Source: Chryseobacterium gleum
Lineage (GTDB): Bacteria > Bacteroidota > Bacteroidia > Flavobacteriales > Schleiferiaceae
Direction: 5' to 3'
Assembly: GCA_945883565.1 (NCBI GenBank)
Contig: CAMCXO010000014.1
Coordinates: 1 to 63,322 of the forward strand
Length of the DNA: 63,322 nt
The position numbers were made by a program, and so were the translations under genes. How positions within the stretch are numbered: position 1 is the first letter of the stretch; every line of letters begins with the position of its first letter. Below, one piece after another: positions 1-63,322 of this stretch. Below the pieces are notes generated by a model, which saw only the letters and a program-made list of their open reading frames with translations, had not been told where the DNA came from and did no database searches.

Positions 1-130
1 GCCTATTAACTGCATTTTGAGGGGGTCAAAAAAAACAACAAAGAAATCCACACAAAAAAACAAAAGCTCTTAAAAAGCCTCAATTAAAGCCAAATTTTAA
101 ACTTTTGGTTTAATCTTCGAATTCATGTAA

Positions 131-272
131 AAGTTGTGCAACAGGCACAGGCGTTTGGCTCAATGGCGGGCGAAGTGGTTAATTGAACATTCTACCTCGC
201 ATCATCTTTTGTGGTGTAGTGACAGTTTAGTGCTCCGAAATCCGCCACTGCGCCAAGCGCCAAACCGTTACC
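131..272 (-). repeat. attC-like imperfect hairpin element, copy 1
   Basis: Read on the minus strand, this begins TAACGGTTTGGC and ends GCCTGTTGCACAACTT. Its two ends can fold on each other: GTTTGGC (153-159) pairs with GCCAAAC (259-265), and TGGCGG (164-169) with CCGCCA (242-247), leaving about 70 nt of less paired sequence. A related but shorter element lies in the opposite orientation after the Fic gene (1811-1843), and a third relative lies at 5440-5531. The shape recalls integron attC sites, but the GTTRRRY core is imperfect and no integrase is present, so this is only a resemblance. Confidence 0.45.
132..148. repeat. 17-bp terminal inverted repeat, left copy
   Basis: AGTTGTGCAACAGGCAC here is the exact reverse complement of 1827-1843. 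The pair brackets the Fic gene and repeat copy A, enclosing about 1.7 kb. Within the motif GTTG and CAAC are themselves complementary. Confidence 0.7.
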
Positions 273-304
273 ACCAATACTAAATCGTATTTCATAATAA
301 GCTG

Positions 305-545
305 CCCTCCTTTTCAAGTAGGAGCATCCGAAGGGGAAAGTTCAGCGGTTAAACGCAGTTCAATCTATGGAATAAGTCCTTGAAAATGCGAATAACCTTT
401 ACTCCCCTACTTTAGAGCTGCTTATATGGTACATATTCCGGAAAGCAACCACCCCCTGCGCACTCCCCTCCTTGGTAATCAGAGGAACTACTTGGGTGGC
501 AAACATTGTTCACAAACTGCCAAAACAATCAACCCCGCTCTTGGG
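305..545. repeat. ~205-bp dispersed repeat, copy A
   Basis: The core at 341-545 matches 2031-2234 in direct orientation with only scattered differences by eye, starting TTCAGCGGTTAAA and ending near CAAAACAATCAACC. The outer part (305-340) carries the CTCCTTTTCAAG...CCGAAGGGG motif also seen at 1960-1990. Copies A and B flank the Fic gene. The 75-codon reading frame at 426-653 lies mostly in this repeat and is not considered a gene. The rest of 1-770 shows no convincing coding sequence. Confidence 0.75.
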
Positions 546-721
546 AAGCTGGACCCATCATGGTGGCTATGTTTTGTCAAAAGATTGTACGCTTTGCTAA
601 AAATAAATGCCAGCGGCAGCTACTATCTTACGCATGTTAAACGGTTCTGTTAAAGGCTTGCGTCCAAATGCACTTGCCTACCCATCCCCGAAAGCGCTGC
701 AAGCCATTATCGTTTCACAAA

Positions 722-749
722 CGTATCATTACGTATCATATCGTATCAT
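722..749. promoter_or_regulatory. three CGTATCAT direct repeats, 10-bp period
   Basis: CGTATCAT occurs at 722-729, 732-739 and 742-749, exactly one helical turn apart, and ends 21 bp before the Fic start codon. Same-face direct repeats of this kind usually bind a multimeric DNA-binding protein. The Fic protein has a C-terminal winged-helix-like segment, so autoregulation is a possible reading. No clean TAnnTTTG box was seen; TACTTTTA just downstream is one mismatch away. Confidence 0.55.
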
Positions 750-770
750 TCTTCTTGTTACTTTTACTCA

Positions 771-1811
771 ATGAGCAAATCTGTATACAATTTAACTCTT
801 GATATCGACTGGAATTTAATAGGCATGATAAGTCAAATCGATCGATTCGATGCATCTTGGAGTTCAATTGAAAAAAGAGAAGGCCAAAGTCTGAAACAAC
901 TTAAGTCAATTGCCACAGTTCTCAGCGTTGGTGCTTCAACACGAATTGAAGGATCAATATTAACAGATCAAGAAGTTGACTCCCTATTGCAGAATATTGA
1001 CATCTCAAAATTGGAAGATAGAGATTCGCAGGAAGTTGTAGGCTACTTTGAAACCTTTGATACAATATCCGAGTCTTATGCTGAAATAAGTATAACCGAA
1101 AACAGTTTAATAAATCTGCATAAAATACTTATGAGATTTAGTAAGAAAGATGAATGGCATAAAGGCGAATATAAAAAACACAGCAATGCCGTTGAAGCAA
1201 GTAATCCAGATGGATCAAAACAAATAATCTTTGAAACCACACCGGCAGGATTTCAGACAGAGGCCGCAATGAGAAACCTGATTTTATGGTATAATTCCGA
1301 TGGAGAAACTCATCCATTGGTTAAATGCGCACTATTTACATATGAGTTCTTGAGTATTCATCCTTTTCAAGATGGAAACGGCAGATTGAGCAGACTAATT
1401 TCATCATTATTATTGCTTAAACATGGTTATAGTTGGATTCAATACATAAGTTTGGAGCATGAAATAGAAAAAAGGAAGCTGGAATATTATCGTGTACTGC
1501 GAAATTGCCAATCACAAAGACCCAATGAAAATATAAGCGAATGGGTTAATTTCTTTTTTGATGCCATTTTAAATGTTCAATCTAATTTGTTGAAGAAGTT
1601 AGACTCTCAAGGAAATCAGAATCAATTATCACCTAAGGAAAAGGCAATCATTATTTATATTCAGAACAATCCAGGATGTAAATCAAGCGAGATTTCTAAG
1701 AAATTAAACATTCCGAATCCTACCATTAAAAGACTTTTGGGGGTACTTGTAAATATGAATTTAATCGCAAAACATGGAACAGGACCCGGAACTAACTACT
1801 CTTCAGTTTAA
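771..1811 (+). CDS. Fic family protein (putative AMP transferase) with C-terminal wHTH
   Basis: A 346-residue cytoplasmic Fic-domain protein. The catalytic motif HPFQDGNGRLSR is complete at about residues 197-208 (His197 general base, Asp201 for metal, Arg205/208 for phosphates). Upstream, STRIEG at 56-61 fits the (S/T)xxxE(G/N) inhibitory-helix motif, so this is an auto-inhibited class II Fic enzyme carrying its own inhibitor. The C-terminal 60 residues (SPKEKAIIIYI onward) look like a winged helix, as in many bacterial Fic-HTH proteins. Family knowledge suggests transfer of AMP from ATP to a protein hydroxyl; the target is unknown. The gene is much more AT-rich than the genes after 5.5 kb and sits between inverted and direct repeats, which suggests horizontal acquisition. 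No separate antitoxin gene is visible. Confidence 0.93.
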   Translation: MSKSVYNLTLDIDWNLIGMISQIDRFDASWSSIEKREGQSLKQLKSIATVLSVGASTRIEGSILTDQEVDSLLQNIDISKLEDRDSQEVVGYFETFDTISESYAEISITENSLINLHKILMRFSKKDEWHKGEYKKHSNAVEASNPDGSKQIIFETTPAGFQTEAAMRNLILWYNSDGETHPLVKCALFTYEFLSIHPFQDGNGRLSRLISSLLLLKHGYSWIQYISLEHEIEKRKLEYYRVLRNCQSQRPNENISEWVNFFFDAILNVQSNLLKKLDSQGNQNQLSPKEKAIIIYIQNNPGCKSSEISKKLNIPNPTIKRLLGVLVNMNLIAKHGTGPGTNYSSV

Positions 1812-1843
1812 CGGCTTGTAACAGCCGTGCCTGTTGCACAACT
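1811..1843 (+). repeat. short attC-like hairpin plus right 17-bp inverted repeat
   Basis: Directly at the Fic stop codon, ACGGCT/AGCCGT form a perfect 6-bp stem with a 6-nt loop (1811-1828). This is followed by GTGCCTGTTGCACAACT at 1827-1843, the exact inverse of 132-148. The order TAACGG...TGCCTGTTGCACAACT matches the minus-strand reading of 131-272 with the middle deleted. Confidence 0.6.
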
Positions 1844-1959
1844 CGAATGGTGTAAACTTAACGGCTATTTTTTGATCGGACAGTCTTCTATAAAGGAGCT
1901 CTAATTACCTGTTTATCCATAATTAATTTGTATTTTTTAACTGTACTACAAATAACTAT

Positions 1960-2234
1960 CCTCCTTTTCAAGGAGGAGTACCCGAAGGGGGAGGTGGTTT
2001 CAGCACTCATCCATTACCCGAAGGGATAAGTTCAGCGGTTAAATGCAGTACTAACTATGGAATAAGCCCTTGAAAATGCGAATAACCTTTACTCCCCTAC
2101 TTTAGAGCTGCTTATTTGGTACATATTCCGGAAAGCAACCACCCCTGCGCTCTCCCCTCCTTGGTAATCAGAGGGGCTACATGGGTGGCAAACATTGTTC
2201 ACAAGCTGCCAAAACAATCAACCGCGTTCTTGGT
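1960..2234. repeat. ~205-bp dispersed repeat, copy B
   Basis: Direct repeat of 305-545; the aligned core is 2031-2234. The left end has CTCCTTTTCAAGGAGGAG, a self-complementary stretch, followed by ACCCGAAGGGGG. An additional CCGAAGGG segment (about 1990-2030) is inserted relative to copy A. Recombination between A and B would remove the Fic gene. Confidence 0.75.
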
Positions 2235-2264
2235 GTAAGCTCACCAAAAATCAAAGCCCTGTGC

Positions 2265-2404
2265 TACTCAGTAAGCCCATTGCCCTCGCTGGTAAAAAAA
2301 GAAGCCTATTACTGAATATTTTTTAGGTCTAACGAATGCAGATAAATCCTGCGGTTATCGGCTTTCGTTTCTTAACTTTTGGCTTTCTTGCCCTATCTCA
2401 GAAG
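2265..2404. repeat. ~140-bp dispersed repeat, copy 1
   Basis: From TACTCAGTAAGCCCATTG to CCCTATCTCAGAAG. It matches 4753-4891 in direct orientation with few differences. It includes a GATAAATCCTGCGG...ATCGGCTTTCG segment. The remainder of the gap 1844-2665 holds repeat copy B and AT-rich sequence with no gene that I can support. Confidence 0.7.
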
Positions 2405-2665
2405 TTGCTACCGAAATAAAAAACATTGAAATCAGCCCGATTTGTAGGCCTAAACCAACTCCCGCTTTCACAACCCCAAAAGCGAACCCATTAAAAAACC
2501 ACCCCTTTCAACTTACCCATTGCCACAAAGCATTACTCACAGCTAAGTTCAATAAATAAATATCAAACCCTACATTTACAACATATTTTGAAAGCGGCTA
2601 AATTTTAACCAAACCAATCTAAAAAGGCTAAAAATTAAGAGTAATTAATTATAAATTACACCCTT

Positions 2666-4450
2666 ATGAAATCAACTGTGATAAAAACATTGCTTTTATT
2701 TTCAATATTATCATTTGGTCAGAATAAAGAAAGCTATCAAGAATACTACGATTCTTTAATGACAACTGGGAATTATGATGAATTAATTGTTTTTTTTAAT
2801 AAAGAACTCGAAAAACACCCCAAAAGCGAAGACATACTTAGAAGTATCGGTTTTGTGCACATTGCCAAAAACAATCTCGATCTTGGAGAAAAATACTATT
2901 TCGAGGCGCTGTCAATAAATCCTAAATGCGCTCGATGCTATATGAATATTGGCCGGGTACATGCATTAAGAGGAAACAACGAAAAAGCCCTCGAATTTTA
3001 TCAAAAAGCCATAAATGTCGACCCTAATGATGCGTTATTATACGCCACCCGAGCACTGACAAAAGAAAAACTTGGTGATAAGTTTGGAGCACTAAGAGAC
3101 CATGACCAAGCCATTAAAAGCAATCCACAAAACCCGGATTATTATATTTACCGAGCTGAATATAATGGACGTAGCGGTTACCCTTCTTTGGCTTTAGCCG
3201 ATTTTTCAAAAGCCATTGAATTAGGCCAAAATCAATTCAACCCTCTGTTGAAGCGAGCGATGTTCTACTATGAACAAAAAAGGTTTGAAGAAGCCTTGAA
3301 GGACATTAACCAAGCTTTGGCAATCGATAGCAATCAATTCGTTTTATACAATGTTAGGGGTTCTATTTTTAGCGCGATGAACGACCATCGCAAAGCAATA
3401 AACGACTACAACAAAGCCATTTTCTTGAATAAAAATGTTTATTTACTATATTTAAACAGAGCCAATTCGTTCTATCAAATGGAAAATCTCGACGCTTCAT
3501 GCAACGATTATTTCACTGTTAATACTTTACTCGATAACGGCATTTTCTTGGATCAACAAACTATTGATAATATAAATACCCATATTCAAGAAATCTGCGA
3601 CTCGTCTTATCCAAGCTTTTATTATCAAAGGGGGATAGGATTCTATAATTTAGATGAGTTTCAAAAAGCGCTTAATATCTATACTTCAGGACTTCTCAGA
3701 TTTCCTAATCACGCTATGATGCTTAATTTTAAAGGAAATGCCCACTTGAAATTGTACCAATTCGAAAAAGCCATTGATTGCTTTAAACTGTCATTACAAT
3801 TCAAAGAAAGCCTTCTCGAAGAAGTTAAAGAGAATCCGAGATTTAATAATGCCCCGGATGATGTTGTCAATGAATTCTTCTACGGGTCAATTGCCTCAAC
3901 CCATTTCAATATTTCAAAATGTCTTGCGAGTCTAGGCCAATATAATGAAGCATTGGAAGAAATAAATTTAGCCCTAAAAACAGCCCCTCTTGTAAAGGGT
4001 CTTCACATTGAAGATTATTATGATCTAAAAGGAAGTATCCAATTGATGAAAGGAAATTTTGAACAGGCTATTCTAGAATTTGATCAAAGCATAGATATAA
4101 ACAGCAACATGCACTTTGCCTATATAAATCGTGCAATTGCCAAGGTTAGACTACAGGAAAAAGTAAAAACAAAAGAGCACATACTTCAAGGAAATTTCAT
4201 GAGCCAACATCTAAACATTAAATGGAATTCATTAAAGCAGTCGTCTTTAGAAAAATCGGAATCGGGTTTGTTATCAGCCTTGGCCGATTGTAATAGGGCT
4301 ATAGAAATCAACAATAATTTTGACTATGCCTATTACATTCGTGGTCAAATTAAGCTGCTACTTAACCAAAATGATTATTGCTTCGATTTGCTGACCGCAA
4401 AGGAACTCGGATATGAAGTGGAAGAGGATCTCATATTAAACTGTTTGTAG
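2666..4450 (+). CDS. secreted tetratricopeptide-repeat protein
   Basis: 594 residues with an N-terminal signal peptide (MKSTVIKTLLLFSILSFG, cleavage probably before Gln19). The rest is nearly all helical TPR repeats: units such as KALEFYQKAINVDPNDALLY and KAINDYNKAIFLNKNVYLLY recur at a 34-residue period, with about ten or more copies. No catalytic domain is visible. TPR arrays are protein-binding scaffolds, so a periplasmic or cell-surface adaptor is likely; the partner is unknown. Base composition is AT-rich like the Fic gene and unlike the region after 5.5 kb. It stands alone, bordered on both sides by copies of the 140-bp repeat. Confidence 0.88.
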   Translation: MKSTVIKTLLLFSILSFGQNKESYQEYYDSLMTTGNYDELIVFFNKELEKHPKSEDILRSIGFVHIAKNNLDLGEKYYFEALSINPKCARCYMNIGRVHALRGNNEKALEFYQKAINVDPNDALLYATRALTKEKLGDKFGALRDHDQAIKSNPQNPDYYIYRAEYNGRSGYPSLALADFSKAIELGQNQFNPLLKRAMFYYEQKRFEEALKDINQALAIDSNQFVLYNVRGSIFSAMNDHRKAINDYNKAIFLNKNVYLLYLNRANSFYQMENLDASCNDYFTVNTLLDNGIFLDQQTIDNINTHIQEICDSSYPSFYYQRGIGFYNLDEFQKALNIYTSGLLRFPNHAMMLNFKGNAHLKLYQFEKAIDCFKLSLQFKESLLEEVKENPRFNNAPDDVVNEFFYGSIASTHFNISKCLASLGQYNEALEEINLALKTAPLVKGLHIEDYYDLKGSIQLMKGNFEQAILEFDQSIDINSNMHFAYINRAIAKVRLQEKVKTKEHILQGNFMSQHLNIKWNSLKQSSLEKSESGLLSALADCNRAIEINNNFDYAYYIRGQIKLLLNQNDYCFDLLTAKELGYEVEEDLILNCL

Positions 4451-4643
4451 TACGGAGATTAGTCTAAGCGGCATATTTTACCCTAGCTTGATGACTTATA
4501 TAATCGAATTCTCCTTAAACTCTTAGGTCTACCGCCAATCCCCCTTTTTTTAGAATAAACAAACAGCAATGCCACTCAACCCACCGTATTCTTTCTATTT
4601 CATGCATTGCCCTATACTAATTAACAGCCATTTAAATCAAATC

Positions 4644-4802
4644 ATGTAGAAAATTGCCATAATTCCGCTCGCACTGCTTCCAATAGGAAAAGCAATAGCA
4701 CAAAAAGATCTCAATGAAATTCCTGTTTTTAACTCTATATCAACTAAGGAGGTACTCAGTAAGCCCATTGCCCACTCTGGTAAAAAAAAAGCTTGCTACT
4801 GA
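4644..4802 (+). pseudogene. 5' remnant of a secreted-protein gene
   Basis: After ATG (4644) an in-frame TAG follows at once (4647), and from 4650 the frame reads a typical signal peptide, KIAIIPLALLPIGKAIAQ, then KDLNEIPVFNSISTKEVLSK and a stop at 4800-4802. The frame runs into the 140-bp repeat at 4753. I read this as the start of a secreted-protein gene inactivated by a nonsense change at codon 2 and truncated by the repeat. The overlapping frame at 4714-4932 lies in another phase across the repeat and is not considered real. Confidence 0.5.
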
Positions 4803-4891
4803 ATATTTTTTAGGTCTAATGAAAGCCGATAAATCCTGCGGCTATCGGCTTTCGTTTCTTAACTTTCGGTATTATTGCCCTATCTCAGAAG
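4753..4891. repeat. ~140-bp dispersed repeat, copy 2
   Basis: Direct copy of 2265-2404; both begin TACTCAGTAAGCCCATTG and end CCCTATCTCAGAAG. With copy 1 it brackets the TPR gene (2.35 kb between them). The stretch 4451-4643 otherwise holds AT-rich sequence without a recognisable gene. Confidence 0.7.
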
Positions 4892-4949
4892 AAGCAGTCG
4901 AAAACAAATTAGAAGATGCTTTTCTTAAATAAATCATTGTTTCCCTTTT

Positions 4950-5171
4950 ATGAAAATAAAGAACTTATTACTTAAAAACCAAAAATACCTGCTAATTGTA
5001 GCCCTGCTGCTATCCTCAATGGCGATATCTATAAAGAAATCAAACGGTCAAATTAATCTGCTGCTGCAAGAATACTTCATCTTCTTGGCACTAATCTGTA
5101 TAGGATTCTATCTGTATGCCCAAAGAAAGAATTTAAACCAATCTCCACCATCACCACACAACCATTTATAA
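4950..5171 (+). CDS. small predicted membrane protein
   Basis: 73 codons. Two hydrophobic stretches (about residues 13-27, YLLIVALLLSSMAI, and 40-56, LQEYFIFLALICIGFYLY) are separated by a short polar loop and followed by a polar tail rich in Asn and Pro. It resembles no family that I recognise. It lies just after the 140-bp repeat in the accessory island. Codon content is plausible for this AT-rich region, but a chance frame cannot be excluded. Confidence 0.4.
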   Translation: MKIKNLLLKNQKYLLIVALLLSSMAISIKKSNGQINLLLQEYFIFLALICIGFYLYAQRKNLNQSPPSPHNHL

Positions 5172-5220
5172 CCATAGAAACCTCTAAAATACCGCTGTGA
5201 AATCATAAATAAACGGCGAT

Positions 5221-5248
5221 GTAGAGACGCGATGCATCGCGTCTCTAC
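5221..5248. repeat. perfect 28-bp palindrome
   Basis: GTAGAGACGCGATG at 5221-5234 is followed directly by its exact reverse complement to 5248. It has no loop and no T-tract, so it is not a typical terminator. Very similar GTAGAGACGCG palindromes are, from memory, dispersed in other bacterial genomes including cyanobacteria. It sits in the gene-free gap 5172-5580. Confidence 0.75.
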
Positions 5249-5439
5249 AGAATAATGACAAAATTGTGAACAAAACATGAAACACCCATTTTTCTGTAGA
5301 AATCAAATTCAAAACAAACCAAACCTTAAAAGAGGTGGAGTGATTACCGAAAATGGATCTTAAATAGATTGCCCGAAGGGGTATAAAAATGATTTACAGC
5401 TTCTCAAAATTAAAAAGAAAAACACCGGCCCTTTCAGCA

Positions 5440-5531
5440 TAACGGTTGGTAAACAGCCAACATGATGAACAGGCCTTGACCTTTTGGGTCAAGCCAAAAG
5501 GAACAAGCCCTGCGCCGGCCATTGAGGAGCC
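5440..5531 (+). repeat. attC-like hairpin element, copy 3
   Basis: It begins TAACGGTTGGTAAACAGCC, closely resembling TAACGGCTTGTAACAGCC at 1810-1827. It has an internal perfect stem CTTGACC/GGTCAAG (5475-5481 with 5487-5493). It ends CGCCGGCCATTGAGGAGCC, resembling CGCCCGCCATTGAGCC of the first element read on the minus strand. It marks the right edge of the accessory island. Confidence 0.4.
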
Positions 5532-5543
5532 CAAAGTTTTAAT

Positions 5544-5572
5544 CAAAAAAAAACCGCCCGAAGGCGGTTTTA
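5544..5572 (-). terminator. rho-independent terminator of the lamin-tail gene
   Basis: AAAACCGCC (5550-5558) pairs with GGCGGTTTT (5563-5571). Read on the minus strand the loop is TTCG and the stem runs into a T-tract, 17 bp after the stop codon of the gene on that strand. Confidence 0.85.
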
Positions 5573-5588
5573 ATTAGGTGAACAGAAT

Positions 5589-7832
5589 TTACTGTTTCAC
5601 CACTTTGATACGTTGAATGCTTTCGCCCGTTTCAACTTCTACAATGTAGGTGCCGGGAGCGTAAGCAGTGAGGTCGAGCTGGCTGATGCCAGCCGTAGCG
5701 GTGGCGCTTTGAAGAATTCGGCCTTGTATGTCGCGCAATTGCAAGCGGCTGCCTTCAGAGGCTTCTATGTTGATGTAAGCGCTGCTTGGATTGGGATATA
5801 CGTTTAGGCTGTTTAACATGGCGTCTGGGGCTTCATCGGTTTTGTTGCCTCCTGCGCCCAGGTTACGGTCGCGGCGGTTAGACCAAGCCGAATTGCGGGC
5901 TCCGCTGCCTGCATCGTAACGGCTGCGTACGTTAAAGCGGTAAAGTTTTCCGGGGGTTAATCCGGTTACAGCCAAACTGGTATCGGTAATGCCGGTAACG
6001 GTGTTTACCAATACGTTGTCGGTTACATTGCGTATGCGAACCTGGTAGTTAATAACCCCTGGCATTAAGCTTCCATTGCTTCTTGGGCGGTTCCAAAGAG
6101 GCTTGAAACCATTAGGCGATTGGTTAACCGCGCTAATAAGGTTAGGGATGTAGGCGGTATCTAAACCGGCAATGGTGAAGGCACCCACAGAATCGCTTTG
6201 GCAATTGAAATCGTCGTATACGCGAATGCTGTAGTTACCGGCTGTTAATTGGTTGAACCCGGCATTGCGGCGGTTGCTAAGCAAACTGCTGCTGCTGTTT
6301 GGGTAAACGAGTTCTACATCGTAAAGCGATTTGCCGCCCGAAATATTGAATACATTAACGCGGGCGCTGTTGGCCGGAAGGGCATCGAGCTCGGTGGCCT
6401 GAAACACATTGTAGCTGTAAGTAGGGCTTTCGCATACAATGGTAAAGGTTTGGGTGCACGAAAAATTGCCGGTATTGCCTGCGCTTATGTAGTACTCGTA
6501 AGTGCCGGGCATGCGATTTTGCAACAATTTGCTGGTGGTGCTCGAAGAGGTACTTAACCAAGCGGTATCGCCCTGCAAACGGTAGCGAATAACATAACTT
6601 GAAACGCTTTGGCTGGCCCAGCTAAACTGCACCCGATAATTACCTGTGGCACTGGCACTGGTGGTAAAAGCGGGGTTGCATATGGCAATGGGCGGATTAA
6701 AAGTGGTGTTGAAAGCGGTGCCATTTACCATGGTGCCCGGAGAGAAAAGCACGGAAGTGTTGGTGCCGTGTTGTTCGAAGTTTCCGGTTAAATCGGGATT
6801 GCGGGTATAACTTTCGTTGGGGTTGTTAGACAAGATATCGGAATCGAAAGTGAGAACGGTTTTGCCTTGTGAATTCTTAATAACAATTACTTCTCCGCTG
6901 TTATTAAGATTAAGCCCAACCACACCGGTATCGGCGGTAAGCACAATAGCACCACCAAACGAACCGGTTGGATTGCCTCCACCGAATACCACCAAGGCGC
7001 CTCCCGGAGGAATAATGGTATTGGCCGGAATGGTATAGCGCAATTGACCGTAAATGGTATCGTCCCAAATTTGATAACCGCCGGCATTGTAGTTTACCGA
7101 ATCGGTATTGATGAATTCGATAAAAGAATCTTCTTCTTGTCCATAAACCCCATCGCCATTGGCGTCGCCGTCGAGGGCGTTGTTAGAAGGGTCGTACAAC
7201 ACCTCGTTTATTATTAAAGGCGTAAGAATTACAACGGGAGGTGGTGGAGAAACAAAAGTGGTATCGAAAGGCGTACCGTCTAGACGGGTGCCTGGTGAGA
7301 AATACAAGGGGGTGTTGGTGCTATGCTGTTCGAAGGCACCACTGATATCAGGGTTTCGGGTATAGCTTTCGTTGGGGTTGTCGGAAAGGGCGTCGCTGTT
7401 GAAGGTGAGAACCGTTTGACCCATGGGGTTTTTTATGGCAATTATTTCGCCGCTGTTGTTAAGGCTAAGACCAAGAGGGCTAACACTGGCCGAAAGCACC
7501 ACGGCACCGCCAAATTGACCCACCGGATTGCCACCGCCAAAAACAACTAAAGCACCACCTGGGGGCACCAAGGTATTGGCCGGAATGGTGTAACGCAAGC
7601 TTCCGCTTATGGTGTCGTCCCAAATTTGGTAACCACTCATATCGAAATCGTAAATACCGGTGTTAACGAATTCTATAAATTCATCGTTTTGTTGCGAGTA
7701 AACGCCATCGCCATTGGCGTCGCCGTCAAGGCCGTTGTTAGAGGGGTCGTACAGCACCTCATTAATAATTATTTGAGCCGAGCCTGTTAGGCAAATACCG
7801 GCTGCAAACAAAAGACTTAGAAGTTTCTTCAT
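5589..7832 (-). CDS. T9SS-secreted protein with two lamin-tail domains
   Basis: 747 residues. Signal peptide MKKLLSLLFAAGICLTGSAQ. Two lamin-tail (LTD) domains start at about residues 21 and 206. Both open with INEVLYDPSNN and an Asp-rich DGDANGDGVY stretch and close with NPNESYTRNPD...FSPG. Fibronectin-III-like segments follow (about 385-470 and 560-660). The last ~75 residues (LNVYPNPSS... ending RIKVVKQ) are a type A T9SS sorting domain, so the protein should be exported by T9SS and attached to the surface or released. LTDs are thought to bind ligands at the surface or in nucleic-acid-associated proteins; the ligand here is unknown. It is divergent from the MocR operon, and the same LTD block recurs in the gene at 18403. 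Confidence 0.9.
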   Translation of the reverse strand: MKKLLSLLFAAGICLTGSAQIIINEVLYDPSNNGLDGDANGDGVYSQQNDEFIEFVNTGIYDFDMSGYQIWDDTISGSLRYTIPANTLVPPGGALVVFGGGNPVGQFGGAVVLSASVSPLGLSLNNSGEIIAIKNPMGQTVLTFNSDALSDNPNESYTRNPDISGAFEQHSTNTPLYFSPGTRLDGTPFDTTFVSPPPPVVILTPLIINEVLYDPSNNALDGDANGDGVYGQEEDSFIEFINTDSVNYNAGGYQIWDDTIYGQLRYTIPANTIIPPGGALVVFGGGNPTGSFGGAIVLTADTGVVGLNLNNSGEVIVIKNSQGKTVLTFDSDILSNNPNESYTRNPDLTGNFEQHGTNTSVLFSPGTMVNGTAFNTTFNPPIAICNPAFTTSASATGNYRVQFSWASQSVSSYVIRYRLQGDTAWLSTSSSTTSKLLQNRMPGTYEYYISAGNTGNFSCTQTFTIVCESPTYSYNVFQATELDALPANSARVNVFNISGGKSLYDVELVYPNSSSSLLSNRRNAGFNQLTAGNYSIRVYDDFNCQSDSVGAFTIAGLDTAYIPNLISAVNQSPNGFKPLWNRPRSNGSLMPGVINYQVRIRNVTDNVLVNTVTGITDTSLAVTGLTPGKLYRFNVRSRYDAGSGARNSAWSNRRDRNLGAGGNKTDEAPDAMLNSLNVYPNPSSAYINIEASEGSRLQLRDIQGRILQSATATAGISQLDLTAYAPGTYIVEVETGESIQRIKVVKQ

Positions 7833-7870
7833 GCTGGCGGGGTTTTTAGATTAGGTTGTATTGAAGCAAC

Positions 7871-7918
7871 TAAGCAAGCCATTTAAAACACGGTCTGTGC
7901 ATACCAATTCATACCAAA
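7871..7918. promoter_or_regulatory. divergent control region with paired CATACCAAW boxes
   Basis: CATACCAAT at 7900-7908 and CATACCAAA at 7910-7918 are direct repeats one turn apart, between the lamin-tail gene and the MocR gene. The 11-mer GCATACCAATT (7899-7909) recurs exactly at 20799-20809 upstream of the convergent seven-gene operon. A further shared block, TTTAAAACAC (7882-7891), recurs at 20690-20699. MocR proteins are known to bind direct repeats in their own divergent promoters, so these are candidate operators. Confidence 0.55.
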
Positions 7919-7990
7919 TGGTCAATCCAATTGAGCTGTGGTGTTTGAAGCCCAAGCTAAGTGCTTAGTTTCGTTTTGGAAGAACACCCT

Positions 7991-9478
7991 ATGCTTACCC
8001 CACGTATAAAACAAGCTTTTGAAACAGCCTTAAGGCTTGAAAAAAACGCCCAAACTAAGCGGTATCAACTACTTTATGAGGTAATTAAGGATTGTATTAA
8101 AGTAAAGGAATTGCCGGAAGGCGAGCGCTTGCCCAGTTCACGAAAGCTGGCGTTGGATTTAAAGTTGTCGCGCAGTACGGTGGTGAAAAGTTACGAAATG
8201 TTGTTGGCCGAGGGGTTCCTAGAGTCCAAGGTGGGCTCTGGCAATACCATAATAAACCCTTTAGAGGCTTCGGTACGGAAAACAAAGCCCAATTTATCGC
8301 CCGAAAGCTATCCGGAGTTGTCGAAAACCGGTCAGTCGTTTTTGTCGAATATTCATCTAATAAATGGCACCGAAGACAAGAGTATTGCGTTTAGACCCGG
8401 ACTTCCGCCTTTAGATATTTTCCCGGTGAACCCCTGGAAGAACTTAACCAATTTGTATTGGCGGCAAATACGGTCGTCGGAGTTGAGTTATGCGGCCTCA
8501 TCGGGCATGCAGGTTTTGAAGCGCAACATTGCGGCCTATTTAAATATAAGCCGAGGCATACGCTGCAGCAGCGAGCAGGTGTTTATTGTTTCGGGCTCGT
8601 TGCAATCGCTTTTTTTGTTGGGAAGCACTTTGCTTAACCATGGCGATGGGGTGGTGTTGGAGAATCCCACGTTTCCGAATGTGCACAGCATTTTTAAAAG
8701 TTTGGGCGCTCGCCTATTCCCTGTTGAATTAGATGATCAAGGTTTAAGCAGAAAGGGCTTGCCCAACGAAATGGTAAAACTTCTACACCTTACGCCCTCT
8801 TGCCATTACCCACTTGGAAAGGTTATGTCGGTTGAACGCCGCTTGGAATTGCTAAACTGGGCGGGCGAAAAGCGGGCCTTGATTATAGAAAACGATTACG
8901 AGCACGAAATAAATGGGTTTGGTAAAAAAGCATTGCCTGCCATTTTCAGCCTGGATGTTCAAGACAGAACCGTGTATTTGGGAACCTTTAACCGCTTGCT
9001 TCACCCTGCTGTGCGCATTGGCTATATGGTAGTGCCCGAGGCCATGATTGCCCCAATAGAGGCGTTCCAAAAACACTCGCACCGGTTTGTGTCGCCTTCC
9101 TTGCAATTGGTATTTAACCAGTTTATTGAAAAAAAGCTGTTGTTTAAGCATATAAAGGATGTAAGGGAAGTGGCACAGGAGCGCTATGGCATTTTTACAA
9201 ACGAGTTGAGTAAGCTTTTTGGCAAATCGCTCAGCATTATGCCCAGCGAAGCCTTTGGACTGCATGTTTTGGCGAAGCTAAATGCCTCGGGAAGCGATAA
9301 CGACTGGGTAGAATGTTTGCGCGAAAAGCAAATTACGGCCCATGCCTACAGCAAGTGTTTTGTAGGCGATGTGAAGCAAAACGGACTCATATTCGGCTAC
9401 TCGAGTGTAAGACCGCCCTTAATGAAAACCAAACTTCAACAAATGAAAAAGGCCCTGGAATCGGGAGGATATTTATGA
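7991..9478 (+). CDS. MocR-type regulator (GntR HTH + aminotransferase-like domain)
   Basis: About 495 residues from the ATG at 7991; a GTG at 7961 would add 10. The N-terminal winged helix is GntR-like (LPSSRKLALDLKLSRSTVVK), and the C-terminal domain is a fold-type-I aminotransferase with expected landmarks such as TPSCHYPLGKVMSVERR and ENDYEHEI. Where the PLP Schiff-base lysine is expected (family GTFSKxLxPxxRLGY) the sequence is GTFNRLLHPAVRIGY, so Lys is replaced by Arg335. The protein may therefore sense a ligand without covalent PLP. The gene overlaps the next by 4 nt and probably regulates its own operon and neighbouring operons. Confidence 0.9.
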   Translation: MLTPRIKQAFETALRLEKNAQTKRYQLLYEVIKDCIKVKELPEGERLPSSRKLALDLKLSRSTVVKSYEMLLAEGFLESKVGSGNTIINPLEASVRKTKPNLSPESYPELSKTGQSFLSNIHLINGTEDKSIAFRPGLPPLDIFPVNPWKNLTNLYWRQIRSSELSYAASSGMQVLKRNIAAYLNISRGIRCSSEQVFIVSGSLQSLFLLGSTLLNHGDGVVLENPTFPNVHSIFKSLGARLFPVELDDQGLSRKGLPNEMVKLLHLTPSCHYPLGKVMSVERRLELLNWAGEKRALIIENDYEHEINGFGKKALPAIFSLDVQDRTVYLGTFNRLLHPAVRIGYMVVPEAMIAPIEAFQKHSHRFVSPSLQLVFNQFIEKKLLFKHIKDVREVAQERYGIFTNELSKLFGKSLSIMPSEAFGLHVLAKLNASGSDNDWVECLREKQITAHAYSKCFVGDVKQNGLIFGYSSVRPPLMKTKLQQMKKALESGGYL

Positions 9479-10392
9479 GAACCCTGATGTGGTACCTAAT
9501 GGCCATTTTGGGCCTCACTTCTTGTTATAAAAACACAACGCCTGTGGCAGAAACCGGCGATTTAAAGGTTTATGGCACGGGCCAATATGCGTTTGACCTT
9601 CCTCAGGGATTTGCATCTACCGCCATGCAGGTGTTTTACCATATTCCAGAAGGGGCCGATGGGAATAGTCCGGTTTTAATGGTTTTTCACGGCAATTTGC
9701 GCGATGCAAGAGAAAGCCGAAATGAAATGATTAACATGGCCAATCAAAAAAAGTGTGTGCTGTTGGTGCCCGAATTCTCCGAAATGGCCTTTCCGGGCAA
9801 CAATGAGTACCACTTAGGAGGGGTGTTTGACGATGGAGAAAACCCAACTGCCGGCGAATTGCGTTCCTCAAACCGGTGGACCTTTTCGTTGGTTAAACCT
9901 CTGTTTGAAGAAGCCAAAACCCGCTTTGGGTATGTAGCACTTAAGTTCGATGCCTTTGGGCATTCGGCCGGTGCGCAGTTTTTGCACCGCTTATTGTATT
10001 TTGAAAGCCAATTACCCCTTAACAGGGCTTTTGCCAATGCCTCTGGCTGGTATACATTGCCTTCTGTGGCCATTGATTACCCTTACGGTTTGAGGCAAAC
10101 GGGTTTAAATGAAGCTCAAACCCTTGAACGCGTATTCGGACACTCGGTACACATAACCGTTGGAGCCTTGGACAACGACCCCAATGCCCCGGCATTGAGG
10201 CGAAATGCCGAAGCTGATGTTCAAGGTACTAACCGACGAGACAGGGCTCAGTATTTTTATCAATACAGTGCTGGCCAAGCCAATGCTCTTGGGTTGCCCT
10301 TTAGTAGTTGGACGTTTTCGGTGATTCCGGGCATAGGACACGATTTTGTACCAGCCGCCCAATATGCCATAAATACTTTATATCCCCAATGA
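9475..10392 (+). CDS. alpha/beta-hydrolase lipoprotein
   Basis: 305 residues from ATG 9475, which overlaps the MocR stop as ATGA; a longer upstream frame exists but this start gives a proper lipoprotein signal (lipobox LTSC, Cys17). The hydrolase core has a nucleophile elbow, GHSAG, and a C-terminal GIGHDF likely carrying the catalytic His. The layout resembles secreted esterases and PHB-depolymerase-like enzymes. It probably sits on the periplasmic or outer face of a membrane and cleaves an ester or amide before uptake by the transporter encoded next. Exact substrate not predictable. Confidence 0.8.
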   Translation: MRTLMWYLMAILGLTSCYKNTTPVAETGDLKVYGTGQYAFDLPQGFASTAMQVFYHIPEGADGNSPVLMVFHGNLRDARESRNEMINMANQKKCVLLVPEFSEMAFPGNNEYHLGGVFDDGENPTAGELRSSNRWTFSLVKPLFEEAKTRFGYVALKFDAFGHSAGAQFLHRLLYFESQLPLNRAFANASGWYTLPSVAIDYPYGLRQTGLNEAQTLERVFGHSVHITVGALDNDPNAPALRRNAEADVQGTNRRDRAQYFYQYSAGQANALGLPFSSWTFSVIPGIGHDFVPAAQYAINTLYPQ

Positions 10393-11819
10393 ATGGACGT
10401 TTGAAACAAGCCTTGTCGCTGTGGGCAGGCCCAGTGCTTTTTGCGCTTATTTTTATGGGTTCGAAGAGCTTTATTCCCGATTACGAAGCCCGGGCCATGT
10501 TGGCCATTACCCTTTGGATGGCTGTTTGGTGGATTAGCGAATGTGTGCCCATTTCGGCCACGGCCCTCCTGCCTTTGGTGCTTATGCCTTTAAGCGGAGT
10601 ATTGCCCTTGGGCGAATTGGCAGCGGCTTATGGCCACAAATACATCTTTTTGTTTTTAGGCGGGTTTTTGCTGGCGTTGGCCATCGAAAAGTGGCGTTTG
10701 CACTGGCGAATGGCGCTACACCTCATTTTGTTGATGGGCAATTCACCCCGTAAGGTGCTAATGGGTTTTATGCTTACTACTGCCATTTTAAGCATGTGGA
10801 TTTCTAATACAGCCACAGCCATCATGATGTTGCCCATGGCGGTAGCCGTTGGAAAAAGGTATGAACAAAGCCAGGGAGGCGAAGGAAATATGGCGGGGTT
10901 TCAAAAAGCGTTAATGCTGGGCATTGCTTACAGCGCATCTATAGGCGGAATGGCCACCTTAATAGGTTCGCCCCCAAATCTTATTCTGGCCGGAATGCTC
11001 GAAAAAACCTACGGCATTGAAATGGGCTTTTTAACTTGGTTGGGCTTCGGTTTGCCGGTGGCGGTTTTGCTTATGGCCATTTTGATGTTTCTTTTGGTAA
11101 AAACAATGGGCAAGGTACCCGAAACAACAGCCAGCGATGAACTGAAATTGGAACTTCAAAAACTAGGACCTATAGACCCCAACGAATGGCGAGTTATAGG
11201 GGTTTTTGGGTTAACGGCATTGGCTTGGATGGTTCAATCGTTTGCCATAAAACCTTGGTTGCCCGGTATAGACGATACTGTTATCGCCATGATTTCAGGC
11301 ATTGCCCTGTTTGTTATTCCGGCTTCTAACCAAAGCGGCCGTCTATTGGAGTGGCGCGAAGCGGAGGGCCTTCCCTGGGGTGTATTGTTGCTTTTTGGTG
11401 GTGGCATTGCTTTGGCCATGGGTTTTGAGAAAACCCAAGTTGCGGCCAATTGGGCTCAACAACTGCAAAGTTTGAATATGCCACATCCTTTTTTGGTGAT
11501 GTTGCTGGTTATTGCGGCCATTAATTTTTTAACCGAAATCACCTCCAACTTAGCCACTACTGCGGTGATGCTGCCGGTATTGGCGCCATTTGCAAAAGCA
11601 TTGGGAATACCTGAAGTATCGCTTTTACTGGCAGCTACTTTTTCTGCCTCATGTGCTTTTATGTTGCCGGTTGGTACGCCGCCCAATGCCATTGTATTTG
11701 CCTCTGGCAAACTGAATATGCGCGATATGGTAAAAACCGGTATTTGGATGAACCTGCTTTCTATTGCGGTTCTAACCATTTTGGCCTGGTTTGTTTTTGG
11801 AAAGATTCCTTTGATCTAG
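10389..11819 (+). CDS. DASS (SLC13) family sodium/dicarboxylate symporter
   Basis: 476 residues from ATG 10389, which overlaps the previous stop by 4 nt. It is a multi-spanning inner-membrane protein. Both characteristic SNT-type motifs are present: SNTATAIMMLP in the first half and TSNLATTAVMLPVL in the second. GSPPNLI and GTPPNAIVFA mark the paired re-entrant hairpins. Members import di- and tricarboxylates or sulfate with sodium. The gene context (isoaspartyl dipeptidase, DcuC) favours C4-dicarboxylates or aspartate-like substrates. Its stop lies only 5 nt from the stop of the convergent porin gene, with no terminator between. Confidence 0.92.
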   Translation: MNGRLKQALSLWAGPVLFALIFMGSKSFIPDYEARAMLAITLWMAVWWISECVPISATALLPLVLMPLSGVLPLGELAAAYGHKYIFLFLGGFLLALAIEKWRLHWRMALHLILLMGNSPRKVLMGFMLTTAILSMWISNTATAIMMLPMAVAVGKRYEQSQGGEGNMAGFQKALMLGIAYSASIGGMATLIGSPPNLILAGMLEKTYGIEMGFLTWLGFGLPVAVLLMAILMFLLVKTMGKVPETTASDELKLELQKLGPIDPNEWRVIGVFGLTALAWMVQSFAIKPWLPGIDDTVIAMISGIALFVIPASNQSGRLLEWREAEGLPWGVLLLFGGGIALAMGFEKTQVAANWAQQLQSLNMPHPFLVMLLVIAAINFLTEITSNLATTAVMLPVLAPFAKALGIPEVSLLLAATFSASCAFMLPVGTPPNAIVFASGKLNMRDMVKTGIWMNLLSIAVLTILAWFVFGKIPLI

Positions 11820-11824
11820 AACAA

Positions 11825-13024
11825 CTAGAAAATAATCTGACACAATAAACCCATTCGCAAAGTGGCTACATTATTGTTTTGAATTTGACCGGCACTAAGC
11901 TGAAATTTAAGCCCTTGTTTGTTGAAGTAGTGGGTAAATCCAAGGTCGAATGCGCTGAAATCGTTTACCAAAGAGGTGGTTTGTTCAAACTCGCGTGCAA
12001 TTTGACTATAACGCACATCCAACCCCCAACGGCCACCATAGGTATAAGATAGGGTCGAATTAAAGCCACTGCCAAGGTGGTAGTATCCACTAATTTGTTC
12101 GGGCAAAAGTGGCTGCAAGGCAAAGGCATCGGTGTATAAATTATCTAAACCCGAAGCCGTTCCCAAACCGTATTCGCCCAAAAAGGCCCAACCTTTGTAC
12201 TTAAACATAACATCGCCAAACAATTTTCGGTAATTGGCGTACTGCAGAACACCGCTTTGATTATACAATTCTACGCCTCCATGGCCTTCGCCAACTTCTT
12301 GACTGGCGCCGTTGTTTAAACTGCCTGCAACGCCTAAAACCAGCTTTGGCTTTTCTTCAAATTCCAAATCGGCCAATTGCTCATCGTTATAGGGTTTAAA
12401 ATCGCCCAAAGGAAAGATGTCTAAACGGGCAGCGTACTTTAATCCACCTAAATCGTTGTCGCGGGCATCTACTCCAAACGAATTGCGACCATCGCCCGAG
12501 GCCACCATGGCATAAAGCGACCAACGGCTTTTGCCGATGTATTTTTTTAAGTGAAGGTTTAAGCCGAATTCTCGTCCTGTTCTGCTGTAAGTTTCGCTCA
12601 GGGCGCTTCGCGAAGCAAAAGACAAATGGTCTTCAAGAAAGAGCATTTCGCGGTTATTGGCCGGCGACAGCATTTGTCCGGCTTTAACTTCTACACCCTC
12701 CCAAGGTTTATAGGCCAGCCAAGCATCGAGCAGGGCGTCGGGATCTGAAAAATCGGCCAGAAACATAAAGCTCAGTTTTTGTGGTTTCGATTTTCCTTTT
12801 ATACGGAAGAAACTCCTTCGGCTTCTAAACCAGCTTTGTGCATCGGCCCCATCGGGTTTTTCTACATAAATTTCGGGTTGAAGACTGCCACCAATATTAA
12901 AAGCGTAGTCGCCATTGTTTAATTCGAAGCCAAAACCCTGACCTACTTCATATGTGGCTTGGTTTTGTGCGTGGCCATTGGATAGGAGGAATCCCAACAC
13001 CAGAATAAGCCCTGTTTTTTTCAT
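11825..13024 (-). CDS. OprP/OprO-like porin
   Basis: 399 residues with signal peptide (MKKTGLILVLGFLLSNGHAQ). The rest consists of alternating beta strands ending in Phe (LLCQIIF), as expected for an outer-membrane barrel. Segments such as FRSRRSFFRIKGK, LADFSD and VKAGQMLSPANNREM match the phosphate-selective porin O/P family. Its start overlaps the M14 gene stop by 4 nt, and it is the last gene of the operon. A homologous porin gene (14562) lies on the other side of the peptidase gene, so the operon carries two related channels. The substrate is inferred to be anionic peptides or dicarboxylates rather than phosphate. Confidence 0.85.
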   Translation of the reverse strand: MKKTGLILVLGFLLSNGHAQNQATYEVGQGFGFELNNGDYAFNIGGSLQPEIYVEKPDGADAQSWFRSRRSFFRIKGKSKPQKLSFMFLADFSDPDALLDAWLAYKPWEGVEVKAGQMLSPANNREMLFLEDHLSFASRSALSETYSRTGREFGLNLHLKKYIGKSRWSLYAMVASGDGRNSFGVDARDNDLGGLKYAARLDIFPLGDFKPYNDEQLADLEFEEKPKLVLGVAGSLNNGASQEVGEGHGGVELYNQSGVLQYANYRKLFGDVMFKYKGWAFLGEYGLGTASGLDNLYTDAFALQPLLPEQISGYYHLGSGFNSTLSYTYGGRWGLDVRYSQIAREFEQTTSLVNDFSAFDLGFTHYFNKQGLKFQLSAGQIQNNNVATLRMGLLCQIIF

Positions 13025-14565
13025 CGGAAATCAGCGTTTGTTGTTTGTTGAATCCGGTAAATGGGGAGTTCCATACCGGTTTTGAGGGCAATTTGCCCTA
13101 GTTTAATAAAGCCACTGCCAGCCTCGGGTTCGAGCAATTCGGCTACCAATCCGGAGCGCAATTGCTTCATGCTAACCCAATAATCGCCGGCTTCAAATAC
13201 CATTTCTATGGGCTCCAGTTCAACCTTTACGTTTTGCCGTTTTACACCTTCCCAATCGAAGGGTTCGGTGCTTATATTTTCCACCACAAAACGTTCGGCT
13301 TTACAGTTAAGAGCCGATTTAATGGGTTGAAGTTCTACCCCCAATATTTGCATTTTTTCGATGAGCGCCTGCTGCGAAGCTTTGATAACATAAGCCATTG
13401 GGCAAGATCGCTTGAGTTTTGGGGATGAAAAAAAAGCGTCGCGCAAGGGCACTAAAACCCGGGTTGTATCGGCTTTGGCAATGTCGATAACCTTAATATA
13501 AGTATCTATGGTTTTGCGTTCGCTGCTTACCACCACTTCTTGACGCACTTGTTGCTGGGCATTTTTTAAAGTGCTCCGCAGCAAGCGCTTTTGTTGAACC
13601 GCTTGTTGAATATAACTTAAAGCCACTGCATAACTTGAATGTACCCGGCGCTTAAATCCGTTTCGACCCAAACCTACCCCTCGAATTTCGACCAATGTGC
13701 TTACACAATTGTTTAGTGCATGATGGCTGGCACTTGAGCGCGGGTGCACCGACCCTTGGTTAATAACCAAAGCCCCTGCTTCTTTGTCGGACGTAAAATA
13801 GTCGTGGTGGGTGTACCCCAAAGTGTCGAGGCTTTTTCGGGCCTGGTTTACAAAAACATCGCGGGTAAAATACCGAAGGTTTTCGGGAACGTTTAAGTTG
13901 CCTGAAAACAAAAAACACACATCGTAAAAGCCGGCCAGACCTTGCTCGCCCATGCGCAAATAATCGCGTCTATAGGGTCGGTATTCGTGCATATCTAGGG
14001 CCACTTCAGGGGCGAAATCGGTAAAGGCTTTTTTCCAATATCGGGTTTCGGGTGCCAGCAATTTGGTTTGATCGCGGTTTAAATCGAGGCCATTGGCGGC
14101 ATGTCGTTCTTGTGCTTCAAAGCCATCAACATTGGCCATGGGCATAAAAGCGATATAGGCGTTTTCTAATAAGTGGCGATAGCGCGGGAGGTTTAGCATT
14201 TGAATAAGATGCAGGATACTTTCGGTACCTGCGGGTTCATCACCATGCAAGCCGCCCATTATCCAAATGCGAACCGAAGCGGTATCGGGATTGCCGAGAT
14301 AGGCTACCACCATTGGTTTCCCCTTTTGGCTGTGACCGACCGAATCGATTTTCCAAACTAATCCCTTTGGAGCATCAAAGAAGTTTAAAAAAGACATCAT
14401 TTCGGCATGGGTGGTAAATCCCTTTTCTTTTTGAAAAGCCGGGGTATTAAAATCAATTTGAGGATCGGCATAAAACCGTTTGCTAACCGCAGCCGGTTCC
14501 GGATTCATCAAGCTGTTGCAAGCAAGCAAGGTGGCCAAAGCCAAAAAGGCAATTAAACGTTTCAA
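13021..14565 (-). CDS. M14 family zinc carboxypeptidase lipoprotein
   Basis: 514 residues with lipobox LLAC near residue 16, so probably a periplasmic or outer-membrane lipoprotein. The M14 active site is intact: zinc ligands in GGLHGDEPAG (HxxE) and LDMHEY, the substrate-binding NRD in GLDLNRDQ, and the catalytic Glu in TLVEIRG. The C-terminal ~180 residues are an accessory beta domain. It should remove C-terminal residues from peptides. It sits between two porin genes with 4-nt overlaps on both sides, which suggests a peptide-trimming step coupled to outer-membrane uptake. Confidence 0.9.
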   Translation of the reverse strand: MKRLIAFLALATLLACNSLMNPEPAAVSKRFYADPQIDFNTPAFQKEKGFTTHAEMMSFLNFFDAPKGLVWKIDSVGHSQKGKPMVVAYLGNPDTASVRIWIMGGLHGDEPAGTESILHLIQMLNLPRYRHLLENAYIAFMPMANVDGFEAQERHAANGLDLNRDQTKLLAPETRYWKKAFTDFAPEVALDMHEYRPYRRDYLRMGEQGLAGFYDVCFLFSGNLNVPENLRYFTRDVFVNQARKSLDTLGYTHHDYFTSDKEAGALVINQGSVHPRSSASHHALNNCVSTLVEIRGVGLGRNGFKRRVHSSYAVALSYIQQAVQQKRLLRSTLKNAQQQVRQEVVVSSERKTIDTYIKVIDIAKADTTRVLVPLRDAFFSSPKLKRSCPMAYVIKASQQALIEKMQILGVELQPIKSALNCKAERFVVENISTEPFDWEGVKRQNVKVELEPIEMVFEAGDYWVSMKQLRSGLVAELLEPEAGSGFIKLGQIALKTGMELPIYRIQQTTNADFR

Positions 14566-15866
14566 AATGCGTAGGTCATCATTAAAGTGGCCAGTGATTC
14601 TCGGCCGTTAAAGGCATTGCCGGCTACATCTCTCGAATTGGGCCCAACTTCTATCCAGGTGTAATCGGCCTGAATGCGGAAGCTGTAGTTGCGATCGAAA
14701 TATTTGCCAATTCCTAAAGTGTAGTAGCGAGGCCGGTTATAAAACAGGGTGTTGTTTAAAAAGGAGTCGAATTCTGGATTAATCTCGGTAATTCGGGCGT
14801 CTACGCTCCATCTTGAAGGCAATACATAACCGGCTTGAACATTCCAGCCGCTGCCAACCATCATACGGCCTTTTACATAGCGTTCTACATTTTGACTGCC
14901 ATCTACTTCAAACTCGGTGCTGGTGCTGCCATCTACCCGAACGCGCTGATAAATGCTCGAGGGCACACTAGCCGTGGCCTTCACCCATTCTGCATACAGG
15001 CTGAAACCTCTAAACTTGAAGAGCATGTCGAACCCGAATTTGGTGTAGTCCGGAAGGGCATATTCGCCGTTTTGATCGAGATATAGGATAGTTCCACTTT
15101 CGCGGCCACGGCGGCTGCTTACCCCTTGATTGAGGCTATAGTATCCACCCATCACCAGTTTTGGCGTGCGTTCGCCTACCAAATCGGCTTGCCTGAATTG
15201 ACCGAAAGCACTAAACAAGCCGAAGGGCAAATAGTCTATACGTCCGCCATATTTAAATCCACCAATATTGGCGGGTTTTAAACCGGCCCCATCCCCATCT
15301 GTAAAAGCCAAAGATGGCCTCAGATAGTGGCTTCCGTTAAGTCTAAAATTGCCATCTATGAAAATGCCCACTTCGCGAATGGTGGCGAAGGCAGAGGTTA
15401 ATCGGCTTCGTTCTGTAAATTGTAGCGTTTGAGAGCCCATTCGGAGCTCGCGGTTATCGGTAGGGGTGGTAAGTTGCCCAATGGTGATTTTAATTTTGTC
15501 ATTGGGTTTATAAGCAATAAAGGCATCTAAAAGGTATTGATTGGTTTGTTCGGCGTCTTCTGAGTTTCCGGCTAAATCGAGGTTTAAGCGGTATTCGAAT
15601 CGGCCTTGAAGCACATCGCCCGACAGCCGCAATCGCAAGCGGCGCATTCTAAAACGGTTATAACCATAGTTCGCGCTATCGGTATCATAAAACCGACTTT
15701 GCACATAAGGTTGAATATAACCCCTCACATTGAAACTGGAAATGCTGTTTCCGTAACTTATGCCTTCTCCTTGCGTATAGGCAGATAGTTCGTTGTTTTG
15801 GCCTAAGAGTGGGGTCCAAACCACACAAGTAATAAGGCTTAAAACCAATAGGATATTTGCTTTCAT
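14562..15866 (-). CDS. OprP/OprO-like porin
   Basis: 434 residues, signal peptide ending near LLGQ, beta-barrel pattern and terminal aromatic residue (MMTYAF). Motifs such as RFRMRRLRLRLSGDVL, NLDLAGN and ITIGQLTTPTDNREL match the second porin of the operon, but the two are clearly diverged, so the pair is not a recent duplicate. It overlaps its neighbours by 4 nt on each side. It probably admits small acidic solutes or peptides across the outer membrane. Confidence 0.85.
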   Translation of the reverse strand: MKANILLVLSLITCVVWTPLLGQNNELSAYTQGEGISYGNSISSFNVRGYIQPYVQSRFYDTDSANYGYNRFRMRRLRLRLSGDVLQGRFEYRLNLDLAGNSEDAEQTNQYLLDAFIAYKPNDKIKITIGQLTTPTDNRELRMGSQTLQFTERSRLTSAFATIREVGIFIDGNFRLNGSHYLRPSLAFTDGDGAGLKPANIGGFKYGGRIDYLPFGLFSAFGQFRQADLVGERTPKLVMGGYYSLNQGVSSRRGRESGTILYLDQNGEYALPDYTKFGFDMLFKFRGFSLYAEWVKATASVPSSIYQRVRVDGSTSTEFEVDGSQNVERYVKGRMMVGSGWNVQAGYVLPSRWSVDARITEINPEFDSFLNNTLFYNRPRYYTLGIGKYFDRNYSFRIQADYTWIEVGPNSRDVAGNAFNGRESLATLMMTYAF

Positions 15867-17002
15867 AGGCCGTTGTACAGGCTGTTAGCGAAGAGATGGT
15901 TCAGCATAATTTGGCCATGGGCCAATACCATTTCTATTTTGAGGTCTTCGTTTAAAACCAAGAAGTCGGCATCGGCACCTACCGCCAATCGGCCTTTTTG
16001 TGTTAGTCCGAGGTTATGGGCCGGATTGCTGGTAACAGTTTGTAAAGCCATTTCAAGAGGCAAACCCCCTCTTTGGTACAATTCCACAAACTGTTCGTAA
16101 TTAGCCGTTATAGGGGCTGGACGCCAACCTATCACTTCCTTTTTCTCGTTTAATCTGTCAAGCCCGGCATAACCATCGGTAGAGAAGGTCATTTTGTTCA
16201 TCTCAACCCCTTGATTGAGGGCGTAAATCACCATCTCCCAAGGTTCTGTATATTTAGATGCGCCAGTGGTAATGTCTATCATACCACCCAATTTGGCAAA
16301 AGCAATGGCTTGTTCGAACAAGGCCTGATATCGACCTACATGGGTGGGCGAAATGTTTTCAATAGGAAATTGATGCTCTTCAACCAATCGAAAAAGTTGG
16401 TCCATTCCACTTCTTAAATTGCCTAAGTGAAGGTGTAAAATGCCCTTTTTATTGGCCAGTTTTCCGCCAACGCGTACGTCGCGCAAAAGTCGAAGCAAAT
16501 CAAGGTCGGTAGGATAAGATGAGCGCACATCTGAAATAGCAATTTTGCAGCCCAGAACTTTATCAATAAACACCATATCGCTCATCACGCTTTCGGTGAT
16601 GTAGTTTGGGTCGAGGCCATAATACCCCGTGAACATATAAGCCGAAATACCAAGTTGGTCTAAGGCTTTTGTTCGCGAATACAAGGTTTTTATGCTTCGG
16701 CCCGAGCCATCGGTACCCAAGAGCCCCACCACCGTGGTTGAGCCGGTAGCCACTAAATCTTCGAGCGGTATTTCCGGATTCAAAGAGGCGAATCCGGCTT
16801 TTCCGCCGGCTCCAATAAGATGAATGTGCTGGTCAATGAAACCCGGACAAAGTTTTAGGCCTTGAAGGTCGAGTACCGTCCAACCTTTTGGGGGCTCACT
16901 GTTCACAGCCTGAATTGATAGGATTTTCCCCGCTGCCGTCCACACATCGCGCAACCCTAAAGGCTCAGGCGCATATACATCGGCGTTTTTTAATATTAGC
17001 AT
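15863..17002 (-). CDS. iadA: isoaspartyl dipeptidase (beta-aspartyl peptidase)
   Basis: 379 residues, close in length to E. coli IadA and alignable from memory over most of it. Metal site HIH in IDQHIHLIGAGG; GLLGTDG loop; the bridging carboxylated-Lys region KIAISDVRSS (E. coli KCAISDHRSA); zinc ligands in HLHLGN and PTHVGR; catalytic Asp in STDGYAG. The enzyme cleaves beta-linked Asp-X dipeptides from damaged proteins or from polymers such as cyanophycin. Cytoplasmic. It lies directly behind a DcuC transporter gene and before porin and carboxypeptidase genes, so here it probably serves catabolism rather than only repair. Confidence 0.93.
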   Translation of the reverse strand: MLILKNADVYAPEPLGLRDVWTAAGKILSIQAVNSEPPKGWTVLDLQGLKLCPGFIDQHIHLIGAGGKAGFASLNPEIPLEDLVATGSTTVVGLLGTDGSGRSIKTLYSRTKALDQLGISAYMFTGYYGLDPNYITESVMSDMVFIDKVLGCKIAISDVRSSYPTDLDLLRLLRDVRVGGKLANKKGILHLHLGNLRSGMDQLFRLVEEHQFPIENISPTHVGRYQALFEQAIAFAKLGGMIDITTGASKYTEPWEMVIYALNQGVEMNKMTFSTDGYAGLDRLNEKKEVIGWRPAPITANYEQFVELYQRGGLPLEMALQTVTSNPAHNLGLTQKGRLAVGADADFLVLNEDLKIEMVLAHGQIMLNHLFANSLYNGL

Positions 17003-17038
17003 AAGCTGGTTTTTAAGGCCTACCGAGGCCAGTTGGGC

Positions 17039-18397
17039 TTAATTAAAATGATGAAGCAGATACATGGCCAACAAGGCTATGCTCATAGGAAGAAGGTTTC
17101 GTTTGGCCAAATCGAAGGCGTTTACTTTGGCCAAATCGGCTACGGCCAGTAAGACGCCTGATACCGGAGAAGCGGTGCGGCCAATAGAAGCTGAAAAATT
17201 CATAGGCAAAATGAGCTTAACTGGGGCTAACGCAAATTGCTTAGCGATTCCGGGTACCAAAGGACCAAAGGCGAAAAAGGCGGCATTGCCGCTACCCATT
17301 AATATAGAAGCGAAAAAGATGAGAAGCACCAACACCACCCCTATACCCAAGGCCCCAAATCCCAATTGCTGCGATACGCCAACCAACGACTCCAAAAAGC
17401 CCAGCGATATTAGGCCCTGTGCAAAAATGTCGGCAGCCACTATGAGGGTAACCACGCTTTTAAACATAGAAGCCATGCCTCCAAAAAACACCCCGAAAGC
17501 CTGTAGCAATTTTTTACTGTCTCTTATTCGAACGCCTTCTACCAACAAAGCCACAAAAAAGCTAATAAACATAGCGGTGGTGGTATCTAACACTATGGGC
17601 TCGGGAAAAAAGCTGAACAAGTCTGAAAACACCACCAAAAGAACAAGAGGCAATATGGGTAAAATGGCGTAATACGCAGGTGCAACGTTTCTGGACGAAA
17701 CATTTTCTTTAGGTTCCAAAGCCACAGCACCTTGTTTTTTGTCGGCTTTTGTGTTTACAATCCAATATACCAAGGCCGTTAGAAGACTTATGGGCAAAAG
17801 AATGGGGAGCTGATGCTCCACAAAATAGGTCATGGCATCTATACCGGCATTTTTAGCCGCACTAACCGCCACTGCCGAGGCAGGGCCCACGCCAAAGGCG
17901 GTACACGATGTTACCACCGCTGCGGCCGACAAACGGCTTATGCCAAGATTGACCAAAACGGGAAAAACAGAAGCCATTAACAAAAGCGACAATCCGGCTG
18001 CGGAAGGAATACAAACAAACAGCATTTGGCCAATGGGAATAAAAATAGCAGCTGCCAATTGGGGCTTGGCTTTAAATGCCACTAAAGGTTTCATAGCCAA
18101 ATGAACCAAAGCGCCCGAAGCCCCAATATGTTCCATATAGGCCACAAAGCCACCGATGGCCATAATCATGAGGCCAACGCCTTCTAAAGTGCCCGAAAAC
18201 GACTGAGTGAGATAGGCAAACCAGTTAAAGGGGCCAAAACCAGTGCTTCTCTTTAAAGGTACTTCGCCTATACCGGCCACCAAAGCCAAAATGAGCATTA
18301 ACAGCCCCCCCATCAACAAAACCCCGTGAGGCGAAAAGCCTTTAAGGAGAAAGCGTGCCACCAATACAATGACCACCAAACTAATAGCCAGTCCCAT
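17039..18397 (-). CDS. DcuC family C4-dicarboxylate transporter
   Basis: 452 residues, about 12 hydrophobic segments. The N-terminus matches the DcuC pattern (RFLLKGFSPHGVLLMGGLL; GGFVAYMEHIGA), and GSGNAAFFAF and ASIGRTASPVSGV match its second half. E. coli DcuC carries succinate, fumarate and aspartate-type dicarboxylates. Its place just before iadA suggests handling of aspartate, an isoAsp dipeptide or the resulting dicarboxylate. Gap to the next gene is 36 nt, and to the preceding lipoprotein gene 5 nt, so it is in the operon. Confidence 0.88.
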   Translation of the reverse strand: MGLAISLVVIVLVARFLLKGFSPHGVLLMGGLLMLILALVAGIGEVPLKRSTGFGPFNWFAYLTQSFSGTLEGVGLMIMAIGGFVAYMEHIGASGALVHLAMKPLVAFKAKPQLAAAIFIPIGQMLFVCIPSAAGLSLLLMASVFPVLVNLGISRLSAAAVVTSCTAFGVGPASAVAVSAAKNAGIDAMTYFVEHQLPILLPISLLTALVYWIVNTKADKKQGAVALEPKENVSSRNVAPAYYAILPILPLVLLVVFSDLFSFFPEPIVLDTTTAMFISFFVALLVEGVRIRDSKKLLQAFGVFFGGMASMFKSVVTLIVAADIFAQGLISLGFLESLVGVSQQLGFGALGIGVVLVLLIFFASILMGSGNAAFFAFGPLVPGIAKQFALAPVKLILPMNFSASIGRTASPVSGVLLAVADLAKVNAFDLAKRNLLPMSIALLAMYLLHHFN

Positions 18398-18402
18398 ATG
18401 AC

Positions 18403-19362
18403 TTAAAAAGGCGATAAATCTCGACGAGCTCCGGGAGAGAACAAATACGGACCGTTGTCGCTGTGTTGCTCAAAATCGCCGGTTAAATCGGGATTACGGG
18501 TATAGCTCTCATTCGGATTGTCGGACAATGGTGCGATGTCAAATTGAATTAAAATGCTGTCGTTGGGTGTGGTGAAGTAAAACACATCGCCGGCGTTATT
18601 GAGGTTTAAATCTCCGCTTGTAGACGTTTGAACCAAGGCCCCGGCAAAGTTGCCTGTAGGGCTTCCTCCGCCAAATAAAACCAAAGCCCTTCCTGAAGCC
18701 AGCGATGTTCCGGCTGGAAATACATGGTTAGGTGTTTTGGCATCCCAACTCTCTTGGTCGTATACTTTATAGCCATCGAGGTTAATGGTTTGTGCCGAAA
18801 TGTTTACCAATTCAACAAATTCGTCTTCGCTTTGAGCGTACTGCCCGTCGGCATTGGCATCTCCGTCGAGTCCGTTGTTGGAAGGATCGTAGCAAATTTC
18901 ATTTAACACCATTCCAAAACTGCTGGGCTGGCTGTCATCGTCTTCCAGCTTCAAAGTCACACTCGATGGAGAACCTATCAAAGCCCCATTAGTTGTTTGA
19001 ATGCTTACGTTTACGGTTTCTTCGCCCTCCACTTCGCTGTCTTGGAAACTGTAAATATTGAAATTGGCCTGAGTAGTGCCAGCGGGAAGTCGAACCTGGG
19101 TGGTGGTACTTCCGTAATCGACCCCGTACACCGCGCTGCCCGAGAAGCCCAAATTAACCACCACTTCTACATCGGCAGATTCTGAAAGGCTAATGCTAAT
19201 TTGAGCCGTATCGTTTTGCTCCGAAATGGCCAATCGGCTGGTGCTTATGCTAACGCGTGCACCGCTGGCCGGGCCATCAACGTCTTCGGTTTTACAGGCA
19301 ACTAAAGCCATGATGCCTAAAAAACAAACGGCCGTTTTCATATGTAAGGGATCTTTTATCAT
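18403..19362 (-). CDS. lipoprotein with Calx-beta-like and lamin-tail domains
   Basis: Up to 319 residues. ATG 19362 overlaps the preceding stop by 4 nt as elsewhere in this operon; Met8 (19341) would give a cleaner signal peptide. Lipobox LVAC follows. A Calx-beta-like domain (about 35-140, ending LKLEDDD) precedes one lamin-tail domain (about 150-319) that begins NEICYDPSNNGLDGDAN and ends NPNESYTRNPD...FSPGARRDLSPF. That domain is nearly the same as the two in the 5589 gene. Likely surface-exposed; the ligand is unknown. Its position ahead of transporter and peptidase genes suggests substrate capture, which is inference. Confidence 0.83.
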   Translation of the reverse strand: MIKDPLHMKTAVCFLGIMALVACKTEDVDGPASGARVSISTSRLAISEQNDTAQISISLSESADVEVVVNLGFSGSAVYGVDYGSTTTQVRLPAGTTQANFNIYSFQDSEVEGEETVNVSIQTTNGALIGSPSSVTLKLEDDDSQPSSFGMVLNEICYDPSNNGLDGDANADGQYAQSEDEFVELVNISAQTINLDGYKVYDQESWDAKTPNHVFPAGTSLASGRALVLFGGGSPTGNFAGALVQTSTSGDLNLNNAGDVFYFTTPNDSILIQFDIAPLSDNPNESYTRNPDLTGDFEQHSDNGPYLFSPGARRDLSPF

Positions 19363-20654
19363 TCTGTTTGGCGTACTATGCGCAGGGCCTTATGGCTATT
19401 TTTTGTGGTAATTTCCAACACATACAGTCCGGGGGGAACGGGTTTTAAATCCAATTCGAAAGCACCGCTCATGCGCACCTCTACAGGCAATCCACCCATA
19501 GTGGTTAAACGAAGTTGGGCATTGGCCGGAAGGTTTTTCAAGAACAAGCGGCCTGTGCTAGGATTGGGATATGCCTCTAACTGTTTTAAGGCATGGTCGT
19601 TTAGTCCTATTTGGTTTGAAATAGTCAGGCTTACCGAATCTGTTAAATTCGACCCATCAGTAGTACTGCCACGCACCCAAACCACTCCGTTATTGCGGGC
19701 TGTAACTAAACCCAGAGCGCTAATGCCTGCCAAGGTGGTGTCGTTTACACTCCAATTTACCCCTTGCGCAGCATTGCTGGGCGAAATGGTGGCCAGCATT
19801 TGCAAAGTGCCTCCATCTGAACTTATGCCAGTAGCACCCCCTTGAGTTTGAACGCTTATAGACGCAGCCAAAGGGGTAGCAAAGTCCCAATTGTTGCGTA
19901 CTAAGAGGCCGTCAAAAATGACCTTTTGCTCTTCGCTGTACTGACGTAAAGCTATTCCTTGCAGCGCCACCGCATCACCGGCAGTTCCGGGTAAAGGCCC
20001 TAAGGTTGCTGTAACCGGTTCTTGACTTATGTTGTCTCCATCGGCGAACACAAATAAGCTTACCAAATCGTTATCGGCGCCGGGAACAAACGCATATTTT
20101 ACCACCACCAAATAAGTCTCTCCTGTATCTAAATCGCTGGTTACATCGGTGCCAACAGCAGTGGGAACTGTAGCCGAATTAAAGGTTAACCCCAGTCTGA
20201 ATTTGGCTGAGGTGCTGCCGCTGGTTATATAAGTACGCGCTCTAAAAGAGGTGCTTATGCTCGTGTAATCGGGATTGGTTACATTGCTGTAGGTAGCGAA
20301 GTGAAAAAAGAATCCAGAGCCAAGGGTTGAAATTACCCCATTGGGTTTCAACAAAAAAGCGGCGTATACTTTGCCAGTGTCGACTGAGCTGGAAAATGGT
20401 TTGTTTTCATCGCTCCCTGTATTGTTAATGAGGGCACTGAGACCTACACCACCCGCTAAATAAGGTGTTTGACTCAAACTCAAACCTAAATTATGCACCT
20501 TAATGGGATTGGTAGTACCGTTGCTGTGTGGCGTCCAGCCATGGTTTCTTATTTCGCTGCCTGAAGTGTAGTCGAAATCTTCTTGTAACAGCAGGTTTTG
20601 GCCATTGGCAAATAAGAAGCCGAAAGCGGCCAACAGAGTAAAAAAGTGTTTCAT
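19359..20654 (-). CDS. T9SS-secreted protein with Ig-like domain
   Basis: About 431 residues from ATG 20654; a start 27 nt upstream would put a polar extension before the signal peptide MKHFFTLLAAFGFLFANGQ, so the shorter form is preferred. The N-terminal ~250 residues (LLQEDFDYTSGSEIRNHGW...) look like a lectin- or laminin-G-like beta domain. A bacterial Ig-like segment follows (about 265-345, NWSVNDTTLAGISALG). The end (LEAYPNPSTGRLFL... to RIVRQTE) is a T9SS type A sorting domain. First gene of the seven-gene operon running to 11825. Its promoter region shares boxes with the MocR control region. Confidence 0.83.
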   Translation of the reverse strand: MKHFFTLLAAFGFLFANGQNLLLQEDFDYTSGSEIRNHGWTPHSNGTTNPIKVHNLGLSLSQTPYLAGGVGLSALINNTGSDENKPFSSSVDTGKVYAAFLLKPNGVISTLGSGFFFHFATYSNVTNPDYTSISTSFRARTYITSGSTSAKFRLGLTFNSATVPTAVGTDVTSDLDTGETYLVVVKYAFVPGADNDLVSLFVFADGDNISQEPVTATLGPLPGTAGDAVALQGIALRQYSEEQKVIFDGLLVRNNWDFATPLAASISVQTQGGATGISSDGGTLQMLATISPSNAAQGVNWSVNDTTLAGISALGLVTARNNGVVWVRGSTTDGSNLTDSVSLTISNQIGLNDHALKQLEAYPNPSTGRLFLKNLPANAQLRLTTMGGLPVEVRMSGAFELDLKPVPPGLYVLEITTKNSHKALRIVRQTE

Positions 20655-20673
20655 GCAACTAAGGGGTTTTGGT

Positions 20674-20808
20674 TTTAGCAAGCCAGCCTTTTAAAACACC
20701 CTGATAAGCCCAATTCGACTAAAGGTATTGTGAAGCTATGGCCCAACGAAGCAAGACCAATTGCCCCGCAAATCCCCATGCCAATGGGTTTAAATTAAGC
20801 ATACCAAT
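20674..20808 (-). promoter_or_regulatory. operon promoter region with MocR-like boxes
   Basis: CATGCCAAT (20777-20785) and CATACCAAT (20800-20808) lie 120-155 bp upstream of the seven-gene operon, and GCATACCAATT is an exact 11-bp match to the MocR intergenic region. Nearer the gene, TAGCAAGCC...TTTAAAACAC...CCAATTC (20676-20715) parallels 7872-7910. No perfect TAnnTTTG box was found. The rest of the gap to 20934 shows no gene. Confidence 0.5.
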
Positions 20809-20934
20809 TACGGCAAAAAACTACGTTCAAAACAGAGAAAAAGCAAAACCCCAAACCTTAGAAGCGTTTAGGCTGGACAACGGGGATTTTTGAATTGGAA
20901 TGAAAACTCAGGCGATTTATCTTAAGATTAAAAG

Positions 20935-21564
20935 CTAAACTTTAATTGACAACATAATTTGATGCCATTCAACACGATTGGAGCTTTTGGAATAGGCGAC
21001 TTTATATTGGCGATGTATTTTAAAATGGTGTTCGTTAAGCAGTTTTTTAATTTGAGTTATGCTGTGATAGTTGAAGTAAACACGTAAAGATGTGCTTCCA
21101 GTTTGGTAGTTGGATTTTTTAGGATTTCCGTTCACGAAGCTCAAATAGAGTGCAGCACCACTTCTACATACTCGGCTGAGGGCGCCAAAAAAAGAAGCCA
21201 AATCTTCGTGTAAAATGTAGGGCAAAATGAAGCCACAAACCACCGCATCGAATGTCTTCTCCAGTTTATCTAAATCGCGCACATCTAGAACCATGGTAGT
21301 TGCTTCAGGGCAGTTTTTTTTAATGGCTTTTACCATATTAGGGGCAACATCTGTTGCCAAAAGGTTTAAGTCGGGACGTGAGTCAAGTAAAAAACGGGAA
21401 ATATTGCCCGGGCCCGAGCCTAGTTCCAGCACATGTGCATTATCTATAAGTAGTTCACAAAAAGCAATATAAGTATCGTGGTATAAGTCTAATCGCATAA
21501 ACTTATCCTCATAAGCCTCGGCTAATTGGTTCCAAGTACTCAAGTTTTCTTCGTAAACATCCAT
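20935..21564 (-). CDS. class I SAM-dependent methyltransferase
   Basis: 209 residues, cytoplasmic. Motif I is clear (VLELGSGPGNISRFLL), followed by an acidic strand end (LLATDVAPNMV) and a motif IV-like AVVCGFILPY. The methyl acceptor cannot be read from sequence. It follows two glycosyltransferase genes on the same strand with a 16-nt gap, so modification of a glycan or lipid-linked sugar is possible. Confidence 0.87.
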   Translation of the reverse strand: MDVYEENLSTWNQLAEAYEDKFMRLDLYHDTYIAFCELLIDNAHVLELGSGPGNISRFLLDSRPDLNLLATDVAPNMVKAIKKNCPEATTMVLDVRDLDKLEKTFDAVVCGFILPYILHEDLASFFGALSRVCRSGAALYLSFVNGNPKKSNYQTGSTSLRVYFNYHSITQIKKLLNEHHFKIHRQYKVAYSKSSNRVEWHQIMLSIKV

Positions 21565-21580
21565 GTTTTGTATTACAAAT

Positions 21581-22672
21581 TCAGTTGTTTAGCAAATAGT
21601 TAAAAAGTACTTCGTATTGTTCTGCAATGATGTTCCAGTTGTAGTGGAGGCGGATGGTTTCGAGGTTTTGTTTTTTCCAAAGTGCGGTTTGCCTGGCATC
21701 AACGGGATGGTTGAGAGCTTCTGCAATTTGGTTCGCATTGTTGAAGTAACGGGCCGAACTGCCCAGAACCTCTTGGTTAAAAGGGTTGTTGTGGGCGTAT
21801 ATTTTGCAGCCTGAGGCCATGGCTTCGAGCAAACTGGGGTTGGTGCCGCCAACCGAATGCCCATGGAAATAACGTTTGCAATAAGTGCGAAGGGCGTCGG
21901 TTTCATTTTGGTCGTAAACGGCGTTAATAAACCGAATTCGGGCATCGCGGTACTTGTTTTTCAGAAAACCTGAGTATCGGTTGTTCGAGGCGCCTACCAC
22001 TAAAGTGGTTTCGTTATATTCGCTAAGTAAAATGCCATCTAATATGGTTTCTATGTGATTTTCAGGCTCCATACGAGCCAAAATAAGATGGTACTTGCCT
22101 GGTTCCACCGAGTATTTGGACAAAAGTTCTGGATTGGGGTTGTCTGGAATATCGGCTCCGTATGGTATAAAAACCGAACCGGGACCATAGGTGTGGTCAA
22201 GATATGATTGTATGGCCTTAGAGTCGGCTACAAGTTGGTGAGCTGCTTTGGCGGCCCAAGCTTCACTGAGTTTCAAAAAACGTTTTACAGCCCAATTGTA
22301 TTTGCTGCGTTTCCATTCGAGGCCATCCATATTGGTAATTACACGGCTTTTTTTGGGCAAAAACGCTTGCCAAATGCCACTGCTGGTGTATCCCAATTGC
22401 AGCAGAATGTCAAATTTTTGCCAACGGGCGTCTTTTATGCAAAGTCCATCGTAAACAAATTGACCAAAAGTACCCAGCCGATGCTCGGGGTCATAAACGC
22501 TGATTCGGTTTACATTATCCCAGGTTTTATCTTTATATGGGTGAAGATGGCTGCAATACACACTTACTTCATGTCCGTTTTGTACCCAAATTCTAGAAAG
22601 CTTTTCGGCGCAGGCTTCAAACCCCCCATAGCTGTTTGGAATGCCCCGGCTACCCAGAATACCTATTCTCAT
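21581..22672 (-). CDS. GT4-type glycosyltransferase (DUF1972 N-terminus)
   Basis: 363 residues. It starts with the pattern GSRGIPNSYGGFEACAEKL, typical of rhamnosyl-/glycosyltransferases with a DUF1972 N-domain. The C-terminal half has the GT-B nucleotide-sugar region (HGHSVGGTNPSLLEAMASG), with the EX7E-like Glu in LLEAMASG. Likely transfers a sugar in surface polysaccharide synthesis. Overlaps the upstream glycosyltransferase gene by 4 nt. Confidence 0.88.
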   Translation of the reverse strand: MRIGILGSRGIPNSYGGFEACAEKLSRIWVQNGHEVSVYCSHLHPYKDKTWDNVNRISVYDPEHRLGTFGQFVYDGLCIKDARWQKFDILLQLGYTSSGIWQAFLPKKSRVITNMDGLEWKRSKYNWAVKRFLKLSEAWAAKAAHQLVADSKAIQSYLDHTYGPGSVFIPYGADIPDNPNPELLSKYSVEPGKYHLILARMEPENHIETILDGILLSEYNETTLVVGASNNRYSGFLKNKYRDARIRFINAVYDQNETDALRTYCKRYFHGHSVGGTNPSLLEAMASGCKIYAHNNPFNQEVLGSSARYFNNANQIAEALNHPVDARQTALWKKQNLETIRLHYNWNIIAEQYEVLFNYLLNN

Positions 22673-23736
22673 GGTGCTAAGGTACTCTTGTAAATCTCTA
22701 CCAAGCGCTCAGCCAGCCGTTTGGGATCGAAATGGGTATGAACCCATTGTTGATGGTTCCGGCCATCTTTTGAGGCTGCGATTAAGGCCTTTCGAATGCT
22801 GTTTTCATTTCTGGGATCGGCATAATGCACGCGGTCAACGAATATGTCCCGAACATCGCTTCCCGCCCCCACAACGGCCTTACAGCCTTGAGACAAAGCT
22901 TCCAGAGTGCTAAGCCCTGTGGTTTCAAAAAATGATGGCAGTGCATGTATGGCACATTTTTGATAGTAGTAGAGCAGCTCGCTTTGGCTTAAAGAGCCCA
23001 AAAACACCACGTTATTATCGGCCGCTTGCTTGCAGCGTGCTAAGTATGCTTTGTGGTTTGGGGCGGCAATACCTGCTAAGAATAACTTGAACGTTGTTCC
23101 TTTGACGGCTTTTATAAGTCTAAGCTGGTTTTTAAGGGGTTCAAAGCGGGCAGCACACAAAATCCAGTCGTCATTCTTTGAATGGTTTTCGGTAACATTA
23201 AAAATACTGGATAAGGCCGGGGGCAAAATATGAGAACGGAAAAAAACATCAGGAAAATCGGCGGCAAGGCGACCAGCTTCACTATGCGAAGCTGTAAGAA
23301 CTGCATCGGCTCTTTTTAGAAGACAGTTCACACTTTTAGCGTGCCCCAGTTTTCGGTATTGTGGATCTAATTTTTCGCGTTGTCGACGCAAAAATCTATA
23401 ATACGCTTTCCAATACTCACGTTTTTGCTTGTTCAAGAGCCATCCGCTCAGGTGACTTAAAACGGATCGGTTTTGGCTGTCGGCCAAAGAATAATCAACA
23501 TAAACAGAGGAAATAAGAAGCGGTTTACCTGGAAATCGCCGCAAATGGGCCAAGGCAGATTCAGGCCTACCTATATTAAAATGGTGAATAAGATCAGGCT
23601 TTTGGTCGGGGATTTGACCTGGTAGAAAGACTTTTACTCCGAGAGATTCTAAGGCATGGGCATAAGTAAGCATATGCAGAGTATCGCCACCGCTTTGACG
23701 AAAAACATCGTGCCGACTGCTGAACAAGATATTCAC
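22669..23736 (-). CDS. GT4 family glycosyltransferase
   Basis: 355 residues with two Rossmann-like halves. The N-terminal part has SGGDTLHM for acceptor binding, and the C-terminal part has PSFFETTGLSTLEALSQG, the GT4 donor-binding motif. Cytoplasmic, probably adding a hexose to a lipid-linked glycan. It shares a 4-nt overlap with the second GT gene, so both act on one product or pathway. Gap of 40 nt to the TolC-like gene upstream. Confidence 0.88.
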   Translation of the reverse strand: MNILFSSRHDVFRQSGGDTLHMLTYAHALESLGVKVFLPGQIPDQKPDLIHHFNIGRPESALAHLRRFPGKPLLISSVYVDYSLADSQNRSVLSHLSGWLLNKQKREYWKAYYRFLRRQREKLDPQYRKLGHAKSVNCLLKRADAVLTASHSEAGRLAADFPDVFFRSHILPPALSSIFNVTENHSKNDDWILCAARFEPLKNQLRLIKAVKGTTFKLFLAGIAAPNHKAYLARCKQAADNNVVFLGSLSQSELLYYYQKCAIHALPSFFETTGLSTLEALSQGCKAVVGAGSDVRDIFVDRVHYADPRNENSIRKALIAASKDGRNHQQWVHTHFDPKRLAERLVEIYKSTLAP

Positions 23737-23776
23737 CTTGTGAAGGTAAGTGTAAAAAGGCCGATTTCGCTAAAAC

Positions 23777-25180
23777 TTAATAGGCTAAGAAGCCCCCAGT
23801 TTGCAAGAGTTCAATGCGTTGTAATTCGAAAGCCTCCAAGCTTTCTATCCATTTTAACCCAGCATTTAGCAGGGCATTTTCTCTTGCATTTACAACAAAC
23901 ATGGTGCTTTCGCCTATGGTGAATTTGCGCAATTCGGTATTATAAAGCAGTTCGTAGTTGTTAAAACCCGCAGCACCAGTTAAACTATTTCGGCGGTAGC
24001 TAACCAAGCCCTCATAGGCGGCTTCAATTTTGTAGCTTAATTGGTTGCGTTTTTCGCGCAGCTTCCATTCGGTTTCTTGTTGTTTGATACGGTTCAGGCT
24101 GAGGTATGCCCTTTCTTTTCTAACAAAAAGAGGTAAATCGAAAGATAAGCCCAGCATATAGTTGCTGTTTGGGTCGAAAGCTTGAGTATTAAGAGGGTCA
24201 TTCCCTGCACTAAGCCATCTATAGCTCAAATCGGCTTGTGGGAGCAGGTTGTTCAGCGCCAACTTTCGCATCACTCCAATGTTCTGAAGTTCGGCGTTCA
24301 ATGCCAGTAACTCAGGTTGAATTTGGTCTAAATCACGTAAAATGAGATTGAGTGAGTCGCGGGTGAAAAAGGCTTGATTATGAGTAATGAGATTTGTGGG
24401 TTTGGTAGTAGGTTCCAGCAATAGAGGTAAGCTGTCGGTGGTCCATAAAAAGCCGCTTAAAACAAAGCGGGTTTTAGCCAAATCTAAACGGGCTTTCTCA
24501 AAATCCATCATTCGAGTTTGAACACGGGTTAGAGCTTCCACTGTGTCAATGGCAGCAGCATTTCCGGCTAAAAACGATGACTTTACAAGGGCCAATTGGT
24601 TTAAGCTATTTTGAAGCGATTGCTCAAGCAAGCGATAACGCCCGAAACTGGCCGACCATTGCCAGTAAGCTGAATAGGCGTTGCCTATTAATTGGTTCAG
24701 TAAATTTCGCCGTTCAGCTTCGTTGGCATCTTTAAAAATTCGTGCCTGCTCGAGGGCGGCACGTCGGTTGTCGAACAACAAACCGCGTAAAAGGCTTACA
24801 TCGGCCCCCAGTTCAATTAACCCGCTTTGAGGGAGGTTATTTTCGGGGTTAGTGAATATCCCTTCGGTTGATTTGTAATTGGCTTTAAAGTCGATTCCAG
24901 GCCATGTGGCTACACTTAAACCTGCTTTTTGAAGATCGAAATAGTTTTTACCGTCAAAGGTTTTCGATTCGCGTTGATAGCTCAGTTTTGGGTCAAATAA
25001 ACCTTTGGCTTGTAAACGGATGGCTCTGGTTTCAGCATTTTGGAGCAAAGCCAATTGCGCCATAGGGTGATTAGGCAAAAGTTGCCACAATTGTTCGTGC
25101 GAAAAAAGGACGCTATCGGTTTGTGCGCAAACTAATTGGGGAAAAACACCCAGAGTGAAAACCATTAGCCGCTTTTTCAT
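23777..25180 (-). CDS. TolC-like outer membrane efflux protein
   Basis: 467 residues with a signal peptide (cleavage near VCAQ). Two long helical halves separated by short beta segments fit the outer membrane factor fold. The N-terminal part, RLQAKGLFDPKLSYQ, is typical of Bacteroidota members. It should form the outer-membrane channel for the HlyD-like adaptor and the ABC protein encoded just upstream, since the start overlaps the adaptor stop by 4 nt. Confidence 0.87.
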   Translation of the reverse strand: MKKRLMVFTLGVFPQLVCAQTDSVLFSHEQLWQLLPNHPMAQLALLQNAETRAIRLQAKGLFDPKLSYQRESKTFDGKNYFDLQKAGLSVATWPGIDFKANYKSTEGIFTNPENNLPQSGLIELGADVSLLRGLLFDNRRAALEQARIFKDANEAERRNLLNQLIGNAYSAYWQWSASFGRYRLLEQSLQNSLNQLALVKSSFLAGNAAAIDTVEALTRVQTRMMDFEKARLDLAKTRFVLSGFLWTTDSLPLLLEPTTKPTNLITHNQAFFTRDSLNLILRDLDQIQPELLALNAELQNIGVMRKLALNNLLPQADLSYRWLSAGNDPLNTQAFDPNSNYMLGLSFDLPLFVRKERAYLSLNRIKQQETEWKLREKRNQLSYKIEAAYEGLVSYRRNSLTGAAGFNNYELLYNTELRKFTIGESTMFVVNARENALLNAGLKWIESLEAFELQRIELLQTGGFLAY

Positions 25181-26511
25181 TTTGAATAGCCGGCTTTGGG
25201 TTTCTTTTTAACCTTTTCGTCTTTTTCATCTTGTCCGGTGTAGAAATCGGGCGGGAATCCATTGAATTGTCGCCAGATTTCATACCAAATGGGTACATCG
25301 TTTAGAAGTAGCATTCCATTCGCGCCAGCACCAAAGCGCAAAGGTTCGGGCCAAGGTAAATCGGCATCGTCTTTTTCGAGTAGAATTCTATATCGGCCAT
25401 TTTTGTCGAGAACATTATCAATAGCAAAAACTTTAGCCCCAAATGTGCCAAACGATACATTGGGCCAACCTGTAAATACAATAGCTGGCCATCCATCAAA
25501 TTCAATACGAGCGTGCTGGTTCTTCTTCAGCAAAGGCAAGTCTACTGGGCGCACAAAAAGTTCAACGGCCAATTGATAAACCAAAGGCATAATTTCTAAA
25601 ACCGGATCTCCCTCTTTAATATTCTCACCCACACCAGTAAAGTTGATGCGAGTTATCATGCCATTTTGAGGGGCTTTAAGGTAGTAATTATCTTGCCTTA
25701 CCTGAACGTTCGCCTGCTTAACACGCAATTTGGCTACATCGGCTTGTGCCGTTAAGCCCGCACTTTCGGCCGAATACAAATCAGATTCAGCTTTCGCTAT
25801 TTTTTCTTGATATTCGGCGGTAATGGCTTCCAAATCGCTTAGGCTGTTGCGGTATTTGTTGCGGGTGTCTATGGCTTTTGCCAACGATTCTTGCAAATAC
25901 TGCCGCCGCTTCTCCACATCGAATCGCGAAACCACACCGTCTTTGAATAGGGTATCGGCCCGTTTAAATTGAATTTCCGCAAGCTGCTTTTGAATATCGG
26001 CTGCCGCAAAGGCATTGCTATCGGCTTGTATTTTTTGTTTGGTTTGAATAAGCTTCACTTTCAAATTGTCGCGTAAAAAGCCTATTTGATTTCTAAGGGC
26101 AATGGCTTTGTCGGCATAAGCTACTACCGATGATTCTTTTGCAGTTAATTCTTGTTGAAGCCGTTGTAAAATATTTGGGTCGAAATATTCGTCTTTCACT
26201 TCCGAAAGCACCAAAAGGGTATCACCGGCCGAAACTGTATCCCCTTCTGCAATAAGCCAGCGTTCTATGCGACCGGGTATTGGACTCTGTATAGTTTGAG
26301 GCCTTTGTTGGGGATAAAGCGCTGTTACCTGTCCCCTTCCATTCACAACCTGGGTCCAAGGCAAGAACATAAAAATAATTAGAATAGCAATTAAGCCATA
26401 AAGCCAATACGAGAAAAGGCGCATTTCTCGACTGGTTTGCGACATATGTAGCGATTTGTACTGACTTGAATCGATACGGTCGCTAACGGTGTTTTTAGAT
26501 ATGTTTAACAT
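25177..26511 (-). CDS. HlyD-like membrane fusion protein
   Basis: About 444 residues from ATG 26511, which lies just after the ABC gene; an alternative ATG at 26556 would overlap that gene by 35 nt. One N-terminal membrane helix (LFSYWLYGLIAILIIFMFLP), then a lipoyl-like half (IQSPIPGRIERWLIAEGDTV), a long coiled-coil hairpin (about residues 110-250) and the second half (YLKAPQNGMITRINF). Periplasmic adaptor joining the ABC protein to the TolC-like channel. Confidence 0.88.
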   Translation of the reverse strand: MLNISKNTVSDRIDSSQYKSLHMSQTSREMRLFSYWLYGLIAILIIFMFLPWTQVVNGRGQVTALYPQQRPQTIQSPIPGRIERWLIAEGDTVSAGDTLLVLSEVKDEYFDPNILQRLQQELTAKESSVVAYADKAIALRNQIGFLRDNLKVKLIQTKQKIQADSNAFAAADIQKQLAEIQFKRADTLFKDGVVSRFDVEKRRQYLQESLAKAIDTRNKYRNSLSDLEAITAEYQEKIAKAESDLYSAESAGLTAQADVAKLRVKQANVQVRQDNYYLKAPQNGMITRINFTGVGENIKEGDPVLEIMPLVYQLAVELFVRPVDLPLLKKNQHARIEFDGWPAIVFTGWPNVSFGTFGAKVFAIDNVLDKNGRYRILLEKDDADLPWPEPLRFGAGANGMLLLNDVPIWYEIWRQFNGFPPDFYTGQDEKDEKVKKKPKAGYSK

Positions 26512-26521
26512 CGGCTCGGTA

Positions 26522-28255
26522 TCAACGGTTGAAATAAACTCTAAAGGCTTGTGCATCTCCGGCTAAATCAGCAAATGGAGCGGTTTTATAAACCTGACCA
26601 TCATTGAGAAGCACAACCCTTTGGCAACGGCTTGCAATTTCCGCATCATTGCTAGACACTATCAGCGTCCATTTTCGTTCGGTAGAAGTTATATAGTCTA
26701 TAATTTTGAAATAGTCGTTTAGTTCGCTTAAGTCACTCAAGTCGTCAAGTAAGAGCAAGGAGGGCTCATGCACGATGCTTCTAGCCAGAAAGATTCGTTT
26801 TATTATACTTTGGGGTAAGTTTCTATTGGCAGGGTCCATAATTGTCTGAAGCCCTTCATGTAAGTTCATCACAAACTCGCTGAGACCTGATATTTCAACA
26901 GCAGATTGTATTTGTTGAAGAGATACCCCTTTTCGACCTAATGAAATATTTTCGGCCAAAGTAGCAGTGAATAAACTTTCTTGGTTAAAGTTATCGCCCA
27001 TTGCATACCTCAGGCTTTCTATATCTAAACTGCCCAAAGGCATGCCGTCGAAAGCCAAAACGCCCTCATAGTTTTGATAAAGACTTCCAAGTAAGTGCAA
27101 TAAAGCTGTTTTTCCCGAACCACTTCTACCGCTAATGCATACCTTCTCTCCGCTTTTTATGTGAAGGCTTATGTCTTTTAGAACCTTGGTTTTATTGGGC
27201 GGAAGCTGGAGGTGGAGGTTTTTAAGTTCAATCTCCATGCAATGGCAGGGGTTAAGCTCGAAAGAACCGGTTTCGGTGCGTTGCTCAAGCGGAATATCGG
27301 TTACATAGCCTAGTTTTTCGAGACCAGTGAGAAGATCGTAAATAGTTTGAAGAGAGAGAATTATTTTTTCTACGGCATTAATTATTAAAATGATGATAAT
27401 CTCTCCAGCCACAAACTGGCCAATGTTTATTTCTCGCTGCATCACCAATAATCCACCCAAAATGAGTAACCCACCCGTAATTACCGTTTTAAAGGTAACA
27501 CTTTGAGCATATTGCCATATTAGCACTTTGAAGTGCGCTTTTCGGGCTTTAAGGTAGTCTTGCGATAATTGATCGCTTTTTTTCAATGGCAAATCGGTTA
27601 ATCCAGCCAGTTTAAATGTGGTCATAGAGCGTGCTAACTCCTCAAGCCAATAAACCGTTTTGTACTTTTGAGAGGACTCTTTTATGCTGGTAGCCAATCC
27701 TCTAGGGGCTGAAAAATAGAAAATAACCAATAAAATGAACAGAGCCAACAACCCAAAGAAAACAAAAAATGGATGATAGAAACTCAAAAGTATAAGACCG
27801 AAAATGATGTTAAGAATAGAGGTAGAAAAATCGAGAAGAACTTTTGGCAAGCCTTTTTGCACGGTTAGCACATCGAAAAATCGGTTTATAAGTTCTTGTG
27901 GATCGTATTTACTTATAATTTCCTGTTTAAATCTTGGAATTCGGTAGGCCAAATCGAGAGCGGCGCGAGAAAACATTCGCTGCTGCAGGCTTTCAAGAAT
28001 ACTTAACTGTAGAATCTGAAGCACTCCAGTAAATGCGATTCCAATAAGAACTATGGCTACTAATATCATCCACGAGGTAGAAACCGCCCCGGTTAAAATA
28101 AAACTAATGATGGCCTGAACACCTAAAGGAAGCGACAGATTTACTATACCATTTAAAACAGCAAAAAGGTATATGTAAAAAATATCTTTTTTATCGGGCT
28201 TTAGGAGCCCAAGTAGACGTTTAAAGGGAGTGAGAATGCTGGTGTTGTATTCCAT
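26522..28255 (-). CDS. ABC exporter subunit with degenerate ATPase motifs
   Basis: 577 residues: a six-helix exporter membrane domain (about 20-310) and a nucleotide-binding domain (about 340-577). Walker A is intact (GRSGSGKT, 376-383) and the Q-loop is present (NFNQESLF). The LSGGQ signature is replaced by NLPQSI (about 479-484); the residue after Walker B Asp504 is Asp505 instead of Glu; and the H-loop His is Ser535 (IVSSND). No peptidase C39 domain. Such a protein may bind ATP but hydrolyse it poorly. It is encoded with HlyD and TolC partners, so still a type I-like export complex. Confidence 0.9.
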   Translation of the reverse strand: MEYNTSILTPFKRLLGLLKPDKKDIFYIYLFAVLNGIVNLSLPLGVQAIISFILTGAVSTSWMILVAIVLIGIAFTGVLQILQLSILESLQQRMFSRAALDLAYRIPRFKQEIISKYDPQELINRFFDVLTVQKGLPKVLLDFSTSILNIIFGLILLSFYHPFFVFFGLLALFILLVIFYFSAPRGLATSIKESSQKYKTVYWLEELARSMTTFKLAGLTDLPLKKSDQLSQDYLKARKAHFKVLIWQYAQSVTFKTVITGGLLILGGLLVMQREINIGQFVAGEIIIILIINAVEKIILSLQTIYDLLTGLEKLGYVTDIPLEQRTETGSFELNPCHCMEIELKNLHLQLPPNKTKVLKDISLHIKSGEKVCISGRSGSGKTALLHLLGSLYQNYEGVLAFDGMPLGSLDIESLRYAMGDNFNQESLFTATLAENISLGRKGVSLQQIQSAVEISGLSEFVMNLHEGLQTIMDPANRNLPQSIIKRIFLARSIVHEPSLLLLDDLSDLSELNDYFKIIDYITSTERKWTLIVSSNDAEIASRCQRVVLLNDGQVYKTAPFADLAGDAQAFRVYFNR

Positions 28256-28300
28256 TTCTGAATTATGGTCAAATCTAAACTGTGAAAGTGTAATTTGTGT

Positions 28301-29263
28301 TCAGGTTTTGAGAACCTTATGATTTTTATAACGTTTTACTAAAGTGTAAGCTCCGCCTAAAACGCCAGGAATGGCTTTGTTTAGTAACCACATAAGCAAG
28401 GCCGCACTTCCTATTTGCCATTCTGGTAAGTGCCATAACTCAAAAAAAAGCAATCCGGCACCCACCTTAACCAAGCCTTCAGCCGGCCCTAAAGTGGGTA
28501 AAAGAGAAGCAGCGAAATAAAATGCCCAAGTGCCTAACAAAAGATCCAAAAAAGCAGAGGCTTCAAAATTGCCAATTGGTATTAACAATAAAGCAAATGC
28601 TGAAGAGTAGGTAAAAGCCTTGAGCGTACTTAAAGATAGAACATAAAGCACTGGAAATTTTCCACTTAGAGTTTCAGGAAGCCAATACAATAAGCGATGG
28701 TTCCATCTGTCGTTTAAGAGAGAGTGCCAAGGTTGTGGATTGAGAATTATGAATAGAGCAAGACCTCCAACCAAAAAAAGAAAGATCGCCACCCATATTC
28801 TAATGCCCTGACTTAAACCGCTTTCTTCCAAAGCTAATACACCTAAGGCGGCCAAAAAAAACCTGGAAATCCATTTACATGCCTGAATTAAAGCGGTTAT
28901 TTCGACCGATTTTTTGCGGTTTAGGCGCTCAGGGAATTGTAAAAGCCGGGCCGAAAACTCACTTAAACCACTTGGAGCAAATAGGTGGATATAATTAAAT
29001 ATAAGGGTATTACTAATGGCTGATTGAAAACTCAAAGGGCCTATTCTCTGAGCCGGAAGCCACCACATTCTGCTCTCGAGAAACATACCGGCAACCGAGA
29101 GGAATATGACCGCAACAAGGGTCCACAAAGGCCAAATTTCTAATGGCAAATTATTGCCATGAATACGCTCATAAATAAGATAAATGGCCAAAAAAGCCAA
29201 AATCCACTTTAGCGGTTTCAGCCATTTTGAAGCTTTCAACTTTTCAAAATCAAACTTCTTCAT
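28301..29263 (-). CDS. flippase-like membrane protein (UPF0104/LPG_synthase_TM)
   Basis: 320 residues, about eight hydrophobic helices, including the conserved SGLSEFSARLLQFP region and LGPAEGLVKVGAGLLFF. Matches the lysylphosphatidylglycerol-synthase-TM/UPF0104 family lacking the synthase domain. Members are implicated in lipid or glycolipid flipping; the substrate is unknown here. Overlaps yhhQ by 14 nt and lies 45 nt from the ABC gene. Confidence 0.75.
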   Translation of the reverse strand: MKKFDFEKLKASKWLKPLKWILAFLAIYLIYERIHGNNLPLEIWPLWTLVAVIFLSVAGMFLESRMWWLPAQRIGPLSFQSAISNTLIFNYIHLFAPSGLSEFSARLLQFPERLNRKKSVEITALIQACKWISRFFLAALGVLALEESGLSQGIRIWVAIFLFLVGGLALFIILNPQPWHSLLNDRWNHRLLYWLPETLSGKFPVLYVLSLSTLKAFTYSSAFALLLIPIGNFEASAFLDLLLGTWAFYFAASLLPTLGPAEGLVKVGAGLLFFELWHLPEWQIGSAALLMWLLNKAIPGVLGGAYTLVKRYKNHKVLKT

Positions 29264-29927
29264 GCTTCGAAAGCCCTAAGTAGCGTTTTAGTGCATAAGT
29301 GGCTGCATACATAGGCAAAGTATCTAGTAATGCTGTTAAGGCTTTAAAAAGCCAACCATCAAAAACCAAACTGCTCAACTCTGTGTAGGATTTACTTCCC
29401 AAAAACAGAATGCCCACCACTAAAACAGTGTCAACAAATTGAGAAAGCAGGGTACTAAAATTGTTTCGAATCCAAAGATGCCGGCCTTTGGTAAGGTTCT
29501 TCCAAAAATGGTAGAGTTTAACATCAACCAATTGAGCCGATAAATAAGCCAGCATAGAAGACAAAATAACCTTCCATGAATTTTGAAATACCTGATCATA
29601 AGCTTCGTTACCAACCGGAGAATTTGGAATAGCGGGAAATAAATGCCCCAGCCACAACACAAACAAAACGAAGATAGAAGCCAATAAACCACTCCAAACT
29701 ACTAAGCTAGCCTTTCTTTGTCCATAAACTTCACTTAGTAAATCTGTAACTAAGAAGGTTAATGGATAAGGCAAAATGCCTGCTGAAACAACGAAAGTTT
29801 TGAAGCCAAGATCAATTTCTACAAATTTATTGGCGATAAGGTTGCAACTTACTAAAGCGGTAATAAAAAGAGCCGCAAGCAAGAGATAAACCTTGTCGGC
29901 TCTTTCTTTATAGCGGGTTTCATCCAT
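29250..29927 (-). CDS. yhhQ: queuosine precursor transporter (YhhQ/QueT-like)
   Basis: 225 residues with about six membrane helices. Conserved features include SCNLIANKFVE, the PLTFLVTDLLSEVYG segment and NFSTLLSQFVDT. The family imports queuine or pre-queuosine precursors such as preQ0/preQ1. QueG, the last enzyme of queuosine synthesis, is also in the window (53157), so tRNA queuosine modification is expected in this organism. Lies 3 nt after sppA. Confidence 0.9.
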   Translation of the reverse strand: MDETRYKERADKVYLLLAALFITALVSCNLIANKFVEIDLGFKTFVVSAGILPYPLTFLVTDLLSEVYGQRKASLVVWSGLLASIFVLFVLWLGHLFPAIPNSPVGNEAYDQVFQNSWKVILSSMLAYLSAQLVDVKLYHFWKNLTKGRHLWIRNNFSTLLSQFVDTVLVVGILFLGSKSYTELSSLVFDGWLFKALTALLDTLPMYAATYALKRYLGLSKHEEV

Positions 29928-29930
29928 TAA

Positions 29931-31721
29931 TTAATGCACTTCAATATCGTGCTCCAGGCGCATCAATGCCTTGCCATGCTGCTTTTGGATTTGATGGAAA
30001 TGCGTGGCAGCTTTTTCCATGGGTGTGTTTTTGAAAACATTTACCTTAGGCGTTAAAACCTTGGTTTGAAACATTTTCAATACTTGTTCAAAGGGGTCTT
30101 TTTGTTTAGGGAATTCGCTTAATCTGTAGGCGTTTGTTTCTAAACCGGCCATTTTAGCAGCAGCCGAAATAGATTGGTTCAGACCTCCAAAGCCATCAAT
30201 CAAACCCAGTTTTAAGGCTTGCTTACCACTCCAAACACGGCCTTGTGCTATGCTGTCAACAAACAAAGAATCGAGTTTGCGATGGCTCGCAACACGATTT
30301 ACAAAGTGTCCGTAATAGCTATCTATTTGGCTTTGGAGCCATTTTCTTTCAAAAGCATCGAGAGGCTTGTCGGGTGATCCTAAGTTGCTATGGGCCGCAG
30401 TAGTTACATGCTCGGTGTGAAGCCCTAATTTGTTTTCGAGTAAATCGCTTGCATTGAAAAGCATACCAAATACACCAATCGACCCGGTAACGGTATTTGG
30501 CGATGCCAAAACAGTGTCTCCCACAACACTAATCATATACCCTGCCGAGGCTGCTACATCGCCCATACTTACTACAATGGGGATGTTTTTTTCTCTGATC
30601 AATTCCAATTCTCTAAACATTTTATCGGCAATTAAGGCCTGTCCGCCCGGCGAATTCACCCTTAATACCAAAGCTTTTATTTTGTCATCTTCACGAATGC
30701 TTTGAAGAGCTTCCAGCATAGTAGCTTCATCCACGATATAAGCATCGTCGCCTTCTGTAAATTCGCCCTGAGCGTAAAGCACAGCAATTTTATCGGCCTT
30801 AAACCCTTTTCTATCGGACTTAGCACCGGTTGCCACTTTTCTGTAATCTGCCAAATCTATGATTTTGGGCTCAGTAATTTTGCTAGAACCTGTTTTCTTG
30901 CTTTGAAAAGCCAGCCATTCGTCATCATGCATCAGTGAATGAAAAAAGCCTTGGTTTATAGCTTGTTTGGCACGGGTGGCCGAAAGGCTATCGGCCATAC
31001 TTTGCAACTTTTCGGTACTTAAACCTCTGCTCTTGGAAATACCGCTTAGCATTTCTTCCCAAATATCTCCCCCTAATAATTGAAGCTGTTCGCGGTTAGC
31101 AGCACTCATTTTTTCTTCAATAAAAGGCTCAACGGCGCTTTTAAAGCGGTTATTGCTTCCTCGAATGGCCTCAACCTGAACACCCAATTTATCAAGCATA
31201 CCTTTATAATATGTCACGCTTATTGCGTTACCTCGCCAATCCAGAAAGCCTTCCGGGTTAAAAAAAATGGAATCGGCAACACTCGCAATAAAGTAACTTT
31301 TTTGGCTGGCCATGGTGCCATAGGCATAAACGGGCTTTCCACTTTCGGCTTTAAACTGTTCTAGCGCTTGTTTAATTTCAAGGGCAGTAGCATTACCTCC
31401 CGCAAAGAAACCCAAGTTTAAAAAGATTCCTGAAATGTTGGGGTCATTTTGTGCCTTTTCTATACTCTGAAGAATGGCGTTAAGCCCTAAAACACCAGGG
31501 CTACCAAAAGCTGCCGAGAACTCGGAAAATGGATCATCCATGCTGCGGTCTACAATGCCCGCTGCGTTAAGGTCTAGCTCCAAATAAGTTCCGGCTTCCA
31601 CTGTTGGTGGTTTGCTCGAACTGCTGGCACTGCCAATTGCAAAAAGCATAAAAAATAACAAGAAGAGCAAGAGAAAGCCTCCCACAATAGAGGCCAGTAA
31701 GGAGATAAAAAAGTGTTTCAC
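29931..31721 (-). CDS. sppA: signal peptide peptidase SppA (67-kDa type)
   Basis: 596 residues, the two-domain form. One N-terminal membrane anchor (about 7-35, LLASIVGGFLLLFLLFFML). The general-base Lys lies in the first domain (GTMASQKSYFIAS) and the nucleophile Ser in the second (MGDVAASAGYM). It degrades cleaved signal peptides in the inner membrane. First gene of a minus-strand run that continues to 20935; the divergent folK starts 61 bp away. Confidence 0.94.
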   Translation of the reverse strand: MKHFFISLLASIVGGFLLLFLLFFMLFAIGSASSSSKPPTVEAGTYLELDLNAAGIVDRSMDDPFSEFSAAFGSPGVLGLNAILQSIEKAQNDPNISGIFLNLGFFAGGNATALEIKQALEQFKAESGKPVYAYGTMASQKSYFIASVADSIFFNPEGFLDWRGNAISVTYYKGMLDKLGVQVEAIRGSNNRFKSAVEPFIEEKMSAANREQLQLLGGDIWEEMLSGISKSRGLSTEKLQSMADSLSATRAKQAINQGFFHSLMHDDEWLAFQSKKTGSSKITEPKIIDLADYRKVATGAKSDRKGFKADKIAVLYAQGEFTEGDDAYIVDEATMLEALQSIREDDKIKALVLRVNSPGGQALIADKMFRELELIREKNIPIVVSMGDVAASAGYMISVVGDTVLASPNTVTGSIGVFGMLFNASDLLENKLGLHTEHVTTAAHSNLGSPDKPLDAFERKWLQSQIDSYYGHFVNRVASHRKLDSLFVDSIAQGRVWSGKQALKLGLIDGFGGLNQSISAAAKMAGLETNAYRLSEFPKQKDPFEQVLKMFQTKVLTPKVNVFKNTPMEKAATHFHQIQKQHGKALMRLEHDIEVH

Positions 31722-31781
31722 GTAAATTTAAAATGATTTGTTGCAATAATACAAAACGCCTAGCGCCTTTACCTTCGCCTA

Positions 31782-32282
31782 GTGGAACAAGTGTACATTG
31801 GTTTAGGTTCGAATTTTGGACAGCCCTTGAAAGAGTTGCAGCTTGCTGTCAATTTTTTGAAAACCCAGCTTCAGGATTTGAAAATTAGTGCTGTTTACCA
31901 ATCTTTACCAGAGGGTTTTCAATCGCCAAACATGTTCTTAAACGCTGTTGCAACAGGTCTGTTTGGGCTGGAGCCAAATAATTTGTTAAAGCAATTGTTG
32001 GACTATGAAGAAAGTAGAGGACGAAAACGATCAAACAGCCGGTATTCAGATCGTCCTATTGACTTAGATATTCTATTTTTTGGTGAACACATTATAGATT
32101 CTCCGGTTTTAAAAATTCCGCATCCTCACGTTTTCAAAAGGGCTTTTGTTGTATTGCCTCTTTTTGATTTAGCGCCTCATCTTTGGCATCCTGCAAAACA
32201 AAAATTGGTGTGGCAGGCCAAAATGGAGCTAGAGAAACTGGGTGGTATCAATTCCATTAAAACAGGCTTATCATGCACATAG
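31782..32282 (+). CDS. folK: 2-amino-4-hydroxy-6-hydroxymethyldihydropteridine pyrophosphokinase
   Basis: 166 residues; the GTG start at 31782 gives the conserved N-terminus YIGLGSNFG. Family motifs are intact: AVYQSLPEG, and the metal/ATP site SDRPIDLDILFFG with PHPHVFKRAFVVLPL. Transfers pyrophosphate from ATP to the pterin in folate synthesis. The stop overlaps the dNK start by 10 nt, a pairing common in Bacteroidota. Confidence 0.94.
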   Translation: MEQVYIGLGSNFGQPLKELQLAVNFLKTQLQDLKISAVYQSLPEGFQSPNMFLNAVATGLFGLEPNNLLKQLLDYEESRGRKRSNSRYSDRPIDLDILFFGEHIIDSPVLKIPHPHVFKRAFVVLPLFDLAPHLWHPAKQKLVWQAKMELEKLGGINSIKTGLSCT

Positions 32283-32890
32283 CCATAGAGGGCAATATTG
32301 GCTCCGGTAAAACAGCCTTGACGCTGGCCTTGGCCGAAAGCTTGGAAGCCCGATGCATATTGGAAGCTTTTGAAGACAATCCGTTTTTGGAACTTTTTTA
32401 TGGCCAGCCCGAGGTGCATGCATTTCCTTTGGAATTGTCGTTTATGGCTCAGCGCTTTTTGCAATGGACGCATGCAACACAAGCCGACTTATTTTCGAAA
32501 CATTTAATAAGCGACTATCATTTTGCAAAAAGCCTTCTCTTTGCTCAGATTAATTTAACGGAATCGATTTTCAAGCCCTTCGAAAGTCTATATCGACAGC
32601 TGAGTAAACAGCTCAAAGAGCCTGATGTATTGATTTTCTTGGATTACGATTTGAATACTATTACCGAAAGAATAAGAAAGAGAGGGAGGCCATACGAGCA
32701 GAATATTGAGCTTAACTACCTGAAATCGATTCATAAAGCTTACGGTGATTGGCTTCGAACTCGAGGAGAAAAAGTTACCATTGTGTTAAATTCTCAAGAA
32801 ATAAAAGAAAAACAAGTAGGAGAAATCGCTGAAATATTGAGTAAAATGATCTATGGCACTGGTTTACAACAAGGTGCTATTGTTATTTAA
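32273..32890 (+). CDS. deoxynucleoside kinase
   Basis: 205 residues. P-loop GNIGSGKT at the N-terminus, then the DGK/dNK pattern ending FMAQRFLQW and the DRS-like segment replaced by SDYHFAKSLLFA, and the LID (ERIRKRGRPYEQNI). It phosphorylates deoxynucleosides for the salvage pathway; dA/dG versus dC/dT cannot be told. Overlaps folK by 10 nt. Confidence 0.9.
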   Translation: MHIAIEGNIGSGKTALTLALAESLEARCILEAFEDNPFLELFYGQPEVHAFPLELSFMAQRFLQWTHATQADLFSKHLISDYHFAKSLLFAQINLTESIFKPFESLYRQLSKQLKEPDVLIFLDYDLNTITERIRKRGRPYEQNIELNYLKSIHKAYGDWLRTRGEKVTIVLNSQEIKEKQVGEIAEILSKMIYGTGLQQGAIVI

Positions 32891-32910
32891 ATATAATTTT
32901 TTTTAAGACT

Positions 32911-32954
32911 GACGAACTTTGTACAAATTTGTTCGTCGCGATTTGCTATTTTTG
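32911..32954 (+). promoter_or_regulatory. candidate OmpA promoter with inverted repeat
   Basis: TATTTTTG at 32947-32954 fits the Bacteroidota TAnnTTTG -7 box. Upstream GACGAAC (32911-32917) and GTTCGTC (32931-32937) are perfect inverted repeats around a TTTGTACAAA core, where a -33 element should lie. No TTTG is at the ideal 19-bp distance. The inverted repeat may be an operator or the terminator of the preceding gene. Confidence 0.45.
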
Positions 32955-33007
32955 CCGCCGTGTTTAATAGAGGTCTTTAAACAGAAAAGAACCAAACTCT
33001 TACAGAA

Positions 33008-34417
33008 ATGAAAAAATTTATACTCAGTGGTATTGCACTGGCTGCATTATGCTCCACGGGTTTGAATGCTCAAAACAGCGCCAGAGTAGATGATAACTTC
33101 AGAACTTGGGCTGTGGGTGTTGACATGGGCGCAACTGTGTCACTCATGGATTTAACTTACAATTTTGATCGTCAAGATGGCTTAAAAGATGGCACCTCAG
33201 GCATTAAATGGGGCGCAGGTATTCATGCTACAAAAATGTTTACCAATGTTTTTGGTGCACGTGGCTCTTACCACCACTACAGAACAGGTGGTAGCCAAAA
33301 TGGCGACCGTTACCTTTCTTTTGCCGGCAGTGTGAATAGCTTTGACTTGGAAGGTGTTATTTCGGTTTTGAATTTGGGAAATACCCGCAGTGGTGCTTCC
33401 GATATGGACTTTGCCTTATTGGTTACTGGTGGTGTGGCCGGGGTATTAGTTAACGCACAGGCCTACAACCGTGAGGTACCAAATAATAGTGGCAAACAAG
33501 AAAATACTGTTGGTGTTGCTATCCCATTAGGTTTAATTGCCAAGTTTAGAGTTGATCGTTTTGATATTGATGGTGGTTTAAAGTATCTACACTTTTTATA
33601 TGACAAGGCAGAAGGGTTGTCAGCACGTGGAAATGGTAATGATGGTATGGCCTATCCTTTTGTTGGACTTACTTATAACATCGGTAAAAACAAGCAGCTT
33701 CGTTCTGCGGTTTACACCAATCCTTTTGGTGCAGTTCAACGCGATATCACAGATGTGCGAAACAAAATGGACGGCTTGGCCAACGATGATGATGGCGACG
33801 GTGTAACCAATTTGATGGATAAAGATCCTAACACATCCGCTGGTGTTGCTGTGGATGGTTCTGGTCGTCCTATGGATGTAGATGGTGATGGCATCCCAGA
33901 TTATATGGATTCTGATCCATTTACCCGTAAAGGTGCTAAAACCGACGCCCAAGGCCGTGAGGTAGATACAGATGGTGATGGTGTACCAGATGGAATTGAT
34001 GCCGAAGCCAATACGCCTAAAGGCACTTTGGTAAACTTCAAAGGTCAGACTATACCTAAAGGCGGCGGTGGCGGCTCTGTAATGCCTGCCGTTGGTTCAG
34101 GATTTAACAATATGTATTTTGCGCTTAACAGTGCAACGGTTAGCGCAGAAGACCACCGCAACTTGGCTATGTTGGCGCGCGGATTGCAATTAAATAAAGA
34201 TTTGAAGATTAAGTTAATCGGTTACACAGACAAAACAGGTTCTGAGTCCTACAACCAAAAACTTGGTTTGCGTCGCGCTGAAGCCATTAAGCGTGAGTTG
34301 GTAAACACCTACGGTGTTGATGCTGGTCGTATTACAGCTGAGTCAGGGGGTGCAACCGAATTCATTTCAAACAATCGCAACGATATTAACCGTCGTGTAG
34401 AAGTGTTGCCTAACTAA
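33008..34417 (+). CDS. OmpA-family outer membrane protein with TSP3 repeats
   Basis: 469 residues. Signal peptide of about 22 residues (ending LNAQ). Residues about 25-240 form the OmpA-like barrel. Three acidic calcium-binding thrombospondin type 3 repeats follow (DDDGDGVTNLMDKDP, DVDGDGIPDYMDSDP, DTDGDGVPDGID). The C-terminal OmpA domain (about 370-469) has the peptidoglycan-binding residues in GYTDKTGS and NQKLGLRRAEA. It anchors the outer membrane to the wall. Monocistronic, with its own promoter and terminator. Confidence 0.93.
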   Translation: MKKFILSGIALAALCSTGLNAQNSARVDDNFRTWAVGVDMGATVSLMDLTYNFDRQDGLKDGTSGIKWGAGIHATKMFTNVFGARGSYHHYRTGGSQNGDRYLSFAGSVNSFDLEGVISVLNLGNTRSGASDMDFALLVTGGVAGVLVNAQAYNREVPNNSGKQENTVGVAIPLGLIAKFRVDRFDIDGGLKYLHFLYDKAEGLSARGNGNDGMAYPFVGLTYNIGKNKQLRSAVYTNPFGAVQRDITDVRNKMDGLANDDDGDGVTNLMDKDPNTSAGVAVDGSGRPMDVDGDGIPDYMDSDPFTRKGAKTDAQGREVDTDGDGVPDGIDAEANTPKGTLVNFKGQTIPKGGGGGSVMPAVGSGFNNMYFALNSATVSAEDHRNLAMLARGLQLNKDLKIKLIGYTDKTGSESYNQKLGLRRAEAIKRELVNTYGVDAGRITAESGGATEFISNNRNDINRRVEVLPN

Positions 34418-34433
34418 ATAAACACAATTATAG

Positions 34434-34470
34434 AAAAGGTGTGTACCGAAAGGTGCACACCTTTTTTTTT
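34434..34470 (+). terminator. rho-independent terminator after OmpA gene
   Basis: AGGTGTGTACC (34437-34447) pairs with GGTGCACACCT (34452-34462), one G-U pair, GAAA loop, then nine T. Confidence 0.92.
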
Positions 34471-34514
34471 GATGCATTTTATTGGTTACTTATGCATTAT
34501 TAAAAAGTTGAAAC

Positions 34515-36176
34515 ATGTTCTTTTCGGTTGCGAAGAAGTGGCTTTTATGGTTAGTCATATTTAATGTATTTGCAAGTTGTAATACCAAACCCAATTCTGA
34601 CTTATTGCTGTTCAATGGGCACATTTTATCAAGCGAGTTTAATGGGTTTGAGAATTTGGCTTTGGCTATTCGAGGTGATTCCATTCTAGACATAGGGTCA
34701 GAATCTGAATTGCGCGGCAAATACCATTTTGTAAGCGAAGAGGACTTAAAAAATGGATTTGTTTATCCGGGTTTTATTGATGCCCATTGCCATTTTATCG
34801 GATACGCCAAGAGTCTGTTGCATATAGACCTGCGCCATTGTCGCAGTCCGGAAGAGATTTTGAAGGCTCTCAAAAAAGGTGCAAACGAATGGACTAAAAA
34901 AGGGGCAAGCCTTAAGTTTCTCGAAGGCTGGGGTTGGGATCAAAACCTTTGGCCTGAGAGTAAGTTGCCTAATCGAAATTGGCTTGATAGTGCCTTCAAA
35001 GACATCCCGGTGATTTTACGCCGCATTGATGGGCATGCAGTTTGGCTTAATACGGCAGCACTACAGACTTTTGAAATCAAAGCAGAAGACTGTCCGGTTG
35101 GTGGTTGGATGCCATCCGATGATAGTGGGCTAACCGGCGTTTTAGTCGATAATGCCATGAATCTCATACCCGAAATGGAAATAGATAGCATTTTACTTAT
35201 CGAGGCCCTTAAACAAGCGGAAATCAATTGTTTCGCAAGCGGATTAACAGCTCTAAATGATGCCGGAATAGATTTCAAAGAAATTACGCTTTTGAGAGCC
35301 CTTTATACCAAACAGATATTAAAAATTCCAATATCTGCTATGGCATTAAGCGAAGATGAGACCATGGAATGGGTGTTGAAACAAGGCCCCATAATTGACG
35401 ATAGATTTAAATTGGATGGTTTTAAGTTTTTTGCTGATGGGGCTCTTGGCTCAAGAGGGGCTTTGTTGTTTAAGGATTATCACGACTTTCCTGGTCATAA
35501 AGGCCTATTGCTTAAGAGTACCTCTGAACTAGAAAAAGCTTTTTTACGTGCTTACCGTGCGGGATTCCAAGTGGCTACTCATGCCATTGGCGACTCGGCC
35601 AACCATATTGTTCTCCAATTGTACGATGATATTCTTAAAGGCAAGAATCCCTTAAGGTGGAGGATTGAGCATGCTCAGGTGGTCCAAAGAGATGATTTAA
35701 AGTTTTTCAGAAAGAATCAAATTATTGCTTCCGTTCAGCCTACCCATGCCAGTAGCGATGGACATTGGGCTGAAGAACGACTGGGTACAGATCGACTAAA
35801 AACGGCCTATGCATATAAGACTTTATTAGAATTTAGTCCGATATTACCACTAGGAACCGATTTTCCTATAGAGGAAATTTATCCCTTGGCCACTTTCCGA
35901 ACTGCTGTATTTCGACCGTTAAGGTCCGACACTTCAAAATTATTTATGCCCGAAGAAGCACTAACTGGGCAAGAAGCCTTGAAAGGATTGACAATTTGGC
36001 CGGCTTACGCTCAATTTAGAGAAGATGACCTTGGCAGCATCGCCATTGGAAAAAAGGCTTCATTCACCGTTTTGAATGTTAACCTACTTAATAGTACTTT
36101 GCGTGAACCAAATGTTATTCAGGTGTTATCTACTTGGGTATTTGGAGAAGCCGTTTACCCAAACGCTCAGAACTAA
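34515..36176 (+). CDS. YtcJ-like amidohydrolase lipoprotein
   Basis: 553 residues with a lipoprotein signal (lipobox FASC, Cys22). Amidohydrolase_3/YtcJ family: metal motif DAHCHFIG, a second site HAIGDSANH, RIEHAQVV and a C-terminal GTDFPIE. Family members hydrolyse amide or cyclic bonds, substrate unassigned. Probably periplasmic, which is less usual than the cytoplasmic members. 26-nt gap to the acyl-CoA ligase gene. Confidence 0.86.
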   Translation: MFFSVAKKWLLWLVIFNVFASCNTKPNSDLLLFNGHILSSEFNGFENLALAIRGDSILDIGSESELRGKYHFVSEEDLKNGFVYPGFIDAHCHFIGYAKSLLHIDLRHCRSPEEILKALKKGANEWTKKGASLKFLEGWGWDQNLWPESKLPNRNWLDSAFKDIPVILRRIDGHAVWLNTAALQTFEIKAEDCPVGGWMPSDDSGLTGVLVDNAMNLIPEMEIDSILLIEALKQAEINCFASGLTALNDAGIDFKEITLLRALYTKQILKIPISAMALSEDETMEWVLKQGPIIDDRFKLDGFKFFADGALGSRGALLFKDYHDFPGHKGLLLKSTSELEKAFLRAYRAGFQVATHAIGDSANHIVLQLYDDILKGKNPLRWRIEHAQVVQRDDLKFFRKNQIIASVQPTHASSDGHWAEERLGTDRLKTAYAYKTLLEFSPILPLGTDFPIEEIYPLATFRTAVFRPLRSDTSKLFMPEEALTGQEALKGLTIWPAYAQFREDDLGSIAIGKKASFTVLNVNLLNSTLREPNVIQVLSTWVFGEAVYPNAQN

Positions 36177-36202
36177 ATTGTTTTTCTCTTAAACTGTTGA
36201 AA

Positions 36203-37981
36203 ATGCCAACACTTACCCGCCTGTTTGATTTTCCCCGCTACCAGCTGAACCATTGTCCATTAGATGTTTCTTTGGCTACTAAAATAGAGGGCCAATGGCA
36301 CAAATTGTCTACAAGCGAATACGTAGAATTAGCCGATTGGTTCTCATTGGGTTTAATAGAACTTGGGGTGAACCCGGGCGATAGAGTAGCAATAATTTCC
36401 CATAATAACCGCTATGAATGGAATGTTTGCGATATTGGCACTTTACAAGTTGGGGCTGTGGATGTTCCGATTTATCCAACCATTTCGGAAGACGATAATG
36501 CCTACATTTTAAATGATTCAGGATGTAAATACTGTTTTGTTTCTAATGCCGAATTGTTCGAGAAGATTAAACGTATTCAATCTCGTTGCCCCGAATTAAA
36601 AGAAATTTATACTTTCTTGCCAGTTGAAGGTGCGTCTTCTTGGTTGGAAGTAATAGAGTTAGGCAAGCGTAGTGATAATAACCAAGAGTTAAAATCAAGA
36701 ATGGATGCCGTAAAAACTGAAGATCTCGCTACTTTGATTTACACCTCCGGTACTACTGGTGTGCCTAAGGGCGTGATGCTAAGTCATCGTAACATTGCCA
36801 CTAACTCTACAGAATGTGAAGACCGTATTCCTGTAACAGCAGGTGCATGGGCTTTAAGCTTTTTACCTGTTTGCCATGTTTACGAGCGCATGCTCATGTA
36901 TTTGTACTGCTGGAGAGGAATTCCCATATATTTCGGGCAGAGTTTAGAAACCGTAGGTGATGATATTCGTGAAGTGAAGCCTCATATTTTCACAGCAGTT
37001 CCGCGACTTCTGGAAAAAGTATTTGACAAAATAATGGCCAAAGGTGCCGAACTAAAAGGAATAAAGCGCTTGATCTTTTATTGGGCTTTAGGCTTAGCCG
37101 AACAATATGAATTAAGTGGAACAAGTAACTGGTATAACTTTAGATTAAAGCTGGCAAGAAAGCTGGTTTTTAGTAAATGGAAGGAGGCACTCGGTGGTAA
37201 TGTGGTAGCGGTGGTTTCTGGAAGTGCCGCTCTTAACCCACGCATTGGACGCATTTTTTTAGCGGCAGGTATAAATGTTCAAGAAGGATATGGTTTAACT
37301 GAAACGTCTCCTGTAATCTCGGTTAACGGAAGTACCAATGACGATAAGCGTATCGGTCATGTAGGCCGCCCGATTCGCAATGTTGAGGTGAAAATTGCTG
37401 AAGATGGTGAAATTTTAGTGAAAGGTCCCAATGTAATGATGGGTTATTATAATCAGCCGGAGAAAACAGCTGAAGTAATTAACTCGGATGGCTGGTTTCA
37501 TACAGGCGATATTGGAGAAATAGAAGCTGACGGGCATTTGCGAATCACCGACCGCAAAAAAGAAATGTTTAAAACATCAGGTGGGAAGTATGTTGCACCT
37601 CAGATTATGGAAAACACGTTTAAAGAATCCAGATTTATTGAGCAACTCATTGTTATTGGAGATGGAGAAAAACACCCTTCTGCCATAATTCAGCCAGAAT
37701 GGGTGTTTTTAAAAGAATGGTGTGCACGAAAGGAAATTCCTTTTGAAGGCAATTCAAAAATCATCCAAAATCCGAGGGTAGTTCAGCGATTCCAAAAAGA
37801 AATTGACCATTTTAATGAACGTTTTGGCAAGTGGGAACAGATTAAAAAATTTGAATTAACAGCCGATACTTGGAGCATTCAAGATGGTCAGTTAACCCCC
37901 ACATTAAAGTTAAAACGGAAAAACATCGTATCGAGATATGTATATCTTTACGAAAAGATGTACGGGCATGCCCCTCGGTAA
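36203..37981 (+). CDS. long-chain acyl-CoA synthetase (AMP-binding)
   Basis: 592 residues from ATG 36203; an upstream in-frame ATG at 36134 overlaps the previous gene by 43 nt and is less likely. Adenylate-forming motifs are complete: P-loop IYTSGTTGVPKGVMLSH, GYGLTETSPV and the C-terminal hinge ITDRKKEMFKTSGGKYVAP. It resembles FadD15-type ligases that activate fatty acids with CoA. Cytoplasmic or membrane-peripheral. Confidence 0.92.
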   Translation: MPTLTRLFDFPRYQLNHCPLDVSLATKIEGQWHKLSTSEYVELADWFSLGLIELGVNPGDRVAIISHNNRYEWNVCDIGTLQVGAVDVPIYPTISEDDNAYILNDSGCKYCFVSNAELFEKIKRIQSRCPELKEIYTFLPVEGASSWLEVIELGKRSDNNQELKSRMDAVKTEDLATLIYTSGTTGVPKGVMLSHRNIATNSTECEDRIPVTAGAWALSFLPVCHVYERMLMYLYCWRGIPIYFGQSLETVGDDIREVKPHIFTAVPRLLEKVFDKIMAKGAELKGIKRLIFYWALGLAEQYELSGTSNWYNFRLKLARKLVFSKWKEALGGNVVAVVSGSAALNPRIGRIFLAAGINVQEGYGLTETSPVISVNGSTNDDKRIGHVGRPIRNVEVKIAEDGEILVKGPNVMMGYYNQPEKTAEVINSDGWFHTGDIGEIEADGHLRITDRKKEMFKTSGGKYVAPQIMENTFKESRFIEQLIVIGDGEKHPSAIIQPEWVFLKEWCARKEIPFEGNSKIIQNPRVVQRFQKEIDHFNERFGKWEQIKKFELTADTWSIQDGQLTPTLKLKRKNIVSRYVYLYEKMYGHAPR

Positions 37982-38669
37982 AAAGTTTTATCTCTATTTC
38001 TTAGTTTGTACCAGTTTTTCACTGGGACAAATAACGGCTCAAAAAACAGGGTCTAATCGGCATACGCCTCCGTTAAGTCAGAAAGAATCGACTAAACAGG
38101 GTGGAAGTCTAAGTGGCCGTGATGAGGATTTCAAAGCAAAATACGATAGTTTGTACGCGCTGTTTTTAAAACTTCAAGTAGAAAATAAGCGCCTAGAATT
38201 GGCTTTAGCCAAGGGCAATTCTGATGCCGAAAAAGAAAATATTAAAGCGGAAAATGCAATTAAGTCTTTGACCGAAGAACCTGTAAGACCAGTGCCGGCC
38301 AAAAGCCGTAAAGCGTTTAGACATTGCTTAGAGGCAACTTCTTATCAACCTCTGTTTTCTGAAAAAATAACGGTTGTTTATAATTTAGATGCATCCGGTT
38401 TTCGGTTTAGTGGACAATTGCAATATCAATATGCTCCAGAGTTTGGTCAAAGAGAATTTAGAAATCAAGAATGTAAAGGCAGCCACAGTAAAGAAGGAAG
38501 TGATATCATTTTACACATTACCAACATCGATGGGGTTGAAACCGATATTCACATTCGTGCAAGCGACCGTTCGTACAAGTCGTACTTTAAGCCCGGGCCC
38601 AAGGCGACGGTTAAACCGTTTACCAAAGTGGTTGACTATACCACTATGCAAGTAGATAAATGCCTATAA
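37968..38669 (+). CDS. hypothetical secreted protein
   Basis: About 233 residues from ATG 37968, which overlaps the acyl-CoA ligase end by 14 nt and gives a signal peptide (KKFYLYFLVCTSFSLGQITAQ). A heptad-like stretch (LYALFLKLQVENKRLELAL) precedes a beta-rich C-terminal half with single Cys residues at HCLEATSYQ, QECKG and the end (DKCL). No family recognised. Confidence 0.65.
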   Translation: MPLGKKFYLYFLVCTSFSLGQITAQKTGSNRHTPPLSQKESTKQGGSLSGRDEDFKAKYDSLYALFLKLQVENKRLELALAKGNSDAEKENIKAENAIKSLTEEPVRPVPAKSRKAFRHCLEATSYQPLFSEKITVVYNLDASGFRFSGQLQYQYAPEFGQREFRNQECKGSHSKEGSDIILHITNIDGVETDIHIRASDRSYKSYFKPGPKATVKPFTKVVDYTTMQVDKCL

Positions 38670-38744
38670 TTTAAATGGCTAATTTCATGCGAAACGCAAG
38701 CGGAATTCGCCAATGGTCGTTTTGTTTAATTACAATTAGAAACA

Positions 38745-40868
38745 ATGAAGAACAATGTAGGTGCTTTGGCATTAATAGCACTAATTGCCTGTAAGCCTGA
38801 ATCAAAAGACAACCGAATGCAATTGGTTTACCCGGAAACCAGAAAAGACGAATCTGTAGTGGACACTTATTTTGGACAAAGTGTTGCCGACCCTTACAGA
38901 TGGTTAGAAGACGATCAAAGCGAAGAAACTGCCCTTTGGGTTAAGGCCCAAAACGATGTAGCGCAACAATTTCTCGGTTCAATTCCGTTCAAATCAAAAC
39001 TTAGAAGCAGACTTGAAGAAATCTGGAATTATGAAAAAATAGGAGCCCCTTTTATGGAAGGTGAATTCACTTATTTCAGTAAAAATGACGGCTTACAAAA
39101 CCAAAATGTTATTTATCGTCACAAAGGCGAAAATGGTACTACAGAGGTTTTTTTAGACCCTAATACTTTTTCGAAAGATGGTACAACTTCTTTGGCCGGG
39201 CTTAACTTTAGCCAAGATGGCAGTCTAGCTGCCTATCAGATTTCTGAAGGCGGAAGTGATTGGCGGAAAGTGATCGTTATCGATGCTTTAACAAAGGCAA
39301 TAATTGAAGATACTTTGGTAGATGTAAAGTTTTCGGGTTTGGCATGGAAGGGCAATGAAGGCTTTTACTATTCGAGTTATGATAAACCCAAAGACGGTAG
39401 TGCTCTGAGCGGGCTAACCGACAACCATAAATTATTCTTCCATACACTGGGCAAACCGCAAAGCGAAGATGTTTTGGTTTTTGGAGGAAGCCAAACCCCC
39501 AGGAGATACATTGGAGGCGGATTAACGGAAGACGAACGTTTTTTAATCATTTCTGCGGCTACTTCAACCTACGGAAACGAATTATATATTCAAGATTTAT
39601 CCAATGCCTCGAAAGGCATTCAACCGATAGTTGAAGGCTTTGATAATGAATACGATGTCATTCACTCAGACGGGGATGAGTTGTTCATTCTAACCAATCA
39701 AGGTGCTCCAAATAAACGCATTATGCGAATGAGTATAAACAAGCCTTCATTATCGGACTGGCAAGAAGTTATACCTGAGACGGACATGCCTTTGAGTGCA
39801 GGCACAGGTTGTGGCAAATTATTTTGCAGTTATTTAAAAGATGCCAGTAGTTTGGTTATTCAATACAATATCGATGGAAGCAAAGAACGAGAAATAGAAC
39901 TGCCTGGTGTTGGGTCTGCCGGGGGATTTGGTGCAAAATGGGACGATACGCATTTGTATTACAGCTTTACCAATTACATTTATCCAAGCACCATTTATAA
40001 ATACGAACCTCAAAGTGGAGTATCAGAAGTTTATCAGGCTTCCAAAGTAGCCTTCGATCCAAGTGGTTTCGAAAGCAAACAGGTGTTTTATACTTCTAAA
40101 GACGGAACACGTATTCCCATGATAATTAGCTATAAAAAAGGAATAAAGCTCGACGGCAACAATCCAACATTGCTTTATGGCTATGGAGGTTTCAATGTAA
40201 GTCTTACACCTTATTTCAGTGTGAGCAATGTGGTTTTTATGGAAAACGGCGGTGTTTACTGCGTAGCCAACTTAAGAGGGGGTGGCGAGTACGGAGAAGC
40301 TTGGCACACGGCCGGAACCCAAATGCAGAAGCAAAATGTTTTTGATGATTTTATTGCTGCTGCCGAGTATTTAATTGCCGAAAAGTACACCAACAGTAAG
40401 CGATTAGCCATTTCGGGCGGAAGCAATGGAGGGCTATTGGTGGGCGCCTGCATGACCCAAAGGCCAGAGCTTTTTAAAGTGGCTTTGCCAGCTGTTGGGG
40501 TATTGGATATGCTTCGATATCATAAGTTTACTGCTGGCGCCGGCTGGGCATATGATTATGGCACCGCCGAACAATCTGAAGAAATGTTTAAGTATCTATT
40601 GGCTTACTCGCCTCTACACAATATTAAAGATGGCATAGAGTATCCGGCTACCATGGTCACAACGGCCGATCACGACGACCGTGTGGTACCAGCGCACTCC
40701 TTTAAGTTTGCAGCTCGTTTACAAGCCGCTCATAAAGGCCGAAATCCGGTTATTATCCGTATCGAAACCAAAGCCGGGCATGGAGCGGGCAAACCTACCG
40801 CTATGATTCTCGACGAACAAGCCGATAAATGGGCATTTGTATTCTACAATATGGGAATAGAGCTTTAA
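38745..40868 (+). CDS. prolyl oligopeptidase (S9A), lipoprotein
   Basis: 707 residues. Lipoprotein signal with lipobox LIAC (Cys16). N-terminal Asp-Pro-Tyr-Arg-Trp-Leu-Glu motif (ADPYRWLEDD), a central seven-bladed propeller, and the C-terminal hydrolase domain with nucleophile GGSNGG, the acid region DHDDRVVPAHS and catalytic His in TKAGHGAGKP. Cleaves short peptides after proline in the periplasm. A strong hairpin follows 14 nt after the stop. Confidence 0.94.
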   Translation: MKNNVGALALIALIACKPESKDNRMQLVYPETRKDESVVDTYFGQSVADPYRWLEDDQSEETALWVKAQNDVAQQFLGSIPFKSKLRSRLEEIWNYEKIGAPFMEGEFTYFSKNDGLQNQNVIYRHKGENGTTEVFLDPNTFSKDGTTSLAGLNFSQDGSLAAYQISEGGSDWRKVIVIDALTKAIIEDTLVDVKFSGLAWKGNEGFYYSSYDKPKDGSALSGLTDNHKLFFHTLGKPQSEDVLVFGGSQTPRRYIGGGLTEDERFLIISAATSTYGNELYIQDLSNASKGIQPIVEGFDNEYDVIHSDGDELFILTNQGAPNKRIMRMSINKPSLSDWQEVIPETDMPLSAGTGCGKLFCSYLKDASSLVIQYNIDGSKEREIELPGVGSAGGFGAKWDDTHLYYSFTNYIYPSTIYKYEPQSGVSEVYQASKVAFDPSGFESKQVFYTSKDGTRIPMIISYKKGIKLDGNNPTLLYGYGGFNVSLTPYFSVSNVVFMENGGVYCVANLRGGGEYGEAWHTAGTQMQKQNVFDDFIAAAEYLIAEKYTNSKRLAISGGSNGGLLVGACMTQRPELFKVALPAVGVLDMLRYHKFTAGAGWAYDYGTAEQSEEMFKYLLAYSPLHNIKDGIEYPATMVTTADHDDRVVPAHSFKFAARLQAAHKGRNPVIIRIETKAGHGAGKPTAMILDEQADKWAFVFYNMGIEL

Positions 40869-40882
40869 CACATATCACAAAG

Positions 40883-40908
40883 GAAAGGCCGCTACACCGC
40901 GGCCTTTC
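40883..40908. terminator. shared hairpin between convergent genes
   Basis: GAAAGGCCGC (40883-40892) and GCGGCCTTTC (40899-40908) form a perfect 10-bp stem with a TACACC loop between the prolyl oligopeptidase and acetyl-CoA synthetase stops. T-tracts are short on both sides, so it may act as a bidirectional terminator. Confidence 0.7.
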
Positions 40909-40940
40909 TAATTGTGGTCAATAACTAACTATTTATCCGT

Positions 40941-42839
40941 TTAGAGCGCTCCTTCTTTAATGATATCAACTACTTCAGGATCAAGAAGGGTAGATGTATC
41001 GCCTAAATTAGAGGTATCGCCCTCTGCTACCTTGCGTAAAATTCGACGCATAATTTTGCCACTTCTCGTTTTCGGCAAACCAGGAACAAATTGAATTTTA
41101 TCGGGTTTTGCAATTTTGCCTATTACTTCAACTACTGTTTCAACAATTTCGGCGCGCACCAATTCATGGGGTTCATTCGTTTCTTTTAAAACCACATAAG
41201 CATAAATACCCTGGCCTTTTATGTCATGTGGATAACCCACAACCGCAGATTCTGCGACGGTTTTATTAAGGTTGATGGCATTTTCTATTTCTGCGGTTCC
41301 GAATCGATGTCCGCTAACATTAATCACATCGTCTACCCTGCCAATAATTCTATACATGCCATTCTCGTCTCGCCTGGCCCCATCACCTGTGAAATAATAG
41401 CCTTTATAGTTAGAAAAATAAGTTACACGGCAACGCTCATGGTCGCCATATGTAGTGCGCAGCATACCTGGCCAAGGAAATTTAATGCATAGGTATCCTT
41501 CTTCTCCATTTCCTGAAATTTCTTTCCCCTCTGAATCGAGCAAAACAGGCTGTATACCAGGCAGAGGCCAGCCGGCATGACTTGGTTTCATTGGCGAATG
41601 GTTTCCAATACCACTAATCATAATGCCTCCGGTTTCGGTTTGCCACCAAGTGTCAACAACAGGACATCGCTCTTTTCCCACGTGAATATGGTACCAATGC
41701 CATGCTTCTTCATTAATAGGCTCACCAACCGAGCCGATGACTTTTAGCGAGTCGAGGCTATAGCTAAGCACATGGTCTTCTCCTGCGGCCATAAGTGCAC
41801 GAATGGCAGTTGGTGCCGTGTAAAATTGGGTTACGCCGTATTTGTCACAGACTTGCCAAAACCGCCCTGGATCGGGATAAGACGGAACCCCTTCGAACAT
41901 AAGGGTAGTTGCACCATTAAGCAATGGTCCGTATAAAATATAGCTATGTCCGGTAATCCATCCTATATCGGCTGTGCACCAGTAAATATCGCTTTCCTGA
42001 TATTGAAATACATTTTTAAAGGTATAGCCGGCATAAACCATATAACCGCCACAGGTATGTACTACCCCTTTGGGTTTGCCGGTTGAGCCGGAAGTGTAAA
42101 GTATAAACAACATGTCTTCGGCATCCATTTCTTCGGCTTCACAATACTTATCTACATGCTTAAGCTCGTCGTGTAGCCAAACATCTCGGCCTTCTACCAT
42201 ATTCACCGCCCAGCGGGTACGCTCTGTTACTATAACCCGTTTAACAGAAGGACAATTTACCAAAGCTTCATCAACAACACGTTTTACCGGAATTTCTTTT
42301 GGCCCTCTATATAAGCCATCACTGGTTAGAACTAAGTTGGCTTGAGCATCATTTATGCGATCGGCTAAAGCATGTGCAGAAAAACCCGCGAAAACCACCG
42401 AATGAATGGCACCTATTCTAGCACAAGCCAAAACCGCAATGGCCAATTCCGGAATCATGGGCATATAAATCGCTATTCGGTCTCCTTTCTTAGCGCCATT
42501 GCGCTTCAAAACATTGGCGAATGTGCAAACTTGGGCATGTAATTCTCTATAAGTTAGCCGAACGAATCTTTCTTTTGGGTCGTTAGGTTCCCAAACAAGC
42601 GCTAATTTATTTCCCCTTTCTTTCAAATGCCGATCAAGACAGTTTTCGGTTATGTTGAGTTTTGCGCTTTCGAACCACCTGACATTCGGTTCATCGAAGT
42701 TCCAGTTTAATACTTTTTCCCAAGGTTTTTTCCACTGAAAATGGGAAGCGATTTCGCCCCAAAAAGCTTCGGGATTTTCAACACTTTCGGAAAAAGCCTT
42801 GTGGTAATGCTCGAGGTTTTCGATGTAATAGTTACTCAT
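40941..42839 (-). CDS. acsA: acetyl-CoA synthetase
   Basis: 632 residues. ATP P-loop YTSGSTGKPKGVVH, the acetate-pocket WWQTETGG, hinge GRVDDVINVSGHR and the C-terminal lysine-acetylation motif PKTRSGKIMRR, as in Acs enzymes. Converts acetate, ATP and CoA to acetyl-CoA. Last gene of the operon that begins at 47933 with a sensor kinase, so it is likely acetate-responsive. Confidence 0.94.
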   Translation of the reverse strand: MSNYYIENLEHYHKAFSESVENPEAFWGEIASHFQWKKPWEKVLNWNFDEPNVRWFESAKLNITENCLDRHLKERGNKLALVWEPNDPKERFVRLTYRELHAQVCTFANVLKRNGAKKGDRIAIYMPMIPELAIAVLACARIGAIHSVVFAGFSAHALADRINDAQANLVLTSDGLYRGPKEIPVKRVVDEALVNCPSVKRVIVTERTRWAVNMVEGRDVWLHDELKHVDKYCEAEEMDAEDMLFILYTSGSTGKPKGVVHTCGGYMVYAGYTFKNVFQYQESDIYWCTADIGWITGHSYILYGPLLNGATTLMFEGVPSYPDPGRFWQVCDKYGVTQFYTAPTAIRALMAAGEDHVLSYSLDSLKVIGSVGEPINEEAWHWYHIHVGKERCPVVDTWWQTETGGIMISGIGNHSPMKPSHAGWPLPGIQPVLLDSEGKEISGNGEEGYLCIKFPWPGMLRTTYGDHERCRVTYFSNYKGYYFTGDGARRDENGMYRIIGRVDDVINVSGHRFGTAEIENAINLNKTVAESAVVGYPHDIKGQGIYAYVVLKETNEPHELVRAEIVETVVEVIGKIAKPDKIQFVPGLPKTRSGKIMRRILRKVAEGDTSNLGDTSTLLDPEVVDIIKEGAL

Positions 42840-42841
42840 GC

Positions 42842-44746
42842 CTAATTGATTTGGTTTGTGTTTTGGTTAAAATACAGTTCTACTTCCGTCTTAATTTCAG
42901 TGGGAATCTGCGGGTCATCTATAGTAGAAGGCAGGGTATAATCTTCTCCATCTAATACACTTCTGATAAGACGCCTTAAAATTTTACCACTTCGGGTTTT
43001 GGGCAAGCGTTTTACGCATATAGCGGTTTTCAAACTAGCTACAGGTCCAATTTCATTTCTAATTGCTCTAACGATATCTTGTTCAATGGCCGATTTTTCG
43101 CGTTCCACACCTAATTTTAGGGTGTATAATGCTATTGGAACCTGCCCTTTAAGTGCATCGGCAGCACCAACAACACAACACTCTGCTACTTCACTTAAGC
43201 CAGATACCACCTCTTCCATTTCGGCCGTTGACAATCGGTGTCCGGCCACATTTATTACATCATCAACCCTACCCGTAATAAATACATTTCCCAATTGATC
43301 GGTATAACCGCCATCACCACTTAAATAGTAGCCATCAAACGCATCCAAATATCCTTTTCGCAGGCGCTCATCGTTGCCCCAAATACCCGTTAAAGTTCCG
43401 GGAGGAAGAGGAAGCTTTATTACCACAAGCCCTTCTTCCATTGTTTGGCAAGCGCTTTTATTGGGTTGAAGAATTTCGATGTTAAATCCGGGCACCGGCT
43501 TTCCGGCTGAGCCTGTTGGTATTTCTTCTTCTTGAATACCGAGCATGTTTGCCAGCATAGGCCAACCCGATTCGGTTTGCCACCAATGATCAATTACGGG
43601 TTTGCGAATGAGGCTTTTGGCCCATTCTAAGGTGGCAGAATCACAACGCTCACCTGCCAAAAACATAGCTTTCAAACTATTTAAATCGTAGAGACTGCAT
43701 TGTAATCCATTTGGGTCTTCTTGTCTTATGGCCCTTATAGCTGTGGGGGCTGTAAAAAACACACTAACTTGATGCTCATTGATAACTCGCCAAAAGCTTC
43801 CGGCATTTGGGGTTTTCACAGGTTTGCCTTCGTAAACAATGGTTTTACATCCATAAACCAGAGGCGCGTAAACAATGTAGCTATGGCCAACCACCCAACC
43901 CACATCGCTGGCGGCCCAGAAGGTATCGCTTCTTTTAAGGCCATAGATGTGCTCCATGCTGTAATGCAAGGCTACTGCATAACCTCCATGATCGCGAACA
44001 ATGCCTTTGGGTTTTCCGGTGGTTCCGGAAGTATATAAAATATAAAGACTATGCCCCGATGGCACAGGCAGGCATGAAACGGGTTCAGCTACCCGAACCA
44101 AGGTTGTGTAGTCAATATCATAAAGTTTATCTGGTCTTTGTGCACCCAAGCGGCGATTAAAAACCACCACAAAATCGGGTTTATGTTGTGATTTCATTAT
44201 GGCCTCATCAACCAAAGGCTTGTAAGGGATAAGCCTGTCTATTTCTATACCCGAGCTGGCGGTGATAATGGCTTTAGGGGCACAATCATCTATGCGAATG
44301 GCCAGTTCATTCGCCGCAAAACCACCAAATACTACCGAATGTGTGGCGCCAATTCTGGCACAAGCCAACATGGCAAAAACTGCCTGTGGAATCATCGGCA
44401 TATAAACCATTACCACATCGCCTTTTTCTACGCCCATTTTTCTCAACCCCCCGGCTAGGCAGCTTATTTCTGCTTGCATTTCGAGGTAAGTATATGACTT
44501 TTGAGTTTGGGTAACCGGCGAATCATATATAAGGGCTGTTTCGTTGCCTCGTCCTTCCTCAATATGTTGGTCTACTGCTAAGTAACAAATATTTACCCAG
44601 CCATCTTGATACCAGTTTGTTAGTCCATTTGGTGAGAGAGAAGAAATGGTTTTGGGTTTAACATACCATTTAATTCGTTCGGCTTGAAGGCCCCAAAACA
44701 CATCCGGATTTTGCCGGCTTAATTCGAATTGATCGATTCGATTCAT
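42842..44746 (-). CDS. prpE: propionyl-CoA synthetase-like acyl-CoA ligase
   Basis: 634 residues, related to but clearly distinct from the Acs just downstream. P-loop YTSGTTGKPKGIVRD; pocket WWQTESGWP (PrpE-type) in place of WWQTETGG; hinge GRVDDVINVAGHR; PKTRSGKILRR near the end. Most likely activates propionate or another short acid. It has a 4-nt overlap with the response regulator gene and a 2-nt gap to acsA. Confidence 0.88.
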   Translation of the reverse strand: MNRIDQFELSRQNPDVFWGLQAERIKWYVKPKTISSLSPNGLTNWYQDGWVNICYLAVDQHIEEGRGNETALIYDSPVTQTQKSYTYLEMQAEISCLAGGLRKMGVEKGDVVMVYMPMIPQAVFAMLACARIGATHSVVFGGFAANELAIRIDDCAPKAIITASSGIEIDRLIPYKPLVDEAIMKSQHKPDFVVVFNRRLGAQRPDKLYDIDYTTLVRVAEPVSCLPVPSGHSLYILYTSGTTGKPKGIVRDHGGYAVALHYSMEHIYGLKRSDTFWAASDVGWVVGHSYIVYAPLVYGCKTIVYEGKPVKTPNAGSFWRVINEHQVSVFFTAPTAIRAIRQEDPNGLQCSLYDLNSLKAMFLAGERCDSATLEWAKSLIRKPVIDHWWQTESGWPMLANMLGIQEEEIPTGSAGKPVPGFNIEILQPNKSACQTMEEGLVVIKLPLPPGTLTGIWGNDERLRKGYLDAFDGYYLSGDGGYTDQLGNVFITGRVDDVINVAGHRLSTAEMEEVVSGLSEVAECCVVGAADALKGQVPIALYTLKLGVEREKSAIEQDIVRAIRNEIGPVASLKTAICVKRLPKTRSGKILRRLIRSVLDGEDYTLPSTIDDPQIPTEIKTEVELYFNQNTNQIN

Positions 44747-45105
44747 GGCAGTAACATTTTAATTTTCTCAAGAATTTCTTTGTTCGAAAAAGGCTTTAGC
44801 AGATAGAGTTCGGCGCCTAGAGAAAGCCCTTTTTCAATATCACTCTTTTTGCTCTTTGCACTTAAAAAAACCACTTTCATGTGCTGGGTATTTGGTGAAG
44901 ATTTTATTCGGTAACAGATTTCGTAGCCATCAACATCGGGCATCATGATGTCCAGCAGCAGCAATTCAGGCCAAACGGAGTTAATAATTTCAATGGCTTC
45001 AGAGCCATTACGGGCTACTTTAACTTCAAAACCATTTTTGCGAAGCAAGTAATCGAGCGAAAGCAAAATGTTAGGTTCGTCGTCAACTATTAGAATGCGT
45101 GCCAA
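44743..45105 (-). CDS. single-domain response regulator
   Basis: 120 residues, a receiver domain only. Acidic pocket Asp8/Asp9, phospho-acceptor Asp52 (LLLLDIMMPD), Thr/Ser position Ser82, Lys104 (LLKPF). There is no DNA-binding output domain, unlike CrbR of gamma-proteobacteria. It is encoded right after the SSS-histidine kinase with a 23-nt overlap, so it is the expected partner, and its output must be by protein interaction or phosphotransfer. Confidence 0.92.
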   Translation of the reverse strand: MARILIVDDEPNILLSLDYLLRKNGFEVKVARNGSEAIEIINSVWPELLLLDIMMPDVDGYEICYRIKSSPNTQHMKVVFLSAKSKKSDIEKGLSLGAELYLLKPFSNKEILEKIKMLLP

Positions 45106-47758
45106 GATGATGTGATTTTAAAGATTGAGGCGTATATAACGGCAAAGTGATACAAACTTTGGTGCCTTGAGGGAGATTGGGTTCAATCCAAATTTTACCT
45201 TGATGCATCTGTACAATGTTTCGGCAAATAGCCAGACCTAGTCCGCTGCCATTCGGCTTTTTGCGGGTTTGATTACGAACCTGATAAAACTTATCGAAAA
45301 CCAAAAGCATTTCATCTTTAGAAATACCACTGCCATTATCGCTTATGTTTACTTTGATGCTATGTTCAAATGGGTAGGCCGTAATATGTATATGCCCTTC
45401 ACCGGCAGGGCTGTATTTAATAGAATTGTTCAATAAATTGATGAGAACTTGCTGTATGCGGTCAAAGTCCAAATAAGTTGAAGGGGTTGAAGGTGCAATA
45501 TCCAAATGAATTTGAATGTGTTTTTCACGCAAAAGGCTGTCAATGCTTGAAACGGCTGCTTGAATTACCTCTATTATTTGATGCTTGCTTAAGCTTAGTT
45601 TCTGGTTTCCACTTTCGTATCGTTCCAAATCGAGGATGTCGTTTATTAAACGGGTGAGCCTTTCACAATCTACAACAATGTTGTCTAAAAACCGAGATTG
45701 GTCTTCAGTGTCCATATCGTCTGTATCTCTAACCAATTCAGCTTGTGAGCGAATAGCGGCAAGGGGTGTTCTTAGCTCATGGGTTACGGTATAAAGAAAA
45801 TCGTCTTTGATTTTTGAAAATGATTCTAGGCGTTCATTCGCTGCCAATAATTTATCAGTGGCTTCTTCCAATTCGCGCTGCTTGGCTTGAAGGTTTCGGT
45901 TAAGACGATGGATTTCTTTGGATTCTTCTAAAATATCGACCACTTGTTGAAAGCCTAATTCACTTTCTTGAACAACTTGTGCCACCATAATTCTAGCCGA
46001 CGATGGGCCAATGGCTTCGGTTAATAGTCGTTCTGCATAGGTGGCCATTCTGGCATCGGTTTTTGGGTTCGAAGCCCAGTCTATTTTGTGAATACGCGCA
46101 TATCTGTCTAGTACTTCGGTAGTTCGCCTGTCGCCTAAGAAACGCATTAACAAACTTCTGATATCAGTAAAGAGCGTTCCAGCGGTCCAAAGTGAATCCT
46201 CAACAAGGCCTTTTTCAAATCTTTGCGAGCGAACAAATAATTCGGCTTGAATTTTTTCACGCACATTTGGTAGATGATGCCAAGAACCTAATATGTAAAA
46301 ACATGAATTGGTTCCCAAGCTTAAAACTATACTTAAACTCAAGGGTCCCAACCCAGTTTGTGTTTCAGCCATTATAAAAAAATTCGATAAATCGTAAATG
46401 CCTAACATGGGCGATAACAATAAAATCGCCCAAATAGCAAACCCGATACTTATACCCAGAAGGGCCCCTTTTATATTGCCATTAATCCAAAACAACCCGC
46501 CAATAAAAGCAGGAGCAAACTGCATCATGGCTATAAAGCTCACCATACCAATGCTCACCAAACTCGCTTGAGATGAAAGAGAACGATAAAAAAGAAAAGC
46601 CAGGGCAAAAACAAGCGTAAGCGAAATTCGTCTTAAAAAAAGAATACGACCTCTTAAACTGTTATCGCCTTTTCGCGCCAGAAGTGCAGGCAACACAACA
46701 TTGGTGCTTAACATATTACCAAGTGCTATTGACGAAACAATTATCATAGAAGTGGCAGCTGAAAAGCCTCCTAAAAAAACCAAAATGGGGGCAAATCCGC
46801 CGCTGATTAATGAAAGTTCAAGTAAGGCGTAGTCTCCTCCGAATGAAGAAGATAAAAAGCGTTCGCCACTAAAAACTATTGGCAATATAGGAAGATTAAT
46901 AACCAATAAATAAACAGGTAAAAGCCATGCCGCGCGATTCAGATGGTTTATGTTGTTGTTTTCTACAACCCCTACCTGAAACTGCCTGGGCAAAAGGAAA
47001 AAGGCAAAAGCTGAAGCAATCAGCATCCAAAACCAATCGGCAGAATCAGAAAATTGAAAGCTACTGTGGGTTACTGGTATTGAGGCCATGGCTTCGGCAA
47101 ATCCTTCCCATTGTCCGTAAAGCGCACGAAAAACCAAAGTTGAAGAGAGAATAAGAGCAAAGAGTTTGAACAAACTTTCGAAGGCAATAACCGAAACTAA
47201 GCCTTTCCGTGGTTTGTTGGCTTCTAAATATCGTGTGCCAAACAATAAAGTAAAGGCCAAAAGTAAGGTGGTTAGGTAGAGTGCAGGGTCGTAAGCCCAC
47301 CATCTTAAACCTTTTTCGAAGCCGGCTAAAAGGCCATAGCTTTCTGAAAGCGCTTTAATTTGAAGTGATATATAAGGTAAAACCCCGATAATGCTAAAAA
47401 CAGCTACTAAAATTTCCAGGCTTCGGTTTTTGCCATAACGAGCAGCAATAAATTCAGCCAAAGTTGAAATACGTTGAGATTTGGTAATTTGAATAATGCG
47501 TTTACCCAGATGCATCCAAACAGGCATCGCAATAACGGGTCCCAAATAAATGGCCAAAAAATCGAGCCCGCTGCGGGAGGCTAAGCCTACACTGCCGTAA
47601 TACGTCCAAGCGGTACAATAAACAGCTAACGAGAGGGTATACCGGTTGGCCCCATTGCCTAAATTTTGAGCCCAATCCGCCCGTTTTTCGACCCAATGGG
47701 CCAATAAAAACATAAGGCCTAAGTATATAACTATAGCCATAATAAGGGTTTCACTCAT
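45083..47758 (-). CDS. SSS-transporter/histidine kinase fusion (CrbS-like)
   Basis: 891 residues. N-terminal ~500 residues form a sodium/solute symporter-like domain of about 13 helices. A short STAC-type segment follows (TYAERLLTEAIGPSSARIMVA), then a coiled coil and a histidine kinase: H-box FLYTVTHELRTPL, N-box LINLLNNSIKYSP, G1 ISDNGSGIS, F FDKFYQ, G2 GSGLGLAICR. CrbS/CbrA-like kinases couple substrate transport to signalling; CrbS controls acs in Vibrio and Pseudomonas. Its place beside acsA and prpE supports sensing of acetate or propionate. Confidence 0.93.
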   Translation of the reverse strand: MSETLIMAIVIYLGLMFLLAHWVEKRADWAQNLGNGANRYTLSLAVYCTAWTYYGSVGLASRSGLDFLAIYLGPVIAMPVWMHLGKRIIQITKSQRISTLAEFIAARYGKNRSLEILVAVFSIIGVLPYISLQIKALSESYGLLAGFEKGLRWWAYDPALYLTTLLLAFTLLFGTRYLEANKPRKGLVSVIAFESLFKLFALILSSTLVFRALYGQWEGFAEAMASIPVTHSSFQFSDSADWFWMLIASAFAFFLLPRQFQVGVVENNNINHLNRAAWLLPVYLLVINLPILPIVFSGERFLSSSFGGDYALLELSLISGGFAPILVFLGGFSAATSMIIVSSIALGNMLSTNVVLPALLARKGDNSLRGRILFLRRISLTLVFALAFLFYRSLSSQASLVSIGMVSFIAMMQFAPAFIGGLFWINGNIKGALLGISIGFAIWAILLLSPMLGIYDLSNFFIMAETQTGLGPLSLSIVLSLGTNSCFYILGSWHHLPNVREKIQAELFVRSQRFEKGLVEDSLWTAGTLFTDIRSLLMRFLGDRRTTEVLDRYARIHKIDWASNPKTDARMATYAERLLTEAIGPSSARIMVAQVVQESELGFQQVVDILEESKEIHRLNRNLQAKQRELEEATDKLLAANERLESFSKIKDDFLYTVTHELRTPLAAIRSQAELVRDTDDMDTEDQSRFLDNIVVDCERLTRLINDILDLERYESGNQKLSLSKHQIIEVIQAAVSSIDSLLREKHIQIHLDIAPSTPSTYLDFDRIQQVLINLLNNSIKYSPAGEGHIHITAYPFEHSIKVNISDNGSGISKDEMLLVFDKFYQVRNQTRKKPNGSGLGLAICRNIVQMHQGKIWIEPNLPQGTKVCITLPLYTPQSLKSHHLGTHSNS

Positions 47759-47933
47759 GGCGCTTACTGAGTTGAGCCAGCATTACAATGGCAATGAGCC
47801 ACACCATAAGCAGATAAAATACGGCGCGCCCATACCCAAACAACCCATATCCCAAAAGCCCCAACACAGGCTGACTAATCAAAAGCAAGAGAAATAGGCT
47901 AATGCTGTATTTGGCGTTTTTAGGTAGTTTCAT
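47751..47933 (-). CDS. small two-helix membrane protein
   Basis: 60 residues. Two hydrophobic stretches (YSISLFLLLLISQPVLGLL and AVFYLLMVWLIAIVMLAQL) flank a Gly-rich turn (GYGLFGYGR). Overlaps the sensor kinase by 8 nt, so translationally coupled. Possibly a subunit of the transporter-like sensor, by analogy with DUF4212 and its symporter at 49788; that is inference. Confidence 0.72.
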   Translation of the reverse strand: MKLPKNAKYSISLFLLLLISQPVLGLLGYGLFGYGRAVFYLLMVWLIAIVMLAQLSKRHE

Positions 47934-47983
47934 ATTTTCCCAAGGCTAGAATATAAATATGGGTTGTTCTATGATGAAAATCA

Positions 47984-48007
47984 GCGGTAATCCCAAAGGC
48001 CTACCGC
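47984..48007 (-). terminator. weak hairpin after the symporter gene
   Basis: GCGGTA (47984-47989) pairs with TACCGC (48002-48007) in the gap between the symporter stop and the small membrane gene. The following T-run is poor, so read-through into the sensor operon is possible. Confidence 0.33.
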
Positions 48008-48032
48008 CGACTTCACGTTTTATATTTCTTTC

Positions 48033-49754
48033 TTAATGCATATGGGCTTCTCCAGCTCCTTTAGGTATTCGAATATCTTCAACCAAATCTGAAATATGCT
48101 TGGGAGGGGCTGGCGTAAAAGAACTTACGGTCAATGCCACACCAAAATTCACCAACATGCCAACCAGTCCAAAGCCTTCAGGCGAAATGCCGAACCAGTA
48201 GGTTTCGGGGGTACCGCCTCCAAACAGGTTGAACTTGAATTTGAGAATGTAGAAAATAGTTATCGCTAAACCGCTGATAATACCTGCGATGGCCCCTTCT
48301 TTATTCATTCTCTTGCTAAAAATGCCCATTAAAATGGCTGGAAAGAAACTCGCAGCAGCCAATCCAAATGCAAGCGCCACCACTGCAGCCACATAATCCG
48401 GAGGATTTATTCCGAAGTAACCTGCAACAATTACGGCAACTACTGCAGCCAATCGGGCCGCAACCAACTCGCCTTTATCGCTGATGTTGGGCATCAACTG
48501 CTTTTTAATAAGGTCGTGTGATATCGAAGTTGAAATAACCAACAGCAGTCCAGCCGCAGTACTTAAAGCCGCTGCCAATCCGCCCGCTGCTACCAATCCC
48601 ACTACCCAATTCGGTAGTTTGGCTATTTCTGGGTTAGCCAGAACCATGATGTCCTTGTCTATTTTGATTTCGTTGGCATCGGCATTTTTAACATATTGAA
48701 CCTTTCCATCGCCATTTTTATCTTCAATAGAGATTAAGCCTGTTTTCTGCCAATTGCTTACCCAGGCTGGAAGGCTTTCAATGGGTTGCTCTTTTACACT
48801 TCCAATTAGGTTGTACATCCCAAAAGCAGCCACCGCTGGCGCTGTGGTATAAAGAATGGCTATAAATATTAAGGCATAACCTGCCGAAATACGAGCGTCT
48901 TTTACTTTAGGTACTGTAAAAAAGCGCACGATAACATGCGGTAAGCCGGCTGTTCCTAGCATTAAGGCTGCTGTTATAAAAAACAAATCGAGCTTTGTTT
49001 TACTTCCATCGGTATAAGCTGTAAAACCCAATTCGGTAAGCATACCATCGAGTTTGTCGAGTAAATAGGTTCCATCTTCAACCCTTCCTCCAAAACCTAA
49101 CTGCGGAATAGCATTTCCGGTAAGCATAATGCTTAAAAAAATGGCCGGAACCATAAAAGCAAAAATTAGTACACAAAACTGGGCAACTTGGGTATACGTA
49201 ATGCCTTTCATACCGCCCAGAACCGCGTAGAAAAACACCACTACCATACCTAAAACTACCCCTTTTCCGGTATTGTCTAAACCAAATAGATTAAAAGAAG
49301 TAAGAAAGGGTTCTAAGAACCTTGAGAAAACAACCCCAACGCCGCGCATTTGTCCGGCTACATAGGTAAACGATACAAAAAGCGCTGCAATAACGGCCAC
49401 AGTTCTGGCTACATTGCTGTAATAACGGTCGCCAATGAAGGCGGGTACTGTAAATTTCCCGAATTTTCTCAAATAAGGCGCCAGGAGTAAGGCCAGTAGA
49501 ACATAACCCCCTGTCCAGCCCATTAAATATACTGAACCATCGTAGCCGGAAAATGAAATCAGTCCGGCCATTGAAATAAATGACGCTGCGCTCATCCAAT
49601 CGGCTGCAGTGGCCATGCCATTGGCCAAAGGACTAACCCCTCCTCCGGCTACATAAAATTCTTTGGTGCTACCGGCTCGCGACCATATAGCTATCCCAAT
49701 GTAAAGGGCAAAGGTGCTGCCTACTATAATGTAGGTCCAAGTTAAAATATCCAT
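48033..49754 (-). CDS. sodium/solute symporter, ActP/VC_2705 type
   Basis: 573 residues, about 13 membrane helices. SSS family landmarks include the N-terminal GGVSPLANGMATAADWMSAA, a GGMKGITYTQVAQ segment and the sodium-site region LAAALSTAAGLLLVIS. A soluble insertion with an Asp-rich loop (EDKNGDGKVQ) lies around residues 330-380, as in the VC_2705 large-subunit subfamily. Imports acetate or another short carboxylate with sodium. Paired with the DUF4212 small subunit encoded 33 nt upstream. Confidence 0.92.
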   Translation of the reverse strand: MDILTWTYIIVGSTFALYIGIAIWSRAGSTKEFYVAGGGVSPLANGMATAADWMSAASFISMAGLISFSGYDGSVYLMGWTGGYVLLALLLAPYLRKFGKFTVPAFIGDRYYSNVARTVAVIAALFVSFTYVAGQMRGVGVVFSRFLEPFLTSFNLFGLDNTGKGVVLGMVVVFFYAVLGGMKGITYTQVAQFCVLIFAFMVPAIFLSIMLTGNAIPQLGFGGRVEDGTYLLDKLDGMLTELGFTAYTDGSKTKLDLFFITAALMLGTAGLPHVIVRFFTVPKVKDARISAGYALIFIAILYTTAPAVAAFGMYNLIGSVKEQPIESLPAWVSNWQKTGLISIEDKNGDGKVQYVKNADANEIKIDKDIMVLANPEIAKLPNWVVGLVAAGGLAAALSTAAGLLLVISTSISHDLIKKQLMPNISDKGELVAARLAAVVAVIVAGYFGINPPDYVAAVVALAFGLAAASFFPAILMGIFSKRMNKEGAIAGIISGLAITIFYILKFKFNLFGGGTPETYWFGISPEGFGLVGMLVNFGVALTVSSFTPAPPKHISDLVEDIRIPKGAGEAHMH

Positions 49755-49787
49755 ATGAGTTGGTTTTGTTTAAGGGTTTGATAAGAT

Positions 49788-50036
49788 TTATTCGTTCACT
49801 TCGAACTCGTTATCGAGTTTGTTCATCCAGCGTACGTACACAAAAATCAAGGCAATGAATACATAAATAGAGCCTTGTTGCGCAAACCAGAATCCCAGTT
49901 TAAAGCCACCAATGCGAATGGTGTTGAGTTGGTCGACTAGTAAAATTCCGAATCCATAGCTAACTACAAACCATATAGTTAACAATATGGTAAGGAATCT
50001 TAAATTGCGTTTCCAGTAAACTTTCAGGTCTTTCAT
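49788..50036 (-). CDS. DUF4212 small subunit of the symporter
   Basis: 82 residues with two membrane helices (FLTILLTIWFVVSYGFGILL and GSIYVFIALIFVYVRW) joined by a loop with the conserved GFKLGFWFAQQGS. This is the Na_symport_sm/DUF4212 family, always found with a large SSS subunit of the VC_2705 type, as here. Gaps of 33 nt to the symporter and 11 nt to the porin gene show an operon. Confidence 0.9.
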   Translation of the reverse strand: MKDLKVYWKRNLRFLTILLTIWFVVSYGFGILLVDQLNTIRIGGFKLGFWFAQQGSIYVFIALIFVYVRWMNKLDNEFEVNE

Positions 50037-50047
50037 TTTGATTGGTT

Positions 50048-51373
50048 TTAGAGATAAATAACAGATTGTAATACCACCTCGCTGCGGCGCTTTACATCGC
50101 TGAGGTTGGTCATATCGGGTCTATTTCGGTAATTGAGGGTTAACTTGGCGTGATGGCCTTTTAATAAGAAATTCATACCCAAATCGAAAACATTGGTGGC
50201 CACTATTTCATCGTTTTGGTCGCGTAAACCATCAAATAATGCAGAGCTAAAAGCCACGAATGGCTGATACCGCATTTTTTGCTTATCACCTGGCAATAAG
50301 TAGCCCGCTTGAGCGTATACAATGTCTCCGGTTCCAATTAAGGGTATGGCATTTCCACGTAAACTGGCATTTCCGGTCGACCCGGTTGCGGGATTCAAAA
50401 TACCAATGTTTCTAAGCTTATTAGGTCCGAAATTGTAATTATAATAAACTGCATAAGCTGTTAATCCCGCGCCTTTATCGCCAATTGGCATATCTAAAAA
50501 AGCATCAAAACCCAGCAATGTCATGTCGTGAAAGAGCGTATCGCCCTCAGAATTTTGGCTCCACATGGCATCTCCGTTGTGCAAGAATCCGGCACCTATG
50601 TTAAACACTTTTTTGGTTCCCAAATAGCTACCAACATAAAACGGAAGAACATTTGATTCTTTGTCTAGAAGGTTGTAGCTGAAGTAGCCTTCTATTACTT
50701 TTTGATCGTTTTTTGGACTGTAATTGGCGCGATTTAAAGCAATACTGCCTGCGGTATTGGTTAAAAAGGGATCGCTTACAGCGACTCTATATTCAAGTTT
50801 GCCCAAATATCCTTTAGCGTATACCCCAATTTTACGGGCAAATTGGTCGGTGGCTTCTATGGTGGCCCAGTTAAAGATAGGCGCATCCAGAGCTAAAAAA
50901 TTCAAAGTACTGGCGCTGCTCATGCGCGAAATACCATTCCAATAATGCAGGCCAAAGCCAATGTTGAGATAATTATCTAAAACCTTATACTCGGTCCACG
51001 CATCGTGCATATACAATTGAGGACGCTTACCATCGGTTCCCAAATATCCGCCACTGTAGGCATTTTGGTTGTTTAAACCAAAGTGGGTGAGTATTAAAAA
51101 TCGCTTATTAAGTTGGGCGTACATTAAAAATCTCGAGCGTCTTAAATTGAAATCAACTGAGCTTGACTGAGGGTCGCCGTACTTGGTAGAACCCGTATTG
51201 TTTTCGTTGTAATGAAGCCAGAACTGGTGCCAGGTAATGAGGCGGAAGTAGTAGCTGCCATCTTCGTTAAGCTTTACTTTTAAACCGCTGTTGTACTCGC
51301 TTATTCCTTGAGCGCTCACCCAAAAAGGAATATAAAGCAAGCTGAAAATGAAAGGTTTAATGACATTCTTCAT
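50048..51373 (-). CDS. outer membrane porin of the acetate-uptake operon
   Basis: About 441 residues from ATG 51373, which gives the signal peptide MKNVIKPFIFSLLYIPFWVSAQ; an upstream in-frame ATG at 51454 would add 27 polar residues. The rest is beta-barrel-like with repeated aromatic strand ends (FNLRRSRFLMYAQL, YFSYNLL) and a C-terminal VVLQSVIYL. Probably lets short carboxylates cross the outer membrane for the symporter encoded downstream. Confidence 0.8.
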   Translation of the reverse strand: MKNVIKPFIFSLLYIPFWVSAQGISEYNSGLKVKLNEDGSYYFRLITWHQFWLHYNENNTGSTKYGDPQSSSVDFNLRRSRFLMYAQLNKRFLILTHFGLNNQNAYSGGYLGTDGKRPQLYMHDAWTEYKVLDNYLNIGFGLHYWNGISRMSSASTLNFLALDAPIFNWATIEATDQFARKIGVYAKGYLGKLEYRVAVSDPFLTNTAGSIALNRANYSPKNDQKVIEGYFSYNLLDKESNVLPFYVGSYLGTKKVFNIGAGFLHNGDAMWSQNSEGDTLFHDMTLLGFDAFLDMPIGDKGAGLTAYAVYYNYNFGPNKLRNIGILNPATGSTGNASLRGNAIPLIGTGDIVYAQAGYLLPGDKQKMRYQPFVAFSSALFDGLRDQNDEIVATNVFDLGMNFLLKGHHAKLTLNYRNRPDMTNLSDVKRRSEVVLQSVIYL

Positions 51374-51479
51374 CTGAGGTTTGGTTTTGGTTATATCCAA
51401 GGGTTCTCGCCGATTTGGTTGACCAAAACTGTAAAGCTTGCTCGCAAATACCAAATGTTATATATCTATATGCTAATTT

Positions 51480-51491
51480 ATATAGTTATTT
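51480..51491. repeat. ATATAGTTATTT 12-mer, copy 1
   Basis: Identical to 51928-51939, so the 12-mer occurs once upstream of the orphan InsA-like gene and once at its stop codon, upstream of the porin operon. A nearby TATAGTT also lies at 51910-51916. A candidate operator or a footprint of an old insertion. Confidence 0.45.
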
Positions 51492-51908
51492 CTTAAAACG
51501 CTCCCATTGAATAAGCATAAATTTATCACCTATTTCAGTGATTATCAGCCCTGCTCCTTGAATATTAGAGCGTGAAGAAATGTATCTACTTAGTTCTTCG
51601 TGGGTAAGTATTTTATAGGTGGGGTGATAATCACTTGACGCCGGACGTTGAACGCCATGTTGTTTTACCCAATTCATAACACTTACATGGCTAATGCCTA
51701 AAAGCCGTTCGATTTCGCGGTAGCTAACACCTTCGATGTATAACTGTAAAGCCTTCACAACGTAGTGATCATCTATTTTTTTACCTAACCTATTGACGGT
51801 AAAATGATAAGAACATGCTTTACATCTGAACCGCTGCCGGTCGTTTAAAACCCCACTTTTTACTGTTTCGAGTGATTTACAACGTGGGCACAGCTTAAAC
51901 TCCGCCAT
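51486..51908 (-). CDS. orphan IS1 InsA-like zinc-ribbon/HTH protein
   Basis: 140 residues. N-terminal zinc ribbon CPRC...RFRCKAC, then a helix-turn-helix with the InsA signature (YIEGVSYREIERLLGISHVSVMNWV). This is the DNA-binding half of IS1-type transposases. The catalytic DDE half is absent, and the last ~60 residues are an unrelated tail (KILTHEELSRYIS...). No terminal inverted repeats or InsB gene were found. The gene lies upstream of and co-directional with the porin-DUF4212-symporter genes, so a domesticated transcription regulator is the most economical reading. Confidence 0.78.
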   Translation of the reverse strand: MAEFKLCPRCKSLETVKSGVLNDRQRFRCKACSYHFTVNRLGKKIDDHYVVKALQLYIEGVSYREIERLLGISHVSVMNWVKQHGVQRPASSDYHPTYKILTHEELSRYISSRSNIQGAGLIITEIGDKFMLIQWERFKK

Positions 51909-51927
51909 CTATAGTTTTTTAGTGAAG

Positions 51928-51939
51928 ATATAGTTATTT
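51928..51939. repeat. ATATAGTTATTT 12-mer, copy 2
   Basis: Exact copy of 51480-51491, located about 20-30 bp upstream of the InsA-like start codon. An arrangement expected for a binding site of an autoregulated gene. Confidence 0.45.
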
Positions 51940-51962
51940 AGCAAACCAATGCCAAAACAACG

Positions 51963-52991
51963 TTAAAATCTTTCACACGATGCGCATAAAGGGATATCAG
52001 AACTGCGGTTGCGTGCCATGGAGTTGAGCCATTGTTGGCGCATAGGGCTATGGTAAGCAGCATACAAGCCATTTTCGTGTATATTGGCCACTACAGCCTT
52101 GGCATTTAAGTCGTTGCAGCAAATACTTACATCGCCATTTGGCATCACCACCAATTGATCGAGCATCATGCTACAGCCCCATTTCCAAGGCTTTGAGCGC
52201 CTCCCCGTTTCTATGCCCTCTAGATCAACCTGCCCTCCCCAATCATGAGCCAAACGCAGCTCATAAGATGGGCATAAATAGAGTATTTCGGCAAACTCCG
52301 GGTGAAAGTCCTTTTTCTCCAACATCTCAGTGGTTGGCAAAACAGAAATTATAAAAATGGCTTTTGGTTTCGCCAAAGCCGCGTTTTCTTCTAAAAAAGC
52401 TTTTACTTGAGGGTAAAATACCGACCATTTTGCGCGTTTCCGCATGCTTTCGTAAGCCTCAGGGCTTCCACCATCCATACTCAAGCCAACCGAATCAATA
52501 GCCGAACTATTCAGTATGGCACTTCGATGTTTGCCATCAAGTAACATTCCATTGGTTAGCAATTCTACCTTTGGAAACTTCTTCTTGTTTTCTCTTGCTT
52601 CTATTTTTTTCTCATCTAAAACAAACAGCAGCTCGCTAAACTTTGGGTGCAGAAGGGTTTCGCCTCCGTTGTGCAAGTGCATAAGCTCCACATTTTTGAA
52701 TCGCTTGTCGTAAATAAGCTCATTTAACAAGTATGACCATGTTTCAGACGACATGCGTGTTTTAACCATTTCATGGTTGAGGGCGCAAAAAGAGCAACGC
52801 AAATTGCAATAGTTCACCCATTCTACATAGATCTCGCGGGTTGAAGCAGATTTTGCATCTAAACCTAAAAAGCGGTGGCATACGTAACGGGTTCCGAAAT
52901 CGAGGCCCTGAGCAAATTCAAACAAGGGCCGTAAACGGTTAACCTTGCCAAGCTTCCTATTTATAACATCGCGGAAATCAGTGTAGTTCAT
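51963..52991 (-). CDS. radical SAM protein with partial SPASM-like tail
   Basis: 342 residues. The [4Fe-4S] motif CNLRCSFC (Cys62, 66, 69) opens a radical SAM barrel with a GGE-like HNGGETLLHP motif. The C-terminal part has Cys in KWGCSMM, SICCND and LCASC, resembling a SPASM/twitch auxiliary cluster domain. The substrate is unknown; no peptide-precursor gene lies next to it. It stands alone, with about 165 bp to queG and 54 bp to the InsA-like gene. Confidence 0.86.
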   Translation of the reverse strand: MNYTDFRDVINRKLGKVNRLRPLFEFAQGLDFGTRYVCHRFLGLDAKSASTREIYVEWVNYCNLRCSFCALNHEMVKTRMSSETWSYLLNELIYDKRFKNVELMHLHNGGETLLHPKFSELLFVLDEKKIEARENKKKFPKVELLTNGMLLDGKHRSAILNSSAIDSVGLSMDGGSPEAYESMRKRAKWSVFYPQVKAFLEENAALAKPKAIFIISVLPTTEMLEKKDFHPEFAEILYLCPSYELRLAHDWGGQVDLEGIETGRRSKPWKWGCSMMLDQLVVMPNGDVSICCNDLNAKAVVANIHENGLYAAYHSPMRQQWLNSMARNRSSDIPLCASCERF

Positions 52992-53156
52992 GGGTCAAAA
53001 TTGACAAACCCAAGCAAAACATACGCTGATAAAGGTCATTTATGCACTGTTTTTAACTGTTCGCAGTTAAAAAAAGCATGACTTGTTCATCTGCTATTTC
53101 TAGTTTGAAAACCAATTGTTTGTTGGGAAGAAAATCGCTTCATTGATAAGAACATT

Positions 53157-54098
53157 TTACAATTCCCTCAAGGTGTTGGCCACATTTTTTTTGAAACGTT
53201 CGAATCCGGCGCGCTTAAGCGGTGTTCGTCCAAGGCGTTCTTCAAACAACACTTCGGTTAGGTTGAGCCAATCTAGAACATGCATACTTTCTATTTCCGG
53301 ATGTGGTAAAAAATCAGGCTCTTGATGCGGTTTACTAAATCTATTCCAAGGGCAAACTTCTTGACAAACATCGCACCCAAACGCCCAACCATCGAGTTGA
53401 TTTGTCAAGCTTTCAGGTAAAATTGCTTTCGATTCTATGGTGAGGTAACTGATGCACAAGTTCGAATCAATAACCCCATCGCCTACGATGGCCTTAGTAG
53501 GACAGGCATCAATGCAACGCGTGCATTGTCCGCAATGATCGCTCACCGGCAAGTCTATTCCCAACTCAACATCAAGAATTAAAACGGCTAGGAAAAAATA
53601 AGAACCCTGTTTTTTGCTTAACAGCAAGCTGTTTTTGCCTATCCAACCTAAACCGCTTCGCTGTGCCCAAGCCCTTTCGTGCACAGGGCCACTGTCTACA
53701 AACCCACGCCCCTCAAAGTCGCCCCACTCTTGTTTGAGCCTAGCCATCATCTTCTTTAGTTTTTTACCAATCACTTTATGGTAATCGCGGCCCATAGCGT
53801 ACCGAGCCATTTTTGGCTTTTCTTGTTGAAGCTTAGATGGTTCGGGGAAGTAATTATAACTTAAGCAAATGACCGATTTAGCACCGGGCAACAATCTTCG
53901 AGGATCAAGTCTCAAATCTAGATGTTTCTCAATCCAATGCATATCAGCCTGAAAACCGCTTTTAAGCCATTGTTCAAACAGCGGTGCCTCTTTGTCTAAA
54001 AACCCGGCACGGGCAATTCTGCAATCCAAAAAACCAAATTCAGCCGCAAGACTTTTTATGTAGAGCGCGCGCTCTTCGGCCAATCCAAGTTTGCTCAC
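53157..54098 (-). CDS. queG: epoxyqueuosine reductase
   Basis: 313 residues, cytoplasmic. Catalytic region GFVDSGPVHERAWAQRSGLGWIGKN, then two [4Fe-4S] clusters (CGQCTRCIDACPTKA and CDVCQEVCPWN). Reduces epoxyqueuosine in tRNA to queuosine with cobalamin. The 4-nt overlap with the DUF2461 gene suggests co-expression. Works with the precursor transporter at 29250. Confidence 0.95.
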   Translation of the reverse strand: MSKLGLAEERALYIKSLAAEFGFLDCRIARAGFLDKEAPLFEQWLKSGFQADMHWIEKHLDLRLDPRRLLPGAKSVICLSYNYFPEPSKLQQEKPKMARYAMGRDYHKVIGKKLKKMMARLKQEWGDFEGRGFVDSGPVHERAWAQRSGLGWIGKNSLLLSKKQGSYFFLAVLILDVELGIDLPVSDHCGQCTRCIDACPTKAIVGDGVIDSNLCISYLTIESKAILPESLTNQLDGWAFGCDVCQEVCPWNRFSKPHQEPDFLPHPEIESMHVLDWLNLTEVLFEERLGRTPLKRAGFERFKKNVANTLREL

Positions 54099-54763
54099 AC
54101 GCCCAGAGCCTCTTTTATTAAATGACGAACATGGCGCGCGGCTTGATGAGCCTTGATTACTGTATCGTTCAAGCCTTTTTCTAAGGCACGTTCAACCGGA
54201 TATTCTTGCCAATAATACAGTTGCTTTTTATATAAAATATCTAAGGTTTTGGCTTGCTCGGCGAACTCTGCAGGCAACTTTTTGTTCGCTTCTCCTTTGG
54301 CTTCACCCCAAATCCCTACAAACAATTCGTCAGAAAGGGCTGTAGTCCAAGCAGAAGCATTGGCCATTATGTGGCTTCGAAGACGAAACAAATCTTCTTT
54401 TTCTAAGAAGTAAGCCCCCCCCGCAACAACGAGCTTTTCTGGACCCAACTCCACATATAAGCCCGGATACCTCAGGTTTTTTCGCCCACCGGGCGCCAAA
54501 AAAGCCGATGCATGCAATTTATAAGGGCTCTTGTCTTTGCTAAAGCGAACATCTCGGTTAATTCTAAAAATACACCCGCTTGAATGTAAATCTTTGAGTT
54601 CCGGCTCTTCTACTTTAAGAATGCTAATTAGTTCTTCTACCCAAGCCGCAAAGGCCACTTTTACATAAATATCATAGGGCTTTTTGTTTTGAAGAAACCA
54701 ATCACGGTGGTTGTTCGCCGCCAAATTTTTGAAAAAATCGAAAAATTCTTTTTGTATTGACAT
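54095..54763 (-). CDS. DUF2461 domain protein
   Basis: About 222 residues from ATG 54763 (MSIQKEFFDFFKNLAANNHRDWF), the usual family start; a longer frame begins at 54808. Matches the TIGR02453/DUF2461 family: HRDWFLQNKKPYD, FRINRDVRFSKDKSPYK and GLYVELGPEKLVVAGG. Function not established in the family. Overlaps queG by 4 nt. Confidence 0.88.
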   Translation of the reverse strand: MSIQKEFFDFFKNLAANNHRDWFLQNKKPYDIYVKVAFAAWVEELISILKVEEPELKDLHSSGCIFRINRDVRFSKDKSPYKLHASAFLAPGGRKNLRYPGLYVELGPEKLVVAGGAYFLEKEDLFRLRSHIMANASAWTTALSDELFVGIWGEAKGEANKKLPAEFAEQAKTLDILYKKQLYYWQEYPVERALEKGLNDTVIKAHQAARHVRHLIKEALGV

Positions 54764-54906
54764 ACTTACTGTGCGTTCATAATAAATTACCTTGAAAAGG
54801 GGATGCACATCCCATGCAAAAAAACAGAATTTAGACCAGTCAAAAAAACGTACTACCCGCAGATCTTTCCCTTATCTCATAGATTTTTACATAGCCTTTA
54901 CCTTTT

Positions 54907-54941
54907 AACCCGGTCTCTCTCCCTTTAGGCCGGGTTTTTTT
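54907..54941 (+). terminator. terminator-like hairpin upstream of glyS
   Basis: AACCCGGTC (54907-54915) pairs with GGCCGGGTT (54928-54936), one G-U pair, then seven T. No plus-strand gene precedes it. It ends 24 bp before the glyS -7 box, so it may end a short RNA made from about 54810-54940, or act in a longer glyS leader. Confidence 0.6.
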
Positions 54942-54964
54942 ATGCTTTTAATTAGGCATACTCT

Positions 54965-54972
54965 TAGCTTTG
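54965..54972 (+). promoter_or_regulatory. candidate glyS promoter -7 box
   Basis: TAGCTTTG matches the TAnnTTTG consensus, 15 bp before the glyS start codon. No clear TTG -33 box at the right distance. Confidence 0.4.
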
Positions 54973-54987
54973 CCAAAAAATTAGGTC

Positions 54988-56520
54988 ATGGAAGATTTAT
55001 TTAAAAAAGTACTCTCGCATACCAAAGAATACGGCTTTGTATTCCAAAGCAGTGAAATTTACGACGGACTCTCGGCGGTTTACGACTATGGCCAAAATGG
55101 GGTAGAACTCCGAAAAAACCTTCGCGAGTTTTGGTGGAAGGCCATGGTTCAAATGCATGAAGACATTGTGGGCATTGATGCCGCCATATTTATGCATCCT
55201 ACCACTTGGAAGGCTTCAGGGCACGTAGATGCTTTTAATGACCCGCTTATTGACAACAAAGACAGTAAAAAACGCTATCGGGCCGATGTATTAATAGAAG
55301 ACCAGATAGAAAAATACCGACAAAAAGCCGATAAAGAAGTGGCCAAAGCGGCAAAACGATTTGGCGAATCTTTTAACGAAAGCCTTTTTAGAGAGACTAA
55401 TGAGCGGGTACTCGAAAGTCTAGAAAAAGCCGAAACCTTAAGAAAGCGTTTTGCCGAGTCTGCAGAAAAAAGCGATTTGGACGAAATGCGTCAAATTATT
55501 GTTGATGAAGAAATAGTTTGCCCCATTAGCGGAACCAAGAACTGGACCGAAGTAAGGCAGTTTAATTTGATGTTTTCAACCAAATTGGGTTCTGTGGCCG
55601 AAGATGCCATGGAACTGTACCTAAGGCCTGAAACGGCTCAAGGCATTTTTGTTAACTACTTAAACGTTCAGAAAACCGGCCGAATGCGCATTCCGTTTGG
55701 CATTGCCCAAACCGGAAAAGCCTTCAGAAACGAAATCGTGGCCCGACAATTTGTATTTCGAATGCGAGAATTCGAGCAAATGGAAATGCAATTCTTTGTT
55801 CGTCCCGGAACAGAAATGGAATGGTACCACCATTGGAAAGAAAAACGCATGAATTGGCATTTGGCACTTGGTATTCCTTCATATAAATATCGCTTTCACG
55901 ACCACGACAAATTGGCCCATTACGCCAATGCCGCTGCCGATATAGAGTTCGAATTCCCTTTCGGATTTAAAGAGTTGGAAGGTATTCATTCTCGTACCGA
56001 CTACGATTTGAAACGCCACGAATCTTTTAGTGGAAAAAAAATACAGTACTTCGATCCTGAACTTAACGAAAGCTATGTGCCTTATGTAGTCGAAACTTCG
56101 GTTGGACTCGACCGGTTGTTTCTGGCTGTTTTGAGCTCGGCTTATACCGAAGAAAAATTGGAAGATGGCTCTGAACGTACCGTTTTAAAATTGCCGGCGC
56201 CCTTGGCCCCCATTAAAGCCGCCATCTTGCCTTTGGTTAAAAAAGATGGGATGCCCGAACTGGCCCGCCAAATTCAAAAAGAACTGCAACTTAACTTTAT
56301 GGTGCAATACGACGATAAAGATGCAGTGGGTCGACGATACAGGAGACAAGATGCCATTGGCACTCCTTATTGTATAACCGTTGACAATCAGTCGCTATTA
56401 GACAATACCTTCACCATTCGAGAGCGTGATGGCATGCAACAGGAACGTTTAAATCTCAATCAGATTCAACAAAAGTTGGCCGAAACCTGCCACTTGAATG
56501 CACTTCTAAAAAAAATTTAG
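54988..56520 (+). CDS. glyS: glycyl-tRNA synthetase (dimeric, archaeal/eukaryal-like type)
   Basis: 510 residues, single-chain class II synthetase. Motifs LRPETAQGIFVNY, RIPFGIAQTGKAFRNEI and SVGLDRLFLA, plus a C-terminal anticodon-binding domain. Charges tRNA-Gly. Its own promoter seems to lie just upstream. Followed 82 nt later by a small lipoprotein gene with a separate promoter. Confidence 0.96.
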   Translation: MEDLFKKVLSHTKEYGFVFQSSEIYDGLSAVYDYGQNGVELRKNLREFWWKAMVQMHEDIVGIDAAIFMHPTTWKASGHVDAFNDPLIDNKDSKKRYRADVLIEDQIEKYRQKADKEVAKAAKRFGESFNESLFRETNERVLESLEKAETLRKRFAESAEKSDLDEMRQIIVDEEIVCPISGTKNWTEVRQFNLMFSTKLGSVAEDAMELYLRPETAQGIFVNYLNVQKTGRMRIPFGIAQTGKAFRNEIVARQFVFRMREFEQMEMQFFVRPGTEMEWYHHWKEKRMNWHLALGIPSYKYRFHDHDKLAHYANAAADIEFEFPFGFKELEGIHSRTDYDLKRHESFSGKKIQYFDPELNESYVPYVVETSVGLDRLFLAVLSSAYTEEKLEDGSERTVLKLPAPLAPIKAAILPLVKKDGMPELARQIQKELQLNFMVQYDDKDAVGRRYRRQDAIGTPYCITVDNQSLLDNTFTIRERDGMQQERLNLNQIQQKLAETCHLNALLKKI

Positions 56521-56537
56521 TAAAAGACCATTAAACA

Positions 56538-56568
56538 TTTGCTAATGTGGAAGTTTGGCATACATTTG
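56538..56568 (+). promoter_or_regulatory. Bacteroidota-type promoter
   Basis: TTTG (56538-56541), a 19-bp spacer, then TACATTTG (56561-56568): an exact match to the TTTG-N19-TAnnTTTG pattern. It would start transcription near 56575, about 28 nt before the lipoprotein start codon. Confidence 0.7.
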
Positions 56569-56602
56569 CAGCCTCAAAACCAACAAGAAAAAAACACGCA
56601 AA

Positions 56603-56809
56603 ATGAAGAAGCTTAACTTGTTTCTGTTGATGGCAGCCTTCGGTACTTTTGTAGCCTGTGGCAACGCCGAAACCAAAACTGAAGAAGCAACTCCTGAGAC
56701 TCAGGTTGAAGAAGTTGTAGAAGAACCAGCAATGGAAGAGCCTGTAACTGAAGTTATGGACTCAACTGCTGAGATGACTGAAGAAGCCGCTCCTGAAGCT
56801 GCTCATTAA
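56603..56809 (+). CDS. small acidic lipoprotein
   Basis: 68 residues from ATG 56603; an upstream in-frame ATG at 56555 lies inside the promoter. Lipobox FVAC (Cys19) gives a mature part that is almost entirely Glu, Thr, Pro, Val and Ala (EEATPETQVEEVVEE, MTEEAAPEAAH), so disordered and strongly acidic. A similar kind of protein is widespread in Bacteroidota; no function is known to me. Ends at a strong terminator shared with the convergent rdgB. Confidence 0.78.
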   Translation: MKKLNLFLLMAAFGTFVACGNAETKTEEATPETQVEEVVEEPAMEEPVTEVMDSTAEMTEEAAPEAAH

Positions 56810-56829
56810 TCAGAAGTCAAAAAAATGGA

Positions 56830-56857
56830 AAGCCCGGCTTTGGCCGGGCTTTTTTTT
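56830..56857. terminator. strong bidirectional terminator
   Basis: AAGCCCGGC (56830-56838) pairs with GCCGGGCTT (56843-56851), a 9-bp GC-rich stem with TTTG loop and a run of T to 56857 that overlaps the rdgB stop codon. Serves the lipoprotein gene; on the minus strand the A-run side gives a shorter T-tract. Confidence 0.9.
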
Positions 56858-57449
56858 AGAGCTTGTTCAACAAATGGCACAGAAATGCTTGAAGCGCGCG
56901 GGCTCTGTGGCTGATTCTGTTTTTTTCATCGGCCCGCATTTCTGCAAAAGATCGCTCATCGCCCTCCGGACTAAAAATAGGATCGTAGCCAAACCCACCC
57001 ATTCCCCTTTTTTCGCCTAAAATCTGCCCCCGAATTTCGCCCTCAAATAAAAATTCTTGACCCGATTCGTCAATAAAAGCCAAAAAGGTAACGAAACGGG
57101 CATCACGAAATGGCTCGTTTCGCAAAATCTCCAGCAGTTTGGCCATGTTGGCCTCCGCATCCTTTTCTTTCCCGGCATATCGTGCGCTCATCACCCCCGG
57201 TGCTCCGCCCAAGGCCAATACCTCCAGGCCGCTATCGTCGGCCAAAACCGGTAACTTGAGCCTTTCCCAAACATATCGGGCCTTTAAAAGGGCATTGCCT
57301 TTTAATGTGGAAGCGCTTTCTTCTATGTCGTCAAGCAATCCTATTTCGCTCATACTAACCGCTTCTACTCCAGCGGGTAAAAGAGCCGAAATTTCCTCTA
57401 CTTTATGTGTGTTTTGTGTGGCTAAAACCAGCTTTAATATTTTAGTCAT
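56856..57449 (-). CDS. rdgB: XTP/dITP diphosphatase (RdgB/HAM1)
   Basis: 197 residues. Family motifs ATQNTHKVEEI, LADDSGLEV, SARYAG, FGYDPIF and SHRARALQ are all present. Hydrolyses non-canonical purine nucleotides to monophosphates. Overlaps rlmH by 8 nt. Confidence 0.95.
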   Translation of the reverse strand: MTKILKLVLATQNTHKVEEISALLPAGVEAVSMSEIGLLDDIEESASTLKGNALLKARYVWERLKLPVLADDSGLEVLALGGAPGVMSARYAGKEKDAEANMAKLLEILRNEPFRDARFVTFLAFIDESGQEFLFEGEIRGQILGEKRGMGGFGYDPIFSPEGDERSFAEMRADEKNRISHRARALQAFLCHLLNKL

Positions 57450-57912
57450 TGTGGTAAGGTTGATTGTTTAGCAGCGTAAATGCCCTATAGAGTTGTTCTA
57501 AAAACACCACCCTAACCAACTGATGAGAAAAAGTTAGGGGCGATAAACTGAGTTTGGCTTCGGCTACTTCCAGTACTTTTTCGTGAAAACCAAAAGCTCC
57601 GCCTACCACAAACAGCAGGCGTTTGGGCGAAGCATTTTGCCATTTTTGCAGTTTTTGTGCAAATTGTCGGCTGGTAAATGCCTCTCCACTTTCTGTTAAA
57701 AGCACCACAAAATCACCCGGTTGAATGCATTTGAGCTGTTGTTCGGCCTCTGCGGCTTTCCAAACTTCTGCCTCGGCACGCCCTAGTTTTAACGCAGGCA
57801 ATTCTTGGCGTTTGTACCGGGCATAATGCTTCAACCGGCTTTCAAAAACCGCCATCGCTTCATTCCAAAAGGCCGGCTCGGTGCCGCCTGTTAACAAAAA
57901 CACAATGTCCAA
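57442..57912 (-). CDS. rlmH: 23S rRNA pseudouridine1915 N3-methyltransferase
   Basis: 156 residues, the usual RlmH length. VVGGAFGFHEKV (SAM-binding knot loop), SLSPLTFSHQLVRVVFLEQLYRAF, and the terminal YHND. Methylates 23S rRNA helix 69. Divergent from nadC, 47 bp between starts. Confidence 0.95.
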   Translation of the reverse strand: MDIVFLLTGGTEPAFWNEAMAVFESRLKHYARYKRQELPALKLGRAEAEVWKAAEAEQQLKCIQPGDFVVLLTESGEAFTSRQFAQKLQKWQNASPKRLLFVVGGAFGFHEKVLEVAEAKLSLSPLTFSHQLVRVVFLEQLYRAFTLLNNQPYHND

Positions 57913-57959
57913 GGTGTTCGCCTATTTTCGTGTAATATTAAAGTCTCTTAGCCACAGTT

Positions 57960-58802
57960 ATGGATTTTTCTAAATTGAAACCACATTTTGAATGGGCTTT
58001 AGCCGAAGATTTGGGCGACGGTGACCATTCGAGTTTAAGCTGTATTCCTAATACTGCCCGTGGCAAAGCCCGTTTATTGGTTAAGCAAGAGGGTGTTTTG
58101 GCGGGTGTTGCCCTAGCCGAGTTTTTGTTTAAAACTTATGCACAAAACGTTGATTTTCACATTTACATAAACGATGGGGAAAAGGTTTTACCCAAACAAG
58201 TGGCGTTTGAAACCGAAGCCTATATTCACGACTTGTTGAAGCTCGAGCGATTGGTTTTAAACTATATGCAGCGCTTAAGTGGCATCGCGACCCAATCGGC
58301 TGTTTATGCACAAGCGGTAGCAGGTACCCGGGCAAAGGTTCTCGACACTCGAAAAACCACGCCTGGTTTGCGGAACCTTGAAAAATGGGCCGTGCGTTTG
58401 GGTGGATGCTACAACCACAGAATGGGACTTTACGATATGATTATGCTTAAAGACAACCATGTGGATTTTGCGGGAGGACTTACTAAGGCTGTTCAAAGTG
58501 CCCGCACATATGCTAATCAGCAGGGCAAAACACTGCCCATTGAAGTTGAGGTAAGGAATTTGGAAGAATTGGAGCTCGCCTTAAATGGCGAAGGCGTTGA
58601 TCGCATAATGCTCGACAATTTCTCTACAGAAAACACCAAGCTAGCGGTAAATCGGGTAAATGGCCGTGTTGAATTAGAAAGTTCGGGGGGTATTACATTA
58701 GATAACATTGCCGAATATGCCCAATGCGGCGTAGATTATATATCGATTGGGGCCCTCACACACCAAATTAAAAGTTTGGACTTAAGCTTTAAAGCCTTTT
58801 GA
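57960..58802 (+). CDS. nadC: nicotinate-nucleotide pyrophosphorylase
   Basis: 280 residues. Quinolinate-binding RKTTPGLRNLEKWAV, GGCYNHRMGLYDMIMLKDNH and GVDRIMLDN motifs; C-terminal VDYISIGALTH. Makes nicotinate mononucleotide from quinolinate in NAD synthesis. Stop overlaps the TTG start of the next gene. Confidence 0.96.
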   Translation: MDFSKLKPHFEWALAEDLGDGDHSSLSCIPNTARGKARLLVKQEGVLAGVALAEFLFKTYAQNVDFHIYINDGEKVLPKQVAFETEAYIHDLLKLERLVLNYMQRLSGIATQSAVYAQAVAGTRAKVLDTRKTTPGLRNLEKWAVRLGGCYNHRMGLYDMIMLKDNHVDFAGGLTKAVQSARTYANQQGKTLPIEVEVRNLEELELALNGEGVDRIMLDNFSTENTKLAVNRVNGRVELESSGGITLDNIAEYAQCGVDYISIGALTHQIKSLDLSFKAF

Positions 58803-59788
58803 AACACCTCGTTAAATGGGTTCAACTGGCCCTTGAATCTTTGGTAAAAGCCCTGGAAAGCATTCCTTTGCCATTAACCGAAGGCATGAGCCTTTGGGAT
58901 GTGCTAAAACTGTTTTTCTATTCCATAAGTGAAGGCAAAATTGGAAACCGGGCATCGAGCATTGCCTTCAGCTTTTTTCTTGCCCTTTTTCCGGGCTTGC
59001 TGTTCATTTTTACCCTCATTCCATACTTGCCAATTGCAGGATTTCAAGACCAACTGTTCGACCTGCTGCACGATGTTTTGCCACCCAATAGCTACGATGC
59101 GGCCATTGGAATTATAGGCGATATTTTAACCAACCGAAACTCCAGCTTATTGAGCTTCGGTATTGTGGCCTCTCTGGTTTTTGCCACCAATGGTACCCTC
59201 AGCTTACAGCAAAATTTGGGTATGACCATCTACAACATAGAATCGCCCGGCTTTTGGAAACAATACATCAATGCCTTCTTGGTTACCTTGGTTTTTATAG
59301 TGGTGTTTTTGCTAAGCATTACCGCCATCATTTTAACCGATTCAGTAACCCGGTTTCTGGTTGACCACGGCGATATGGGAGAGTCGTTTGCCAATCTGAT
59401 TGTACAATTGCGCTGGATTATTTTATTGGGCAGCGTTTTTCTTAGCGTGTGTTTCGTTTTTTACCTCAGCCCTTCGCGAAACGGCCAATGGAAATTTGTT
59501 TCACCAGGCGCCATTTTAGTAACCATCTTGGCGCTGTTGCTCTCGCATTTATTCAGATATTATGTGATTAACTTTTCGCGCTACAACCAACTTTACGGCT
59601 CCATTGGCACCCTTATGGTTATTATGTTGTGGATGTACTTAAATGCATATGTTCTGCTAATTGGCTACGAACTCAATATGAGCATAAGCACCGCACGGAA
59701 AGGCCTCGAAAAACGCTTTAATTTAACAGAAGAACGTAAATTGCTCATCGACAAACTTACCCAACTCAAAACACCTAAAAATGAATAA
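58799..59788 (+). CDS. YihY/BrkB-type membrane protein
   Basis: 329 residues if the TTG at 58799, which overlaps the nadC stop as TTGA, is used; an internal ATG at 58886 is the alternative, but the conserved family region starts upstream of it. Six hydrophobic helices, starting with the RASSIAFSFFLALFPG motif typical of the family (former rbn annotation). Role in the inner membrane not established. Overlaps the DUF2147 gene by 8 nt. Confidence 0.88.
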   Translation: MKHLVKWVQLALESLVKALESIPLPLTEGMSLWDVLKLFFYSISEGKIGNRASSIAFSFFLALFPGLLFIFTLIPYLPIAGFQDQLFDLLHDVLPPNSYDAAIGIIGDILTNRNSSLLSFGIVASLVFATNGTLSLQQNLGMTIYNIESPGFWKQYINAFLVTLVFIVVFLLSITAIILTDSVTRFLVDHGDMGESFANLIVQLRWIILLGSVFLSVCFVFYLSPSRNGQWKFVSPGAILVTILALLLSHLFRYYVINFSRYNQLYGSIGTLMVIMLWMYLNAYVLLIGYELNMSISTARKGLEKRFNLTEERKLLIDKLTQLKTPKNE

Positions 59789-60212
59789 GCTGCTTGTTAT
59801 GTTGAGCCTTCTATTAGGCTTCTCCTCTATGGCCCAAAAAGCCGACGATATTGTGGGCGTTTGGTGGAATCAAGAAAAAGATGGCCGGGTAGAAGTGTAC
59901 AAAAAAGGAGATGTCTATTTTGGCAAAATAGAATTCATCCAAAAAAACACAAATGCCGATGGCTCATCTCCCAAAAAAGACGCAAAAAACCCCGATGCCA
60001 AATTGCGCGACAGGGTTTTGATGGGAACGGTTATTCTGAAAAATTTAAAGTGGGACGGAAAAGAATGGACCGGTGGCGAGATATACGACTCCAAAAGCGG
60101 GAACACTTATTCGTGTTTTGCCCGTCTTCAAAAAGATGGCTCGCTTTACTTTAAAGGGTATATGGGCATTACCCTATTGGGCCGAAGCACCGTTTGGACA
60201 CGCTATAAATAG
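59781..60212 (+). CDS. DUF2147 secreted protein
   Basis: 143 residues: signal peptide MNKLLVMLSLLLGFSSMAQ and a compact beta domain (DIVGVWWNQEKDGRVEVYKKG ... LKWDGKEWTGGEIYDSKSG) of the DUF2147 family. Periplasmic, function not established. Translationally coupled to yihY by overlap. Confidence 0.87.
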   Translation: MNKLLVMLSLLLGFSSMAQKADDIVGVWWNQEKDGRVEVYKKGDVYFGKIEFIQKNTNADGSSPKKDAKNPDAKLRDRVLMGTVILKNLKWDGKEWTGGEIYDSKSGNTYSCFARLQKDGSLYFKGYMGITLLGRSTVWTRYK

Positions 60213-60223
60213 GTTAGTATACG

Positions 60224-60254
60224 CAAACAAGTCGCGTCTATAGTGCCTTGTTTG
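60224..60254. terminator. hairpin between convergent genes
   Basis: CAAACAAG (60224-60231) and CTTGTTTG (60247-60254) form an 8-bp AT-rich stem with a 15-nt loop between the DUF2147 and PdeM stops. Weak by itself but placed as a bidirectional terminator. Confidence 0.45.
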
Positions 60255-60255
60255 T

Positions 60256-60897
60256 TTATGGTACCGGCCATAAACACCCACCTCCTATTGCAATGGCTTT
60301 TGACCCTTCGTGCAAGGGCAAAACCTGTCCGCCGCTTAGCAAACTAAAGGCGGGCATAATCAAAAGCTCTTCGGTTATGTAAAAGCAAGGCAACGATAGC
60401 CTTTGTCTGCCTTTTCCTTTCAACATTATTTTAGGGTGCACATGCCCACATATATGTGGCTGTAGCCTTACCTCAGGCGGAATATGGGTAAAATGCAGAC
60501 CATGTACCGCCCATTTGTTGACGCAATGTAAATTCAAATCTCCTAAAAATTTGCTGAGGTGGCGATCGTGATTGCCCTCTACCAAAACCATTTCAACGTT
60601 GCCATATTGGCTACGCCAGTGGGCAAAGGCCTCCCATTCGCTATTGGGTTGGGCATGAAACAAATCGCCTAAAAACAACAGCTTATCGGGCGCATGATGC
60701 TGCATAAATTGGTCTAAAGCGTCTATGCCGGCATAAGCAGCCTGAGCCGATATGGCATAGCCATTTTTTCTAAGGTGCATTACCCTTCCTATGTGCACAT
60801 CGCTTATTACCCAAAGCCCTTTAACACATAAAGCCCCATTGGCAAACAACCTTAGGGTTTGTCCATAAAAATCTATTTCGAGCTGTGTGTTTTTCAT
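60256..60897 (-). CDS. pdeM: PdeM-type ligase-associated metallophosphoesterase
   Basis: 213 residues. Calcineurin-like metal motifs ISDVHIG, LFLGDLFH, EGNHDRH and ICGHVHPK. Matches the ligase-associated DNA-damage-response endonuclease PdeM, which is encoded with an Lhr-type helicase, an exonuclease and an ATP-dependent ligase. Overlaps the helicase stop by 4 nt. Confidence 0.92.
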   Translation of the reverse strand: MKNTQLEIDFYGQTLRLFANGALCVKGLWVISDVHIGRVMHLRKNGYAISAQAAYAGIDALDQFMQHHAPDKLLFLGDLFHAQPNSEWEAFAHWRSQYGNVEMVLVEGNHDRHLSKFLGDLNLHCVNKWAVHGLHFTHIPPEVRLQPHICGHVHPKIMLKGKGRQRLSLPCFYITEELLIMPAFSLLSGGQVLPLHEGSKAIAIGGGCLWPVP

Positions 60898-63322
60898 GAG
60901 CGTCTTTTCCGAAAACGAAAAGCCGGCTCTAAAATGGGTTCATCGCGGCTTAAAGGGTTTGCTATTATGCGCGCAATGCGGTCTTCCAACTGTTCGCTGC
61001 TTAGTTTTTGTCTCAAACGGTCAACCAAAATCGGAAAGCACAAAGGCGAGGCACTTTGCAGTTCTACTATTCTAATCTCCGAGTTTTCTATACGCTCCAA
61101 GGCCAATCGAAGTCGTGCTTCTTCTAACTGAAACATACGCGCTTCGTTAAAAGCCTGAACAAACAGCAAATGCCGCGGGTCATGCTCGGCAAAAACATCG
61201 AAAATTAAAGACGAATGGCTTTGCAAATGCCGCTCCTTTATGCGCTGCCCGGGGTAGCCTTGAAACACCAATCCGGCAATAGAAGCAATATCGCGAAACC
61301 TCCTTCTGGCCATTTCGGTGGCGTTCAGGCTTTGATCCACATCTTGCGACAATTGGCGCCAATCAAACAAACTTTTGTTTTTCAAATACGCTATGGGCAA
61401 CTTCTCTTCTGAAAGCAATTCAAAACCATAATCGTTCATGGCAATGCTAAAGCTTATAGGACTTATTACCGATAGCCGCCAAGCCAATAAACCCGCCATG
61501 CCTTCGTGCACAAACCTACCTTCGAAAGGATAAAAAAACACGTGATGCCCCTCATCGCTGTGCAAGGTTTCAATTAAAAACGAATCCATATCCGGAATCA
61601 AACTCAATTCCTGTTGCAAATCGAGCATGGGTTTTAACAAATTGAGTTCTGGGTCTAGCCCGGTATCGCTTCGGGCTGCCTGTAAAAGCTTTTTCCGCAG
61701 CATTTGGCCCAACTCGGCCGATAAGGGCATGCGACCTCCCATCCACGAAGGCACGATCCCACGCTTCCCTTTGGCCGGCTCTACCGTGGCCGTCATTTCA
61801 CGAACATGTAAAAGCGTTAAGTTTTGCCCCGCAAACCAGAACACATCTCCCGGATTAAGTTTCGAGATAAAATACTCTTCAACCTGACCCAAATAGCCCC
61901 CCGACTTTAAACGAACCTTAACCGACCCATCGCTTACAATAACACCAATTTGCATACGATGCCTCATGGCCATACGTCTTGAAAAAATGGTATAACTGCC
62001 CGTTTCAGCATTCCAAACCAGCTTTTTAAAATCGTCATAGGCCCCTAAGGCCCCACCGCTCACCAAAAAATGGAGGCACCATGCCCACTCTTCGGTACTT
62101 AAATCGCCATAGCTGTAGGTCTCCAGCAACTCATTAAAAACCTTTTGCGGATTTAAACCCTCGCCCACGGCCAGGGTGGTAAGGTATTGAAGCAATACAT
62201 CGAAAGAGCGCTTAAATGGCGTTCGCGCTTCTATAATTTCCATCTCAATGGCTTCGCGCAAAGCAGCCGATTCAATAAGTTCTAAGGCATGTGTAGGCAC
62301 AAAATATATGCGCGATACGGCGCCCGGCCTATGCCCACTTCTACCGGCACGCTGCAAAAAGCGTGCAACCCCCTTAGGACTTCCAATTTGAAACACCCTA
62401 TCCACCGGCCTAAAATCAACTCCCAAATCCAAGCTCGAGGTACACACCACCGCTTTAATGTGACCATCGTGCAAAGCATCTTCTACCCAATGCCTTAAAT
62501 CGCTGCCCATACTGCCGTGGTGCATGGCCATTCGCCCGGCCAAATCGGGTTGGGCTTCCAGCAAACGCTGATACCATATTTCGGCCTGCCCACGCGTGTT
62601 GGTAAAAACAAGACACGATTCGGCTTTTTCAATTTCTTGCAAGAGTTCGGGCAAAAGCCACAATCCCAAATGCCCCGCCCATGGCAGCTTATCGAGGGCT
62701 TTGGGCAGCAAAGGCAGCACCTCAACCCGCTTTTTAATATTGGCCCGAATAAGCAAACCCGCCTCGCGTTTGCTGCCCAGCAGCACCCACATAGCCTCTT
62801 CTAAATTGCCAATGGTGGCCGAAATGCCCCAAACCAACAACCCCTTGTTTAAACCCCTAAAGCGCGATAAAGCCAGCTCAACCAAAACCGCCCGCTTACT
62901 GCCCAACAATTCGTGCCATTCGTCTACCACCACCCCTTTTAAAGCCCCAAACAGGGCGCTGTTGTGTTTTTGAGCAAACAAAACATGCAAGCTTTCGGGA
63001 GTGGTAATAAGCACCTCCGGCATTTTCCGCTTTTGTTTTTGCTTATCAGCCGCCGAAGTATCGCCCGTTCTAACCTCTACCCTTAGGTTTAAATTAAGAG
63101 CCAGAATGGCACGATCGGCCGCTTGCTTAATTTCTTTGGTAAGCGCCCTAATGGGGGCCACCCAAATAAGCTGAAGCCCCTGGCCCGCGCCACAAAGCCG
63201 CAAAAACGGAAGCAAGAGCGCATAAGTTTTGCCACTGCCCGTAGGCGCGTTTAATAGGCCACATTGGCCATTTAGCACCCCTTCCCAGGCCGCACTCTGG
63301 AACCCATGCGGCACAAACCCCA
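60894..63322 (-). CDS. ligase-associated Lhr-type DEXH helicase (5' partial)
   Basis: At least 806 residues; the reading frame is open to the window edge, and the first in-frame GTG (63314) lies after GF in GFVPHGFQSAAWEGV, where complete homologues continue upstream, so the start is outside. Walker A APTGSGKT, Walker B VVDEWHE, motif VI GRSGHRPG and the Lhr-core C-terminal domain. Acts with PdeM and a ligase in DNA repair. Confidence 0.93.
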   Translation of the reverse strand, partial: GFVPHGFQSAAWEGVLNGQCGLLNAPTGSGKTYALLLPFLRLCGAGQGLQLIWVAPIRALTKEIKQAADRAILALNLNLRVEVRTGDTSAADKQKQKRKMPEVLITTPESLHVLFAQKHNSALFGALKGVVVDEWHELLGSKRAVLVELALSRFRGLNKGLLVWGISATIGNLEEAMWVLLGSKREAGLLIRANIKKRVEVLPLLPKALDKLPWAGHLGLWLLPELLQEIEKAESCLVFTNTRGQAEIWYQRLLEAQPDLAGRMAMHHGSMGSDLRHWVEDALHDGHIKAVVCTSSLDLGVDFRPVDRVFQIGSPKGVARFLQRAGRSGHRPGAVSRIYFVPTHALELIESAALREAIEMEIIEARTPFKRSFDVLLQYLTTLAVGEGLNPQKVFNELLETYSYGDLSTEEWAWCLHFLVSGGALGAYDDFKKLVWNAETGSYTIFSRRMAMRHRMQIGVIVSDGSVKVRLKSGGYLGQVEEYFISKLNPGDVFWFAGQNLTLLHVREMTATVEPAKGKRGIVPSWMGGRMPLSAELGQMLRKKLLQAARSDTGLDPELNLLKPMLDLQQELSLIPDMDSFLIETLHSDEGHHVFFYPFEGRFVHEGMAGLLAWRLSVISPISFSIAMNDYGFELLSEEKLPIAYLKNKSLFDWRQLSQDVDQSLNATEMARRRFRDIASIAGLVFQGYPGQRIKERHLQSHSSLIFDVFAEHDPRHLLFVQAFNEARMFQLEEARLRLALERIENSEIRIVELQSASPLCFPILVDRLRQKLSSEQLEDRIARIIANPLSRDEPILEPAFRFRKRRS

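Follow-up and report, generated by a model that had tools for sequence, protein, structure and literature searches.

An eleven-gene block of Chryseobacterium gleum probably forms one MocR-controlled Bacteroidota locus, of neither the TonB nor the Sus kind, for a small, anionic amide that is beta-aspartyl-like and lacks a free alpha-amino group. The window, by which we mean the whole stretch of DNA analyzed, comprises 63,322 nt (GCA_945883565.1, CAMCXO010000014.1, positions 1 to 63,322, forward). Families were assigned to the block genes by Pfam, TIGR and NF profile searches, and the gene list of a preliminary description was borne out throughout, positions included. A three-gene operon on the plus strand (MocR-Hyd-DASS, 7991-11819) converges on a seven-gene operon on the minus strand (T9Big-CalxLTD-DcuC-IadA-PorA-M14-PorB, 20654-11825), with 3' ends 5 bases apart, and the eleventh gene, LTD2T9, is divergent from MocR. 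Assuming starts at 7991 for MocR, 10389 for DASS and 20654 for T9Big, six of the eight within-operon junctions are 4-base overlaps. None of the eleven proteins matched a SusC/SusD pair or a TonB receptor in the Pfam and profile searches. A literature search found no description of such a locus.

Conservation and control of the block

The preliminary description had proposed that these genes serve one pathway, and had named conserved gene order as a check and a lack of co-conservation as evidence against it. We compared loci from relatives. Of 80 loci, 21 weak amidohydrolase relatives (L080-L100) were left out; duplicates were dropped (L032 and the same-contig repeats L101, L103, L104 and L130), as were L113, L114 and L138 (fragments) and L073 from the tree, and some retained loci are still close kin (e.g. 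L028/L029, L050/L078, L061/L102). DcuC, PorA, PorB and M14 adjoin the "IadA" gene in 31/31 cluster loci with at least 5.5 kb of flank on each side, and the same loci carry the hydrolase in 27 cases, the CalxLTD lipoprotein in 24 and MocR in 21. Relatives of LTD2T9 were found beside MocR/CalxLTD. At 19 comparable loci of ordinary IadA, the only block genes are DcuC (8 loci) and one DASS, with PorA, M14 and PorB at 0/19 (5.5 kb flanks). The edges of the block are sharp: the window genes TPR, MTase, GT1, GT2 and OEP were matched in 0/77 loci. Because the block is conserved as a unit and sharply bounded, we place it above chance.

The distribution is patchy. IadA occurs in 19 of 198 relatives, all of which also have PorA and M14 (two of these M14s being contig-end fragments only), and among 394 Bacteroidota an M14 ortholog is present in exactly 4 genomes, the same 4 that have a cluster-type IadA. 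Two relatives, G142 and G190, have M14 and both porins without IadA, so the outer half can operate with a different set of inner parts. Lamin-tail homology was considered for two surface genes of G142 and rejected, as Pfam gives one of them only a T9SS tail and the other no match. At a further locus, L141, an M20-type peptidase and a POT-like transporter accompany a distantly related M14/hydrolase pair.

The regulator (7991..9478, plus strand) has a GntR winged helix-turn-helix and an aminotransferase-like domain. The SK of GabR aligns to NR in the block protein, and all 26 readable distinct copies, the window's included, have Arg in place of the lysine that binds PLP in GabR. Direct-repeat operators are described for MocR regulators in PMC5320631, and a pattern learned from the relatives gives a candidate operator of this kind, a AATTGGTAT-N14-AATTGGTATG-like direct repeat with a 23-bp period. 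Within the 63-kb window, the two top-scoring matches to it fall exactly at the block's two promoters. The best, upstream of the main operon (20774..20812, minus strand), scores 22.0, compared with 19.6 for the best of 60 random 63-kb sequences. The second, between LTD2T9 and MocR (7897..7935, minus strand), has two mismatches to the pattern and scores 12.7, which is unremarkable given a stray 12.9 in the ordinary locus L075; the next match elsewhere in the window scores 7.9. Genome-wide, there are three matches at two mismatches, namely the two block promoters and a site in C27. This third site, like a pair in C11 of G016, lies inside a long reading frame, so we took these sites to be chance and rejected them as further members of a MocR regulon.

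Among 20 rows whose loci also contain MocR, 13 have an operator before Hyd, a site that was not in the training set. In L021, the closest relative, the only repeat is degenerate (5 mismatches of 18), and no site scores 9 or higher. No operator site was found in L045-L047, L050-L054 and L078, and no MocR in the stretch covered there. A search of both promoters for short direct repeats did not return the operator, because its copies there differ too much, and scans for promoters and terminators gave sites no more frequent than in shuffles. On the strength of the common MocR-type operator, the two operons are apparently switched together; with the gene order kept in relatives, this supports the one-pathway claim.

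The active site of the IadA-like enzyme

The IadA-like M38 amidohydrolase (15863..17002, minus strand) scores 342.7 bits against the isoaspartyl dipeptidase equivalog TIGR01975 (cut-off 331.25) and retains the binuclear metal site (H68, H70, K162, H201, H230 and D285 in E. coli numbering). It departs from known enzymes in the substrate pocket. The position of E. coli Glu77 is Lys68 (codon 16799..16801, minus strand), which HMMER aligns to a Glu of 1onw and a Gln of 2aqo, and Ser289 is replaced by Gly280. Across 49 cluster enzymes, the Glu77 position is K in 45, Q in 3 and R in 1, compared with E in 25/25 others; the Ser289 position is G in 48 and C in 1, compared with S in 21 and C in 4 of the others. 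Gly74Ala, Gly288Ala, Arg83Met and Leu117Tyr accompany these swaps in most cluster rows, and the Tyr137 position is Phe in 15. As the cluster enzymes form one clade, the Lys swap counts as one event, not many.

In the Colwellia enzyme, the equivalent Glu80 contacts a substrate nitrogen, which we read as the alpha-amino group; E80Q has no activity on beta-Asp-Leu, and Y140F retains under 10% (PMC5517026). The cluster enzyme has thus lost a residue that known isoaspartyl dipeptidases need, and what it acts on in the cell is probably something other than its name implies. Since Lys, Gln or Arg replaces the Glu and the regulator has lost its PLP lysine, the substrate most likely lacks a free alpha-amino group at this position, and may be an N-blocked isoAsp, beta-malyl, succinyl or similar compound.

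The preliminary description had instead suggested scavenging of isoaspartyl dipeptides from damaged protein, which would require activity despite the Lys at position 77. The family assignment behind this suggestion stands, and Thr106, Arg169 and Arg233 are retained wherever a cluster row has letters at these positions, so the pocket might still accommodate an ordinary isoAsp dipeptide in a different way. DcuC also lies beside ordinary IadA, in 12/26 loci, and Sutterella reportedly shows high expression of isoaspartyl dipeptidase and converts Asp to fumarate (PMC11204068). Against this reading stand the replacement of Glu77 in 49/49 cluster enzymes, the inactivity of Colwellia E80Q on beta-Asp-Leu, and a regulator without the PLP lysine for an amino-acid effector. 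The suggestion is thereby weakened, and we consider it rather unlikely.

Envelope proteins, transporters and a proposed pathway

LTD2T9 (5589..7832, minus strand), a secreted protein, combines lamin-tail domains (LTD, 95.1 bits over two stretches) carrying a DGDANGDGVY loop with an fn3 domain (39.1) and a T9SS C-terminal tail (Por_Secre_tail, 39.2). T9Big (19359..20654, minus strand), the first gene of the main operon, encodes a T9SS-tailed protein (TIGR04183, 28.3 bits against a cut-off of 23; the Pfam tail model gives 22.0, below its 27) with a Big_2 domain (25.1 against 22.8). The CalxLTD lipoprotein (18403..19362, minus strand) has Calx-beta and lamin-tail domains; its aligned Cys is invariant in 26 copies, and a crude lipobox pattern fits 22/40. 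The KTEDV that follows the Cys is an acidic start resembling an export signal of the type described in PMC5080379.

The two porins differ. PorA (14562..15866, minus strand) is an arginine-rich OprP/OprO-like protein (Porin_O_P, 48.1 bits against 20.9) in which 18 Arg and 5 Lys are invariant or nearly so among 31 copies. No sequence-similar solved structure was found at E 0.01; its predicted model (pLDDT 84) has a barrel fold and matches OprP with Z 29.4 (rmsd 3.4, 338 aligned), the next fold group reaching Z 23.9. PorB (11825..13024, minus strand) scores 20.6 bits, just under the same cut-off, and is homologous to PorA, which matches it at 1e-33 and 31% identity. Its 64 conserved positions hold 3 Arg and 4 Lys versus 12 acidic residues, with no conserved arginine array, and we therefore discarded the idea of two arginine-rich porins.

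Two enzymes are candidates for trimming. The M14 metallocarboxypeptidase (13021..14565, minus strand) carries a signal peptide and, towards the C-terminus, a beta-rich part. H107, E110, R154, N163, R164, H193 and E293 are invariant in 30 copies and, with roles taken from carboxypeptidase A, presumably form an HxxE...H zinc site, an Asn-Arg carboxylate site and the catalytic Glu. The predicted model (pLDDT 93) matches carboxypeptidase B in fold, with Z 28.6 (rmsd 2.6, 250 aligned). A lipobox is present in the window's copy and was rejected as a general feature, since the crude pattern fits only 4/48 copies. PMC10206079 names a cyanophycin dipeptide hydrolase of M14/AstE type; we tentatively rejected this identity for the block protein, as its best solved-structure matches are carboxypeptidases, with no such hydrolase among the matches listed (best 60, best 50). 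Hyd (9475..10392, plus strand), a predicted lipoprotein, has no Pfam match and only a weak one to extracellular scl-PHA depolymerase (25.9 bits against a cut-off of 150). Because its GxSxG, Asp and His are conserved, it is likely a serine hydrolase: G162-S164-G166, D233, H289 and the lipobox-like C17 are kept in at least 92% of 39 rows, and the crude lipobox pattern fits 16/38 copies.

Both inner-membrane transporters belong to dicarboxylate families, as the preliminary description had it. DcuC (17039..18397, minus strand) scores 351 bits against NF037994 (cut-off 100), with no sequence-similar solved structure at E 0.01. DASS (10389..11819, plus strand; the reading frame is listed from 10308, with an ATG at 10389) scores 302.2 bits against TIGR00785 (cut-off 199), and its closest solved structures are NaDC3, NaCT, other SLC13 proteins and VcINDY. 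Dicarboxylate transport is further supported by seven loci in which an unrelated SDF-type symporter (one assigned by Pfam, the other six grouped by BLAST) directly follows PorB and no DASS is found in the stretch covered.

These parts suggest a pathway. The lamin-tail proteins, one T9SS-exported and one a surface lipoprotein, would hold the substrate or its calcium-bound polymer at the surface, and the lipoprotein hydrolase and the M14 carboxypeptidase could trim it. Pieces would pass the two OprP-like porins and be moved over the inner membrane by DcuC, together with DASS or, in some relatives, the SDF symporter. The cytosolic IadA-like enzyme would then cut the beta-amide, yielding a C4 dicarboxylate or aspartate and a second part. 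More tentatively, we propose that this may be an undescribed TonB-independent locus for uptake and catabolism of an anionic conjugate or polymer whose beta-aspartyl-like amide bears no free alpha-amino group, joining lamin-tail binders, an OprP-like porin pair, an IadA clade of new specificity and sensing by a MocR protein without the PLP lysine. Example linkages in this proposal are beta-malyl, succinyl and N-acyl-beta-aspartyl, and the lipoprotein hydrolase might cleave ester bonds.

Some M14 carboxypeptidases have broad specificity, and the genes could be a housekeeping trimming set for general turnover of peptides and envelope proteins, a reading that the arrangement at L141 would also fit. 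However, the patchy distribution, the block's own regulator and operator, and the altered pocket of IadA indicate a dedicated function of an accessory kind, and make such turnover improbable.

Cyanophycin, which the preliminary description had raised as a substrate, fares worst. Cyanophycin synthetase and cyanophycinase are both encoded in the genome from which the window comes, a further 12 of the 28 genomes searched have weaker, below-cut-off matches to the cyanophycinase family, and IadA can end the cyanophycin pathway (PMC10206079). Yet a locus for cyanophycin or beta-Asp-Arg degradation is very improbable, as both genes pass their cut-offs in just 4/28 genomes (4/24 of those bearing the cluster), sit outside the cluster, and in G002, G004 and G016 lie in a block with iaaA, which could perform that step.

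Implications and comparison with known systems

If our preferred reading of an amide without a free alpha-amino group is true, automated annotation mislabels dozens of Bacteroidota as users of isoaspartyl dipeptides. The block would then resemble a PUL, but one for peptide-type acidic matter, whose use as a carbon and nitrogen source is difficult to follow from genomes, and bacterial lamin-tail domains would gain a role in surface binding that can be tested. Given the residue swap and the lysine missing from the regulator, two purified proteins would allow a direct test of the substrate question.

The cluster enzyme shares with IadA (E. coli 1onw, Colwellia 5xgw) a TIGR01975 score over cut-off, the metal ligands including the carbamylated-type lysine, Arg169 and Arg233, and differs in Glu77 to Lys/Gln/Arg and Ser289 to Gly (once Cys). 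Like MocR/GabR regulators, the block's MocR has a winged helix-turn-helix, an aminotransferase fold and a (candidate) direct-repeat operator, but its Schiff-base lysine is Arg in all readable copies. OprP/OprO of Pseudomonas, with the arginine ladder of OprP, are PorA's best structural match, about 5 Z above other porins, albeit at 18% identity; here, in contrast, there are two copies in an operon shared with a peptidase, and PorB's conserved positions are not arginine-rich. The cyanophycin clusters with IadA/IaaA (Sharon and Schmeing 2023, PMC10206079) likewise place an IadA-type enzyme in a catabolic cluster, whereas the block has neither CphA nor cyanophycinase. Finally, as in the PUL/Sus systems of Bacteroidota, surface proteins, exported enzymes, uptake, inner-membrane transport and a dedicated regulator are gathered in one locus, but in place of SusC/SusD or a TonB receptor the block has porins and peptide-type enzymes.

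A conserved block of eleven genes

After families and coordinates were re-examined, the gene list of the preliminary description proved correct for the block. On the minus strand, the T9SS-tailed surface protein T9Big (19359-20654), the CalxLTD lipoprotein (18403-19362), the dicarboxylate carrier DcuC (17039-18397), the IadA-like amidohydrolase (15863-17002), the OprP-like porin PorA (14562-15866), the M14 metallocarboxypeptidase (13021-14565) and a second porin, PorB (11825-13024), form a single main operon. The lamin-tail surface protein LTD2T9 (5589-7832, minus strand) is divergent from the regulator MocR (7991-9478, plus strand), and the plus strand also carries Hyd, a predicted lipoprotein serine hydrolase (9475-10392), and the carrier DASS (10389-11819). 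The window is an entire contig of a 2.86 Mb genome; it holds no tRNA and no Rfam RNA above gathering score. Beside the block lie genes for a Fic-domain protein (771-1811) and a TPR protein (2666-4450).

We drew IadA loci from a set with a single genome for each species (the best 80 of 106 taken; L021-L079 used), added loci from further relatives, called their ORFs and compared these with sixteen window proteins. With duplicates removed and the window left out of the count, there were 51 cluster-type loci and 26 ordinary ones. Among the former, many of them cut by contig ends, we found DcuC in 50, PorA in 48, M14 in 47, PorB in 43, CalxLTD in 40, Hyd in 35, MocR in 27, LTD2T9 in 19, and T9Big and DASS in 13 each. 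A comparison controlled for flanks (at least 5.5 kb on each side of IadA) left 31 cluster-type loci, each with DcuC, PorA, M14 and PorB, as well as Hyd (27), CalxLTD (24), MocR (21), LTD2T9 (15), DASS (11) and T9Big (8), versus 19 ordinary loci, with DcuC in 8, DASS in 1 and every other block gene in none. The block is spread from Flavobacteriales to Dysgonomonas and Bacteroides; the window's flanking genes (MTase, GT1, GT2, OEP and the TPR protein beside the block) were matched at 0 of the 77 loci. The lack of co-conservation that would have refuted the preliminary description is not seen, and the eleven genes very probably form one system.

Whole genomes gave a similar distribution. Of 198 relatives, 19 have IadA, and all of these are among the 23 with a PorA ortholog at E 1e-77 or better. 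An M14 ortholog occurs in 22 (E at most 1e-74, against 7e-19 for the best hit of the next genome); two more, G004 and G055, carry M14 as contig-end fragments, so that it is present in all 19 IadA genomes. In three genomes with M14 and no IadA (G056, G078, G084), contig ends truncate the loci. A genuine variant occurs in G142 and G190, where PorA-M14-PorB is accompanied by DASS, a DUF4886 protein and a T9SS-tailed protein; here IadA is absent from the genome and DcuC from the contig. Adjoining this IadA-less variant is a 1713-residue protein, cut by a contig end (L116:8448-13586), in which, on inspection by eye, a QNGDDAIELF...FGDIN-DG-G--WEY repeat recurs several times. Its two small neighbours have no lamin-tail domain according to Pfam. 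In one relative (L114, G150), IadA, PorA and M14 are each broken into at least two frames, by decay or sequencing errors. Of 394 Bacteroidota sampled across the phylum, 4 have cluster-type IadA (58-100% identity), and exactly those 4 have an M14 ortholog (E 1e-119 or better; next 5e-36). A further six carry an IadA that is 38-42% identical, one match being partial, with no block genes nearby in the stretches fetched (one just 5.2 kb).

An altered IadA-like enzyme

The cluster enzymes retain the metal ligands of E. coli IadA, along with its Thr106, Arg169 and Arg233. At the Glu77 position, the 49 cluster enzymes have Lys (45), Gln (3) or Arg (1), compared with Glu in 25/25 others; the Ser289 position is Gly (48) or Cys (1), compared with Ser (21) or Cys (4). 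Gly74Ala, Gly288Ala, Arg83Met and Leu117Tyr accompany the Glu77 swap in most cluster rows, and Phe replaces Tyr137 in 15. As the cluster enzymes make up one side of a single branch (support 100), the Glu77 replacement is one change, kept since.

In a study of the Colwellia enzyme with beta-Asp-Lys (PMC5517026), Glu80, which matches Glu77, and Thr109 contact N11, which we read as the alpha-amino nitrogen, and Cys297, at the Ser289 site, contacts O13; activity on beta-Asp-Leu is abolished in E80Q and falls below 10% in Y140F. A Lys at the Glu77 site should repel an ammonium group, and we infer that the alpha-amino group of the substrate is absent or blocked. Judged from its residues, the cluster enzyme is not a plain IadA. 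The gene's identity as an IadA relative stands, and the replacement of Glu77 in 49/49 cluster enzymes speaks against the ordinary isoaspartyl dipeptide substrate first ascribed to it; we lean towards a substrate of another kind.

A MocR regulator and its putative operator

The MocR motif GTFNRLLHP aligns with GTFSKSLLP of GabR, whose Lys we take to be the PLP lysine. All readable MocR copies (25 relatives and the window, two rows being gapped) have Arg at this position, which argues against an amino compound sensed via PLP. The window MocR possibly belongs to a PLP-independent branch of the family.

Upstream of MocR in most relatives lies the direct repeat AATTGGTAT, whose copies begin 23 bp apart; it is present with at most 3 mismatches over 18 positions in 20 of 27 usable regions (period 23 in 19 of the 20). 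A matrix built from 17 such sites, window excluded, found its best window match upstream of the main operon (20774-20812, score 22.0) and its second between LTD2T9 and MocR (7897-7935, 12.7); the third, elsewhere, scores 7.9. Since the best matches in 60 random 63-kb sequences average 9.1 and reach 19.6, the second site is remarkable by place only. The own genome holds five matches at up to 3 mismatches, compared with one in a reversed-pattern control; the three with 2 mismatches are the two block sites and one within a reading frame. The repeat also lies upstream of Hyd in relatives, outside the training set: among loci holding both MocR and M14, 13 of 20 independent Hyd rows score at least 13, including five in which Hyd is more than 10 kb from MocR (L022, L026, L034, L042, L079). 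It is missing from the other seven (L021, L039, L055, L107, L109 and the second hydrolases of L030 and L040). The top score in any ordinary IadA locus is 12.9 (L075). Two observations count against one regulon: the repeat is no more than degenerate in L021, the closest relative, and no site of 9 or more occurs in L045-L047, L050-L054 and L078, which lack MocR in the stretch examined. Direct repeats are often the binding target of MocR regulators, as PMC5320631 states. On sequence evidence, the block apparently forms one regulon via a putative MocR operator.

Transport, substrate and comparison with known loci

The best structural matches of the PorA model (pLDDT 84) are OprP and OprO, with Z scores of 29.4 to 29.1 at 18% identity; other porins fall well behind, at Z 23.9 or below. 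Across 31 copies of PorA, 18 Arg and 5 Lys show little or no variation. Its homolog PorB has 3 Arg and 4 Lys versus 12 acidic residues among 64 conserved positions. Residues 40-326 of the M14 model (pLDDT 93) match carboxypeptidase B (Z 28.6, rmsd 2.6, 250 aligned), followed by an extra beta-rich part up to residue 514; the residues for zinc binding and catalysis do not vary among 30 copies. Remote M14 homologs, at about 25%, occur with a Hyd homolog (29%) in L141, beside an M20-type peptidase, a Na/H-antiporter-family transporter and a POT-like transporter, and in L143, beside an AbgT transporter; these are perhaps related peptide or aminobenzoyl-glutamate-type loci. One Cys of CalxLTD is invariant, and in most copies the residues after it form a (K/E)TEDV-like acidic stretch, which resembles but is not identical to the lipoprotein export signals described in PMC5080379. 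In eight loci (L046, L047, L050-L054, L078) a different family, with leucine-rich repeats in L046, takes its place before DcuC.

DASS is nearest to sodium/dicarboxylate and citrate carriers. In 7 loci (6 without L032) lacking DASS in the stretch examined, a sodium:dicarboxylate symporter of the unrelated SDF type (the copy in L022 scores 315 bits) follows PorB by 13-61 bases, which upholds dicarboxylate transport as part of the pathway. Of the 26 ordinary IadA loci, 12 have DcuC next to the enzyme (L059, L060, L062 and L064-L072), 11 from Sutterellaceae and one from a Desulfovibrionaceae MAG; the pairing points to DcuC carriers as possible importers of isoaspartyl dipeptides or exchangers of dicarboxylates.

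A cyanophycin-like polymer, also suggested at the outset, is rejected as substrate because its genes are rare and lie outside the cluster: in a set of 28 genomes, 24 of which carry the cluster or its variant and 4 neither, cyanophycinase (TIGR02069) and cyanophycin synthetase (TIGR02068) exceed the cut-off in the same four, G000 (the own genome), G002, G004 and G016, three of which belong to one genus, with weaker, sub-cut-off cyanophycinase matches in 12 more. The order is iaaA - cyanophycinase - cphA in G002, G004 and G016; in the own genome, synthetase and cyanophycinase lie off the window contig, at G000:C1:18733-21321 and G000:C2:115845-116624.

The locus is real, conserved and apparently co-regulated, and its substrate is uncertain; uptake and catabolism of an anionic amide-linked compound is its likely role. 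Among the matches listed for the open full-text literature, we found no paper on such a locus. Utilisation loci are already known; this one is set apart by its combination of components, by its IadA clade and by a MocR without the PLP lysine.
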